The notes under the pieces: model-generated
The model's database searches: none
The model's input: only the letters and a program-made list of their open reading frames with translations
Told to the model about the DNA's origin: nothing
Part shown: one piece after another, positions 1-38,849 of the stretch
Layout of the letters: each line of letters begins with the position of its first letter
How positions within the stretch are numbered: position 1 is the first letter of the stretch
DNA from: a virus
Direction: 5' to 3' (one strand)
IMG/VR virus record: IMGVR_UViG_3300043436_001429
Location: 1 to 38,849 of that record
DNA: 38,849 nt
Program-made: the position numbers and the translations under genes

Positions 1-807
1 ATTGATTACACAAATTTGGTTGTAGGCGGTAATAGTGCCGCACAAGAAGCCGAATTAAGCCGTGTAATTTTGCGAGCGTCATCATTTCTTGACGAGTATT
101 TAAACCAAAATTTGTGCGCTACACGTAAAGTGGAAACACAGCGCACACGTTTTATGCCTAACGGATTTATCTCGTTACACCCAAATCAAAATCCAATTAT
201 TGCTTTAGAGGCATTTTCTTATGGAATGGCGCCAAATCAATTAGTGGCAATTCCTGACCCTTCTCTATGTTGGTTTGAATCTCAACAAATAATTATTCCA
301 GTTAGCCAAATGTCGCTTACTTGGTCATCTAGTGGCCCACTTTCGTTTGGCGGTGGCGGTTCTAACGCCAATCAAATTTATTGCCAATATACATACACTT
401 CGGGATACGTTAATAACCCGATTACTACGGCTGTTGCAGGCACTTCTTCTATGACAGTTGCCAACGCTACTGGCATTGTGGCAGGACAAGCGTTACGTAT
501 TTATGATGGCGCAAAATCAGAGTTAGTTTATGTGGCAAGCGGTTACACATACGGCGCCACAACTGTCACGCTAGCCTCTCCGTTGCTCTATGACCACGCG
601 GCAGGCACAACCTTTGGTAATCTGCCAAACGCAATTAAAGAGGCTGCAATCCTTGTTACAACGGCATTTATTAAAATGCGCGGCGATAGTTCTATGACAA
701 TGCAAGTAACAGTTAATCCAAGCGGAAACATTACAGGCGCAGAGCGTTACGGCTCAGAAATTGCTCTTGCATTGGAGATGGTCAGCCTGTATCGCCGAGT
801 TCGCTAA
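1..807 (+). CDS. Head-tail adaptor (connector) protein, 3' part
   Basis: This is the C-terminal part of a head-tail adaptor of the gp6/gp15-like kind, which docks on the portal ring after DNA packaging. The reading frame is open from base 1 (I-D-Y-T-N-L-V-V) without a credible start, so the gene is cut by the window edge. The missing N-terminus is almost certainly the partial gene that begins at 38779. The first 40 residues are helical (AELSRVILRASSFLDEYL), as in adaptor families. Residues from about 130 to 200 form a Thr/Ala/Gly-rich beta insert, and the last part is helical again (AIKEAAILVTTAFIKMRG). Its stop overlaps the next start (TAATG). The assignment rests on the helical start, on position between the capsid genes and the tail terminator, and on the joining with the other end. 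Exact family is uncertain. Confidence 0.75.
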   Translation: MDYTNLVVGGNSAAQEAELSRVILRASSFLDEYLNQNLCATRKVETQRTRFMPNGFISLHPNQNPIIALEAFSYGMAPNQLVAIPDPSLCWFESQQIIIPVSQMSLTWSSSGPLSFGGGGSNANQIYCQYTYTSGYVNNPITTAVAGTSSMTVANATGIVAGQALRIYDGAKSELVYVASGYTYGATTVTLASPLLYDHAAGTTFGNLPNAIKEAAILVTTAFIKMRGDSSMTMQVTVNPSGNITGAERYGSEIALALEMVSLYRRVR

Positions 808-1304
808 TGGCAACGCTGACAGGTCGCGCTGCCGTTCGTGCGCAATTATCTAAGTTTATTGGAAATCCACCGATTCCCACGTTAAATCAAGTATGGACTT
901 CGTTTCCCAAAAACATTAATTTTCAAGTTAATGCACAAGTAGGGCAAATGTCGCGGTCTGCTTGCGTTGTATTTATTCAGCAAGAAACAGAAACACGTCT
1001 TGCAATTGGCGGCGCACATAACGGCTGGAAACGGATTGATTACACAGTTATTCTGCAAATTTTTCAACACTCCCTACACCGCGATTCAACGGCGGCGATG
1101 GACGATTTTGATACACTTATTGACGCCATAAAAGAACGGCTACGTTCCGACCACAACTTTGGTGACACAAGTGGCACCTTAGTTTGGCAGGGTGCAGAGC
1201 CAATTATTGACGCCTTTTATGGTGAGCCAAGCACAAACAAAGAAGGCGCAACGGAAACGTTTGCCGAATTGCAGTTTGCTGTTACGCAGATGATACAAGC
1301 CTAA
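807..1304 (+). CDS. Tail terminator / tail completion protein
   Basis: Likely tail terminator (gpU-like), which caps the tail tube and joins it to the head. The 165-residue protein has the usual length and a mixed alpha/beta pattern: an N-terminal helix, beta strands around SACVVFIQQETETR and RIDYTVILQIFQ, a helix MDDFDTLIDAIKERLR, then a closing strand ETFAELQFAVTQMI. It starts on the ATG overlapping the adaptor stop and is followed, after a tiny protein, by the major tail protein, the usual place for a terminator. I see no catalytic motif. The call comes from gene order and secondary-structure pattern, not from a signature motif. Confidence 0.6.
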   Translation: MATLTGRAAVRAQLSKFIGNPPIPTLNQVWTSFPKNINFQVNAQVGQMSRSACVVFIQQETETRLAIGGAHNGWKRIDYTVILQIFQHSLHRDSTAAMDDFDTLIDAIKERLRSDHNFGDTSGTLVWQGAEPIIDAFYGEPSTNKEGATETFAELQFAVTQMIQA

Positions 1305-1313
1305 GGAGAAACA

Positions 1314-1508
1314 ATGAAATATAAATATAATGGAACAGATGAACGTGTGTTTCCTTCGCTTGGCGTTGTCGTAAAGCCCGGCGAGGAATTTGAAGCACCC
1401 GAAGATTTTGTTGCCGCCGATGTAGTGCCTAGTACTGCATTAACAACAAAAATAGCCAAGCCAACAACAACGTCTGTCGCCACAGACTTACCGCAGGAGA
1501 GTGAATAA
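1314..1508 (+). CDS. Small hypothetical protein before the major tail protein
   Basis: A 64-residue protein with a good ribosome binding site (AAGGAG, 1303-1308) and a stop directly before the major tail protein start. The N-terminal half (GTDERVFPSLGVVVKPGEEFEAP) looks like a short beta-sandwich segment of the kind found in small phage structural proteins. The C-terminal half is Thr/Ala-rich and probably disordered. It is probably co-translated with the tail genes and may be a minor virion component. I do not recognise a family. Confidence 0.6.
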   Translation: MKYKYNGTDERVFPSLGVVVKPGEEFEAPEDFVAADVVPSTALTTKIAKPTTTSVATDLPQESE

Positions 1509-2495
1509 ATGTCAGTACAAAATTCCGTTCGTTCCTATATAGGAATTGCAAAAGAAGCAACAAAAGGCACAGCAGTTGCGCCAACAGATTTTATCCCAGT
1601 AGCCAAAGATTCATTAAAGCCAGTAGATATTGTGGACCCACTTTACGATACAGGCTTGCGCGGCTCTAACGTTGTCAATTACAACTATATTCCGGGTCGC
1701 ACACGTTCTACATTTGATTTTGGCGGCGCTGTATTTGCTGACACTATCGGATATGGAATTGCTGGCGTTCTAGGTGCAGTTGCAACAACTGGCGCAAGCG
1801 CGCCATACACTCACACCATTAGTTTGTTAAATAGCCTAACTAGCGGTGCAGATACACAGCCAATCTCTTACACACTCACCGACTTTTATGCCGTTGATGT
1901 GCGTTCATACCCTGGTTGCCAGTTCTCGGACTTCTCATTGAAGTTTAACGCGGACGGAATGTTAGAGTATGACGCAAAGACAACTGGCTGGCAATCAAGC
2001 ACAGTTTCAGACCCAACTCCAACTTTCTCAACTGTATTGCCTACGCCAGTTTGGCGCGGCACAGTTTCAATTGGCGGTTCTGCTGTATCAACAGCAATGG
2101 AAGGCTCAATTGAGATGACACGCGGCGTTACACCTATTTATGGAATTTCTAATACACAGAATCCATATCAGGTATTTCTTGGCGCACTTGAAGTTACAGG
2201 CTCAATTAAGTTTGTAATGGAAAATGATGACCAACTTACTAATTTCCTTACCAACGTTCAGCCAGCAATTGTTCTTAACTGGGCATATGGCACAGGCGCA
2301 ACAGCGGTTCAAATCCAAGCCACAATCACTAAAGGCGCTTACACCGCCGCAATGATTGAGCGCGGAGATGATTTTGTTTCTGTTGCAATTGAACTAAACG
2401 CACAAGCAAATACCACAGATGACGGCGCAAGCGGTGGTTTCGCGCCAATTAAATGGGTTTTGCAGAACGCAAAGGCTTCTGGCACTTACGCGTAA
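1509..2495 (+). CDS. Major tail (tube) protein
   Basis: The 328-residue protein has the features of siphovirus tail tube proteins: an opening of the form SYIGIAKEATKGTAVAPTDF, then mostly beta strands with small residues (SDFSLKFNADGMLEYDAKTTG; VSIGGSAVSTAMEGSIEMTRG), and a C-terminal half describing repeated beta sheets (FVSVAIELNAQANT). It would polymerise into hexameric rings forming the tail tube. It lies between the terminator protein and the tail assembly chaperones, as in most siphoviruses. A strong intrinsic terminator follows directly, which would make this one of the most abundant late messages relative to the genes downstream. Confidence 0.85.
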   Translation: MSVQNSVRSYIGIAKEATKGTAVAPTDFIPVAKDSLKPVDIVDPLYDTGLRGSNVVNYNYIPGRTRSTFDFGGAVFADTIGYGIAGVLGAVATTGASAPYTHTISLLNSLTSGADTQPISYTLTDFYAVDVRSYPGCQFSDFSLKFNADGMLEYDAKTTGWQSSTVSDPTPTFSTVLPTPVWRGTVSIGGSAVSTAMEGSIEMTRGVTPIYGISNTQNPYQVFLGALEVTGSIKFVMENDDQLTNFLTNVQPAIVLNWAYGTGATAVQIQATITKGAYTAAMIERGDDFVSVAIELNAQANTTDDGASGGFAPIKWVLQNAKASGTYA

Positions 2496-2508
2496 TGTCA
2501 GAAAATAA

Positions 2509-2567
2509 GTGCTAAGGGGCGGTCGTAGAAAACGCCTTCCTTTCTCTCGCCCCTTAGCACCTTTTTT
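2509..2567 (+). terminator. Intrinsic terminator after major tail protein
   Basis: A perfect 13-bp stem, GTGCTAAGGGGCG (2509-2521) pairing with CGCCCCTTAGCAC (2548-2560), with a 26-base loop and followed by C and six T. It lies inside the late operon between the major tail gene and the tail chaperone genes. It probably lowers, rather than stops, transcription of the downstream tail genes. Confidence 0.9.
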
Positions 2568-2607
2568 AAGATAAAATCGGAAGGCACCCCGATGGAAGGA
2601 AATAAAA

Positions 2608-2964
2608 ATGGCAAGTACAACAGTTAAGTTACCAAGTGGCGCAGAGGTAGTTCTACGTGACCCATCTACGCTAAGAGTTAAAGACCGCCGAAAGATATTC
2701 GCCAACGCCTCTAACGCCAAAGAAGGCATTATGCAAGCGTTGTCCCTTACTGACGGCTTGATTGCGGTTTTGGTTGAATCTTGGACTTTGGATTTGATTA
2801 TTCCGTCTATTCGTATTTCATCTATTGACGAAATGGAAATGGCTGATTATGACGCACTAACAGACCATACAAAATCAGCACAAAAGATTTTGTTCCCACA
2901 AACGCAAGAAACGGAAGAATCGGTAAAGGATATTGAAAGCCCTTTCGGCGACTCCAACGATTAA
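2608..2964 (+). CDS. Tail assembly chaperone, short form (gpG-like)
   Basis: This 118-residue protein occupies the position of lambda gpG, between the major tail protein and the tape measure. Such chaperones bind the tape measure protein and the tube subunits during assembly and are absent from the finished virion. It starts with a beta region (TTVKLPSGAEVVLRDPSTLRV), followed by helices (AKEGIMQALSLTDGLIAVLV) and an acidic tail. The stop at 2962-2964 is preceded by a perfect slippery heptamer at 2940-2946, and an open frame continues in the -1 frame to 3152, so this is the unshifted product. Start chosen at the ATG after AAGGAAAT. Confidence 0.85.
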   Translation: MASTTVKLPSGAEVVLRDPSTLRVKDRRKIFANASNAKEGIMQALSLTDGLIAVLVESWTLDLIIPSIRISSIDEMEMADYDALTDHTKSAQKILFPQTQETEESVKDIESPFGDSND

Positions 2965-3152
2965 AATGGTTACTTGAAGGCGGCGAACGCCACGAAGCCT
3001 TTACGTATCCTGATGAAGAATGGCTTTACTATGTTTGCGCCAAAGAATTTGGCTGGACACCGTTAGAGGTTGATGAGCAACCAGCAGGCATTTTGGATTG
3101 GCTGCTCTCAATCTCGGCAATAGTGAAAAAGGTGGAAAGTGATAACCAGTAA
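2608..3152 (+). CDS. Tail assembly chaperone, -1 frameshift form (gpGT-like)
   Basis: Fusion product made by a -1 ribosomal frameshift: read 2608-2946, then from 2946 again to the stop at 3150-3152, giving 181 residues. The slippery heptamer C CCT TTC (2940-2946) fits X XXY YYZ exactly, with Pro and Phe tRNAs re-pairing to CCC and TTT. In the -1 frame the last upstream stop is TGA at 2934-2936, so the shift must happen between there and 2964, exactly where the heptamer sits. The added T domain begins R-R-L-Q-R-L-K-W and includes FGWTPLEVDEQPAG, typical of the small C-terminal domains that bind the tape measure. It overlaps the next gene start at 3139. Confidence 0.88.
2940..2946 (+). promoter_or_regulatory. 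Programmed -1 frameshift slippery site CCCTTTC
   Basis: The zero frame reads AGC CCT TTC GGC; slipping one base back gives CCC TTT with unchanged amino acids. The window open in both frames is only 2937-2961, and this is the only canonical heptamer in it. No strong downstream pseudoknot was found by eye. Confidence 0.88.
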
Positions 3153-3552
3153 TCTGAAATTGGTACGCGAAGCAACTAAAAAGGCTGGCAAATCAATTGA
3201 TGATGGCGCACGTGCCACACGTGACGAAATGATGACCACTTTAATTCAATTGGCTAAAGCCGAGATAGTCGGCAAGCGACCAAAAGGACAAGTGGCTACA
3301 TCAGGACAACCGCCTATGAACCGAACAGGCAATTTGCGGCGTTCTATACGCGGCGAAAAATATAATGTTGGGTTTGCCAAGTATGAAGCAATCGTTGGAC
3401 CAACTATGATTTACGGACGCGCAGTAGAAATGGGCGGCGCGCCAACTTGGACTAAAGGACAAAAGTTCCCTTATATGTCGCCTGCTTATGCCAAATTTAG
3501 GCTTATTGCCCCTAGAATTGTGCAAAAGCATATGGCGATTGGCGGTAAATAA
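3139..3552 (+). CDS. HK97 gp10-like protein
   Basis: A 137-residue protein with the family signature of HK97 gp10-like proteins: an N-terminal helical part (REATKKAGKSIDDGARATRDEMM), then PPMNRTGNLRRSIRG, then beta strands and Y-G-R-A-V-E-M-G-G near residue 95, ending in a helix. These proteins act at the head-tail joint or in tail completion. The start is GTG at 3139, overlapping the end of the frameshifted chaperone by 14 bases. Usually this gene sits next to the adaptor and terminator genes; here it lies between chaperones and tape measure, so its role may differ from the classical one. Confidence 0.7.
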   Translation: MITSNLKLVREATKKAGKSIDDGARATRDEMMTTLIQLAKAEIVGKRPKGQVATSGQPPMNRTGNLRRSIRGEKYNVGFAKYEAIVGPTMIYGRAVEMGGAPTWTKGQKFPYMSPAYAKFRLIAPRIVQKHMAIGGK

Positions 3553-6383
3553 TGGCAAGTTTCTTACCGCCAGCCGTATTTGAAATCAAGGCTATTGCTG
3601 ACCAAGCCATTGCAAAGTTTAAAGAAGTTGATGGCGAATTAGACAAGATGGGCAACTCTGCCGATAGCGCAGGCGGCAAGATTTCAGGCATAGATAAAGC
3701 AAGCAAAATTGCTACTGCTGGCGTTCTTGCTATGGGCGCGGCGTTTGTTGGATTTGCCGCGTTTGGCATTAAAGAAGCCAATGAAGCCGAGCAAGCCCTA
3801 AACAAACTTGGCGTAACTCTTTCTAACTTTGGCGTAAATACGGCAGAAACACGCGCAAAAGTTGAAGGGCTTACTGGCGCGTATGTTGATTTAGGTTTTG
3901 GCGGAGAAGAAGCCGCTGGCGGTTTTGATGTTCTATTTAGAGCAACTGGTGATTTAGATAAAGCACAGGCGTTGCTTGCTACATCTGCGGACTTGGCTCG
4001 CGTTAAAAACATTTCGCTTGCTGACGCTTCTGCAATTGTTGCAAAAGCAAATATGGGCGGCGCCAAAGCGTTTAAAGAAATGGGTATCACATTAGATACC
4101 ACTTTGCCTAAAGCGCAAGCAATTGATAAAGCAATGAAAGAACTTAATGCAAGAATTGGCGGACAAGCAGTTGCTTATACAAAAACATTTGCTGGTCAAT
4201 TAGCCGTTACTAAAGAAAAATTTGCTGATGTTGCAGAAACATTAGGCGCAACTCTTATGCCGTATTTACAAAAGTTTTTAGACACAATTACAAAAACAGT
4301 TTCGTGGGTAAAACAAAATTCGTCTTGGCTTTCTTATTTGGCTGGCGTTATTGTCACAGTTACTTTTGCTTTGGCGGCTTATAACGCAACTATAAAAATA
4401 GTGGCAGCAAGCACTAAAGTTTGGGCAGCAATTACAAGTGTTCAGAAAACAGTTACGGCTATGATGACAGGGCAACAAGCCGCACTTAATACAACTATGG
4501 CGATAAATCCGATTGGTTTGGTTGTTGCCGCTGTTGTGTTACTTATTGGCGCGTTTATTTTGTTATGGAATAAATGTGAGCCATTTAGAAAAATAATGAT
4601 TGAAATTGGCAAAGTTGGCATAAAAGCATTTGGATTCCTTATTGGAGTTGTTGGCGATTTAGCGACAGGCTTTATTAAAATTGCTACTGGTCCGCTTAAA
4701 TTATTATTAAAAGGACTTTCGTTACTTGGCGTGGATGCCGCTGGCAAAGCACTTAAAGGACTTGAATCTGCAACAGACGGAGTAGGTAAATTTTTTGATG
4801 ACGCGGCTAAAAAAGTTACAGGTATGGCTGAGGGTTTAGATAAACTTAATAAGCCAATTAAATTAACTTTCTTAACGCCTAAAATTCCTGATATGCCAAA
4901 TACAGGCGGCGCAACTGTTGATGGTGGCGCTGGCGCTGGCGCTGGTGGCGGTAACGATAAAATTAAAAAAGCCAATGAAGGCTATATGAAAATTATTAAA
5001 GACACTAACGATAAAATTCTTTCTGCTCGTACTAAATTTAATGAAAAAATGGCAGAACTTGAAAAAGATTACGATAAAACTACAACTAAATTACGCTCTG
5101 ACGCGGCTAAAAAAATTGCCGACCTTACAAAAAATCATACTGAAAAAGTTGCCAAACTTGAGGCTGACGCCAAAAAGAAATCTGTTGAAGCAACTAATAG
5201 ATTTAATGAAACTATGGCTGACCTTAATGCCAAAAAAGCCCAAGATTTAGAAAAGGCAACACAAGACAACATAAATAAAATTGCTGAAATTACCAAACAA
5301 GGTAACGAAAAGTTGCAATCTATTGTTGAGAGTTCCGTTAATCGTTTGCGTGACGCATACAAAAAAGGCACAGAGTTTAGCGTTACAGATTTATTTAAAG
5401 GCTTGTCAGAGGCTGGCACAGCAAGCATTGGCGATTTATTAACCAAAATGAAAGACAAATTGGCGGCTTCTAAAGAACTTGCCAAGAACGCGGCGGCATT
5501 ACAGGCTAAAGGATTTAGCCAAACATTTATTGAAGAAGTTGTTGCGGCTGGACCCGAAGTAGGAAACAAACTGGCGGAATCAATTATGAACGCCAACCCT
5601 GAAACCATAAAAGAGTTACAGGCTACTTATGCCGATATAGAAACCACAACCGATACAGGCTTAGACGCGCTTGCCAAGGCTATGAATTCAGGCGGCAAAT
5701 TGGCTACCGCTGAACTTAATAAAGCATACGCACAAGCACAAATAGATTTACAACAATCATTAACAAAACAAGCCGCCGAATACACAGCACAACAGGCGCA
5801 AATTAATAAAACTTTTAATCAGGCTATGGCTGACGCGGAAAAAACACGTGATACGGCTATTGCAACGGCTATGGCTGACTTGGCAGAGGCTTTGGCAGAA
5901 GAAAATAAATCCTTTAATGAGGCTGTGGCGCAAGTAAATAGTGATTTGGCGGAAGCGTTAATAGAAGCACAGGCTGAATTTGCAGAAAAAAGCGAGGCGG
6001 CTCGTAAAGAGTTAAACGATACTCTCACAGAGATTGAAAAAGATTTTAAAGACAAACTTGGCAAAATTACTGACGCAACAAAAGCCACAACAGCGGCAAT
6101 AGCGGCAATGTTATCTAGTTTTGTTGCGGCAAAAACCACTATGCAAACGCCAATTGCTGTTCCTACGCCTTCAATTTATGCAAAAGGCGGAAGAATTGAC
6201 TCTGCTGGTAATTACAATGCGTTTAATCCTGATATGGTTGGTATGACTTCGGGCGGAGTTACTGTTACAACAAACGTTACAGCCAACACAAATGCTTCTC
6301 CTGCCGATATTGCAACAGCAGTTACAAATGCTGCCAAATTTGGCGTGGCAACAGGTGGCGGTGGAAATATGGTGATGTTATGA
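3552..6383 (+). CDS. Tape measure protein
   Basis: At 943 residues this is the longest gene and sets tail length; at about 1.5 angstrom per helical residue it predicts a tail near 140 nm. The N-terminal third is Ala/Gly-rich and helical, with membrane-like hydrophobic segments near residues 54-72, 258-280 and 318-341 (NPIGLVVAAVVLLIGAFILL) that could insert in the host membrane during DNA entry. A Gly-rich hinge near 455-470 leads into long charged coiled coils (about 480-600 and 730-860) rich in Lys, Glu and Ala. The C-terminus (GGRIDSAGNYNAFNPDMVGM) is typical of tape measures. Start overlaps the previous stop, and the end overlaps the distal tail gene by ATGA. Confidence 0.93.
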   Translation: MASFLPPAVFEIKAIADQAIAKFKEVDGELDKMGNSADSAGGKISGIDKASKIATAGVLAMGAAFVGFAAFGIKEANEAEQALNKLGVTLSNFGVNTAETRAKVEGLTGAYVDLGFGGEEAAGGFDVLFRATGDLDKAQALLATSADLARVKNISLADASAIVAKANMGGAKAFKEMGITLDTTLPKAQAIDKAMKELNARIGGQAVAYTKTFAGQLAVTKEKFADVAETLGATLMPYLQKFLDTITKTVSWVKQNSSWLSYLAGVIVTVTFALAAYNATIKIVAASTKVWAAITSVQKTVTAMMTGQQAALNTTMAINPIGLVVAAVVLLIGAFILLWNKCEPFRKIMIEIGKVGIKAFGFLIGVVGDLATGFIKIATGPLKLLLKGLSLLGVDAAGKALKGLESATDGVGKFFDDAAKKVTGMAEGLDKLNKPIKLTFLTPKIPDMPNTGGATVDGGAGAGAGGGNDKIKKANEGYMKIIKDTNDKILSARTKFNEKMAELEKDYDKTTTKLRSDAAKKIADLTKNHTEKVAKLEADAKKKSVEATNRFNETMADLNAKKAQDLEKATQDNINKIAEITKQGNEKLQSIVESSVNRLRDAYKKGTEFSVTDLFKGLSEAGTASIGDLLTKMKDKLAASKELAKNAAALQAKGFSQTFIEEVVAAGPEVGNKLAESIMNANPETIKELQATYADIETTTDTGLDALAKAMNSGGKLATAELNKAYAQAQIDLQQSLTKQAAEYTAQQAQINKTFNQAMADAEKTRDTAIATAMADLAEALAEENKSFNEAVAQVNSDLAEALIEAQAEFAEKSEAARKELNDTLTEIEKDFKDKLGKITDATKATTAAIAAMLSSFVAAKTTMQTPIAVPTPSIYAKGGRIDSAGNYNAFNPDMVGMTSGGVTVTTNVTANTNASPADIATAVTNAAKFGVATGGGGNMVML

Positions 6384-7237
6384 CAGTTACATTGACGCAA
6401 TCGTATTCATTTTCATTTAACGGATTAACGTTTGGTGGCGCTGGTTCGCCTTATCAAATTCTTTCTGTTGATGGCTTAGAGGCGCTTCCTCAGTTGCGCT
6501 CGCAAGACGATAACAGAGGCTATGCCGATGGTATGTTTTCAGGGCGAGATTTCTTGGCTGGACGAACTGTTACAGTTATGTTTAACACTCTTGGGGCAGA
6601 TGGCGTTTCTGCGCAAACAAACTACAACACAATCCAATCGTATTTACTGCCTCAAACGGCAGGCACAACGCCACTTTATTTTTTAATGCCGCCATCTCAC
6701 ACTCAGTTTTTAAATGCACGTGTGCGCGGTTTAAAGACCGTTGTGGACCCTGATTACACGTACGGCAAGATTACTTCTATGGTGGAGTTTTTTTGCCCTA
6801 ATCCAGCCTATTTCAGTAATAACGAGCAAACGGCTACTTTGGCATATACGCCACCAACAGGTCGCACTTATAACCGCGTATATAATTTAACGTATGGCGG
6901 CGGTTCGGTTGAAATTACTACCACTATTTCTAACAATGGTTGGGCAAATGCCTATCCGACTATTACTTTAACTGGGCCAATTACCAACCCTGTACTTGGC
7001 AACGAAACGCAAGGCTTTGCCTTAGATTTTGTTGGCACATTTTCTTCAAGTGACAGCCTAGTAGTGGATTTATACAATAAACTTATAACGTTAAATGGTG
7101 CGCCTGCTCGTAATTTGCTGTTATCGGGAGATTGGTTTTGGGCGCAACCCGGAAATAACAATTTTTATTTAACTGGAACTGGTACTCTAAGTGGCACTAC
7201 ACAGGCAATTGTCACTTGGAACTCGGCGTATATTTAG
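6380..7237 (+). CDS. Distal tail protein (Dit-like)
   Basis: The 285-residue protein follows the tape measure by an ATGA overlap, the standard place for the distal tail protein, which forms the hub ring at the tail tip. Its N-terminal half (FNGLTFGGAGSPYQILSVDGL; DGMFSGRDFLAGRTVTVMF; VRGLKTVVDPDYTYGKITSMVEFFCPNPAYFS) matches the siphovirus-type tail component fold, where a phrase like R-x-FLAGR-V and a late FxCPxPxx-Y are recurrent. The C-terminal half is beta-rich, in line with a galectin-like domain. It probably anchors the gp37-like protein and the fibres encoded downstream. Confidence 0.85.
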   Translation: MTVTLTQSYSFSFNGLTFGGAGSPYQILSVDGLEALPQLRSQDDNRGYADGMFSGRDFLAGRTVTVMFNTLGADGVSAQTNYNTIQSYLLPQTAGTTPLYFLMPPSHTQFLNARVRGLKTVVDPDYTYGKITSMVEFFCPNPAYFSNNEQTATLAYTPPTGRTYNRVYNLTYGGGSVEITTTISNNGWANAYPTITLTGPITNPVLGNETQGFALDFVGTFSSSDSLVVDLYNKLITLNGAPARNLLLSGDWFWAQPGNNNFYLTGTGTLSGTTQAIVTWNSAYI

Positions 7238-7245
7238 GAGAATAA

Positions 7246-8073
7246 ATGACATTACGCACACCGCCAAGTTGGTTACAAAACGGCTCCCACCCTGCCGAAA
7301 ATGACCGATTAAGCACACAAGCACTTTACGCCACAACAGGCATTATTGGTACTTCTTCTTTAGCGGTAACGCCAAATTCGCCTGCTGGTATGTCAGTAAT
7401 TGTTGCTAGTGGTTGGGCGGCAATAGTTGGAACTACGCAAAGCAATATGGGAACTTATGTTGCTTATAATGACGCGCCAAATACTTTAACTGTAACTACC
7501 GCCAATCCAACTAATCCAAGAATTGATATTGTTTGCGTTACTGTGCAGGACGCTTATTACACAGGCGCATTTAATGATGTTATTTTTCAAGTTATTGCTG
7601 GAACTCCTGCTGGTTCGCCTACCGCACCAGCAACGCCAGCCAACTCAATTAAGTTAGCAAATATTGCAGTAGGCGCTGGAGTAACTTCTATTCTTGCGGC
7701 AAATATTACAGACGAACGCGTAGATGTAACTACAAATCTTCCTGCGCCACAATTAAATTTTGCTGTTAATACACAAACAGGAACAACTTATACAACAGTT
7801 TTATCCGATAACGGAAAACTTGTAACGCAATCTAATGCGTCAGCAATTACAACAACTATTCCGCCTAATTCCAGCGTTGATTATTCAGTTGGTTCGCAAA
7901 TTACTTTTGCTAGATACGGCGCTGGTTCATTAACTATACAAGGTGGTGCAGGCGTAACTATTGTTTCAACAGGCGCAACTGCGGCAACTCCAACTTTGCG
8001 AGCGCAGTACAGCACTTGCACCGCTATTCAAACTTCTAATAATAACTGGTTAGTAGTTGGTGATATTACGTGA
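7246..8073 (+). CDS. Tail tip / receptor-binding structural protein
   Basis: A 275-residue, beta-rich protein with a clear ribosome binding site (AGGAG). The N-terminal part (LRTPPSWLQNGSHPAENDRLSTQAL; GMSVIVASGWAAIVG) resembles the attachment domains of small baseplate or fibre proteins, which bind the tail and hold a receptor-binding module. The C-terminal 95 residues are closely similar to the end of the fibre protein at 8327-9481: both run through a D-N/Q-G turn, I-T-I/T-P-x-N, GxQITF/I, LTIQGGAGVTI and end in VVGDI. It therefore appears to share an exchangeable C-terminal head. Specific receptor unknown. Confidence 0.6.
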   Translation: MTLRTPPSWLQNGSHPAENDRLSTQALYATTGIIGTSSLAVTPNSPAGMSVIVASGWAAIVGTTQSNMGTYVAYNDAPNTLTVTTANPTNPRIDIVCVTVQDAYYTGAFNDVIFQVIAGTPAGSPTAPATPANSIKLANIAVGAGVTSILAANITDERVDVTTNLPAPQLNFAVNTQTGTTYTTVLSDNGKLVTQSNASAITTTIPPNSSVDYSVGSQITFARYGAGSLTIQGGAGVTIVSTGATAATPTLRAQYSTCTAIQTSNNNWLVVGDIT

Positions 8074-8327
8074 GCCGTTTAGCATTAACGCCTACCAATG
8101 TTCCTGTTTCAGCAACGGACATTGTTACGCCTACTTTAAAAACAGGCGATTTGTATTACAACACCACTTACGGCTTAATGGTTTATAACAGTTTATCTTG
8201 GGTGCAAGTTGTAAATGCGCCTGCCGAAAGTGCAATAGACGCAGGGCAATTTGATAGCATTGCGCCATACAATAATGGACAATATAATGACACAGCAACA
8301 CAGTTCTTTAACGGGGGTACTCCATAA
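8070..8327 (+). CDS. Small fibre-module protein
   Basis: An 85-residue protein starting on GTG that overlaps the previous stop (GTGA) and ending on the next ATG. The core reads [19 protein letters not shown], a short beta-hairpin module (G-x-x-Y-Y-x-T then Y/W-N-x-x-x-W) that recurs in three places elsewhere in this genome. The last 30 residues are Asn/Gln/Asp-rich ([21 protein letters not shown]). Probably a virion fibre accessory or adaptor between fibres. Function not established. Confidence 0.6.
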
Positions 8328-9481
8328 TGGCAGTTGTAACGCAAATACAAATACGCAGAGGAACTGCGGCACAATGGACGTCCGCTAACCCAACACTTGC
8401 GTCAGGCGAGTGGGGATTTGAAACTGATACCAACAAAGCAAAAATTGGTAATGGTTCAACTGCTTGGAACTCACTTTCTTACATTATTACTGGCGCAACT
8501 GGAACTGTAACTTCTGTTACCGCTGGCACAGGATTAAGTGGCGGAACAATTACTACTTCTGGAACTATTGCTATTGATTCAACTGTTGCAACATTAACTG
8601 GCACTCAAACTCTTACAAATAAAACTTTAACTTCGCCAACAATGACAGCGCCAGCACTTGGAACGCCTGCTTCGGGAGTTTTAACAAATGCAACTGGATT
8701 GCCTTTAACTACTGGCGTAACTGGCACTTTGCCTGTATTGAATGGCGGTACTGGTGTTACAACTTCAACAGGTAGTGGCGCAAATGTTCTTGGAACAAGC
8801 CCAACTATCACTACACCGACACTTAGCGGAAATACAACTGCTGGAACAATTAACAGCACAACAATTCCTTCAAGCGCAACTTTACTTACATCAGGTGGCG
8901 CGTTGGGTACTCCTTCAAGCGGAACTTTAACAAACGCAACAGGATTACCTTTAACAACTGGTGTAACTGGCACGTTACCTGTTGCAAATGGCGGCACAGG
9001 CATTACTTCTTTAGGCGCAGGCGTTGCAACATTTTTAGGAACGCCATCAAGCGCAAATCTTGCGGCGGCACTTACAGATGAAACAGGTACAGGTTCTAAT
9101 GTATTTGGAACTAATCCAACAATAACAGGCGGTACTTTTGCTGACGCAATTATTCGTCAATCACTACTAACTCCAACATTTACTACAAACGCTTACACTC
9201 TTGTTCTTACAGACCAAGGCGACATTTTATTAGCAAGCAACGGCGCAACTGCTGGAACTATTACTATTCCAACAAACGCTTCTGTTGCGTTTCCTACAGG
9301 AACTCAAATTACTATTATTCAAACAGGCGCAGGGCAAATTACAATTCAAGGCGCTGGCGGCGTAACTGTTGCTTCTACTGGCGGAACTCCAACTGCGCCA
9401 AAATTACGCGTACAGAACGCTTCTGCTACCTGCATTAAAACAGCAACAGATACTTGGTATGTGGTAGGAGATATTTCATAA
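8327..9481 (+). CDS. Tail fibre protein with Mtd-like N-terminus and fibre repeats
   Basis: A 384-residue fibre. Residues 1-50 ([20 protein letters not shown], then [21 protein letters not shown]) match the N-terminal domain of the Bordetella phage major tropism determinant family, used to attach fibres to the tail. The middle carries repeated Thr/Gly-rich fibre units ([19 protein letters not shown], twice; a related [17 protein letters not shown]), a repeat type I know from fibres of many aquatic phages. The last 95 residues are the same head module as in the preceding protein. It would trimerise into a thin shaft with a distal head. I looked for a reverse transcriptase or variable-repeat pair as in the Bordetella system and found none. 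Confidence 0.8.
8660..9000 (+). repeat. Two 95-bp direct repeats in the fibre gene
   Basis: Copies at 8660-8754 and 8906-9000 encode the same fibre unit ([16 protein letters not shown]) and differ mostly at third codon positions. They lie 246 bp apart. Such repeats allow shortening or lengthening of the shaft by recombination. Confidence 0.8.
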
Positions 9482-10833
9482 TGCCTATTATCGGAGTTAT
9501 TGCTTCGTCTAAAAAAAGTGCGCCCGGAATTCCTACTGGCGTAACTGCTACTGACGTTGGAACTGCACGTGCATTTAATAATGGCGCGGCTTCTGTTGCA
9601 TTTACCGCTGGCGCAGGCGCGGCGGCAACTTCATTTACTGTCACTTCAAGCCCAAGTGGATTTACGGCAACAGGCGCTTCATCTCCACTTACTGTTACTG
9701 GTCTTGCTTCAAGTACGGCTTACACTTACACAGTTACCGCAACAAATGCGATAGGTACTTCCGCTGCTTCTGCGGCTTCTGCAAGCGTTACTGCAACAAC
9801 TGTTCCACAAGCGCCAACAATCGGAACTGCAACGGCTGGAAATGCAAGTGCAACAGTTACTTATACAGCAAATGCAACAGGCGGCAAGGCTGTATCTGCA
9901 TACACGGCAACTTCATCTCCAAGTTCTATTACAGGAACAGGCACAAGTCCAATTACAGTTTCAGGTTTAACTAATGGAACGGCTTATACATTTACAGTTA
10001 CGGCAACTAACGCAAATGGAACTTCAACTGCTTCTGCGGCTTCTAACAGCGTGACACCCGCTATTCCTGCAACGCCAAATGTTGAATACCTTGTTCTTGC
10101 TGGCGGTGCCGGTGGTGGCTATGACTCTGGAACAAACGCTGCTGGTGGTGGTGGTGCAGGTGGTTATAGAACAGCAACGGGATTAGCAGTTGTAGGCGGA
10201 ACTCAATACACAGTTACAGTTGGTGGCGGTGGCGGTGGCGCTAGTAATGGTGGTAACTCAGTATTTAATGGAATTACTTCTACTGGTGGTGGTCGCGGTG
10301 GAATTGGTGGTTCAACTCCCAATGGCGCTAACGGTGGTTCAGGTGGTGGTGCTACAAGAAGTGGTGCTGCTGGCGCAGGAACTTCTGGAGAAGGAAACGC
10401 TGGTGGTGGCGGTGGAGCGATTTGTGGTGGCGGTGGCGGCGCGGGAAGTGCTGGTACACCAATAAGTTACACAACTCAATGGAATCCTCCTAATGGTGGC
10501 TACCTTGTTACATCTAGCATAAGTGGTACATCTACAAACTATGCTGCTGGTGGAGGCGGTTCTGGCTTTGACGGACAACCGCAAGGAAGTGGTCACGGAA
10601 TTGGTGGTAATGGTTCAGCAACTGGTAGCGGCGGTAATGGAACAGGAAACACAGGTAGTGGTGGCGGAGGCTCTGGTTCAAGTTCTCCAGGTTCTGGTGG
10701 TTCTGGTGTAGTAATTATTCGTTATTCAAATACATACCCTAATGCTACATCTACCACAGGTTCACCTACATTTACAAATACGGGTGGATACAAGATTTAC
10801 AGATTTAGTGGAAGCGGGAGCATAACTTTCTAA
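9481..10833 (+). CDS. Adhesin with two FN3-like domains and a glycine-rich head
   Basis: A 450-residue protein. The ATG at 9481 overlaps the previous stop and has GGAG upstream, so I prefer it to a TTG at 9454. After a short N-terminus come two fibronectin type III-like domains (about 15-105 and 105-195), each ending in a strand like AYTYTVTATNAIGTSAAS. From about 200 to 420 follows a glycine-rich domain with long G-rich stretches (GGGGAGGYRTATGL, GGGGGGASNGG), opening with NVEYLVLAGGAGGG and ending SGGSGVVIIRYS. This is the layout of glycine-rich adhesins, in which polyglycine sandwiches carry receptor-binding loops (T4-like gp38). The end (YKIYRFSGSGSITF) is typical for the family. Probably the main receptor-binding protein. 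Confidence 0.82.
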   Translation: MPIIGVIASSKKSAPGIPTGVTATDVGTARAFNNGAASVAFTAGAGAAATSFTVTSSPSGFTATGASSPLTVTGLASSTAYTYTVTATNAIGTSAASAASASVTATTVPQAPTIGTATAGNASATVTYTANATGGKAVSAYTATSSPSSITGTGTSPITVSGLTNGTAYTFTVTATNANGTSTASAASNSVTPAIPATPNVEYLVLAGGAGGGYDSGTNAAGGGGAGGYRTATGLAVVGGTQYTVTVGGGGGGASNGGNSVFNGITSTGGGRGGIGGSTPNGANGGSGGGATRSGAAGAGTSGEGNAGGGGGAICGGGGGAGSAGTPISYTTQWNPPNGGYLVTSSISGTSTNYAAGGGGSGFDGQPQGSGHGIGGNGSATGSGGNGTGNTGSGGGGSGSSSPGSGGSGVVIIRYSNTYPNATSTTGSPTFTNTGGYKIYRFSGSGSITF

Positions 10834-11201
10834 TGGCACACTTTGCAGAACTAGATGAAAATAATATAGTTAAACAAGTAATTGTTGTGCATAACAACGA
10901 GTTGCTTGATGAAAATGGTAACGAATCCGAACAAAAAGGCATTGATTTTTGCGTCAATCTTTTAGGCGGCACTTGGATACAAACTTCTTACAATAGTAAT
11001 TTCCGCAAAAATTATGCGCAAATTGGCGGCATTTATGACCCAACGCGTGACGCGTTTATTGCGGAAAAACTTTTTAATTCTTGGGTATTAAATGAAGATA
11101 CTTGCGTATGGCAGGCGCCAATTTCCTACCCTGCTGATGGCAAACTTTATGTTTGGGACGAAGCAACATTAAGTTGGGTTGAAATACCTGTAAATAACTA
11201 A
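10833..11201 (+). CDS. Conserved adhesin-associated phage protein
   Basis: A 122-residue protein starting on the adhesin stop (TAATG). It opens MAHFAELDENNIVKQVIVV and contains GGTWIQTSYNSNFRKNYA, then DPTRDAFIAEKLFNSWVLNE and LYVWDEATLSWVEI. I recognise this as a widespread small protein found beside fibre or structural genes of aquatic phages, including cyanophages and pelagiphages; its role is not settled. The position directly after the adhesin suggests fibre assembly or a virion tip component. The Trp-rich C-terminus (W-x-L-N-E-x-x-C-x-W) may bind a partner. Confidence 0.65.
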   Translation: MAHFAELDENNIVKQVIVVHNNELLDENGNESEQKGIDFCVNLLGGTWIQTSYNSNFRKNYAQIGGIYDPTRDAFIAEKLFNSWVLNEDTCVWQAPISYPADGKLYVWDEATLSWVEIPVNN

Positions 11202-11210
11202 GGAGTAACA

Positions 11211-12311
11211 ATGACTACTACTTATCGTTATTTATTTGCCGACCTTTTAACTAATGAAATAATTGCCGAATTACCTATAACTGGCGTATCTTTTACTCAA
11301 CAATTAAATCAGGCTGGTGCATTTAGCGCACATTTACTTTTATCAGGCGTTAATACATACGGCTATAACGTAGATAATTCAACACAACCAACACGCAATG
11401 CCATTTATGTAGATAGAAATGGCGTTTTGGTATGGGGTGGCGTTATTTGGTCACGTTCTTATAACAGCGCCGACCAAGTTTTGTCCATCACCGCAAGAGA
11501 ATTTGAATCTTATTTTGAACACCGCCTTATCAGTACAACAGAGGCATTTAATAATGCAGACCAACTGTTAATTGCGCGTACTCTCATAGACAATGCACAG
11601 GCTTTACCTAGTGGCGATATTGGCGTTATCACAGGCGCAGAAACGTCAGGCATACTAATTGACCGCGTTTATTATGATTACGAATATAAAAATGTTTATT
11701 CAGCAATTCAAGATTTATCGCGCCAAGATGATGGCTTTGATTTCAATATTAAGGTGGAATACGACGCAATTACCAATGAACCACTTAAAACTTTAGTGCT
11801 TGGCTATCCGCGCACTGGTAATGTAGATAGTGGCGTAGGCGATTTAAGTACGCCTGTATTTATTTTTCCAGCAGGCAACATTGTGCAATACGAATATCCC
11901 GAAGATGGCTCAATTGTTTCTAATAATCTTTACGTTACAGGCGCTGGCTCTAATGAAGGCAAATTGCAAGCAAATGTACAAGATACGACTTCAATAACGG
12001 CTGGTTTTCCATTGTTAGATGTAACAGTTTCTTATTCTGACATTACCGACCAAACAGTTTTAAATGAATTGGCGAGCGCACAAGTACAGGCACTTGCTAC
12101 GCCACCGCCAATTATTAGCGTAATTGTGCCTGCCTTTGTTGAGCCTACATTTGGCACTTATGCAATTGGAGATGACGCACGGCTTATTATTCAAGACGAA
12201 AGATTTCCTAATGGTTTGGACGCCGTTTATCGTATTGTTGGTTTAAATGTGTTGCCGGGCGAAGATGGCCCTGAACGTGTAACAATTACTCTAACGATTA
12301 CTACCAACTAA
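11211..12311 (+). CDS. Tail hub / tail-associated protein (ReqiPepy6 gp37-like)
   Basis: A 366-residue protein whose N-terminal part (LPITGVSFTQQLNQAGAFSA; RNAIYVDRNGVLVWGGVIWS; ITAREFESYFEHRLI) matches the gp37-like family first named in Rhodococcus phage ReqiPepy6, common in phages of Actinobacteria. These proteins resemble the tail-associated hub (gp27/Tal fold) that closes the tail tip. The middle describes a bundle with DGFDFNIKVEY and GNIVQYEYPEDGS; the end is a beta barrel (YRIVGLNVLPGEDGPERVTI). It normally stands close to the distal tail gene; here the receptor-binding genes have been placed between them. Good ribosome binding site (AAGGAG). Confidence 0.8.
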   Translation: MTTTYRYLFADLLTNEIIAELPITGVSFTQQLNQAGAFSAHLLLSGVNTYGYNVDNSTQPTRNAIYVDRNGVLVWGGVIWSRSYNSADQVLSITAREFESYFEHRLISTTEAFNNADQLLIARTLIDNAQALPSGDIGVITGAETSGILIDRVYYDYEYKNVYSAIQDLSRQDDGFDFNIKVEYDAITNEPLKTLVLGYPRTGNVDSGVGDLSTPVFIFPAGNIVQYEYPEDGSIVSNNLYVTGAGSNEGKLQANVQDTTSITAGFPLLDVTVSYSDITDQTVLNELASAQVQALATPPPIISVIVPAFVEPTFGTYAIGDDARLIIQDERFPNGLDAVYRIVGLNVLPGEDGPERVTITLTITTN

Positions 12312-12320
12312 GGAACGGCT

Positions 12321-12548
12321 ATGGCATATATTAATCAACCGCCTAACTTAAAAACAATGTTTCAGGACATATATAACCGCCTTGCTAAATTAGAAACTGC
12401 ACAGCGATTTACCGCACCAAGTGTTAATTTTTTAACTAATACGCCAACCAATCCGCGCGTAGGCGATTTGTTTTATGACACTAATTCGCAACGTATCGTG
12501 TATTGGGACGGCTCGGCGTGGTATAAATTGACACAGACGGCGCTCTGA
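12321..12548 (+). CDS. Small fibre-module protein
   Basis: A 75-residue protein with a short N-terminal helix (MFQDIYNRLAKLETAQ), which could trimerise, followed by GDLFYDTNSQRIVYWDGSAW, the same beta-hairpin module seen at 8070-8327 and twice at 30255-31796. It is the last gene before the lysis cassette and is read from an AAGGA site. Likely a minor fibre or tail-tip component. Confidence 0.6.
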   Translation: MAYINQPPNLKTMFQDIYNRLAKLETAQRFTAPSVNFLTNTPTNPRVGDLFYDTNSQRIVYWDGSAWYKLTQTAL

Positions 12549-12572
12549 TAATCTTTGCAAATGGAGATAGAA

Positions 12573-12771
12573 ATGGAAAAACATTAAGTGGCTTATCGGG
12601 GGGCTAATAAGCACATTACTTTTAACCAGTTGCGGTTATCAGGGTTACACTAGATACCCTTGCCAAGAATATGAAAACTGGCAAAAAGCAGAGTGCAATC
12701 CGCCACAATGTGAGGCGCTTGGTCAATGTACGAAAGACTTATTACCTAACGTGGAGACAGATAATGGCTAG
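12573..12771 (+). pseudogene. Small lipoprotein with disrupted start
   Basis: From 12583 to the TAG at 12769-12771 the frame reads I-K-W-L-I-G-G-L-I-S-T-L-L-L-T-S-C-G-Y, a signal peptide with lipobox L-T-S-C, then a Cys-rich domain with YPCQEYENWQKAECNPPQCE and GQCTKDLLP. I know this Cys-rich tail from small lysis-region lipoproteins of aquatic phages. The only well placed ATG (12573, with GGAGA five bases upstream) is one frame off and stops after four codons. Losing one A from the A5 run at 12577-12581 would give M-E-N-I-K-W-L and an intact gene of about 65 residues. So this is either a real one-base frameshift, an assembly error, slippage, or a rare ATT start. The 3' end overlaps the next start by 8 bases. 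Confidence 0.7.
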
Positions 12772-13051
12772 AAAACGACTAACGCCCGAAGAATTACACG
12801 CACGTTTAATTGTAACGATTGGCATATTGCTTGCGTGTGTGTTTGCTGGCTCTGTATTTGCGATGTTATATGCACTTGTTTTTGTAACGCAACCAATGGC
12901 GCAAGCGCCTAATGACGCGGCATTTATTGATTTAGTATCAACTCTTTGCGTGTTTTTAACTGGCACTCTTTCAGGAATATTAAGCGCAAATGGGCTAAAA
13001 TCTAAACCTAAACCGCCAATAGAAAAGGAAGTAACGGAAGATGGACATTAA
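12764..13051 (+). CDS. Holin-like membrane protein
   Basis: A 95-residue protein starting at ATG 12764 behind GGAGACAG; an in-frame upstream ATG at 12671 lies inside the lipoprotein gene and is less likely. Two membrane segments are visible (about 15-38 LIVTIGILLACVFAGSVFAM and about 55-75 FIDLVSTLCVFLTGTLSGIL), with a Lys-rich, charged C-terminus. Its place directly before the endolysin and its topology suggest a holin or holin partner. It overlaps the endolysin start by 11 bases. Confidence 0.65.
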   Translation: MARKRLTPEELHARLIVTIGILLACVFAGSVFAMLYALVFVTQPMAQAPNDAAFIDLVSTLCVFLTGTLSGILSANGLKSKPKPPIEKEVTEDGH

Positions 13052-13508
13052 TAAACTAATGGAACTTTGCGAGGCTTCTGTTGGCTATACAGAAGGCGCA
13101 AATAATGACACTACATTTGGCAAGTGGTACGGCTTAAACAACCAGCCGTGGTGCGCTATGAGTGCCAGCAAGATGTATTTTGATTCAGGCGCTATTGCGT
13201 CAGTTGCTAACACTAAAAAAGGATTTGCTTCCTGTGACGCGTGGCTTAAATATTTAACTAAGAATAATCAAATAGTGCCAATCGGACAGGCAAAACGTGG
13301 CGATATTGTGTTTTTCCAGTTTGATGAGGACGCACAGGCTGACCACGTGGGCATTGTGCGCTCGCATAATACAACTCTAAAGACTTTACAAGTATATGAA
13401 GGCAACACAAGTTCGGGTAAAAGCGGTAGCCAATCAAATGGCGACGGCTTTTATTTGAAAAAGCGCAACTATCAAACAATTATGGCAGTTGCTCGTCCAA
13501 AGGAGTAA
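13041..13508 (+). CDS. Endolysin, CHAP-type amidase/peptidase
   Basis: A 155-residue single-domain lysin that should cut peptidoglycan peptides or the sugar-peptide bond. The catalytic cysteine is C38 in the motif NQPWCAM, the histidine is H102 in QADHVGIV, and an E120/N122 pair in VYEGNTSS can complete the triad; this order is that of CHAP domains. No signal peptide, so export needs the holins encoded on both sides. No cell-wall binding domain is visible. Start ATG 13041 sits behind GGAAG within the end of the preceding gene. Confidence 0.87.
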   Translation: MDINKLMELCEASVGYTEGANNDTTFGKWYGLNNQPWCAMSASKMYFDSGAIASVANTKKGFASCDAWLKYLTKNNQIVPIGQAKRGDIVFFQFDEDAQADHVGIVRSHNTTLKTLQVYEGNTSSGKSGSQSNGDGFYLKKRNYQTIMAVARPKE

Positions 13509-13510
13509 AT

Positions 13511-13726
13511 ATGAATAAAGCAATACTAGATAGTTATGTACGTAATGCAATTGGCGCACTTATCGGCGCTGTTGTAACAGTTATGGCTGTAAAGAGTTAC
13601 GGCTCACCACTTGATTTAAGTGGCGCTGATTGGAAAGCCGTTGCCAATGCACTGTGGGCAGGCGCACTTCCAACTCTTGCACGCTATATGAATAAAAAAG
13701 ATTCTGCATTTGGCAGAACGGCGTAA
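13511..13726 (+). CDS. Small holin
   Basis: A 71-residue protein with one clear membrane helix (AIGALIGAVVTVMAV, about 13-28) and a second amphipathic stretch (AVANALWAGALPTLARYMN), ending in a charged tail. The combination A-L-P-x-x-x-R-Y-M/L-N-x-x-D-x-A-F-G is one I know from small holins of actinophages. It follows the lysin by two bases with a GGAG site. It could work together with, or against, the holin-like protein at 12764. It is the last gene of the late operon before the terminator. Confidence 0.72.
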   Translation: MNKAILDSYVRNAIGALIGAVVTVMAVKSYGSPLDLSGADWKAVANALWAGALPTLARYMNKKDSAFGRTA

Positions 13727-13748
13727 TTCGCCACAACTAAATAATGTT

Positions 13749-13793
13749 GCCTAGCGGTTGCTCTTGGGGAAGTGGCGCCGCTAGGCTTCTTTT
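13749..13793 (+). terminator. Intrinsic terminator ending the late operon
   Basis: GCCTAGCGG (13749-13757) pairs perfectly with CCGCTAGGC (13778-13786) and is followed by TTCTTTT. It closes the tail/lysis operon. The HNH start codon lies directly after the T tract. Confidence 0.85.
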
Positions 13794-14180
13794 ATGTCCA
13801 TACTAAACCGCTTCCACGCCAAATACGCCGTTAATGCCGATGGTTGCTGGATATGGACAGCCTCTAAATTAAAAAGCGGTTACGGCATATTTACTGACAC
13901 AAATAGGCGTTCAATCACCGCACATAAATGGTCTTATTTATATTTTAACGGCGCAATACCTGATGGTTTTGTTATTGACCATATATGCCGCCAAACCAGT
14001 TGCGTTAATCCAGCACATTTGCAAGCAATAACGCAATCAGAAAACATTAAAAGAAGTTTGCACGTGCAAGCACGTGGCGCTCGCACACATTGTGGCAACG
14101 GACACGAATACACCGCCGAAAATACTGTGCGTATTGCAGGCAGGCGCGGACGTATTTGCTTAAATTGCAGGCGCAAATAA
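13794..14180 (+). CDS. HNH homing endonuclease
   Basis: A 128-residue HNH enzyme of the free-standing phage type. It has the common lead-in DGCWIWTASKLKSGYGIF, the catalytic core VIDHICRQTSCVNPAHLQAI with the HNH His and the N-P-x-H-L motif, and a C-terminal zinc-binding tail of the form HCGNGHEYTAEN then CLNCRRK. Such genes cut cognate phage genomes lacking them and so spread. The ATG begins in the T tract of the upstream terminator with only a weak AGG 8 bases before it, so it is probably poorly translated or read from read-through message. It borders the non-coding region, a typical landing place. Confidence 0.85.
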   Translation: MSILNRFHAKYAVNADGCWIWTASKLKSGYGIFTDTNRRSITAHKWSYLYFNGAIPDGFVIDHICRQTSCVNPAHLQAITQSENIKRSLHVQARGARTHCGNGHEYTAENTVRIAGRRGRICLNCRRK

Positions 14181-14181
14181 A

Positions 14182-14199
14182 AAAATGTGCGCAGTTGTT
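14182..14199 (+). repeat. Interspersed GCGCAGTTGTT element, copy 1
   Basis: AAAATGTGCGCAGTTGTT here is identical to 22545-22562. It follows the HNH stop codon by one base and is followed by GCCGA and a GC-rich stretch, as in the other copies. Confidence 0.75.
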
Positions 14200-14379
14200 C
14201 CGCCGATTTGCCGCCGCAATGCCACCTAATTAATGCCAAGCAATTACACCGCCACGTGCGCACATACGCACATTTATATGCCATTTAAATGTTTTTCGTA
14301 ACGCTCTAAATAACGCGTTAAAAGTCACGTCGGCTTAATCTGTTACACTTATCTCATAACTAAATAACGCTTTCAGAAA

Positions 14380-14462
14380 TTTCTCGTACGCTGTCGAAAG
14401 ACGATTACTCCAAGAAATTGGAAATGGGATTAACGCCTAGGCACCCAAACTTAGCCGAGAAA
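14380..14462 (+). ncRNA. Candidate structured RNA
   Basis: An outer stem TTTCTCG (14380-14386) / CGAGAAA (14456-14462) encloses three smaller helices: GTC-GAAA-GAC (14393-14402), TCCAA-GAAA-TTGGA (14409-14422), and TGGG (14425-14428) with CCCA (14444-14447) around a GCCTAGGC palindrome. Two GAAA (GNRA-class) tetraloops inside a closed multi-branch layout are more than random DNA usually offers. I do not recognise a known riboswitch or ribozyme. Strand is assumed from the direction of all genes; function unknown. Confidence 0.4.
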
Positions 14463-14603
14463 AATTATGTTACGCGTCCGCCGCTTGATAAATAAATAGC
14501 ACCAAAAAAAGAGTAGCCAATCCGCCCTGCAATTAATCCTTCGGGACAGTACGCGCGATTGACCAAATTTTGGCGGTGTTTATTTCATAGAGAAGGCAAG
14601 AAT

Positions 14604-14634
14604 TTGTGGCGCAGTTGTCAGTAGCGCGCCACAA
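14604..14634. repeat. Perfect 9-bp inverted repeat
   Basis: TTGTGGCGC (14604-14612) and GCGCCACAA (14626-14634) with a 13-base loop; the left arm and loop contain GCGCAGTTGT, a shortened copy of the interspersed element. No T tract follows, so it is not a standard terminator. Confidence 0.7.
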
Positions 14635-14711
14635 TTCAATATGTAGCCAGCAAAACTACCAAAGTCCAAACCAGCCAGCACGTAGTTACACAAGTATCGC
14701 CGATTGGCGGC

Positions 14712-14871
14712 AAGTTGTAACAGATAGGCACAGTTTGGTATTCGTCACGTGACCGAATCGGCGACGTGTAATACATTTGGCAAGTTTGTGACCCGCCGTA
14801 AAGTTGTAACGGATATCGGACGCCAAGACGCAGAAATGCCGAGCGTGTGACACCGATAGGAAAGTTATTTG
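14712..14871. repeat. Degenerate AAGTTGTAAC repeats
   Basis: AAGTTGTAAC occurs at 14712-14721 and 14801-14810, each followed by A/G-GATA, with related AAGTTTGTGAC at 14782 and AAGTTATTTGATA at 14862. Flanks share CGGC/GCCG blocks. It looks like an array of protein binding sites (iterons or operators), but the copies are imperfect and unevenly spaced. Confidence 0.4.
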
Positions 14872-14941
14872 ATAGCGGCGAAGGACCCAATGGCGAACCA
14901 GCCTTAGAACATACTGATTATGGACAGCAACAAATTCCGAA

Positions 14942-14992
14942 ATCGCGCCGTCACTAAAAGGCGGCGCGATATAACTATTTGGCGAATAGTTA
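14942..14992. promoter_or_regulatory. Two tandem inverted repeats upstream of the first early gene
   Basis: ATCGCGCCG (14942-14950) pairs with CGGCGCGAT (14962-14970). One base later TAACTATT (14972-14979) pairs with AATAGTTA (14985-14992). Both are perfect, and the second ends 42 bases before the first early start codon. They could be operators or paired RNA hairpins in the early leader. Confidence 0.6.
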
Positions 14993-15034
14993 CTGATGAG
15001 GACAGCCAATCAACTACAAACAAAGGACAGGCAA

Positions 15035-15358
15035 ATGACAATGACCAAAAAGCACTTCACAGCAATGGCGATTAAATTCGCAGATATTAACTTAACAATT
15101 CTTCATAGCGATAACAGCGCAATGGAGAAAGCACAACAACTAATGGCAACAAAAAAAGCAATTCAAGGTTATTGTGAAGTAGCAAAATCATTTAACAGTA
15201 ATTTTGACGTAGATTATTTTGTTAATTTTATTGACGAAATATTTATGGGTAAGCGTGACAGAAATGGCAAGTTAGTGACTAAAGGAAAGTTACAAGATTT
15301 TCTTACTCACTCTGAACTAAGCGAGGCATTAATCGCACAACGTAAAGCAAAGGCATAA
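15035..15358 (+). CDS. Hypothetical early protein
   Basis: A 107-residue, mostly helical protein (MEKAQQLMATKKAIQGYCEVAKSF; VDYFVNFIDEIFMGK). I place the start at ATG 15035 because AAAGGACAG lies directly upstream (15022-15030), the leader shared by seven early genes, rather than at ATG 14996. It is the first gene after the non-coding region, so probably among the first expressed. No family recognised. Confidence 0.65.
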   Translation: MTMTKKHFTAMAIKFADINLTILHSDNSAMEKAQQLMATKKAIQGYCEVAKSFNSNFDVDYFVNFIDEIFMGKRDRNGKLVTKGKLQDFLTHSELSEALIAQRKAKA

Positions 15359-15360
15359 CA

Positions 15361-15501
15361 ATGTATAACGCAGAAGATTTTGACGGCGATTATGAAATGG
15401 CAATACAAGTAAGCCGCGTAGTAGCGGAAAAAACACAAGGCGAATCAGATTGTTACTGTTCTAATAACACAGTATGCCGTCCGTGTAGCCGTAATTACTA
15501 A
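15361..15501 (+). CDS. Small zinc-ribbon-like protein
   Basis: A 46-residue protein that starts two bases after the previous stop. It has an acidic, helical first half (MYNAEDFDGDYEMAIQVSRV) and a C-terminal Cys cluster DCYCSNNTVCRPC, with spacing C-x-C-x5-C-x2-C, suited to bind one zinc ion. It belongs to a group of very small Cys-rich proteins spread over the early region. Function unknown. Confidence 0.6.
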   Translation: MYNAEDFDGDYEMAIQVSRVVAEKTQGESDCYCSNNTVCRPCSRNY

Positions 15502-15538
15502 CCAAACCAACCAACCAAATAGAAAAGGACAGAAACAA

Positions 15539-15916
15539 ATGGCACTAACTACAAACATCACAAATTGCGTTAATTGGGAAGAACTTAATACTGACGCAAA
15601 TTATCCAATGACGCACAACATCTATTTTGTAACACTTGTTACAGATTTGGGTGAAATTACCGAAGAAAACTACGGTGAATTTTATGCTCGCGTTAAAGTA
15701 TATGCACAAATAACTGGCGACCATTCAATTACATTGGCAGATATAAAGCGCCGTATTGGACTTACAACTAACGTATCCAATCGCACATCAGCACAGTTCC
15801 TAAAGCGTATGACCGAATTAGGACAAAGTAATCACTACAACACGACAGCAAATCAAATCAAGGCGGCTTATTACACCGCATTAACCGAGACAGAAAAGGA
15901 ACTAACAAATGCCTAA
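15539..15916 (+). CDS. Hypothetical early protein
   Basis: A 125-residue protein preceded by AAAGGACAG (15524-15532). It reads as alternating helices with a central segment SITLADIKRRIGLTTNVSNR, which could be a small helix-turn-helix-like unit, and a helical end with many polar residues (TTANQIKAAYYTALTETEKE). It overlaps the next gene by 8 bases. I do not recognise a family and give no function. Confidence 0.6.
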   Translation: MALTTNITNCVNWEELNTDANYPMTHNIYFVTLVTDLGEITEENYGEFYARVKVYAQITGDHSITLADIKRRIGLTTNVSNRTSAQFLKRMTELGQSNHYNTTANQIKAAYYTALTETEKELTNA

Positions 15917-16133
15917 GACAACAAACACACCAAAGTATCCAAACGTTATCGTCGCAATTGACTTAGATAGTCCAGATGGCAACGCGTTTTCAATTATGGC
16001 AACAGTTTCTAGAGCATTACGTAATGCTGGCGCCACTAAAGAAGAAGTAAGTCAATACACAATGGATTCAATGAGTGGCGATTATGACAACTTACTCGCC
16101 GCCGCCAGTAAGTGGGTTAATTTCAATGGCTAA
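15909..16133 (+). CDS. Small conserved phage protein
   Basis: A 74-residue protein of a type I have seen in many phages: strand VIVAIDLDSPDGNAFSIMA, a helix VSRALRNAGATKEEV, then MSGDYDNLLAAASKWVNF. The core D-x-x-x-P-D-G-N-A-F and S-G-D-Y-x-N-L are the recurrent parts. Function is unknown in all cases I can recall. It overlaps genes on both sides, so it is translated within a tightly coupled cluster. Confidence 0.65.
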   Translation: MPKTTNTPKYPNVIVAIDLDSPDGNAFSIMATVSRALRNAGATKEEVSQYTMDSMSGDYDNLLAAASKWVNFNG

Positions 16134-16260
16134 ACCAGCACGTAGCGGCACTATCAAGTGTGGTATGTGTGGCAAATCCGTTGTAATAGGCAAATGGATA
16201 AAACTTATGTTTTGTCCTGATTCCAAATGTACTAATAGTGAGGAACTTTATTTGGACTAA
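16126..16260 (+). CDS. Small zinc-ribbon protein
   Basis: A 44-residue protein starting at ATG 16126, eight bases before the end of the preceding gene; the frame is open further upstream but has no better start. It consists of little more than one zinc ribbon: IKCGMCGKSV, a linker, then FCPDSKCTN, giving C-x2-C and C-x4-C knuckles. Possibly a nucleic-acid or protein binding adaptor. Followed directly by three hairpins. Confidence 0.65.
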   Translation: MAKPARSGTIKCGMCGKSVVIGKWIKLMFCPDSKCTNSEELYLD

Positions 16261-16266
16261 GCCGAA

Positions 16267-16317
16267 ACCGCCTTCGGGCGGTCTAGCGGTAATCGCCGCT
16301 ACTGACGAGGCTCGTCA
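16267..16317 (+). promoter_or_regulatory. Three consecutive RNA hairpins
   Basis: ACCGCC-TTCG-GGCGGT (16267-16282) has a stable UUCG tetraloop. Then come TAGCGG/CCGCTA (16284-16289 / 16296-16301) and TGACGAG/CTCGTCA (16303-16309 / 16311-16317, in practice a five-base loop). No T tract follows. They lie in the 81-base gap between two early genes and may protect or process the message. Confidence 0.6.
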
Positions 16318-16341
16318 ATGTAACTAACAAAGGACAGAAAA

Positions 16342-16854
16342 ATGACAGAAACAACAACAACAACAACCGAAGATACATACGTACTAACAATGGAAGAAGA
16401 AGTACAGCAGTTTGTAAAAGAACATAATGCAGATGGCATTGTGGCTCGTTTAGTAAAACTGGAAGAACGTTGTATTGAATTGGCGCAATCAAAAGATTCT
16501 ATTTATTCACGCCTTCAAGAACAACGCGATACAGCCCGTTCCAATCGTGAAACAGTTCGTGCCAAGTTTGTTGAGATGTTAGATGGCGATAAAGACGCCA
16601 CTATTGAAATGGACTTGAACGATATTAATGAATTACTAGAAGATATTGGCGCAAGTAAAATTGTATTTACTTGGTCGGTAGATGTAACAGTTACAGCCAC
16701 AATTACAGGTATTGAGGCTGATAGTGAAGAACAAGCAAAAGAAAAGGCAATCGCCGCACTAGAACTCCGCGTAGATACAGATTCACTTGGTGAGGACGCC
16801 AATTGTGAAGATGAAGAATATGAAGCCGACAACGCACAGGAAGAGGACAACTAA
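16342..16854 (+). CDS. Acidic early protein with coiled coil
   Basis: A 170-residue, strongly acidic protein preceded by AAAGGACAG (16329-16337). It has a Thr-rich start (ETTTTTTEDTYV), a coiled-coil helix (about 40-85, RLVKLEERCIELAQSKDSIY onward), a segment with alternating hydrophobic residues (KIVFTWSVDVTVTATITGIE, strand-like), and a highly acidic tail (EDEEYEADNAQEEDN). Acidic proteins of this kind sometimes mimic DNA or bind basic proteins; that is only a suggestion. No family recognised. Confidence 0.65.
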   Translation: MTETTTTTTEDTYVLTMEEEVQQFVKEHNADGIVARLVKLEERCIELAQSKDSIYSRLQEQRDTARSNRETVRAKFVEMLDGDKDATIEMDLNDINELLEDIGASKIVFTWSVDVTVTATITGIEADSEEQAKEKAIAALELRVDTDSLGEDANCEDEEYEADNAQEEDN

Positions 16855-16855
16855 T

Positions 16856-17131
16856 ATGCAACAGGAACCAAATTCATACATCACTATTCAACCGAATAGC
16901 CATTACCACGACGCCGCTTATAACGCAGGGCTATGCAAATCAAGCCAATATTTGGTAATTGATTTCTTTTCTTGGGTTAAGTGGTACAACGACGCAAGAT
17001 TTCAACGCAAACCAATAGTGCCAACGCCAACATTTAGTGGCGACACTTATGAAGTTGCTTTGAAAGTATGTAAGGAACTAAACCAAACCGCAGATGGCGT
17101 TTTGGCAACAACAGAAAAGGACAGTAAATAA
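16856..17131 (+). CDS. Hypothetical early protein
   Basis: A 91-residue protein; start ATG 16856 is one base after the previous stop, with GGACA upstream, and is preferred to the in-frame ATG at 16787 inside the preceding gene. Contains YLVIDFFSWVKWYNDARF, an aromatic-rich stretch, and a helical end (EVALKVCKELNQTADGVLAT). No motif or family recognised. Confidence 0.55.
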   Translation: MQQEPNSYITIQPNSHYHDAAYNAGLCKSSQYLVIDFFSWVKWYNDARFQRKPIVPTPTFSGDTYEVALKVCKELNQTADGVLATTEKDSK

Positions 17132-17133
17132 AA

Positions 17134-18147
17134 ATGGCACATAATCTAGAGCAGTTTGAAGATGGCACAACCGCGTTCTTTACAGCACGTGAAGTAGCGT
17201 GGCATAAGTTAGGCACAGTTACAGATGGCGCACTTAACGCAGAAACAGCGTTACAGACCGCGCAACTGGATTGGACTGTATTTAAATCGGAAGAACCAGT
17301 TACAACAATGGTGCCAATGTACGGCAATTCGGCGATGGAAGAAGGGTCAATGGAAGAAGTTACGCACCCTGACCGCTTTATGACGTATCGCTATCACCCA
17401 AAAACACGCAAAGCAGATTCGCTTGGCGTGGTTGGCAACCGATATACGCCTGTCCAAAATTCGGACGCGTTTTCGTTTCTTAACTACGTGTCAGATGAAT
17501 CAGGCGCAGTTTTTGAAACCGCTGGCTCAATTGATAATGGGCGCAAAGTCTTTATGACTATGAAATTGCCAAGCGGCTTAAATATCGGCGGCGTGGATGC
17601 CATTGATATGTATTTAATGGCGTGGAATACGCACGATGGGTCGTCCTCATTTAGTGTGGCAGTTACGCCTATTCGTGTCGTATGTCAGAACACTTTAACG
17701 GCGGCTTTAAAAGCGGCTAAAAGTAAGTTCTCTGTACGCCACACCGCCTCATCAACAGGCAAGATTCAAGCGGCACGTGAAGCACTTGGCATTACATTTA
17801 AATATGCCGAGGAATTTGAACGTGAGGCTGAATTACTACTAAGCCAAAAGATGACGGACAAAGAGTTCGCTCAAATGGTTGAAATCGCAATTCCACTTAA
17901 TGACCCTGAATCACCACGTGCCGTCACAATGGCAGAACAGGCACGTGGCACATTAATGGCATTATGGAAAGCGCCAACGCAAGCCAACGTTAAGAATACA
18001 AAGTGGGCGGCATATAACACGTTCGCTGAGTATTCAGATTGGGCTAAGCCAGTTCGTGCCAAAGATGGTGACGTGGCACGTGCCGAACGTATTGTGAATG
18101 GCAACGGCGACCGATTCAAGAACAAAATGTTGGCACTTCTTAACTAA
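17134..18147 (+). CDS. DUF932 phage/plasmid-like protein
   Basis: A 337-residue member of the DUF932 family, found in phages and plasmids. The start is characteristic: MAHNLEQFEDGTTAFFTARE then VAWHKLGTVTDG. Further family features are VVGNRYTPVQNSDAFSFLN near residue 103, VFETAGSIDNGRKVFMTMKL, and the conserved VVCQNTLTAALKAA near 183, where R-V-V-C-Q-N-T is the hallmark. The role is not established, though it is often beside recombination genes, as it is here with RecT downstream. It carries the AAAGGACAG leader (17116-17124) and is followed by a large inverted repeat. Confidence 0.87.
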   Translation: MAHNLEQFEDGTTAFFTAREVAWHKLGTVTDGALNAETALQTAQLDWTVFKSEEPVTTMVPMYGNSAMEEGSMEEVTHPDRFMTYRYHPKTRKADSLGVVGNRYTPVQNSDAFSFLNYVSDESGAVFETAGSIDNGRKVFMTMKLPSGLNIGGVDAIDMYLMAWNTHDGSSSFSVAVTPIRVVCQNTLTAALKAAKSKFSVRHTASSTGKIQAAREALGITFKYAEEFEREAELLLSQKMTDKEFAQMVEIAIPLNDPESPRAVTMAEQARGTLMALWKAPTQANVKNTKWAAYNTFAEYSDWAKPVRAKDGDVARAERIVNGNGDRFKNKMLALLN

Positions 18148-18165
18148 CCAGCCAAACTAACCGAT

Positions 18166-18226
18166 TAGGCGCGTTGGCACTTATCTATCTACATAAAGAC
18201 ACACAGATAAGTGCCAAACGCGCCTA
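18166..18226. repeat. Long near-perfect inverted repeat (21/22 bp)
   Basis: The left arm runs 18166-18186 (begins TAGGCGCGTTGG, ends CACTTATCT) and the right arm 18205-18226; they are complementary over 21 pairs with one extra A in the right arm. The loop is 18 bases. No T tract follows. It could end transcription by another route, serve as a processing site, or be an operator. Confidence 0.8.
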
Positions 18227-18257
18227 TGACGTTCCTATGACGTATCAAGTAGAATTT
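18223..18257 (+). promoter_or_regulatory. CCTATGACGT direct repeats and possible promoter
   Basis: CCTATGACGT occurs at 18223-18232 and 18234-18243, an 11-base step (one helical turn). TAGAAT a few bases later resembles a -10 box, and the second repeat covers where a -35 box would lie. This could be a regulated promoter for the genes from 18277 onward. Weak support. Confidence 0.3.
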
Positions 18258-18276
18258 AATTAGGGGGCAACCACAA

Positions 18277-18504
18277 ATGAGTAATGTATTAGCGTTTATT
18301 TTCGCCACGTTTTTTAGTGGCGCTGTTTTGTATTTTGTACGTTCAACATATCCGTCAGCACAACGCCTAACAGTTCGCGGCAATCGCCTTGTATTTCTCC
18401 TGTTGTTAGTAGTTGGCTTTTTAATGGCGCAGTTTATGTTCCACTTTTATATCAATTGCGATTTAACGCAACCAAATTCGGCGTGCCAAATTGGTTGGAT
18501 ATAG
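18277..18504 (+). CDS. Small membrane protein
   Basis: A 75-residue protein with two membrane helices: LAFIFATFFSGAVLYFV (about 5-21) and RLVFLLLLVVGFLMAQFMFHF (about 37-57), joined by a basic loop (RSTYPSAQRLTVRGNR) that should face the cytoplasm. The start has AGGGGG upstream. It is the first gene after the inverted repeat and before the recombination genes. It may alter the host membrane or superinfection, but nothing specific is recognisable. Confidence 0.6.
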   Translation: MSNVLAFIFATFFSGAVLYFVRSTYPSAQRLTVRGNRLVFLLLLVVGFLMAQFMFHFYINCDLTQPNSACQIGWI

Positions 18505-18553
18505 GCGCAGTTGTTTCAGCCGAAGTGCAAGGCGCACGGCGGTGCAAAATAGG
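18505..18553 (+). repeat. Interspersed GCGCAGTTGTT element, copy 3
   Basis: GCGCAGTTGTTT starts directly at the base after the membrane-protein stop TAG, followed by CAGCCGA and ACGGCGGTGCAAAAT. The layout matches the copy at 22545. No terminator T tract. Confidence 0.6.
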
Positions 18554-18563
18554 AAGGCAAAAA

Positions 18564-18779
18564 ATGGCAAGAATATATATAAAGGCAATAGTCGCAGTTG
18601 ATATGCCTGAACCAAAAGCAACAATAGAAAAACAAAGCACAAAAGAACGTAACGAACAGTTACGCGAATACGCGGCAGAAAGAATTCTTGACGCTCTTTC
18701 AGGCGCGGAATTAAACCCAACAATCCAGCGCATTAATTTATCGCGCACAATCAAAGAAAAGGACAGTACAAATGAGTAA
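18564..18779 (+). CDS. Hypothetical protein upstream of RecT
   Basis: A 71-residue protein with start ATG 18564 behind AGGAAGG; the longer frame from 18456 has no ribosome site and overlaps the membrane protein. The N-terminus is strand-like (ARIYIKAIVAVDMPEP), followed by a charged helix (TKERNEQLREYAAERILDALSG). It overlaps the recT start by 8 bases, suggesting translational coupling with the recombinase. Function unknown. Confidence 0.6.
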   Translation: MARIYIKAIVAVDMPEPKATIEKQSTKERNEQLREYAAERILDALSGAELNPTIQRINLSRTIKEKDSTNE

Positions 18780-19590
18780 TAACAGTTCAGCACTTGCAGT
18801 TAATTCCGACCAAAACTTTTGGGACGAGCAACAACTAGCCGCACTAAAGCAGATTGGGCTGGCAAATGCGCCAAAGCCTGAACTAGCGGTGTTTCTTCAT
18901 TATTGTCAGCGCACAGGGCTAGACCCATTTGCACGGCAAATTTATATGATTGAACGCGGCGGACGTTTTACAATCCAAGCCAGTATTGATGGCTTACGTA
19001 TCGTTGCACAACGCTCTAACGAATACGCAGGTCAATCGGGTCCATTTTGGTGTGGCGCGGACGGCGTATGGACAGACGTTTGGCTACAAAGCACACCGCC
19101 AACAGCGGCAAAAGTTGGCGTTATGCGCAAAGGCTTCACAGAAGTTTTGTGGGCTGTTGCAAAGTTTGAGAGTTATAACGCTAACTCGCCTATTTGGAAA
19201 AAAATGCCTGATTTGATGATAGCGAAATGTGCCGAGGCACTAGCGTTACGCAAGGCATTTCCAAATGACTTATCAGGTATCTACACGGCAGAAGAAATGG
19301 AACAGGCGGCGCCAGTTAGTACGCCAGTTGCACAACCTGTTGTGGAGATTACAGAAATTACGCCACAAACTACAAAAGCAAACAATGAACTTACTGTTGA
19401 TTTGCTTAACATTTTAGATGAAGTGGAAAAAATAACGACAGTAGAAGCACTAAAAGCGTTATTTGACCGCCATAAAGTGTATTTAGATTATATGTTTATG
19501 TCGCCAGTTCTTGGACAAGAAATTAATCTACGTATGGCGATTATGGTTCGCAAAAGCGAATTGGAAGATGGCGTAAGTGTTGGACAATAA
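18772..19590 (+). CDS. RecT/Bet-family single-strand annealing protein
   Basis: A 272-residue recombinase of the RecT/lambda Beta family, which binds single-stranded DNA and anneals complementary strands during phage recombination. Family hallmarks are FLHYCQRTGLDPFARQIYMI near residue 41, FTIQASIDGLRIVAQRSNEY near 63-82, MRKGFTEVLWAVAKFESY, and PDLMIAKCAEALALRKAFPN near 145-165, followed by L-S-G-I-Y-T-A-E-E. The C-terminal 90 residues are variable with a helical end. The partner nuclease is encoded at 20799. The gene carries AAAGGACAG (18758-18766). Confidence 0.92.
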   Translation: MSNNSSALAVNSDQNFWDEQQLAALKQIGLANAPKPELAVFLHYCQRTGLDPFARQIYMIERGGRFTIQASIDGLRIVAQRSNEYAGQSGPFWCGADGVWTDVWLQSTPPTAAKVGVMRKGFTEVLWAVAKFESYNANSPIWKKMPDLMIAKCAEALALRKAFPNDLSGIYTAEEMEQAAPVSTPVAQPVVEITEITPQTTKANNELTVDLLNILDEVEKITTVEALKALFDRHKVYLDYMFMSPVLGQEINLRMAIMVRKSELEDGVSVGQ

Positions 19591-19903
19591 TTTCCATTGG
19601 GAATTAGATTTTAGTGGCGAAACAACGCCTGCGGATAGATTTCAAACGTTTCACGAACGTAATCCGCAGGTGTTTTCGGCACTTGAATCAATGACCCAAG
19701 AAATGTATCAACGCGGACGCAAACGTATCGGCATAAATATGCTGTTAGAGGTATTACGTTGGAATTACTATATGAAAACGGACGACCCAAATTCCGATTT
19801 CAAAATCAATAACAACTACGCGCCATATTACGCACGGCTGTTAATTGATAAACACCCCGAATGGAACGACTTATTCCAACTAAGAGAGATGAGAAGTAAG
19901 TGA
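19577..19903 (+). CDS. Conserved phage protein near recombination genes
   Basis: A 108-residue protein starting on GTG 19577 inside the end of recT. It contains FQTFHERNPQVFSALESMTQ, then GRKRIGINMLLEVLRWNYYM and FKINNNYAPYYARLLIDKHP ending in LFQLREMRSK. I recognise this as a small conserved phage protein (start F-x-x-F-H-x-x-N-P, core G-x-K-x-I-G-I) found in many phages, with unknown role. It probably folds as one helical domain. Overlaps the next gene by 4 bases (GTGA). Confidence 0.7.
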   Translation: MLDNNFHWELDFSGETTPADRFQTFHERNPQVFSALESMTQEMYQRGRKRIGINMLLEVLRWNYYMKTDDPNSDFKINNNYAPYYARLLIDKHPEWNDLFQLREMRSK

Positions 19904-20139
19904 GCAAAGATATAAATACAGAGTGGCTGGCGCTGTTAAGCAAACTTAATGGCGGCACAAAAGTTACAAGTAGTTCAGTAAAAATACATTACAAGGAATC
20001 CGCGCCGTTAAATAACGTGCCAGTAGAGGCTCTATTTGAGTTATACGGCAATTTAATACTGGCTGGCTTTGAAAAGGACGAGGCGCTGGTCATTGTATGT
20101 TCAGTTATTCGGACAGATTATGCCGAAAGAGCCAATTAG
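19900..20139 (+). CDS. Hypothetical protein
   Basis: A 79-residue protein from a GTG coupled to the preceding stop. It reads as one small domain with N-terminal polar part and a helical C-terminus (PVEALFELYGNLILAGFEKDEALVIVCSVIRTDY). No motif or family recognised. Its end overlaps the start of the following zinc ribbon gene by 20 bases. Confidence 0.55.
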   Translation: MSKDINTEWLALLSKLNGGTKVTSSSVKIHYKESAPLNNVPVEALFELYGNLILAGFEKDEALVIVCSVIRTDYAERAN

Positions 20140-20242
20140 ATGTTGGTATTGTGGAAACTGGAAACTAAACGTCACAGACCAATGTTCGGTGTGTGGCTAC
20201 GGCGCAAAAGGAATCGCAAATGGTAACGCCACAAGCCATTGA
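20120..20242 (+). CDS. Very small zinc-ribbon protein
   Basis: A 40-residue protein with ATG 20120 preceded by CGGACAGATT, similar to the shared early leader. The product MPKEPIRCWYCGNWKLN then TDQCSVCGYGAKG has two C-x2-C knuckles 10 residues apart, a compact zinc ribbon. It overlaps genes at both ends in other frames, so it escapes length-based gene finding. Its Cys pattern and leader argue that it is real. Confidence 0.6.
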   Translation: MPKEPIRCWYCGNWKLNVTDQCSVCGYGAKGIANGNATSH

Positions 20243-20558
20243 GAATCGCCTTACCAGCCTAAGCAGAGAAGTTGATGAATCTCATCAATTTCTAAATGAC
20301 GCGGAAGTGGCGTATCACGGCGCAAAAGCCACCTATGAAATAGCAATGGCAACATCTAGGCTGTCATTTGCAAATGAAAAACTACGTGTTCAAGACGTGC
20401 AAGATATAGCGTTACGAGATAACGCACATCTTTACCGCGCCTTGAATTCAGCAGAGGCAACTGTCAAAGCGGCACGTGCCAACGCTCAACGAATACGCAC
20501 ACAAGTAGATATAGCACGGTCTATCGGAACGTCCGTTAGAGCAAGTTTAGAAATGTAA
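20220..20558 (+). CDS. Coiled-coil protein of recombination cluster
   Basis: A 112-residue, nearly all helical protein. I choose ATG 20220 with AAAAGGAA before it over the in-frame GTG at 20193. The sequence (ENRLTSLSREVDESHQFLND; AEVAYHGAKATYEIAMA; RTQVDIARSIGTSVRASLEM) matches a helical hairpin protein that I know beside RecT/nuclease genes in many phages of Actinobacteria. Its role is unknown; it might organise single-strand DNA proteins. The end V-D-I-A-R-S-x-x-x-x-V-R is the most conserved part as I recall it. Confidence 0.65.
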   Translation: MVTPQAIENRLTSLSREVDESHQFLNDAEVAYHGAKATYEIAMATSRLSFANEKLRVQDVQDIALRDNAHLYRALNSAEATVKAARANAQRIRTQVDIARSIGTSVRASLEM

Positions 20559-20568
20559 AGGACAGATA

Positions 20569-20802
20569 ATGAGAGTTTCATTTATTAACAGCATAATCGC
20601 CAATAAAAAACCCGATTATGAAATAGCCATAATTTGGTTTGATAAGACAGACGCAGAGGGAATTGCAGAAGATGACCTTTCGCCTGCCGAATGGATAAAA
20701 ATAGTTAGACAATTCACCAGTAATAAGTATATGAATCAAATTGCCGATGAATTGATGAGTGATTTAGTGACCGACATACTAGAAGCAAGGGACAAGAAAT
20801 GA
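20569..20802 (+). CDS. Hypothetical protein
   Basis: A 77-residue protein with AAAGGACAG leader (20557-20565). A strand-like segment DYEIAIIWFDKTDAEGI is followed by two helices (PAEWIKIVRQFT; MNQIADELMSDLVTDILEAR). It overlaps the nuclease gene by 4 bases (ATGA) and so is coupled to it. Function unknown. Confidence 0.55.
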   Translation: MRVSFINSIIANKKPDYEIAIIWFDKTDAEGIAEDDLSPAEWIKIVRQFTSNKYMNQIADELMSDLVTDILEARDKK

Positions 20803-21704
20803 AAATAGATGAAATGTTAATGAAGGCACTTAACAGTTACGATAATAACCGCGCTCGCTCACAGCAAGTGGAAATCGGTGTATCGCAAATTGGCGGTTGT
20901 CGCACACAAGTTTGGCTGCAATTACAGGACGCCGAACGCACAAACGATACGTTAAAACTTCCAGCATTAATGGGAACAGCAATCCATAAAATGATTGAGG
21001 AAGCGTTATCAGCCGATTGGAACGAATATCAAATGGAACGCGAAGTGGAATATGACGGCTTAAAGGGGCATATAGATTTATATGTGCCGTCTATTGGCGC
21101 CGTTGTAGATTGGAAAACAACCAAGTTAAAGAATTTGGATTACTTTCCAAGTAAGCAACAACGTTGGCAAGTGCATTTGTATGCCTTCTTACTGTCAAAA
21201 AACGGAGAAACCCCAAAAACAGTAACATTAGTTGGCATACCACGTGACGGCGATGAACGACACATAAAAATCCACACGGAAAATTATGATGAGCAAATGG
21301 CGATGGACGCACTTTTGTGGTTGGCTGACGTAAAAGAACGTACAGAGGCGCCAGCGCCTGAACGCCACGCGGCTCAATTTTGCCAACATTATTGTCCATA
21401 TTTTGGCGATGTATGTTTGGGAAAAGGTAAAGAAGTCAATACTGAAACCATTACAGATGAAGTGGTAATTGGCGCCGTTGATAAATACATTGAAATATCC
21501 GCCGAAATAAAGACACTAGAAGATAAAAAGGACGGCATTAAAGCGTTACTAGAAAATGTTGATGGCGTAACGCCAAGTGGCGTGGCTGTTAAGTGGTCGC
21601 AAGTGGCAGGGCGGTCATCTATTGACGAAGCAGAAGTCCAAAAATTATTAGGGTACGTTCCGAAAAAGCAAGGCGACCCTTCTATGCGATTGTCGGTGAA
21701 GTAA
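20799..21704 (+). CDS. PD-(D/E)XK exonuclease, Cas4/RecB-like, with Fe-S cysteines
   Basis: A 301-residue nuclease that probably resects DNA ends to feed the RecT annealase. Motifs: GTAIHKMIEEA (H63), D93 in KGHIDLYVP, D104-W-K106 in VVDWKTTK, and Q124-x3-Y128 in QVHLYAF, the RecB-type order H, D, D-x-K, Q-x3-Y. Cysteines C34 (IGGCR), C195, C199 and C206 (FCQHYCPYFGDVC) are placed as in the 4Fe-4S staple of Cas4/AddB nucleases. Residues after 210 include a charged helix (IKTLEDKKDGIKALLENVDG) and a basic tail. Overlaps the replication gene by one base. Confidence 0.88.
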   Translation: MKIDEMLMKALNSYDNNRARSQQVEIGVSQIGGCRTQVWLQLQDAERTNDTLKLPALMGTAIHKMIEEALSADWNEYQMEREVEYDGLKGHIDLYVPSIGAVVDWKTTKLKNLDYFPSKQQRWQVHLYAFLLSKNGETPKTVTLVGIPRDGDERHIKIHTENYDEQMAMDALLWLADVKERTEAPAPERHAAQFCQHYCPYFGDVCLGKGKEVNTETITDEVVIGAVDKYIEISAEIKTLEDKKDGIKALLENVDGVTPSGVAVKWSQVAGRSSIDEAEVQKLLGYVPKKQGDPSMRLSVK

Positions 21705-22546
21705 TGACGTGGGTAAAAATAGATGATTCTTTTCCGAATCACCCAAAGATAGTTGGTTTAACTGATAAGGCGTTTCGGATACACATTAGTGGTTTGTGTT
21801 ATTGCGGTACGTATTTAACAGATGGATTTGTGCCAATGACTATTGCGGCACGATTTGCCAATGAAGATATGCAATACATAGTAGAACTAACAAAGGCTGG
21901 CTTATGGCGTGAAGCGCCACAAGATAACGGCTTTCATATACACGATTACTTGGCACATCAAACAAGTAAGACGCAAGTGGAAGAAAAGCGGCAAACTGTC
22001 AGAGAGAGGCAGAAGCGTTACCGCGAGCGTCACAAAGTCACAGAGGCAGAACCAGCCGAATCGGAAGGCGGTGATGACGGCTGGGGTAACGCGTTAGTTT
22101 CCCCTACAGAATACAGAATACAGAATACAGATAACAGAACACAGAATACAGAATACATAAATACAGAAGAAGAAGAAAACCTTCCTACGCCTAGAAATAA
22201 AAGTGCCAAATTGGCGGTAGAAATAATTGCCAACAAGTTAGCCATAGCAAGAGCAGATGGCATTAACGCTTGGAACTTATCTAAACTGGTTGAGGAAGAG
22301 TGGGACAAGTTACACGCAAGTGATGATATAGGCGGCTGTATTGCATTAACGGCTTGGTATGTATCTGAACTTCAATCGCGGCAACTATCTAGTGCCGAAA
22401 TTGGACGTATCGGACAAATGACCAAACGTTTTGGCAGAATTGCCTTACTAGCCATTGATGAGGCGGCAAGTAAAGATTTAACCGATTTGGTTAGTTATGC
22501 CTTCCGAGTGGCGCAAAATATGTATGCAAATAAGGCGGCGCAATAA
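21704..22546 (+). CDS. Replication initiator / replisome organiser
   Basis: A 280-residue protein. Residues 1-95 match the winged-helix domain of phage initiators in Actinobacteria: WVKIDDSFPNHPKIVGLTDK, AFRIHISGLCYCG, LTDGFVPMTIAARFA, and FHIHDYLAHQTSKTQV. A basic helix (EEKRQTVRERQKRYRERHK) follows. The linker 130-160 (EYRIQNTDNRTQNTEY, INTEEEE) is encoded by an array of 7-bp direct repeats, a candidate origin. The C-terminal domain (about 175-280, helical, VEEEWDKLHASDDIGGCIAL) may load host replication factors. As no polymerase, primase or helicase is seen, this is likely the key protein linking phage DNA to the host replisome. Confidence 0.78.
   Translation: MTWVKIDDSFPNHPKIVGLTDKAFRIHISGLCYCGTYLTDGFVPMTIAARFANEDMQYIVELTKAGLWREAPQDNGFHIHDYLAHQTSKTQVEEKRQTVRERQKRYRERHKVTEAEPAESEGGDDGWGNALVSPTEYRIQNTDNRTQNTEYINTEEEENLPTPRNKSAKLAVEIIANKLAIARADGINAWNLSKLVEEEWDKLHASDDIGGCIALTAWYVSELQSRQLSSAEIGRIGQMTKRFGRIALLAIDEAASKDLTDLVSYAFRVAQNMYANKAAQ
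22105..22168. repeat. 7-bp iteron array inside the initiator gene (candidate origin)
   Basis: Units of 7 bp with consensus TACAGAA run without a gap from 22105 to 22160 (TACAGAA three times, TACAGAT, AACAGAA, CACAGAA, TACAGAA, TACATAA), plus another TACAGAA at 22162-22168. Since 7 is not a multiple of 3, selection acts on the DNA period as well as on the protein. The array is AT-rich and lies in the gene of the likely initiator, as lambda ori lies inside gene O. Confidence 0.7.
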
Positions 22547-22586
22547 AATGTGCGCAGTTGTTTGTGCCGACAGGCGGCGCAAAATT
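22545..22586 (+). repeat. Interspersed GCGCAGTTGTT element, copy 2
   Basis: AAAATGTGCGCAGTTGTT overlaps the end of the initiator stop codon and is followed by GTGCCGA and GGCGGCGCAAAATT. Identical over 18 bases to copy 1 at 14182. The arms TGCGC and GCGCA could pair. Confidence 0.75.
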
Positions 22587-22603
22587 AACCGAAAGGAAAA
22601 CAA

Positions 22604-22891
22604 ATGAAGTTAGTGTGCAAAGAAAATCATTGGTCTGTAACAGATGGGCAGTTAATTCTTAACACGCCAAGTGGCAACGACCAAGAAACCGCCAAAAAGA
22701 TAATTGCTGTATTGGAAAAACAGATTCGGCAGCGTATTTATGACGATATTTGTAGTTGGGAGCCAATCAGTAATCGCAAACAGATTCTGAAAGTATCAGG
22801 GACGATGGATAACGCGCTTTTGGGGGTTCAGCACATCTGCGCGAACATAGCGTTAGGGGAAAATAATGGCACTCGCCTGCAAGAATCCTGA
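22604..22891 (+). CDS. Hypothetical protein
   Basis: A 95-residue protein with a GAAAGGAAAA leader. The middle is a helix with many charged residues (DQETAKKIIAVLEKQIRQRI), followed by a shorter helical end (MDNALLGVQHICANIAL). It overlaps the next gene by 26 bases in another frame. No family recognised. Confidence 0.55.
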   Translation: MKLVCKENHWSVTDGQLILNTPSGNDQETAKKIIAVLEKQIRQRIYDDICSWEPISNRKQILKVSGTMDNALLGVQHICANIALGENNGTRLQES

Positions 22892-23165
22892 GTGTCGGTG
22901 TGAGCATATAGATTGCGATAACGGCTTTATTTTCACCACATATGTAAGCAAAACAGAAAATAAAGCCAGAGATGGCGAGATAATAGTGGTGGAAAAAGAG
23001 TATGAAGGGGTATTATTTTGCCCACAATGCGACCCACAAAGGGCGCACATACAAAGCACGTCCTCATCTAGCGAGGAATTACAGCGCCGATTAAGTGAGC
23101 GCACACCCATCAAACGAGCAGAAATCTACGAAAAGCAAGAGGCGAGCAAAACTCGTATTCTGTAA
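22866..23165 (+). CDS. Zinc-binding protein
   Basis: A 99-residue protein with Cys-rich N-terminal half: ACKNPECRCEHIDCDNGFIF, then VLFCPQCDPQRAH, giving four or more pairs able to bind one or two zinc ions. The linker KEYEGV and the order C-x-x-G-F ... F-C-x-x-C-x-x-x-R-A are like the zinc fingers found in phage DnaJ-like or helicase-loader-associated small proteins. The second half is a basic helix (EELQRRLSERTPIKRAEIYE). A nucleic-acid or partner-binding role near the initiator is plausible, not shown. Confidence 0.6.
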   Translation: MALACKNPECRCEHIDCDNGFIFTTYVSKTENKARDGEIIVVEKEYEGVLFCPQCDPQRAHIQSTSSSSEELQRRLSERTPIKRAEIYEKQEASKTRIL

Positions 23166-23176
23166 GGAGTAGCAAA

Positions 23177-23584
23177 ATGCAAAATCAAAAACACAAACAA
23201 ATGGCTCTAATAATGGCTACCGCTTTATTATTGCCTTTAAGCACACCAGCAGAAGCAGAAGCGCCACATAAGCCAATTGAAATAGTTGTAACAGTTGAGC
23301 AAAAAGCGTTAGAAAATCCAAAACAATATGCAAAAGACCAACTTGCCAAATATAACTGGTCAGATGACCAATTTGCGTGTTTAAGCAAATTATGGGGCAA
23401 AGAATCGGGTTGGAATCATTTAGCCGATAATCCGCACAGCACGGCGTTTGGCATAGCCCAAATGTTAGGCGAGAAATCTCTGTTAGTATCGGTTCAAATT
23501 GACAGGGGGTTGCGCTATCTTGAACACCGATATGGAAGCCCTTGTTTGGGCTGGCAATTCTGGCAACGTAACAACTGGTATTGA
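23177..23584 (+). CDS. Secreted transglycosylase-like muramidase
   Basis: A 135-residue protein with a signal peptide: basic start (MQNQKHKQM), hydrophobic core ALIMATALLLPLS and an A-E-A cleavage site near residue 28. The mature part has the SLT/Apf-like lysozyme core: FACLSKLWGKESGWNHLADN with the catalytic Glu of K-E-S-G-W, then STAFGIAQML, and the end GLRYLEHRYGSPCLGWQFW with N-N-W-Y. It should cut peptidoglycan outside the membrane. It is encoded among replication genes, not in the lysis cassette. Possible roles are cell-wall remodelling, early superinfection effects or help in release. Good AAGGAG site. Confidence 0.8.
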   Translation: MQNQKHKQMALIMATALLLPLSTPAEAEAPHKPIEIVVTVEQKALENPKQYAKDQLAKYNWSDDQFACLSKLWGKESGWNHLADNPHSTAFGIAQMLGEKSLLVSVQIDRGLRYLEHRYGSPCLGWQFWQRNNWY

Positions 23585-24038
23585 AAAATCTTTTTTTGTT
23601 AAAGGCAAACCAGTTTCGCAAGGCTCTTTAAAGTTTATTAAGGGTCACGCCATACACGTTAAAGAACGTGAGTTGGCGTTATGGCGCGGCACTATTGCGG
23701 CGATAGCGCGTGGCACTAACATTACAAAAATACAGGTCGGCGTAGATATGGAATTACTGTTTATTTTTAACAAACCAAAAACTGTTAAACGTAATGAGCC
23801 ATATGTACGTCCTGATTTGGATAAATTAATTCGCGCTGTACTTGATGGCTTAACTGGTGTTGCATATGAAGATGACCAACAAGTTGTACGTTTAACGGCG
23901 CAAAAAGCATATGGCGAAACAGAAGGTGTTTATATTACAATCCGCGAGCGCGTATTAGGCGGACTCCGACCAAGTAAAGATTTCGTTACTAGCGCCGTCC
24001 AACGGATTGATATGACACTCAACGGAAACGCCAACTAA
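23532..24038 (+). CDS. RusA-like Holliday junction resolvase
   Basis: About 168 residues. The core RPDLDKLIRAVLDGLTGVAY then EDDQQVV carries the acidic residues of RusA (D-L-D-K and D-G...E-D-D), which cut four-way DNA junctions. The N-terminal FFVKGKPVSQGSLK is the usual opening strand. The start is uncertain: the frame overlaps the preceding gene, and candidates are ATG 23532, TTG 23499, or a non-standard codon near 23582; none has a strong ribosome site, so coupling with the upstream gene is likely. It probably resolves branched phage DNA before packaging, working with RecT and the nuclease. Confidence 0.85.
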   Translation: MEALVWAGNSGNVTTGIEKSFFVKGKPVSQGSLKFIKGHAIHVKERELALWRGTIAAIARGTNITKIQVGVDMELLFIFNKPKTVKRNEPYVRPDLDKLIRAVLDGLTGVAYEDDQQVVRLTAQKAYGETEGVYITIRERVLGGLRPSKDFVTSAVQRIDMTLNGNAN

Positions 24039-24067
24039 GCCACCTACTTGCTCATAAAGGACAGTAA

Positions 24068-24418
24068 ATGACAGATTGGACGGCTCTACGTGAGGCGATT
24101 CTTGCACGTTGCCAAAACTACTGTGAGTTGTGCGGTAACGCACTTACAGACACGTTTGCACTACATCATCGCAAACTAAAATCACGCGGCGGTAAAGACA
24201 CGATAGATAATTTAGTTGCGTTACATCACGCTTGCCACAATATGGGTAATAACGCCGTGCATTTAAATGTGCAAAAAGCCACCGCAAGTGGTCATATGGT
24301 GCCAACATACGCCACGCCGTCTGCCTATCCATTACTTTTGCCTAACGGTTCTATTGTTACACTTAGCGAGGAAGGCACATACATTTACTTAGACAAGGCG
24401 GACAAAAATGGCTGGTGA
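24068..24418 (+). CDS. HNH nuclease
   Basis: A 116-residue HNH protein: Cys pair in NYCELCGNAL, then FALHHRKLKSRGGKDTIDNL and LVALHHACHNMGN, which is the classic H-H-R...D-x-x-x-N-L-V...C-H order. It resembles the small HNH proteins found in many phages and prophages near replication or terminase genes; whether it cuts host DNA, aids packaging, or resolves DNA is not clear. The C-terminus (PLLLPNGSIVTLSEEGTYIY) is beta-rich. AAAGGACAG leader (24056-24064). Overlaps ssb by 11 bases. Confidence 0.85.
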   Translation: MTDWTALREAILARCQNYCELCGNALTDTFALHHRKLKSRGGKDTIDNLVALHHACHNMGNNAVHLNVQKATASGHMVPTYATPSAYPLLLPNGSIVTLSEEGTYIYLDKADKNGW

Positions 24419-24788
24419 AGGCGTTATAACAGTTACAGGCAATATTGGAAATGATGTAGGAATTGCATTTACATCAGGCAATAAAGCGTATTTAAAATTT
24501 TCAATCGCAAATACGCCACGCATTAAAAAAGATGAAGTTTGGCAAGACGGCGTAACAACTTGGTTTAACTGCACAATTTGGGGGCGTGACGCTGAAACAG
24601 CGATAGAACATTTACGTAAAGGAACGCGCGTAATCGTTACAGGTCGCTTTGCAGGTAACACTTACACAGATAAAGAAGGCAAAGAACGCACATCATTGGA
24701 CATTAGTGTTGATAATTACGGCGTTGTTCCGCGTAATACGGCTAGTGCGCCAGTTTCAACCGATACGCAAAACGACCCTTGGGCTTAG
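24408..24788 (+). CDS. ssb: Single-stranded DNA-binding protein
   Basis: A 126-residue SSB with one OB fold: VITVTGNIGNDVGIAFTSGN, KAYLKFSIANTPR, TTWFNCTIWGRDAETAIEHL, RKGTRVIVTGRFAGNTY and SLDISVDNYGVVPR follow the bacterial SSB strands in order. The tail ends N-D-P-W-A, an acidic end with Trp in place of the usual D-D-I-P-F, which likely docks SSB partners. It would coat single-stranded phage DNA during replication and RecT recombination. Confidence 0.93.
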   Translation: MAGEGVITVTGNIGNDVGIAFTSGNKAYLKFSIANTPRIKKDEVWQDGVTTWFNCTIWGRDAETAIEHLRKGTRVIVTGRFAGNTYTDKEGKERTSLDISVDNYGVVPRNTASAPVSTDTQNDPWA

Positions 24789-24799
24789 AAAGGCACACA

Positions 24800-24985
24800 A
24801 TGGAAAATGTAATTGATTCAGATAAGGCGGCAGAATTGTTAGGCATTACAAAAAACAATTTGCGACAATTGGTTTACCGGAAACTGCTTGTCCCTGTCGG
24901 CAAGCAGAAACGGCGTTCTCTATTCAACATAGAGGACGTTGCGAAGGTAAAAGAAGCCCGTAAGCCGTTAATCCCTTCGGCTTAA
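24800..24985 (+). CDS. Small helix-turn-helix DNA-binding protein
   Basis: A 61-residue protein, start ATG 24800 with AAAGGCAC upstream (a TTG-type start at 24779 inside ssb is less likely). It shows the MerR/excisionase-type HTH: SDKAAELLGITKNNLRQLVY, then RKLLVPVGKQKRRSLFNIED, the wing, then VAKVKEAR. With no integrase in the genome, a control protein is more likely than an excisionase. It ends the ssb operon directly before a terminator. Confidence 0.8.
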   Translation: MENVIDSDKAAELLGITKNNLRQLVYRKLLVPVGKQKRRSLFNIEDVAKVKEARKPLIPSA

Positions 24986-24995
24986 CTGTGGCTCG

Positions 24996-25035
24996 GAGAG
25001 AGTGCAAGCGCCTGTCCCGCCTGCACTCTCTCTTT
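24996..25035 (+). terminator. Intrinsic terminator after the ssb operon
   Basis: GAGAGAGTGCA (24996-25006) pairs perfectly with TGCACTCTCTC (25022-25032), 15-base loop, then TTTAAATTT. It separates the replication genes from the ParB/ABC-GNAT pair. Confidence 0.85.
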
Positions 25036-25055
25036 AAATTTCTAGAAAGGCAAAA

Positions 25056-25598
25056 ATGGAAAAGTTAGTAGTAGAAACCATTTCAATTGATGATTTGGCG
25101 TTAGACCCGAATAACGCACGTAAGCACAGCGAAAAAAATATTAACGCAATTTGCGAATCATTAACGCAATTTGGGCAACGTAAGCCAATTGTTATAAATG
25201 CAGATGATGTTGTTATTGCAGGCAACGGCACAGTAGAAGCGGCGCGCAAACTTGGTATTAAAACGTTAGAAATTGTGCGCGTGCCTGCCAATTGGTCAGA
25301 GGAAAAAATAAAGGCGTACGCGCTCGCGGACAATCGCACGGCTGAATTAGCAAGTTGGGACGCGGAAATATTACTATCGCAACTTAATGAGTTAAATATT
25401 GCCGATTGGGACATTAACGCACTTGGATTTAAAGAGTTTGAACTAAATCCGCCTAAAGATTCTGACGCTGATACTGATATGAAAAGCATAGGCGAACGTT
25501 ATGAAGTTGTTATTGAGTGCGAAGATGAAAACGAACAAACGGCACTACTTATCCGCTTATCGCAAGACGGCTTAAAAGTCAGAGCAATCATCATCTAA
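25056..25598 (+). CDS. ParB-like nuclease-domain protein
   Basis: A 180-residue protein. Residues 1-115 are a ParB/sulfiredoxin-like domain: LALDPNNARKHSEKNINAIC, SLTQFGQRKPIVIN, then VVIAGNGTVEAARKLG where G-N-G-T replaces the more common G-H-x-R, and IKAYALADNRTAELASWD. The C-terminal 40 residues (GERYEVVIECEDENEQTALL) are the small domain that often follows ParB in phage DNA-modification proteins. It stands alone without a plasmid-type ParA, and no methyltransferase domain is fused. It lies 13 bases upstream of the ABC-GNAT gene, which suggests shared work on phage DNA. It may bind nucleotides or DNA. Confidence 0.85.
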   Translation: MEKLVVETISIDDLALDPNNARKHSEKNINAICESLTQFGQRKPIVINADDVVIAGNGTVEAARKLGIKTLEIVRVPANWSEEKIKAYALADNRTAELASWDAEILLSQLNELNIADWDINALGFKEFELNPPKDSDADTDMKSIGERYEVVIECEDENEQTALLIRLSQDGLKVRAIII

Positions 25599-25611
25599 CG
25601 AAAGGCACAAA

Positions 25612-26745
25612 ATGGGCAAAGTAATTCGCCTTGAAAGCACAATTACGCGCACGGCACGTGTAATGCAACTTGAAGGCTTGTTTGATATGGATTCGGAAAA
25701 GAATTCTGTTACAGAAATTGAAATGAATATTCCTGATTTAAGCACACGCGATTGGAACATTGGACTTATTGTTGGGCCATCAGGCGCTGGCAAAAGCACA
25801 ATTGCGCGTGAAATGTTTCCCGAAAAGTTACGCGACACGGAAAATATGATTTGGTCAGACGATAAGGCAATTATTGACGATTTTCCTATGGATATGCCAA
25901 TGCGTGAAGTAACGCAATTACTGTCATCTGTTGGCTTTAGTTCGCCACGTGCGTGGTTGCGCCCATATAAGGCACTCAGTAACGGCGAACAGTTTCGTGT
26001 AACGATTGCGCGTGTGCTTGCCGAAAATAATGATTTATCTGTTGTAGATGAATTTACTTCCGTTATTGACCGCACAGTTGCGCAGATTGGCTCACACGCC
26101 ATAGCCAATACTGTGCGTAAGCGCGGACAAAAGTTTGTTGCTGTGGGTTGCCATTACGACATACAGGAATGGTTACAGCCCGATTGGATTTACGAGCCAC
26201 ATACTGGCAAATTCACTTGGGGGTCGGTTCAACCCCGACCACAAGTGGAACTTGAAATCATATGGGCAAAGTATGAATCGTGGCACACGTTCGCACGTCA
26301 TCACTATTTAGACGCCAATTTAAACAAGGCGGCATATGTATATGTGGGGTTAATTAAGGGACAGCCTGCCTGTTTAGCGGCTGTACTGCCAATGCCAAAT
26401 GCACACGTTAGAAATGCGCGGCGGTTTAGCCGTAACGTAGTGTTACCTGACTTTCAAGGCATTGGGTTAGGCAAATACTTTCTAGATGTTATTGGCGCTG
26501 GCTTAGTCGCTCAGGGACTAGCGGTTTATGCTACTGCCAGCCACCCTGCACAAGTACATAATTTTAATAAATCGCCAAATTGGGAAATGATTCGTATGCC
26601 GTCAAGAGTTGCCAAACAAGGCAAAACAAGTTCATTATCTACACGTATGGGCGTAAGTAGAGCGCGTGTTACAAGTTCGTTCCGATTTAGAGGCGAACCT
26701 GATTATGAACTCGCCAAGATATTAGCGCCACTTCCCAAAAAATAA
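25612..26745 (+). CDS. ABC-type ATPase fused to a GNAT domain (Mom-like candidate)
   Basis: A 377-residue fusion. The first 205 residues form an ABC ATPase: Walker A GPSGAGKST (55-63), signature LSNGEQ (122-127), Walker B LSVVDEF with E147, and switch H181 in GCHYDIQEWL. It lacks membrane parts, so it is a soluble ATPase. Residues 210-377 form an acetyltransferase-type (GNAT) fold: ESWHTFARHHYLD, GLIKGQPACLAAVLPM, then RNVVLPDFQGIGLGKYFLDV with the acyl-CoA loop FQGIGLG (281-287), and ATASHPAQVHNFNKSPNWEM. Mu Mom, which modifies adenine in phage DNA, also has a GNAT fold, so together with the ParB neighbour a DNA-modifying role is the best idea. Not proven. Confidence 0.8.
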   Translation: MGKVIRLESTITRTARVMQLEGLFDMDSEKNSVTEIEMNIPDLSTRDWNIGLIVGPSGAGKSTIAREMFPEKLRDTENMIWSDDKAIIDDFPMDMPMREVTQLLSSVGFSSPRAWLRPYKALSNGEQFRVTIARVLAENNDLSVVDEFTSVIDRTVAQIGSHAIANTVRKRGQKFVAVGCHYDIQEWLQPDWIYEPHTGKFTWGSVQPRPQVELEIIWAKYESWHTFARHHYLDANLNKAAYVYVGLIKGQPACLAAVLPMPNAHVRNARRFSRNVVLPDFQGIGLGKYFLDVIGAGLVAQGLAVYATASHPAQVHNFNKSPNWEMIRMPSRVAKQGKTSSLSTRMGVSRARVTSSFRFRGEPDYELAKILAPLPKK

Positions 26746-26789
26746 CGGTATAGTTTTGGCAATATTTAGTGAATACATAGGTGGTGAAT

Positions 26790-26951
26790 ATGTGCGATAT
26801 GTGTGACAAATATGCCTATATCGGCGAGATACGAGAGGCAATTGCGCAAGACATTGAGGCGGCTAAACGACCCGACCCACAATACGTAGAGGACAATATG
26901 GTTAATGCAGGCTTACAAATAGCGGCACACATAGCAAGAGGCGGCGCGTAA
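26790..26951 (+). CDS. Small hypothetical protein
   Basis: A 53-residue protein preceded by AGGTGGTG. It starts M-C-D-M-C-D, a single C-x2-C pair, then a helical, mostly charged body (YIGEIREAIAQDIEAAKRPD). The two cysteines could bind metal between two molecules. Stop overlaps the next start (TAATG). No family recognised. Confidence 0.5.
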   Translation: MCDMCDKYAYIGEIREAIAQDIEAAKRPDPQYVEDNMVNAGLQIAAHIARGGA

Positions 26952-27199
26952 TGGATTATGATGAATTATTAACGTGGGTTAAAGTAGAAAAGAAAATTGC
27001 TTGCGAAAGTTATGCAAGAAGAAATGAAGTAACGCCTTGCGATAGATGTAATTTATGCCAAGGGTTTCGTATGTTAATTGCGGTTATAGAATTACATAAG
27101 CCTATTGATTGGACAGTTACGCCTACTGTTAGATGTTCCTGTTGCAGTTTTGCTTATCCCTGCCCAACTATGCAGGCTATTGAGAAGGAGTTGGCATAA
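26951..27199 (+). CDS. Cysteine-rich small protein
   Basis: An 82-residue protein with two Cys groups: PCDRCNLCQGF (C-x2-C-x2-C) and VRCSCCSFAYPCP, with the helix MLIAVIELHKP between them. At least seven cysteines could bind two zinc ions. Coupled to neighbours by TAATG overlaps. Function unknown. Confidence 0.55.
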   Translation: MDYDELLTWVKVEKKIACESYARRNEVTPCDRCNLCQGFRMLIAVIELHKPIDWTVTPTVRCSCCSFAYPCPTMQAIEKELA

Positions 27200-27369
27200 T
27201 GGCACCGATGTATGATTTTTATTGCGCCAAGTGCGATGAAAGTGAAGAACACTTTTTTGGCTTTGCCGATAAACAAGAAGTAACGTGCGTTGAGTGTGGC
27301 GCCGATATGACTAAGACTATTTTTCCTGTCGGCGTTGTGTTTAAGGGCGGCGGTTGGGGCGGTCAATGA
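27199..27369 (+). CDS. FmdB-like zinc-ribbon protein
   Basis: A 56-residue protein with the FmdB pattern: MYDFYCAKCDESEEHFF, then VTCVECGADMTK, that is C-x2-C and C-x2-C around a short beta region, followed by a Gly-rich tail (FKGGGWGGQ). FmdB-type ribbons occur in many bacteria and phages as small regulators or folding units; the specific job is unknown. It overlaps neighbours by TAATG and ATGA. Confidence 0.7.
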   Translation: MAPMYDFYCAKCDESEEHFFGFADKQEVTCVECGADMTKTIFPVGVVFKGGGWGGQ

Positions 27370-27530
27370 GTAAAGATAGGCATTTCGGTGACGCTGAACT
27401 TAACGCCAATGATGATGAGTTACGGCGTGAGATAGCAACAGAGTTAGAGCGCCGAGTATTGCCTATTTGCGAAACGGCTGATGAAGTTGGTTTAATTAAA
27501 ATGGCTATTGCGTTAGTGAAAGGCGTGTAA
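27366..27530 (+). CDS. Small hypothetical protein
   Basis: A 54-residue charged, helical protein (AELNANDDELRREIATELER then RVLPICETADEVGLIKM). It overlaps the FmdB-like gene by ATGA and the next by TAATG. No recognisable family. Confidence 0.5.
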   Translation: MSKDRHFGDAELNANDDELRREIATELERRVLPICETADEVGLIKMAIALVKGV

Positions 27531-27697
27531 TGAAAGCACTACTTAAAGGCGTTATTGGCACGGCGTTACTAACTCTGTCATTGGCATTTGTTGTTATGTT
27601 ATTGGCAGGCGACCTTTATCCACTTAGTTATGCACAATCTATTCACATAATGTTAATTGCATATGTGTTAGCGGTATTTACTAGAGAGGCAAAGTAA
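27530..27697 (+). CDS. Small membrane protein
   Basis: A 55-residue protein with two membrane helices: LLKGVIGTALLTLSLAFVVM (about 4-25) and SIHIMLIAYVLAVFT (about 37-51), basic at both ends. It lies just before the terminase small subunit. It could be a membrane-acting accessory, but I see no specific motif. Confidence 0.55.
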   Translation: MKALLKGVIGTALLTLSLAFVVMLLAGDLYPLSYAQSIHIMLIAYVLAVFTREAK

Positions 27698-28179
27698 TGG
27701 CGGCTAAGAAAAGCAAACTTAATCCTGAAACATTGGCAAAAGAAGCCAAAGTCCTTGAAATGAGGCGCGGCGGCTTTACGTTTGACTTGATTGCTACACG
27801 ACTTGGCTATGCGAGCGCCAGCGGCGCGTACAAGGCTTATCACACGGCTTGCAATCGCATTGTCTATGCAGAAGTGGCAGAAACGCGTAACGTTGAAATG
27901 GATAGGCTTGATATTGCGCAAGCGGCAATATGGGGCGACATTATTAACGGCGCAACGCCTGAAATACGTGCGCGCGCAGTTTTAACGTACGTAAGAATTT
28001 CGGAACGGCGAGCCAAACTTCTTGGCTTAGATATGCCAACAAAGGCGCAGATAGAGGTAACTCATTATGACAGTTCAACAATTGACGCCGAAGTCGCAAG
28101 ACTTGTCGCTCTCCTTGATAGCGAGCCGCCACGTCAGATGGAGTCATCAACTGGCGAGAATGGAACAATTACCAACTAA
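27697..28179 (+). CDS. Terminase small subunit
   Basis: A 160-residue protein that should recognise the packaging site. The N-terminal part is a helix-turn-helix: LAKEAKVLEMRRGGFTFDLI then ATRLGYASASGAYKAYHTAC, followed by helices (NRIVYAEVAETRNVEMDRLD) for oligomer contact and a region with ISERRAKLLGLDMPTKAQIE, common in small terminases. The gene directly precedes and overlaps the large subunit by 113 bases, in line with coupled translation. Confidence 0.82.
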   Translation: MAAKKSKLNPETLAKEAKVLEMRRGGFTFDLIATRLGYASASGAYKAYHTACNRIVYAEVAETRNVEMDRLDIAQAAIWGDIINGATPEIRARAVLTYVRISERRAKLLGLDMPTKAQIEVTHYDSSTIDAEVARLVALLDSEPPRQMESSTGENGTITN

Positions 28180-29413
28180 CGATAAAAGTTGGACTACGTG
28201 GGTTTATTTGGCAGGACGCGGCGCAGGCAAGACACGTACGGCGGCAGAATGGCTTGCGTGGCAGGCTAGTAGCAATCCGCGCACTAGATGGGCTATTGCG
28301 GCGCCAACTTACGGCGATGTGCGTGATACGTGCGCAGAAGGCGAATCGGGAATTGTGCGTGTGTTACGTGAGTACGGCACATTAAAGGATTACAACCGAA
28401 GTATCGGCGAAATCTTTCTTACTAACGGCTCACGTATTAAGTTATTTAGTGGCGAAGAACCCGACCGCTTTCGTGGGCCACAATTTCACGGCGGTTGGTT
28501 TGATGAGTTAGCGGCGTTCAAACACCCCGAAGCGTGGGACCAATATCAATTTGGCTTACGTTTAGGCGATTTTCCGCAAACAATTGTTACAACTACGCCA
28601 CGTCCAACTAAACTTATTAAAGATTTAATTACACGTGAAGGCGTGAAAGTAGTACGAGGCTCTACTTTTGATAACGCCGCCAATCTAGCCGCGAGCGCAC
28701 TTGCTGAACTTAAATTGCGTTACGAGAATACACGGCTTGGACGGCAAGAGTTATACGGCGAAATACTTGATGATGTAGAAGGCGCTTTATGGACGCGCAA
28801 AATGATTGATGAGGCGCGTGTAACGGAAGCACCGCCATTAGTTCGTATTGTTGTGGCGATTGACCCTGCCGTTACAAGTAACACAACGTCAGATGAAACA
28901 GGCATTGTGGCGGCTGGCATTGACCATAAGGGAAATTACTATGTGTTAAATGATAAAACGTTACGCGCAACGCCTGATACGTGGGCGCGCCAAGCGGTAA
29001 ATCTGTATCACGAACTAAACGCGGACAAGATTATTGCCGAAACAAATAACGGCGGCGATATGGTTGTAATGGTTTTAAAACAAATTGATGTATCTGTGCC
29101 AGTTAAAAAAGTAACCGCCACTAGAGGCAAGCAATTACGCGCCGAGCCAATTAGTGCGCTGTATGAACAAGGCAGAGTTCATCACGTTGGCTATTTTGAG
29201 GACTTAGAAAATCAAATGTGCGAATGGACGCCATTAAGTAACGAATCGCCTGATAGATTAGACGCGCTGGTGTGGGCACTTACTGAACTAAATAACGGCG
29301 GTTCAAGTATGCTTGCACTTGCGGCGTTGGCTAAATTCTGCCTCAAATGCAGTATGCCTGCCAATAAGAACGCAAGTATGTGCTCTCATTGTGGCGGTAA
29401 GTTAGGGGAATAA
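28067..29413 (+). CDS. Terminase large subunit with C-terminal zinc ribbon
   Basis: A 448-residue packaging motor. ATPase: GRGAGKT at 50-56, Walker B with D146-E147 (GGWFDELAAF), coupling motif TTTPRPT. Nuclease: D266 in VVAIDPAV, E325 in IIAETNNGGD, and D399 in DRLDAL. The ATG at 28067 follows GAGGTAA, so I keep it although the overlap with the small subunit is 113 bases; an inner ATG at 28160 is also possible. The last 24 residues add FCLKCSMPANKNASMCSHCG, a C425/C428 plus C439/C442 zinc ribbon that is not part of the standard fold. Confidence 0.93.
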   Translation: MTVQQLTPKSQDLSLSLIASRHVRWSHQLARMEQLPTNDKSWTTWVYLAGRGAGKTRTAAEWLAWQASSNPRTRWAIAAPTYGDVRDTCAEGESGIVRVLREYGTLKDYNRSIGEIFLTNGSRIKLFSGEEPDRFRGPQFHGGWFDELAAFKHPEAWDQYQFGLRLGDFPQTIVTTTPRPTKLIKDLITREGVKVVRGSTFDNAANLAASALAELKLRYENTRLGRQELYGEILDDVEGALWTRKMIDEARVTEAPPLVRIVVAIDPAVTSNTTSDETGIVAAGIDHKGNYYVLNDKTLRATPDTWARQAVNLYHELNADKIIAETNNGGDMVVMVLKQIDVSVPVKKVTATRGKQLRAEPISALYEQGRVHHVGYFEDLENQMCEWTPLSNESPDRLDALVWALTELNNGGSSMLALAALAKFCLKCSMPANKNASMCSHCGGKLGE

Positions 29414-29964
29414 TGGCAATTACATATGACACTACGATTGACCAAGGCGCCGATTGGTTTATTAATTTTATTTATAATCAACCAACTACAATTACAAATA
29501 TTACGGCTAACGGCACAACTGTCACAGTAACTGCGGTCAATGCTTTTACAGTAGGTCAATTAGTTTCTATTACAGGCGTTATTCCAAGTCAATACAATTT
29601 TACAAACGTGGCAATTGCTTCACGTAATGCAACGCAATTTACAGTTACAAACACAGCGACAGGCACTTATATATCAGGCGGAGTTGCATATGTGCCTGTT
29701 AATTTAACTGGCTGTACGGCGGCGTTACAGTTACGCTCGCTTCCAAATGACCCAACGGCGGCATTAACTCTGACAACGGCAAATGGCGGCATTACTTTAA
29801 CGGCTTTAACTGGCAATATTGCCGTGTCAGCAACTGCTACACAAACACGTGCAATAGATGAGGGTTATTACTATTATGACCTTGAAGTAACCGCCACAGC
29901 AACTGGCGTTGTAACACGAATAGCGCAAGGGCAAATTCTAGTGAGTGCGGAGATAACAAGATGA
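29413..29964 (+). CDS. Baseplate/fibre-like beta protein with inserted domain
   Basis: A 183-residue protein. The outer parts (ITYDTTIDQGADWFINFIYN; TGCTAALQLRSLPNDPTAAL; VVTRIAQGQILVSAEITR) match a family of phage proteins with Q-G-A-D-x at the start and an ending of the form G-x-V-x-V-S-x-E-x-T-R. Between residues 30 and 90 sits an extra Thr/Val-rich beta domain (ANGTTVTVTAVNAFTVGQLV), which looks like an inserted fibre module. It lies between terminase and portal, with the fibre genes that follow. Confidence 0.6.
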   Translation: MAITYDTTIDQGADWFINFIYNQPTTITNITANGTTVTVTAVNAFTVGQLVSITGVIPSQYNFTNVAIASRNATQFTVTNTATGTYISGGVAYVPVNLTGCTAALQLRSLPNDPTAALTLTTANGGITLTALTGNIAVSATATQTRAIDEGYYYYDLEVTATATGVVTRIAQGQILVSAEITR

Positions 29965-30245
29965 GTGATGATTTAATTGTTGTTCAGCCAGTTATTCCAA
30001 CTGTTGTAGTTTCGGCGCCTGGTCCACAAGGCGCAGCAGGCGGAATTGAGGCGTTTTTTTACGAATACACACAAGCAACTGCAAGTGCCGTTTGGACAAT
30101 CAATCACAATCTTGGCATAGAGCCAACTGCGGTTGTTTTAGATTCGGCAGGAACACAATGTGAAGGCACATTTAGTTACCCAAGTAAAAACCAAATGGTG
30201 ATAACCTTTACGGGTGCCTTCAGCGGCACGGCGTATGTGATATAG
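29961..30245 (+). CDS. Small fibre head protein
   Basis: A 94-residue protein with GPQGAAG (collagen-like) between an N-terminal strand region and a C-terminal domain VWTINHNLGIEPTAVVLDSA then FSYPSKNQMVITFTGAFSGT. That domain is the same type as the last 60 residues of the next fibre protein (YTITHNLATRDVQVTVYESS), so the two are paralogues. Coupled to its neighbour by an ATGA overlap. Likely a virion surface protein. Confidence 0.6.
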   Translation: MSDDLIVVQPVIPTVVVSAPGPQGAAGGIEAFFYEYTQATASAVWTINHNLGIEPTAVVLDSAGTQCEGTFSYPSKNQMVITFTGAFSGTAYVI

Positions 30246-30254
30246 GAGAAAAAA

Positions 30255-31796
30255 ATGGCCCGCAAATTTCTAGTTAGCATTGACCTAAACAAAAACGAAT
30301 TACAAAATGCAGTAATTCAAAATCTTGCCACAGCGCCTGCAACGCCACTCGCAGGTCAGGTTTATTACAACACAGTTGATAATCAACTCTACATTTACAA
30401 TGGCACACGTTGGGAAGTTGCAGGCAACGCCGTAACATCAGGCACATTAGCCGCACGACCAGCCGCCGCAACAGTAGATGTAGGCACTATTTATTATGCA
30501 ACAGATAATTATTTATTTTATTATTCAAACGGCTCTACTTGGCAACAGACAAACAATTTTGGCGTAGTAACTGCGCAAACATCTTATGGCGCAAGTTCGG
30601 CAGATGGCACATCAACTAACTATGCACGTGCCGACCACACACACGGAACGCCAGCACTAGGCACATCAACGCCAATTGCAATTACAGGCACGGCTTCTGC
30701 TGGCACAGCAAGTGTTCCTTCTAAAGAAGACCACACTCACGCATTTACGCCAACGCAAAACTTGTCAATGGCAACTTACAAACTTACCAATCTTGGAACA
30801 CCAACTACAAGTACAGACGCGGCAACAAAAGCATATGCCGACTTAATGTTGCCACTTGCAGGCGGCACAATGTCTGGCGCTATTGCAATGGGAACAAACA
30901 AGATTACTGGACTTGGGACTCCAACTGCTGACGCGGACGCGGCAAATAAAGGCTACGTAGATTCAGTTGCGCAAGGTTTAGATACAAAGGCTTCCGTAGT
31001 AGCGGCAACAACAACAAACGGAACATTGGCAACAGCATTTGCTAATGGACAAACAGTTGATGGCGTAACTCTTGCAACTGGAAATCGTATTCTTATTAAG
31101 AATCAAACAGACCAAACAGCAAACGGCATTTACACAGTTAATGCAAGCGGCGCGCCAACACGTTCAACAGATATGGACTTAGGTTCAGAATTTCCAAGTG
31201 CCTATGTATTCGTAGAACAAGGAACAACAAATGCCGATACTGGTTGGGTTTGTACAAACAATTCGCCAGTAACTCTTGGTTCAACCAATATTGTTTGGGC
31301 ACAATTTTCAGGCGCAGGTACTTATCTTGCAGGCGATGGCTTAACACTTACAGGTAATACTTTTGCTGTTGGCGCTGGCACAGGAATTACAGTTGCCTCG
31401 GATACAGTATCTCTAACAAACACCGCCATTACTGTTAATGGAACTTCAATTGCACTTGGCGCGTCAGGCACAATTACTGCCAACACAACAAACGCCTTAA
31501 CTCTTGGAACAGGTTTAACAGGCACTTCATTTAACGGCTCAGCGGCTGTTACTGCGGCGATTGATACGGCAGTTGTTGTTCGCAAATATGGCGTAGATGT
31601 TGGTAATGGTTCTGCCACTTCTTACACAATCACGCACAATTTAGCCACTAGAGATGTACAAGTAACTGTGTATGAAAGTTCTGGTTCATATGCCGAAGTT
31701 ATTTGCGATGTAAACCACGCAACTACTAACACAATTACTTTGCTATTCTCAGTTGCGCCAACTTCTAACCAATATCGGGTAGTTGTTCAAGGCTAA
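30255..31796 (+). CDS. Tail fibre protein (second fibre locus)
   Basis: A 513-residue fibre with modules in this order: GQVYYNTVDNQLYIYNGTRW and GTIYYATDNYLFYYSNGSTW (the hairpin module, twice), A-D-H-T-H-G near 127, a helix-and-turn part TKAYADLMLPLAGGTMSGAI with GTNKITGLGTPTADADAANK, a central domain with TVDGVTLATGNRILIKNQTD and NGIYTVNASG (a common fibre/depolymerase-like domain), then Thr/Gly repeats, and the head TITHNLATRDVQVTVYESSG. It is encoded between terminase and portal, far from the tail genes. Perhaps a head fibre or a second tail fibre. Confidence 0.75.
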   Translation: MARKFLVSIDLNKNELQNAVIQNLATAPATPLAGQVYYNTVDNQLYIYNGTRWEVAGNAVTSGTLAARPAAATVDVGTIYYATDNYLFYYSNGSTWQQTNNFGVVTAQTSYGASSADGTSTNYARADHTHGTPALGTSTPIAITGTASAGTASVPSKEDHTHAFTPTQNLSMATYKLTNLGTPTTSTDAATKAYADLMLPLAGGTMSGAIAMGTNKITGLGTPTADADAANKGYVDSVAQGLDTKASVVAATTTNGTLATAFANGQTVDGVTLATGNRILIKNQTDQTANGIYTVNASGAPTRSTDMDLGSEFPSAYVFVEQGTTNADTGWVCTNNSPVTLGSTNIVWAQFSGAGTYLAGDGLTLTGNTFAVGAGTGITVASDTVSLTNTAITVNGTSIALGASGTITANTTNALTLGTGLTGTSFNGSAAVTAAIDTAVVVRKYGVDVGNGSATSYTITHNLATRDVQVTVYESSGSYAEVICDVNHATTNTITLLFSVAPTSNQYRVVVQG

Positions 31797-31812
31797 TTAA
31801 AGGAGAGAGAAT

Positions 31813-33666
31813 ATGGGTCTAATAGACCGTATTGCCGAAAAAGTAGCCGCCGAAATTACTAAGGGTCCGCGTTTGCCAGCAGGCGCTGTAACAATGACCG
31901 AAATGGATATGCGCAACGCCGCAAATCAAACTACTTACGGACAATCAGTTGCACTTCCACGTGACCCAATGGTGTCAGGCGTTCCATTTGCACCGGGTAT
32001 GCCAATTATTCCGGGCGCAATTAATCCACCGCGTTCAGATAGCGGACGTCCTGACCCACGCCGATATGAATTTCAAGTTGCACAAAATATTAATATTACG
32101 GCAACTAAACTTGTTCCGTTTGCAACACTAAGAGCCGCGGCAGACCAAATAGATATTTTGCGCCGTTGTATTGAAGTATTAAAGGCAAAGATTTCGGGAC
32201 TAGAGTGGGACATTGTTTTGGCAGAAGATTCAGCCGAAAAAATTATTACAGAAATTGGCGGTAATCACGTTCGCGCTATGTCTGTTGCGCGTGAGCGATA
32301 CACGGAAGAGATTAGCCGCCTTAGAGAATTTTGGGAACAGCCTGACCCAACAAACGGACTTTTATTTACTGATTGGCTTAATATTGCACTTGAAGAAATT
32401 TTAGTGTTAGACGCGTGGGCAGTTTGGCCGCAACCATCAGTAGGCGGCGATTTGCTCGGCTTACAGATACTAGATGGCTCAACTATTAAGCCGCTTATTG
32501 ATGACCGCGGTATGCGCCCACAGGCGCCTTATCCTGCCTTTCAGCAGATTCTTTTTGGATTCCCACGTAGCGAATTTGCCGCGTCAGATGGCAAAGAAAA
32601 TGCAGATGGCGAATTTACGTCAGATGAAATGGCTTATTTGATTCGCAATCGCAGAACAATGACAGTTTATGGCTATTCGCCAACAGAACGCGCACTTGCG
32701 CTCGCGGATATTTATTTACGCCGCCAACAATGGCTACGTGCCGAATATACAGATGGCGTTACACCTGAATTACTTATGAAAACGGACGCCAACTTTGGCA
32801 ACAATCCTGATTTGTTACGCGCCTACGAAAACATTTTTAATGATGATTTGGCAGGACAAACGGAACAACGCAAGCGCGTACGCCTTTTGCCAACTGGTAT
32901 GGAGCCAGTTCAGTTTGAAGGATACGGCGAACGCTTTAAAGATACGTTAGATGAGTATTTGGTTAATAGCATTTGCGGTCACTACGGCGTTATGCCGTCC
33001 GAAATCGGCTTTAATCCTAAAGGCGGCTTAGGCGGCGGCGGTTTCCAATTGGGTCAGGCTGAATCGTCAGAAGTTATCGGCGCAATTCCATTGGCTAACT
33101 GGGTCGGACGTATGTTGAGCCACTTGTCCTATACATACTTGGGTATGCCACGCGAACTTGAATTTAAGTTTATGGAATCAGGACGCCAAGATTTGGAATC
33201 AATTGCGCGCACACGCGACATAGAAACTAAATCAGGCAGTTTAACTCTTAACGAATCACGTAGTCGCGGCGGTATGCCGTTAATTGAATCACCTATAGCC
33301 GATATGCCAATGATTGTTACAGGCGCAGGCGGTTATTTTGTAACTGAAAGCGGCATTATTCCTTTTGATAGCGCACTTGAAGGCGTATCTGCGCCTGCCG
33401 AGGACGCGTTAGAAATAGAATCAGGCGGCGATGTAGGCGGCGGCTCAGAGGCGCCTGTGCCTAATGTAGAAGATAAGCCCGAAGAAGATGAAGGCATTAA
33501 AGCGCAAGAAGAATTAAAAATGTTTATGCGTTGGCTAAAAAAATCACCTACACGCCCATTTAATTTCCGTGAAGTGCCTGTTGTATATGCCGAAGTGTTA
33601 AATAAGTTTATTGGCATTGGCGATTATGACAGCGCAAGATGGTATGCCGAACGATATTTGGCGTAA
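31813..33666 (+). CDS. Portal protein
   Basis: A 617-residue portal, which forms the dodecameric ring at one capsid vertex. Recognisable parts: VPFATLRAAADQIDILRRCI, LKAKISGLEWDIVLAED, FTDWLNIALEEILVLDAWAV, GYSPTERALALADIYLRRQQ, and a long segment LAGQTEQRKRVRLLPTGMEP followed by Gly-rich KGGLGGGGFQLGQAES. The C-terminus after 520 is acidic and low complexity (ALEIESGGDVGGGSEAP), with a final folded end (MRWLKKSPTRPFNFREVPVV). Position after terminase supports the call. Good GGAGAGAG site. Confidence 0.9.
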   Translation: MGLIDRIAEKVAAEITKGPRLPAGAVTMTEMDMRNAANQTTYGQSVALPRDPMVSGVPFAPGMPIIPGAINPPRSDSGRPDPRRYEFQVAQNINITATKLVPFATLRAAADQIDILRRCIEVLKAKISGLEWDIVLAEDSAEKIITEIGGNHVRAMSVARERYTEEISRLREFWEQPDPTNGLLFTDWLNIALEEILVLDAWAVWPQPSVGGDLLGLQILDGSTIKPLIDDRGMRPQAPYPAFQQILFGFPRSEFAASDGKENADGEFTSDEMAYLIRNRRTMTVYGYSPTERALALADIYLRRQQWLRAEYTDGVTPELLMKTDANFGNNPDLLRAYENIFNDDLAGQTEQRKRVRLLPTGMEPVQFEGYGERFKDTLDEYLVNSICGHYGVMPSEIGFNPKGGLGGGGFQLGQAESSEVIGAIPLANWVGRMLSHLSYTYLGMPRELEFKFMESGRQDLESIARTRDIETKSGSLTLNESRSRGGMPLIESPIADMPMIVTGAGGYFVTESGIIPFDSALEGVSAPAEDALEIESGGDVGGGSEAPVPNVEDKPEEDEGIKAQEELKMFMRWLKKSPTRPFNFREVPVVYAEVLNKFIGIGDYDSARWYAERYLA

Positions 33667-33676
33667 GGAGAGCAAA

Positions 33677-33907
33677 ATGGCAAAAGAAGCAAAAGTTATA
33701 TCGTTATACGATTACGATTTAAGCGAGTTAGAAGATTTTGCCGATTACGTCCAGCGTGAAACAAAACTTAAAATAATGCGTTCAATTGAGAATAAAATAA
33801 TTGACCACGTTTTGGAAAATTCTTGCTGGCAAGGCGACGAATACACAAAACCGTTACAAGAGATTGTGAATATGCTTGCAGAGCAAATTGAAATAACGGC
33901 AAAATGA
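33677..33907 (+). CDS. Small helical protein between portal and gpF-like gene
   Basis: A 76-residue protein with start ATG 33677 behind AAGGAGAG; the open frame from 33611 overlaps the portal gene and has no site. Helical throughout (YDYDLSELEDFADYVQRETK; MRSIENKIIDHVLENSCW). Overlaps the next gene by 4 bases (ATGA). Possibly a head morphogenesis helper. No family recognised. Confidence 0.55.
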   Translation: MAKEAKVISLYDYDLSELEDFADYVQRETKLKIMRSIENKIIDHVLENSCWQGDEYTKPLQEIVNMLAEQIEITAK

Positions 33908-34746
33908 GTCAGGCGTGGCGTAAAAAGAACGGCGCTAAAGTCAGATTGGCGGCAAGGCGCGCCAGTTTAATTAGGCAAGCGTTACGAGAAAGCGTTAATA
34001 TTTCCCAAGTGCAAGAAGATTGGGCGAGCGCACAACCCAATGCCGAATCTATGACAACAGAACAGGCGCGCCAATGGGCACGAACAAATGTTCGGCTAAA
34101 TTCTGAACCACTTATGACCGCATTTCGCACACTTTACGCAGAATCATATTTACTTGGCGAAGATATTGCTATGAACTCAATAGCCAAAGCCAAGATAAAC
34201 AAGGCGCCAACTAAGCAACAGTTACAGCGAGCCGTTGGCATTAATTGGGACAATTGGAAGGCTGGTAATAGAGCCGCCTCTTTGCTTGTCAGTAAGCCAC
34301 GCGGTCTTTCCACGCTGTTAGATAATCGCGGCGTAGCAATTCAAGGCATTAACCGCACTACGTTAGACAGAATCGGCACACGATTGGCAAACGCTTTGGC
34401 ACAAGGCTTGCCGCCTAGTGAAGTTGATTTGTCGGACTTTTTTGATGATTCTGAACGCGCTTTGGCAATTGCGCAAACTGAAATGAGCCGCGCAGTTGCA
34501 ACGGCAAGTCGCCAGTTATACGAGGAAAGTGGCGTGGAACTGGTAGAGTGGATTGTTGCCGACCCTTGCGATTTATGCCAAGAGAACGCCGATGTGTCGC
34601 CTATCCGTATTGATGACACGTTTCCAAGTGGAGATACGGAACCGCCAGCACACCCAAATTGCGTGTGTGACATTGCGCCATATGTGGTAGATACACGTGA
34701 TATTGGCGAGGATGCACTATCGTATATTCTTGATGGAGAGGATTAA
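33904..34746 (+). CDS. Minor head protein, Mu gpF-like
   Basis: A 280-residue head morphogenesis protein. The C-terminal signature is clear: ALAIAQTEMSRAVATASRQL, then VELVEWIVADPCDLCQENAD, then PSGDTEPPAHPNCVCDIAPY, with C-D-L-C and H-P-N-C-V-C that bind zinc in this family. The N-terminal half is basic and helical (AKVRLAARRASLIRQALRE). Such proteins are in few copies near the portal. Order portal, gpF-like, protease, capsid protein is standard. Confidence 0.88.
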   Translation: MSQAWRKKNGAKVRLAARRASLIRQALRESVNISQVQEDWASAQPNAESMTTEQARQWARTNVRLNSEPLMTAFRTLYAESYLLGEDIAMNSIAKAKINKAPTKQQLQRAVGINWDNWKAGNRAASLLVSKPRGLSTLLDNRGVAIQGINRTTLDRIGTRLANALAQGLPPSEVDLSDFFDDSERALAIAQTEMSRAVATASRQLYEESGVELVEWIVADPCDLCQENADVSPIRIDDTFPSGDTEPPAHPNCVCDIAPYVVDTRDIGEDALSYILDGED

Positions 34747-34748
34747 CA

Positions 34749-35030
34749 ATGTCTTTTAACCACGTAAATGCCGCAACTTTTACAACACCACAGCCAATCT
34801 TTACGGCGCCAACTGGTATACAGCGTCAGACTCCGATAACAGTTTATAACGGACACTCTGCCAGTATTTTTATTGGTGACGAAACTATTGCAACATCAGG
34901 CGCAACTATTGGCAGAACATTGACCGCCTCTAATTCGCAGACGTTTTATGTAAATGGCGGAGATGTTGTTTATGCTATTTCAGCCGCCGCGTCAGCCGCT
35001 GGCGCAATAGTAATTACTTATTCAGGCTAG
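34749..35030 (+). CDS. Small beta-rich head protein
   Basis: A 93-residue protein with predicted beta sandwich: QTPITVYNGHSASIFIGDET, ATSGATIGRTLTASNSQTFY, VNGGDVVYAIS and a final strand. This pattern (hydroxyl-rich strands with I-x-I-G-x-x-x-V/I-x-x-x-x-G) occurs in small virion proteins coded near capsid genes. Perhaps a decoration protein. The call is by context. Confidence 0.5.
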   Translation: MSFNHVNAATFTTPQPIFTAPTGIQRQTPITVYNGHSASIFIGDETIATSGATIGRTLTASNSQTFYVNGGDVVYAISAAASAAGAIVITYSG

Positions 35031-35037
35031 AGTTTAA

Positions 35038-36564
35038 ATGTCTGAAAGTTTTAATCCACCAGCAGGCGTTGTCAGCAACGCAAAGCGCGGCTTAGAATTA
35101 CGCCGTGAATTCAATCGTGGCGGCACGGCAGTTGGCGTGGCGCGCGCAAGAAGTTTGTCAAATGGTCAAGGACTTCCATTAGAAACTATCCGCCGTATGG
35201 TATCTTATTTTGCACGGCACGAAGTTGATAAGAAAGGCAAGGATTGGGGAAACGCCTCTAATCCTTCCGCTGGATATATTGCTTGGCTACTGTGGGGCGG
35301 CGACGCAGGAAAAACGTGGGCGGATAGTATTTCCGAGAGAGAAAAGAAAAAGGATAAATCTATGGCTACTGATATGACCAGCACTTACGCCGCAATTATT
35401 AAACAAGAAAAACAAGATGATGGCACTTTGCTTGTTTATGGAAAAGCAACAGATGATTCATTGGATATTGACGAACAAATTTGCGACGCCACTTGGCTTG
35501 AAAAGGCTATGCCCGAATGGTTTAAAACTGGCGGTAATATTCGTGAGCAACACAGCAGTATTGCGGCAGGCGTTGCCAAAGAATTAGATTCAAAGCCTGA
35601 TGGTTATTATATTTCTGCATTAGTTGTGGACGCGCAATCTGTTAAGAAAGTTGAAACAGGCGTGTTAAAAGGATTCTCAATTGGCATTAGAGCGCCACGA
35701 ATTGTGCGAGATAACAAAGCCGCTAACGGCAGAATTATTGACGGACAAATTGTTGAAGTTTCTTTAGTTGATAGACCAGCCAACCCAAATGCAAAACTTA
35801 TGTTGGCAAAGTTTGACACAGCAGGCGATTTGGAAAAAGTGGAAGAATTTATCGGCAAAGAAGAAGAAAAAACTACAAGCGAAACCGTGATAGGAGAAAA
35901 AATGGAACACGAAGAAGATAAAGCGGTTTCCGAAAAGCCGTCTAAAGAAGATATGTTAAAAATGTATGAAGAAGCCAAGTCCGCATATATGGACGCCAAA
36001 ATGGCACTTGATGAGTGCAAGTCAATGTGCAAAGAGGCTGGTCTTGAACTTGAAGAAGATGAAGAAAAAGAATTAGAGCCAGTTGGCGAATCAGCGGAAG
36101 AAGAAACTGCCGAAGGTTCTAAGCCAGAAGCGGCGGAAGAAGAAGTAGAAGAAGCCGAAGGAAAGAAAACAGCAGAAGGCGAAGAAACCGCCGAAGTAGT
36201 TGAACCCGAAAATTCCGTTGAAGAAACGGAACAACCTGCTCTAGATGATGACGTTATTGACGCCATTGTTGATAAAGCCGTAAAGAGTGCAACAGCAACT
36301 GTGCGTGACGAGATTAAATCCTATAAAGAGGAAATTAATAAGTTGCAATCAGAGTTGGCAACGGCTAAGAACAAAGCAGTAGGTAGCGGACCGAAGCGCG
36401 CCGTAGTAAGTAAGCCAGCAATTCTTGAATTCAATGAGTTCAGCAGAATGGCAGAGCAATATCGTGCTAAGGCGGCAGATACCACCGACAATCAATTGGC
36501 GTTGGGATATCGGGAATTGGCGGCAGAATTTGAAGCCAAAGCCGTTGCATTAATTAACAACTAA
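35038..36564 (+). CDS. Capsid maturation protease with fused scaffold
   Basis: A 508-residue multi-part protein. Residues 1-100 (NPPAGVVSNAKRGLELRREF; GVARARSLSNGQGLPLETIR) are a separate conserved domain known from other phage head proteins. Residues 109-280 carry the prohead protease fold: His in REQHSSIAAG, Ser in LKGFSIGIR, and IVEVSLVDRPANPNAKLMLA. Residues 285-508 are acidic, coiled coil and low complexity (EEEETAE-type), the scaffold. In-frame starts with good sites at 35362 and 35902 could make protease alone and scaffold alone. The protease should trim capsid N-termini and the scaffold. Confidence 0.85.
   Translation: MSESFNPPAGVVSNAKRGLELRREFNRGGTAVGVARARSLSNGQGLPLETIRRMVSYFARHEVDKKGKDWGNASNPSAGYIAWLLWGGDAGKTWADSISEREKKKDKSMATDMTSTYAAIIKQEKQDDGTLLVYGKATDDSLDIDEQICDATWLEKAMPEWFKTGGNIREQHSSIAAGVAKELDSKPDGYYISALVVDAQSVKKVETGVLKGFSIGIRAPRIVRDNKAANGRIIDGQIVEVSLVDRPANPNAKLMLAKFDTAGDLEKVEEFIGKEEEKTTSETVIGEKMEHEEDKAVSEKPSKEDMLKMYEEAKSAYMDAKMALDECKSMCKEAGLELEEDEEKELEPVGESAEEETAEGSKPEAAEEEVEEAEGKKTAEGEETAEVVEPENSVEETEQPALDDDVIDAIVDKAVKSATATVRDEIKSYKEEINKLQSELATAKNKAVGSGPKRAVVSKPAILEFNEFSRMAEQYRAKAADTTDNQLALGYRELAAEFEAKAVALINN
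35902..36564 (+). CDS. Nested scaffold protein (internal start)
   Basis: In the same frame as the protease, ATG 35902 has AGGAG (35892-35896) five bases upstream, a site stronger than many true starts here. The product would be 220 residues: M-E-H-E-E-D-K-A-V-S..., acidic, helical (MLKMYEEAKSAYMDAKMALD), with a folded end (EFNEFSRMAEQYRAKAADTT) that may bind the capsid protein. This is the arrangement of lambda C and Nu3, where scaffold is translated from within the protease gene. Confidence 0.7.
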   Translation: MEHEEDKAVSEKPSKEDMLKMYEEAKSAYMDAKMALDECKSMCKEAGLELEEDEEKELEPVGESAEEETAEGSKPEAAEEEVEEAEGKKTAEGEETAEVVEPENSVEETEQPALDDDVIDAIVDKAVKSATATVRDEIKSYKEEINKLQSELATAKNKAVGSGPKRAVVSKPAILEFNEFSRMAEQYRAKAADTTDNQLALGYRELAAEFEAKAVALINN

Positions 36565-36593
36565 CCAAAGAAACTCTTTACGAAAGGAAACAA

Positions 36594-38300
36594 ATGGCAA
36601 CATCAGCCTTGAAAGCCACAGAATTGTTTTCTGACGCGACTTCTGCAAAAGACGCCGCACTACGTCAGGAAGAATATTCATCTGCTTTTAATAAGTCTGT
36701 AAATGCCTCTGTTACTGACCCATCTGCCATTATGGCAATCAAGTCAGGCACAGCGACATTTGCAACAGTAGCGCCAACACCAGTTGCGCAACTTGAATCA
36801 CTAATGTCCAACAAGTCATTAACACCTGACGCAGTAGGCGCACTTAATAACGCACTTGCTTCACAGCGTATGGCTATGCAGGATATTCAGAAAGAAATCA
36901 CACTTACATCTCCACTTAGCACATCATTTGCAGCCTTTGACCTAGAAGCGCCTGCAAAGTTGCTTACACCACGTCCAACACCACTACGTAACCGAATTCC
37001 ACGCAAGAAAGGCGTTGGCACAAGCCACCGCGTCAAGCGTATTCTTGGTTACACAGGTACAGGAACTGGCGGAGTTGGTAACACTTGGCCGGGAATCACA
37101 CAAAGCACAACTACTGCATTTGGTTCAATTAACTTTGAACGCGGACCACAAATCTCATATGCCGCAGATGACTTAGTGCTTCCTTACAACTCTTACTCAC
37201 TATCTGACGCGGTTTCTTTTGACGCCAACTTCTCAGGTATGGGATATCAGGACTTGCGCCAACTTTCATCTACTTCAACTCTATATGCAACAATGCTTAT
37301 GGAAGAACGTATGATGTTGATGGCTCGCGGAACTGCAAGCGGTTATTCAGGCGCACTAGCGGCACCTGCTTCTGTAACAATTACTTCACCAGTAGCAAGT
37401 GGCTCACAGACAGCAATTGCTGCCAACACTTACTATGTTTATGTAACAGCAAACGCTGGTATCGCAGGCTCAGGCTTTGGCGAATCAATCGTTTCATCTG
37501 TTGCTAGCGGTGCGGTTGCTTCTGGCGACGTTCTTGCAATTTCTTGGGGCGCAGTTACTGGCAACATTGGTTACAACATTTATGTTGGCACATCAACAGG
37601 CACAGCAAACTGCACATACGTAGGAACAGCACAGGGAACTTCTGCTGTTATTCAAGGCGCAGGAACTGTTGGTCTAACTGGCAATAACTTCGCTCTAACT
37701 ACAACAGGCGCCGCCGCGTCACGCGCAAACGCAGATACATCTGCATATGCAACTGGCTATGACGGAATTCTGCCTACTGTTCTTGGCGCTAACTCAGGCT
37801 ATAACAATACAATCAACAGTACTTTCAGCACATCAAACCCTGGTACTGAATATCAGACCGTTTTCTACAATCTCTACAATGATGTTAAGGCTGACCCTGA
37901 TGAGATTCTTATCAATGGTTCAGACCGCAAGCAGTTGTCAGACGCAATTAAAAACGGCTCAACAGCAAACTACCGTCTAAACCTCACACAAACAGAGGCT
38001 GGCGATTACATTGGCGGCGCAACAATCGGTGCGCTTTACAATGAAATCACAGGCAAGATGGTTCCACTTACTGTGCATCCTTGGCTGCCACAGGGCGTTT
38101 CTCCAGTTCTTTCATACACTTTGCCAATTCCTGACACCGAGGTTTCAGATGTTTGGTCAAACTTTATGGTTCAGGACTATATGGGAATCCAATGGCCTGT
38201 AACTCAATTCCAGTATGAATTTTCTACTTACTTCCGTGGAACTTTCTTCTGCACCGCACCTGCTTGGAACGGCGCAGTATCAGGAATCGTGTCTGCATAA
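36594..38300 (+). CDS. Major capsid protein (HK97 fold) with inserted Ig/FN3-like domain
   Basis: A 568-residue capsid protein. The N-terminal 110 residues are a helical delta-domain type region, probably removed by the protease after roughly residue 110. The core begins with LLTPRPTPLRNRIPRKKGVG and continues TYYVYVTAN only after residue 280; before it lie the E-loop and spine-helix part (YATMLMEERMMLMARGTA). Residues about 258-370 form an Ig/FN3-like insert (VTITSPVASGSQTAIAANTY; SWGAVTGNIGYNIYVGTSTG). The last part, FYNLYNDVKADPDEILINGS and GIQWPVTQFQYEFSTYFRGT, completes the fold. Much higher use of C-ending codons than neighbours fits very high expression. GAAAGGAAA leader. Confidence 0.92.
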   Translation: MATSALKATELFSDATSAKDAALRQEEYSSAFNKSVNASVTDPSAIMAIKSGTATFATVAPTPVAQLESLMSNKSLTPDAVGALNNALASQRMAMQDIQKEITLTSPLSTSFAAFDLEAPAKLLTPRPTPLRNRIPRKKGVGTSHRVKRILGYTGTGTGGVGNTWPGITQSTTTAFGSINFERGPQISYAADDLVLPYNSYSLSDAVSFDANFSGMGYQDLRQLSSTSTLYATMLMEERMMLMARGTASGYSGALAAPASVTITSPVASGSQTAIAANTYYVYVTANAGIAGSGFGESIVSSVASGAVASGDVLAISWGAVTGNIGYNIYVGTSTGTANCTYVGTAQGTSAVIQGAGTVGLTGNNFALTTTGAAASRANADTSAYATGYDGILPTVLGANSGYNNTINSTFSTSNPGTEYQTVFYNLYNDVKADPDEILINGSDRKQLSDAIKNGSTANYRLNLTQTEAGDYIGGATIGALYNEITGKMVPLTVHPWLPQGVSPVLSYTLPIPDTEVSDVWSNFMVQDYMGIQWPVTQFQYEFSTYFRGTFFCTAPAWNGAVSGIVSA

Positions 38301-38428
38301 TGTGTCTAGTATGTGGTTGCAATCAGCCAGCAAATAGTCACGGCGGCGGTCAGACAATTTTGCCTGACGGCACTAACGCAATTATGACTACTGCTGTAAT
38401 GGTTACACCAACCGAAACACCAAAGTAA
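38300..38428 (+). CDS. Very small Cys-containing protein after MCP
   Basis: A 42-residue protein that starts on the capsid stop (TAATG). It begins M-C-L-V-C-G-C-N, a C-x2-C-x-C group that could bind metal, followed by a Thr-rich, probably flexible tail. It would be made at the same rate as the capsid message because it lies before the terminator. Function unknown; may be a virion component. Confidence 0.5.
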   Translation: MCLVCGCNQPANSHGGGQTILPDGTNAIMTTAVMVTPTETPK

Positions 38429-38440
38429 TCCGTCAAGAAG

Positions 38441-38476
38441 GGTGGCGCGTCATATAGTGGGCGCGCCACCTTTTTT
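38441..38476 (+). terminator. Intrinsic terminator after the capsid gene
   Basis: GGTGGCGCG (38441-38449) pairs perfectly with CGCGCCACC (38462-38470), 12-base loop, then six T. It stands inside the structural operon between capsid and head-completion genes. Confidence 0.9.
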
Positions 38477-38494
38477 AACTTAAAAGGGGCAAAA

Positions 38495-38779
38495 GTGGGA
38501 AGATTATTAGCGTCAGATGGCGGCGTTAGAGGCGTGGATATTACAACCGAACGTGGCACACGTTCATATAATCCTGATAAAAAAGGCGTTATAACAGTTG
38601 ATAATCCAACACACGCCAAACGATTGAAGGCAGAGGGTTTTTTTGAAGCCTCTTTAATGGGTCCAACTACGGACGAAAATCTTGGTTACACTTGTTTAGA
38701 GTGTGGCTTTGGCAGTTGGTTTGCTTTGTGTAGCCGTTGCGGTCATAACAACAGCACAACGCCTAGAGATGGAGAATAA
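38495..38779 (+). CDS. Head-associated protein with C-terminal zinc ribbon
   Basis: A 94-residue protein from GTG 38495 behind AAAAGGGGC. The N-terminal part (GVRGVDITTERGTRSYNPDK; ITVDNPTHAKRLKAEGFFEA) matches a short domain found after capsid genes in phages of Actinobacteria, where R-G-x-R-x-Y and V-D-N-P-x-H-A are recurrent. The C-terminus has YTCLECGFGSWFALCSRCGH, a zinc ribbon with C-x2-C and C-x2-C. It overlaps the adaptor start by one base. Confidence 0.65.
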   Translation: MGRLLASDGGVRGVDITTERGTRSYNPDKKGVITVDNPTHAKRLKAEGFFEASLMGPTTDENLGYTCLECGFGSWFALCSRCGHNNSTTPRDGE

Positions 38780-38849
38780 TGGCAATTGGTTTAAATACGG
38801 ACACGTTTTTTGAAAGCCCATATTTAACTGCGGCTGAATATCAAAGCGC
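38779..38849 (+). CDS. Head-tail adaptor protein, 5' part
   Basis: Start of the adaptor: M-A-I-G-L-N-T-D-T-F-F-E-S-P-Y-L-T-A-A-E-Y-Q-S, cut by the window end. The phrase P-Y-L-T-x-x-E-Y is a frequent adaptor opening. Direct joining to base 1 does not keep the frame (one base, or one plus a multiple of three, is missing), so the circle is not fully closed here. Confidence 0.75.
   Translation, partial: MAIGLNTDTFFESPYLTAAEYQS

Follow-up and report, generated by a model that had tools for sequence, protein, structure and literature searches.

Elimination of several palindromic tetramers from the genome of a freshwater actinophage-like siphovirus and their turnover among its relatives

The phage genome and its genes

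The sequence analyzed here, referred to as the window, is the whole of the IMG/VR record IMGVR_UViG_3300043436_001429 (1..38849; 38,849 bases). It represents an almost complete genome, that of a freshwater actinophage-like siphovirus. Both ends of the window fall within one gene, which is intact in the relative G004 and has ~10 further bases there between the ends. The first-pass annotation had spoken of the whole genome, a scope that holds to within these bases. A megablast search of the first 20 kb of the window against named phages gave no match. The genes that bear on what follows are:

13041..13508, + strand: endolysin, nearest to the lysin of Actinomyces phage xhp1
17134..18147, + strand: DUF932 protein, nearest to proteins of Arthrobacter, Gordonia and Microbacterium phages
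18772..19590, + strand: RecT annealing protein
24408..24788, + strand: single-strand DNA-binding protein
25056..25598, + strand: ParB-N-like protein (phrog_620, 1.8e-40; phrog_498, DNA methyltransferase, 3.5e-36; PADLOC MTase_II, 4.8e-20; synteny)
25612..26745, + strand: ABC-ATPase with an acetyltransferase-like C-terminal part (phrog_11143), adjoining the ParB-N-like gene
28067..29413, + strand: terminase large subunit, used to find relatives and to build the tree
31813..33666, + strand: portal protein
36594..38300, + strand: probable major capsid protein (phrog_13692, a family without annotated function), as suggested by the order of the genes

The affinity of the endolysin points to an actinobacterial host. 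The acetyltransferase-like match of the ABC-ATPase is to phrog_7693 (1.2e-6, residues 276-335). This ABC-GNAT gene is syntenic with gp47 of Microbacterium phage Appa, yet its sequence does not match the Mom-like protein of that phage; it may be a DNA-modification gene. In distant relatives, the ParB-N-like domain forms a fusion with a DNA methyltransferase. In addition, the phage encodes two HNH proteins. No methyltransferase was recognized among 20 window proteins searched against Pfam, 10 of them also against PHROGs, or by a motif scan of the open frames of at least 130 residues; relatives G009, L063, L072 and L075-L081 possess one. As no methyltransferase was recognized in this genome, the absence of sites appears to be its main visible defence.

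Words missing from the genome

By eye, the first-pass annotation had found no GATC, AGCT or CATG and had estimated that about 100-150 of each should occur by chance. The direct count is zero for all three, while base composition predicts ~145 copies of each and a maximal-order Markov model 73, 79 and 91, respectively. Joining the two ends of the window creates none of these sites. GGCC and TCGA, described in the same reading as present but rare, occur 9 times against 199 expected and once against 40 expected. CCGG, which was absent from that earlier list, is depleted too. The other palindromes had been called common, and AATT, ACGT, ATAT, GCGC, CTAG, TGCA and TTAA are indeed near normal; GTAC is mildly low (0.52 of expectation), as is TATA (0.58). 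The depleted words are distributed as follows:

1..38849, no strand: region without GATC, AGCT or CATG, by direct, end-junction and codon-shuffle counts
14394..14397, no strand: the sole TCGA site, located where no gene is called, against 40-62 expected
334..38197, no strand: nine residual GGCC sites, scattered, at 334, 6975, 12267, 25775, 28476, 30257, 32426, 37087 and 38194
1378..37092, no strand: ten residual CCGG sites (80 expected), at 1378, 1692, 7149, 9524, 10109, 12255, 24877, 31993, 32011 and 37089

A common flank or context rule was sought among the residual GGCC and CCGG sites, and none was seen.

The rarity of these sites exceeds what composition and protein coding require. When synonymous codons were permuted with the proteins and codon usage held constant, the expectation was 122+-9 for AGCT, 81+-6 for CATG, 80+-7 for GATC and 62+-7 for TCGA. 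None of the four occurs in the coding sequence, and all three reading phases are empty of them. A count of all tetramers, which the first-pass annotation had proposed, placed 5 of the 16 palindromic tetramers and 0 of the 240 non-palindromic ones below one tenth of expectation (Fisher p = 5e-7). The depletion is thus specific to Type II recognition words and does not affect tetramers at large.

Also almost absent from the window are about a dozen longer sites, most of which are shaped like known restriction sites. Relative to the codon shuffle, depletion of motifs that belong to known enzymes was found for GCATC (4 vs. 73), CASTG (2 vs. 59), GTYRAC (0 vs. 30), GGATG (4 vs. 38), CCWGG (4 vs. 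23), GCWGC (15 vs. 83) and CTGAAG (1 vs. 23), the last of which is the site of a Type IIG prototype. GACTG is likewise depleted (1 vs. 43), and we know of no enzyme with such a site. In contrast, GANTC (84 vs. 95), GAATTC (9 vs. 8.5) and RGCGCY (65 vs. 44) are not depleted. Neither the window nor eight complete or long relatives showed strand-biased avoidance, in which a word disappears from one strand but keeps its usual frequency on the opposite one.

Missing sets among the relatives

Palindromes have been lost from the relatives as well, but in different sets. Dozens of these phages lack differing, overlapping sets of words, with up to seven eliminated tetramer palindromes where the window has five by the same measure. 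This variation makes an artefact of library preparation or assembly, such as enzyme digestion before sequencing, hardly conceivable. Nothing was seen in favor of it, the missing words vary from contig to contig, and a single metagenome (3300017785) yields GATC at 0/22 in L019 and at 73/76 in L048.

Missing words also switch between close relatives. In pairs of phages that are 87-89% identical, 0 of 15-71 sites are kept at homologous positions, while 63-68% of other tetramers are kept. For instance, none of the 21 aligned GTAC sites of the window is kept in L005, which is 89% identical and retains 68% of tetramers; 17 of the 21 are a single substitution away, the changes being of various types and for the most part silent. 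Similarly, 0/27 TGCA sites are kept in L012, where 63% of tetramers are kept overall. The GATC sites of L045 are entirely gone from L052 (0/71 kept, 89% identity), whereas L049, also 89% identical, retains 34/53. Relative to homologues, sites have therefore been removed singly. This site-by-site loss is seen for GTAC, TGCA, GATC and CATG in the relatives; for the window's own zeros, no close homologue carries the sites.

On the terminase tree, the minimum number of state changes is eight for GTAC, five for TGCA, four for CATG, and three each for GATC, ACGT and GCATC. The losses of TGCA in L010 and in L011/L012 involved different alleles, which points to parallel events. Distant outgroups gave too few informative sites to polarize the GTAC and TGCA changes. 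The long exposure suggested in the first-pass annotation fits AGCT, GATC, GGCC and CCGG, whose absence from most of the family indicates long-standing avoidance. It does not fit GTAC, TGCA and CATG, which have switched between phages 84-91% identical in DNA.

The replacement alleles bear on whether mutation alone could have produced this pattern, either by deamination of methylated cytosines in the sites or by replication or repair that mutates certain palindromes. Some of the common replacements are transitions, such as GATC to GATT or GACC and CATG to TATG, as such a bias would predict. However, transversions and changes at every position are found too: the counterparts of GTAC include GAAC, GTTC and TTAC, and those of TGCA include TGCT, TTCA and AGCA. 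Moreover, the effect extends equally to longer motifs and to palindromes whatever their composition, close relatives differ in the words affected, and total absence demands the loss of every site, including those in constrained codons. A mutational origin is thus most improbable.

Selection by something other than host restriction is also unlikely, though somewhat less so. The agent could be a nuclease or modification enzyme of the phage, host proteins that bind the sites, or restriction-modification (R-M) systems on co-infecting phages or mobile elements. The phage does encode two HNH proteins, a ParB-like protein and an ABC-GNAT protein, and other mobile elements could impose restriction in place of the host proper. 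Nevertheless, the ParB and ABC-GNAT genes are conserved in relatives whose missing sets are quite unlike one another, which argues that they do not set the pattern, and the missing words are mostly known Type II specificities.

Probable host restriction and comparison with known systems

The host is probably a small-genome freshwater actinobacterium, likely Nanopelagicales-like, and a family of 43 small actinobacterial genomes is a candidate for it. The link is a single contig of a related phage, with a terminase 59% identical, that was binned with one of these, a metagenome-assembled genome. Microcystis was considered and rejected as host. Its genomes are rich in R-M systems, but Microcystis phage Mae-JY09 has only 48% of the terminase in common with the window, its G+C is 72% and none of its palindromes is eliminated, and the actinophage-like lysin, DUF932 and ParB/ABC-GNAT genes of the window also speak against it.

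Phages often resemble their hosts in composition, so that the missing words might simply be copied from host word usage. As the first-pass annotation had proposed, the supposed host was examined: in samples of 80-100 kb from three candidate-family genomes and 20 kb from two more, AGCT, GATC, CATG and TCGA stand at 0.64-1.05 of expectation, mostly 0.9-1.0. The bias is therefore the phage's own, and with members of one phage family differing among themselves, copying from the host is very hard to credit.

R-M systems occur in a minority of the 43 genomes, each with a different one. Methyltransferase domains are few (PF00145 in 10/43, PF01555 in 2, PF02086 in 1), and none are shown in Lake Biwa acI drafts (PMC6329791), which means that no single strain can account for the full set. 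The family possesses HpaII-type (CCGG) and EcoRII-C-type (CCWGG-like) endonucleases adjoining cytosine methyltransferases, and both match missing sites. No DpnII-family (GATC) enzyme was found in the 43 genomes. HaeII- and NgoFVII-type enzymes also exist there, but were rejected as a cause in the window because RGCGCY and GCSGC/GCNGC are not avoided.

There is good support for the counter-selection that the first-pass annotation proposed, by restriction or otherwise: it is shown by the data, and only palindromes and motifs resembling restriction sites are affected. Among possible agents restriction ranks far ahead of the others, but it is inferred, as are the host and the enzymes involved. Restriction is also favored by distant relatives with ParB-fused N6/N4 methyltransferases, which retain GATC and CATG. 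Very probably, Type II restriction sites were eliminated under selection from varied, patchy host R-M systems and drift back once the pressure stops. Phages carrying the words would be cut by Type II enzymes of the host population, and each site would disappear through a separate point mutation, in most cases a synonymous one. The end state would be a genome with none or one left of GATC, AGCT, CATG and TCGA and few of GGCC, CCGG and about a dozen longer sites. A phage line would be selected against the specificities currently met, and sites would drift back when a specificity is no longer met. Relatives would lack different sets because R-M systems are patchy among host strains and come and go.

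The further reading that lake actinophages carry, in combinatorial and rapidly revised form, a record of their host population's restriction repertoire is about evenly balanced. Each line would erase ~10-25 R-M words at once and regain them when the pressure ends. If so, the missing words of an uncultured phage could serve to list the restriction specificities of its hosts, and may allow hosts as well as repertoires to be inferred. The findings also suggest that small-genome lake bacteria, R-M-poor per genome, may hold a large repertoire as a population.

Site avoidance itself is known in lytic phages, as for GATC in T7 and staphylococcal phage K, and has been surveyed (Rusinov et al., 2018, PMC6286503). 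What is new is the breadth and turnover. No earlier report of such avoidance in freshwater or metagenomic phages was found in the literature searched. Reports of avoidance usually concern one or two depleted sites in a given phage, whereas in this metagenomic group several tetramer palindromes are eliminated together, in varying combinations. Planktophila (acI) phages E7 and F5 are likewise freshwater actinophages, of ~39 kb and 44-45% G+C, and the parts of their description consulted report no site avoidance; these phages encode WhiB and a sigma factor (PMC10202952), neither of which was noticed among the subset of window proteins searched. Appa and Gordonia phage Jace also have a ParB-like gene followed by a Mom-like/ABC-GNAT gene in the early region, and share DUF932, RecT, RusA or HNH genes with the window. 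They differ in their high G+C and in that Appa has one eliminated palindrome (AGCT, 1/117) and Jace none. The strand bias that makes T7 refractory to EcoP15I has a likeness in a related phage of a metagenome-assembled genome (L371/L372, L374), which retains CTGG in just one orientation (CCAG 1/62); this is a 4-base word in a relative, and the window has none.

Overall, the window resembles the known lytic phages in that orthodox Type II sites have been eliminated from a dsDNA phage genome without a recognized methyltransferase. T7, phage K (first 45 kb) and Helicobacter phage KHP30, however, have one eliminated tetramer palindrome each against five in the window by the same measure. Asymmetric sites, including CTGAAG, are also depleted here; in this class no avoidance was observed by the 2018 survey (PMC6286503). 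Unlike in those phages, the missing set switches between phages ~89% identical, so that the tempo of loss and regain is measurable from natural sequences.

Tetramers missing from the window

The first-pass annotation had claimed by eye that GATC, AGCT and CATG do not occur in the window, and a direct count bears this out: each occurs 0 times, where base composition would predict 145 of each and a maximal-order Markov model 73-91. GGCC and TCGA, described there as present but rare, number 9 and 1, and CCGG numbers 10. The wording "whole genome" is right in practice, since the record is only ~10 bases from closure, with both ends inside a single gene (the end-spanning gene reads AEYLNAPTSIDYTN in the related genome G004 and AEYQSA ... 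IDYTN in the window), and joining the ends adds 0 sites.

The absence of these words lies far beyond chance and is not an effect of coding or composition. When synonymous codons in the coding sequence of the window were shuffled (200 rounds, proteins and codon usage kept), the expectations for AGCT, CATG, GATC, TCGA, GGCC and CCGG were 122, 81, 80, 62, 104 and 55, whereas 0, 0, 0, 0, 9 and 10 were observed (z -7 to -13.5), and for the first four all 3 reading phases are empty. The avoidance is specific to palindromes: 5 of 16 palindromic tetramers fall below one tenth of expectation in the window, against 0 of the 240 others (Fisher p 5e-7). By the identical measure, relatives of the window have eliminated 2 to 7 palindromes, while in a handful of comparison phages, which is no survey, the number is 1 each in T7, phage K (staphylococcal, first 45 kb), Helicobacter phage KHP30 and Microbacterium phage Appa and 0 in Gordonia phage Jace.

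The specificity extends to longer words resembling restriction-modification (R-M) sites, most of which known Type II enzymes recognise. Against the codon shuffle, the window is depleted of GTYRAC (0 vs 30 expected), CASTG (2 vs 59), GCATC (4 vs 73), GTNNAC (9 vs 98), GTCTC (2 vs 25), GGATG (4 vs 38), CCCGC (4 vs 37), CCWGG (4 vs 23), GCWGC (15 vs 83) and CTGAAG (1 vs 23), the last being the site of Eco57I, the Type IIG prototype. CTGCAG, ATGCAT, GTGCAC, ACTAGT, CTTAAG and AGCGCT number 0 each vs 4-13 expected, and GACTG/CAGTC (1 vs 43) is a word for which we know of no enzyme with a matching site. GANTC, GAATTC, GTNAC, TCNGA and RGCGCY show no depletion by this measure.

Switching of missing sets among relatives

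The window is an actinophage-like siphovirus. Its terminase is 43-49% identical to those of roseobacter, Microcystis and Arthrobacter phages, its lysin finds its nearest match in an Actinomyces phage, and its DUF932 and ABC-GNAT proteins are nearest to those of Arthrobacter, Gordonia and Microbacterium phages. Its relatives, cited here by L and G numbers, run to hundreds in IMG/VR, many presumably lake-derived, judged by sample numbers.

Missing sets switch among these relatives. Observed/expected GTAC is 62/119 in the window, 1/42 in L005 and 0/26 in L014; L010 has TGCA at about 1/35, against a normal count in the window; GCATC is 4/45 in the window vs 113/104 in G002; GATC is normal in L045 (73/74); and in L017-L020 ACGT, CGCG, GTAC, GATC, AGCT and TCGA are all ~0. 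A 57-row terminase tree requires at least 8 changes of state for GTAC, 5 for TGCA, 4 for CATG and 3 each for GATC, ACGT and GCATC. L045 (1-17487), L048 and L049 form a clade nested within GATC avoiders in which GATC is near or fully at expectation; no methyltransferase was seen in the parts of their sequence examined.

The differences are visible site by site. In alignable DNA the window and L005 are 89% identical, with 68% of tetramers unchanged, and 0 of 21 window GTAC sites are kept in L005; 17 are one base off, through many, mostly silent alleles. Aligned to the window, L015 and L014 keep 0/18 and 0/15 GTAC sites, and L012, L011 and L010 keep 0/27, 1/31 and 1/36 TGCA sites, against about 40-75% for other palindromes. 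L045 GATC sites are kept at 0/71 in L052 and 34/53 in L049, both at 89% identity. If sites were independent, which holds only approximately, the chance would be ~5e-11 for window-L005 GTAC and ~5e-36 for L045-L052 GATC.

Because GTAC avoiders mostly have the same alleles as one another (16/17, 14/14 and 13/17 vs 68-75% in controls), GTAC was probably regained by the window, in keeping with a count there of about half the normal and with its position inside GTAC avoiders on the terminase tree; this reading is suggestive rather than proven. Replacement alleles for TGCA are common to L010 and L011 at 14/22 vs 85%, and loss via different alleles would therefore suggest, again short of proof, parallel losses.

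In G003 (L213/L214), GATC sites cluster at record positions 30000-36000 and the rest of the genome is almost GATC-free, as if phages whose missing sets differ had recombined. Word avoidance recurs in a second family, more distantly related and centred on the terminase of a phage binned in a metagenome-assembled genome (MAG), where the further words ATAT, TTAA and TATA are at 0 in some of the contigs; in its 21 kb contig L435, TTAA is 0/69 and ACGT, AGCT, CCGG, GATC and TCGA are also 0. In L371/L372 (G001, contig C175, 1-32229) and L374, a single CCAG stands against 135 CTGG on the same strand (expected: 62 and 126), a strand bias of the type that renders T7 refractory to EcoP15I; for CCTC/GAGG the count is 0/119 on both strands and for CCATC 0/39. 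One-strand eliminations also occur in L077, L078 and L079 (GCCC 0/17 vs GGGC 20-23; CCCA 3/41 vs TGGG 56).

Possible modification genes and candidate host

No DNA methyltransferase was recognised in the window among 20 predicted proteins by Pfam or ten by PHROGs, and a motif scan of all its open frames of at least 130 residues found no DNA methyltransferase motif. One gene pair is of interest:

Window 25056-26745: ParB-like gene and ABC-ATPase/acetyltransferase-like gene (phrog_11143), upstream of terminase

The clade of the window carries this ParB and ABC-ATPase/GNAT-like pair. At the equivalent spot, other relatives pair ParB with methyltransferase-like genes, one of them for a cytosine methyltransferase (L063, L072; also G009), and L075 and others of its clade have ParB fused to an N6/N4 methyltransferase; GATC and CATG are kept in the ParB-methyltransferase clade. 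An asparagine-synthase-like gene lies between the ParB and cytosine methyltransferase genes of L072 (6068-6943). In Appa the gene next after ParB, in a similar place, bears a Mom-like annotation, but its product has no sequence match to the ABC-ATPase/GNAT-like protein of the window. A role of the module in DNA modification is possible, as a lead only.

We infer that restriction is the selecting agent. A putative host, and candidates for the enzymes involved, are suggested by the genome collection, where L152, a contig of the Actinomycetota MAG WB6_1B_195, is the sole relative above 55% identity. The 43 genomes grouped with this MAG are small, at 0.8-2.1 Mb, and have a sampled G+C of mostly 0.40-0.48 apart from some high-G+C loci; one of them, G001, has a rhodopsin. 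This fits Nanopelagicales-like lake actinobacteria, but binning is weak evidence for the host link. Methyltransferases in the group are of cytosine (10/43), N6/N4 (2) and D12 (1) types, with strong PF02384 matches in 3 genomes. Adjoining genes encode endonucleases of HpaII (E 8e-68), HaeII (5e-60), EcoRII-C (9e-19) and NgoFVII types and, weakly, SacI and BglII types; no DpnII-type enzyme was found in the 43 genomes. The window avoids CCGG and CCWGG, and RGCGCY and GCSGC are unavoided.

Sampled host-family DNA does not avoid AGCT, GATC, CATG or TCGA, which rules out, for these genomes, a phage that simply copies the composition of its host. A host genome without avoidance would be expected if the R-M systems are accessory and short-lived (Rusinov 2015, PMC4687349). 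Lake Biwa acI drafts showed neither methylated motifs nor methyltransferases (PMC6329791), and the restriction repertoire would thus need to be spread across the population.

Comparison with surveyed phages

In a previous survey, 3.9% of phage-site pairs showed elimination, and Type IIG sites were found unavoided (Rusinov 2018, PMC6286503). By comparison, the window eliminates 5 tetramers at once, and both it and some relatives are depleted of CTGAAG, which is at its normal frequency in G005 (23/23).

Follow-up and report, generated by a model that had tools for sequence, protein, structure and literature searches.

A phage ParB-like protein and ABC ATPase-GNAT fusion as a candidate DNA-base acylation system

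Background

Mom, a phage enzyme of the GNAT superfamily known from phage Mu, modifies DNA at adenine N6, and other phage modification enzymes are found fused to ParB-like domains, as in the ParB-DNA methyltransferase fusions of phrog_498. The described systems closest to the locus analysed here are those in which a GNAT is coupled to an ABC ATPase: in the passages of Iyer et al. 2021 that treat them (PMC7824862), the authors recall that they had found such GNATs earlier (NAR 2013) and had predicted that they carry out an acylation, as yet uncharacterised, of a base in DNA, and they give examples from phages such as pT24, together with the protein QAX98348.1. Both examples are homologues of the fusion protein studied in the present work (pT24, 34% identity over 98%, 2e-61; QAX98348.1 of Aeromonas AsFcp_2, a tblastn match with 35% identity), and the core idea, acylation of DNA by an ABC-coupled GNAT, is therefore not new.

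Results

Organization of the locus

The window, i.e. the whole stretch of DNA that was analysed, is a tailed-phage record of 38.8 kb (38,849 nucleotides) with tape measure, Dit, RecT, exonuclease, SSB, RusA, terminase and portal genes. The pair of interest consists of a ParB/Srx-type gene and, after a gap of 13 nucleotides, a gene for an ABC ATPase-GNAT fusion (Table 1), and the terminase genes lie ~1 kb downstream of it. Upstream of the pair, an HNH endonuclease gene (24068-24418) is found between the RusA and SSB genes. The two reading frames, and all of the motifs that a first-pass annotation of this DNA had named in them, proved exact. That annotation had also placed the pair in its own transcription unit behind a terminator, for which the evidence is divided: a strong hairpin does precede the ParB gene, with UUUAAAUUU after it, but this hairpin is not listed by a consensus terminator scan of the window and a promoter scan found no credible promoter, so that an independent transcription unit can be called plausible. 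In agreement with the annotation, a scan of window proteins, which covered the small reading frames in part, turned up no methyltransferase. A nucleotide search with the window region against phage records gave no match. PADLOC reported neither a defence system nor a full-length defence-protein match for the pair; its partial matches are to the ATPase motifs (mad3, 2.8e-10, ~50 residues) and, on the ParB part, to a type II methyltransferase model.

Table 1. Features of the ParB/ABC-GNAT locus in window coordinates.
Feature	Position	Strand	Evidence
RNA hairpin, strong, likely intrinsic terminator (weak T-run)	24995..25033	+	Fold -26.4 kcal/mol, z -3.2; between upstream HTH gene and ParB gene
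ParB/Srx-like protein, 180 aa, probable DNA-binding/targeting subunit	25056..25598	+	phrog_620 1.8e-40; phrog_498 (ParB-DNA methyltransferase) 3.5e-36
ParB C-terminal tail RYEVVIECEDENEQTALLIRLSQDGLKVRAIII, residues 148-180, putative conserved adaptor element	25497..25595	+	Consensus in 208 distinct tails
Whole ABC-GNAT fusion, 377 aa, phrog_11143	25612..26745	+	PHROG 6.2e-106 over residues 5-363
ABC ATPase domain, residues 1-204 of fusion	25612..26223	+	Pfam ABC_tran 4.6e-10; Walker A, signature, Walker B Glu, H-loop
GNAT acyltransferase domain, residues 205-377 of fusion	26224..26742	+	HHY helix motif 230-232; QGxGxG CoA loop 282-287; AlphaFold2 pLDDT 87.9

The ABC-GNAT fusion and its family

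The fusion carries GPSGAGKST (55-63), LSNGEQ (122-127), VVDEF (144-148), H181 and FQGIGLG (281-287). Across 54 homologues G55, G58, G60, K61, S123, G125, D146, E147, H181 and G283 are invariant and G285 and G287 nearly so, and to judge from these residues the N-terminal half is an ABC ATPase with the full set of hydrolysis motifs (Walker A, signature, Walker B glutamate, H-loop). The family, annotated in phrog_11143 as of unknown function, is widespread and diverse: a tblastn search matched 81 phage records, 47 of them at full length and none above 60% identity, with Gordonia, Leptospira, Porphyromonas, Pasteurella, Aeromonas and others represented, and the fusion is encoded in at least 595 viral contigs and at least 451 bacterial genome contigs. 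The window element is a plain member of this large family, whose role has already been predicted. A whole-fusion AlphaFold2 model (pLDDT 90.9) retrieved ABC transporters and one full-length relative, that of Leptospira LE4, and nothing else.

In Lactococcus, Streptococcus, Oenococcus and Thomasclavelia phages the ABC and GNAT domains are encoded by separate adjacent genes; in the Streptococcus phage MismyG an ASCH-domain gene (L033:6093-6461) directly follows such a split pair. Matches to the fusion also occur in 907 plasmid records, and among the matches listed nearly all cover the ABC half only. In phage-plasmids of the SSU5 type, such as Salmonella phage SSU5 (L452:2318-5738), genes for two ParBs, for an ABC ATPase that stands alone and for a 296-aa protein weakly matching GNAT lie in one row.

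The GNAT half, taken alone, gives only a weak Pfam score (0.06), while homologues reach PF00583 at 1e-9; its AlphaFold2 model is nonetheless a full GNAT fold. The nearest solved structures are the N-acetyltransferase RimI and those of the Naa50 type (Z 13-14, ~12% identity), and Naa10 and TmcA are also among the Foldseek matches. The first-pass annotation had linked this domain to Mom by fold and had named a profile and structure comparison as the check; that comparison came out for the peptide N-acetyltransferases. The window GNAT does not match the Pfam Mom family (PF25680) up to E 10, the best relative scores 15.3 bits against a gathering cut-off of 27.1 bits, profile comparison of the GNAT half with Mom gives a probability of 1.5%, and the Mom structure 8bv8 is absent among the fold-search matches listed, which are RimI/Naa50-like. 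On the model, the GNAT half would therefore be an ordinary RimI/Naa50-like GNAT and not a Mom. Since its closest relatives are protein N-alpha-acetyltransferases and neither sequence nor profile places it with Mom, a protein target is possible.

The ParB-like partner and its tail

The window ParB matches ParB_N (PF02195) below the gathering cut-off (0.003, 18 bits; cut-off 26.3), and the arginine box (G-x-x-R) of ParB CTPases and nucleases is degenerate in it (AGNGTVEAARKLG, with the arginine replaced), unlike in the ParBs of two related loci (L020 and L026), which retain GHGR. Whereas 457 of 50,697 phage records have a detectable relative of this ParB, a ParB-like gene on the same strand is the commonest neighbour of the ABC-GNAT, being present in 128 of 145 dereplicated loci and usually overlapping the ABC-GNAT start by ~20 nt. 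Other phage relatives of the window ParB are often annotated as a DNA methyltransferase or modification methylase, or adjoin one.

The ParBs next to the ABC-GNAT have a conserved C-terminal tail of ~34 residues, with the consensus [YF]xV[IV]V(E)C-x-[DS]E-xxQ-xx-L-...-G-xxCR. Mu-like phages lack the ParB domain and retain a tail-only gene of ~50 residues, which ends at the ABC-GNAT start; this stand-alone tail corresponds to phrog_28816 (6e-24), which the window tail matches at 0.0011. Among 296 loci a full ParB is found in 214, the tail alone in 36, neither in 36 and a contig edge in 10, and in some phages, such as jumbo phages, the module lacks a ParB or the ParB is located elsewhere. Because ParB and ABC-GNAT co-occur, and because the tail persists alone in Mu-like phages, the tail is best read as an adaptor for the ATPase-GNAT, and the ParB would then be more than a bystander neighbour. 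That the tail might be common to all phage ParBs was considered and rejected: in methyltransferase-linked homologues the alignment mostly stops at about residue 110-158. The ParB of Microbacterium phage Pickles13 (L336:2469-3621), which lies directly upstream of, and overlaps, a Mom-like gene, has no adaptor tail, and that of Microbacterium phage Jefe, although it aligns to residue 178, has a C-terminus without the tail signature. The Jefe ParB gene is followed by genes annotated as glycosyltransferase and UDP-glucose dehydrogenase, and this stretch (L337:2974-5369) is possibly another ParB-linked DNA modification locus.

Exchange with mom

A Mom homologue is the rightmost gene of the P. gingivalis phage015a, and the equivalent slot in its sister phage008a holds the tail, the ABC-GNAT and a formyltransferase-fold gene. 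Up to the base that precedes Mom, the flanks of the two phages share 93% and 86% identity, and their final 94 bp share 83%. This occupation of one slot by Mom and by the ABC-GNAT cassette is the strongest single sign that they have a common function.

Donor and tailoring genes in relatives

The window copy is the plain version, with no donor or accessory genes, and the term “hypermodification”, used in the first-pass annotation, goes beyond the evidence for it. Relatives, in contrast, belong to larger operons. In Rhodococcus phage Jace the ABC-GNAT is immediately followed by PanD (aspartate decarboxylase, 2e-33) and a short CoA-transferase of class III. When the CoA-transferase was searched back, an ABC-GNAT lay just upstream in 27 of 28 loci, with PanD as well in 23; the 28th locus begins inside the cassette, and 4-nt gene overlaps are common in these loci, some of which are on near-identical contigs and thus represent fewer than 28 independent cases. 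Viral PanD was found at 38 loci, and all 22 of those that include an ABC-GNAT also include the CoA-transferase, so the possibility that PanD is a mere metabolic gene was set aside. The remaining 16 contigs (L423-L427, L429-L430, L437-L439, L446-L451), which have neither ABC-GNAT nor CoA-transferase nearby, look unrelated and may reflect either a different role of PanD or flanking host DNA. A PanZ-like role of the GNAT, in which it would activate PanD, was also rejected, as most ABC-GNATs occur without PanD. The catalytic motifs of PanD are intact, namely the Gly-Ser of the cleavage site and the Lys, Thr-Tyr and Asn. In some operons (L280:878-4138, also L281, L283-L285 and L287) two ABC-GNAT copies flank PanD and the CoA-transferase.

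In a second branch a Formyl_trans_N gene (phrog_9240) takes the place of PanD and the CoA-transferase. It adjoins an ABC-GNAT in 74 of 76 new loci from a back-search, and the other two begin at contig edges. Gordonia phage NHagos has this formyltransferase-fold version, while Leptospira biflexa phage LE4 and Lactococcus P335 have the plain one. Of the usual N-H-D triad of formyltransferases, the protein keeps the His and Asp and lacks the Asn, and because of this loss “formyltransferase” is used here as the name of a fold, the chemistry being uncertain. A literature search for reports connecting these donor genes (PanD, CoA-transferase, formyltransferase-fold) with phage DNA modification found none.

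Residues that vary with the donor cassette

Among 172 representative GNATs, N307 and Y318 (positions are those of the window fusion) occur together in 19 of the 20 linked to PanD and the CoA-transferase and in none of the 152 others, and an Asp or Glu is present at 291 in 18 of the 20 as against 1 of the 152. The sole PanD-linked GNAT without N307/Y318 (L151) lies in a locus whose PanD frame is short and whose CoA-transferase frame is split. The GNAT half, which has 44% of the columns, contains 28 of the 30 most discriminating ones. On the basis of GNAT fold topology, positions 291, 307 and 318 would flank the CoA loop and beta-5/alpha-4, a putative acyl-binding pocket, and an acidic residue beside the acyl site would suit a free-amine donor such as beta-alanyl-CoA. 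Counted on supported branches, the PanD-linked label has at least 3-5 changes; with just three strongly supported, fully independent pairs, the test of pocket/cassette covariation (p 0.25) is unable to reach significance. In the two-copy operons the second ABC-GNAT copy differs at positions 291 and 318. The specificity positions of the window copy are hydrophobic (L291, A307, A309, F318), and this, together with the absence of donor genes, makes a host acyl-CoA, probably acetyl-CoA, the simplest donor for it.

Discussion

The best explanation of the ParB/ABC-GNAT pair is probably that it is a phage-encoded DNA-base acylation system. DNA modification is favoured because the ParB partner is constant, because the cassette exchanges with mom in one slot, and because operons of the family contain donor and tailoring genes, with a putative pocket signature in the PanD-linked GNATs. 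The earlier claim that the pair alters phage DNA is partly supported on these grounds, as well as by the published prediction for the family and by the methyltransferase-linked relatives of the ParB. In the mechanism proposed here, the ParB-like protein would bind DNA and its C-terminal tail, as co-occurrence and the tail-only genes of Mu-like phages suggest, would recruit the ATPase; ATP-driven closure of the ABC dimer, for which the intact ATPase motifs speak, would position or license the GNAT on DNA; and the GNAT would move an acyl group from acyl-CoA to an exocyclic base amine, adenine N6 or cytosine N4 being the simplest candidates. The plain version in the window would probably draw on a host donor such as acetyl-CoA, whereas some relatives would make their own, with PanD supplying beta-alanine and the CoA-transferase activating it, and in others the product would be tailored by the formyltransferase-fold enzyme. 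The expected outcome is virion DNA that resists host nucleases.

The principal competitor to DNA acylation, though an unlikely one, is a protein acetyltransferase for host takeover, in which the GNAT acetylates a host protein, the ABC domain is a regulator, and the ParB serves for targeting or is a bystander. Rac of phiKMV acetylates RNA polymerase, so such an activity has a precedent, and RimI, Naa50 and Naa10, the closest solved folds, all act on peptides. GNATs of jumbo phages have been proposed to act like Rac (PMC7824862). An enzyme of this kind that used acetyl-CoA would not be expected to have a near-constant ParB, to occupy the mom slot or to be linked to a PanD/CoA-transferase operon.

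Acylation of tRNA or another RNA, as in the ac4C reaction of TmcA, which might evade tRNA-cutting defences, is decidedly improbable: TmcA is among the structural matches, and ASCH-domain genes, whose fold is linked to acetylcytidine metabolism, lie downstream in three loci, but ParB proteins act on DNA, Mom, with which the cassette is swapped, is a DNA enzyme, and the neighbours of the module are terminase and recombination genes, with no RNA-processing family recurring in the downstream tally. Least probable of all is a role in DNA segregation or packaging, in which the ParB together with a soluble, condensin-like ABC ATPase would organize DNA or pass it to the adjoining terminase with the GNAT as an accessory. 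Roles in chromosome organization are known for ABC ATPases as well as for ParB, and a large terminase gene follows in 72 of the 145 dereplicated loci; yet coiled coil and hinge are absent, the GNAT is kept even where ABC and GNAT are split genes, and in Mu-like phages, such as the Pseudomonas phage Komp_PAO1_1, the module comes behind the tail genes, at a distance from the terminase.

If base acylation is accepted, a bolder and more doubtful extension is that the family makes a set of undescribed aminoacylated bases, the PanD branch proceeding from aspartate through beta-alanine to beta-alanyl-CoA, from which the ATP-gated GNAT would load the base (+71.04 Da expected), the formyltransferase branch capping a free amine of the added group, and the window copy being a basal acetyl-type member. 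Through these relatives the 2013 prediction becomes directly testable, since they specify mass shifts to be sought in phages already cultured, and a phage gene pair that is very common yet unexplained gains a likely role and a candidate ParB-enzyme adaptor. If true, bulky acylated bases would be an added class of phage counter-defence and possible tools for DNA marking.

The ABC-coupled GNAT systems of Iyer et al. and phrog_11143 have the same domain pair as the window fusion and are homologous to it over its whole length; the parts of the 2021 text that were compared (PMC7824862) make no mention of the ParB tail adaptor, of partners of the PanD/CoA-transferase or formyltransferase-fold kind, or of the mom-slot swap. 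Mu Mom (PF25680, PDB 8bv8) resembles the window GNAT in being a phage-borne member of the GNAT superfamily, in the slot that its homologue occupies in sister P. gingivalis phages and, by eye, in an HY motif in the first helix, but it has no ABC domain, QGxGxG loop or ParB tail and no significant profile match. The RimI/Naa50 N-alpha-acetyltransferases, for all their closeness in fold, are distant in sequence and without an ABC or ParB partner. The phage ParB-DNA methyltransferase fusions of phrog_498 share a close ParB domain with the window protein and combine, as the window pair would, a modification enzyme with a ParB reader; their partner, unlike that of the window, is a methyltransferase, and the similarity ends before the C-terminal tail.
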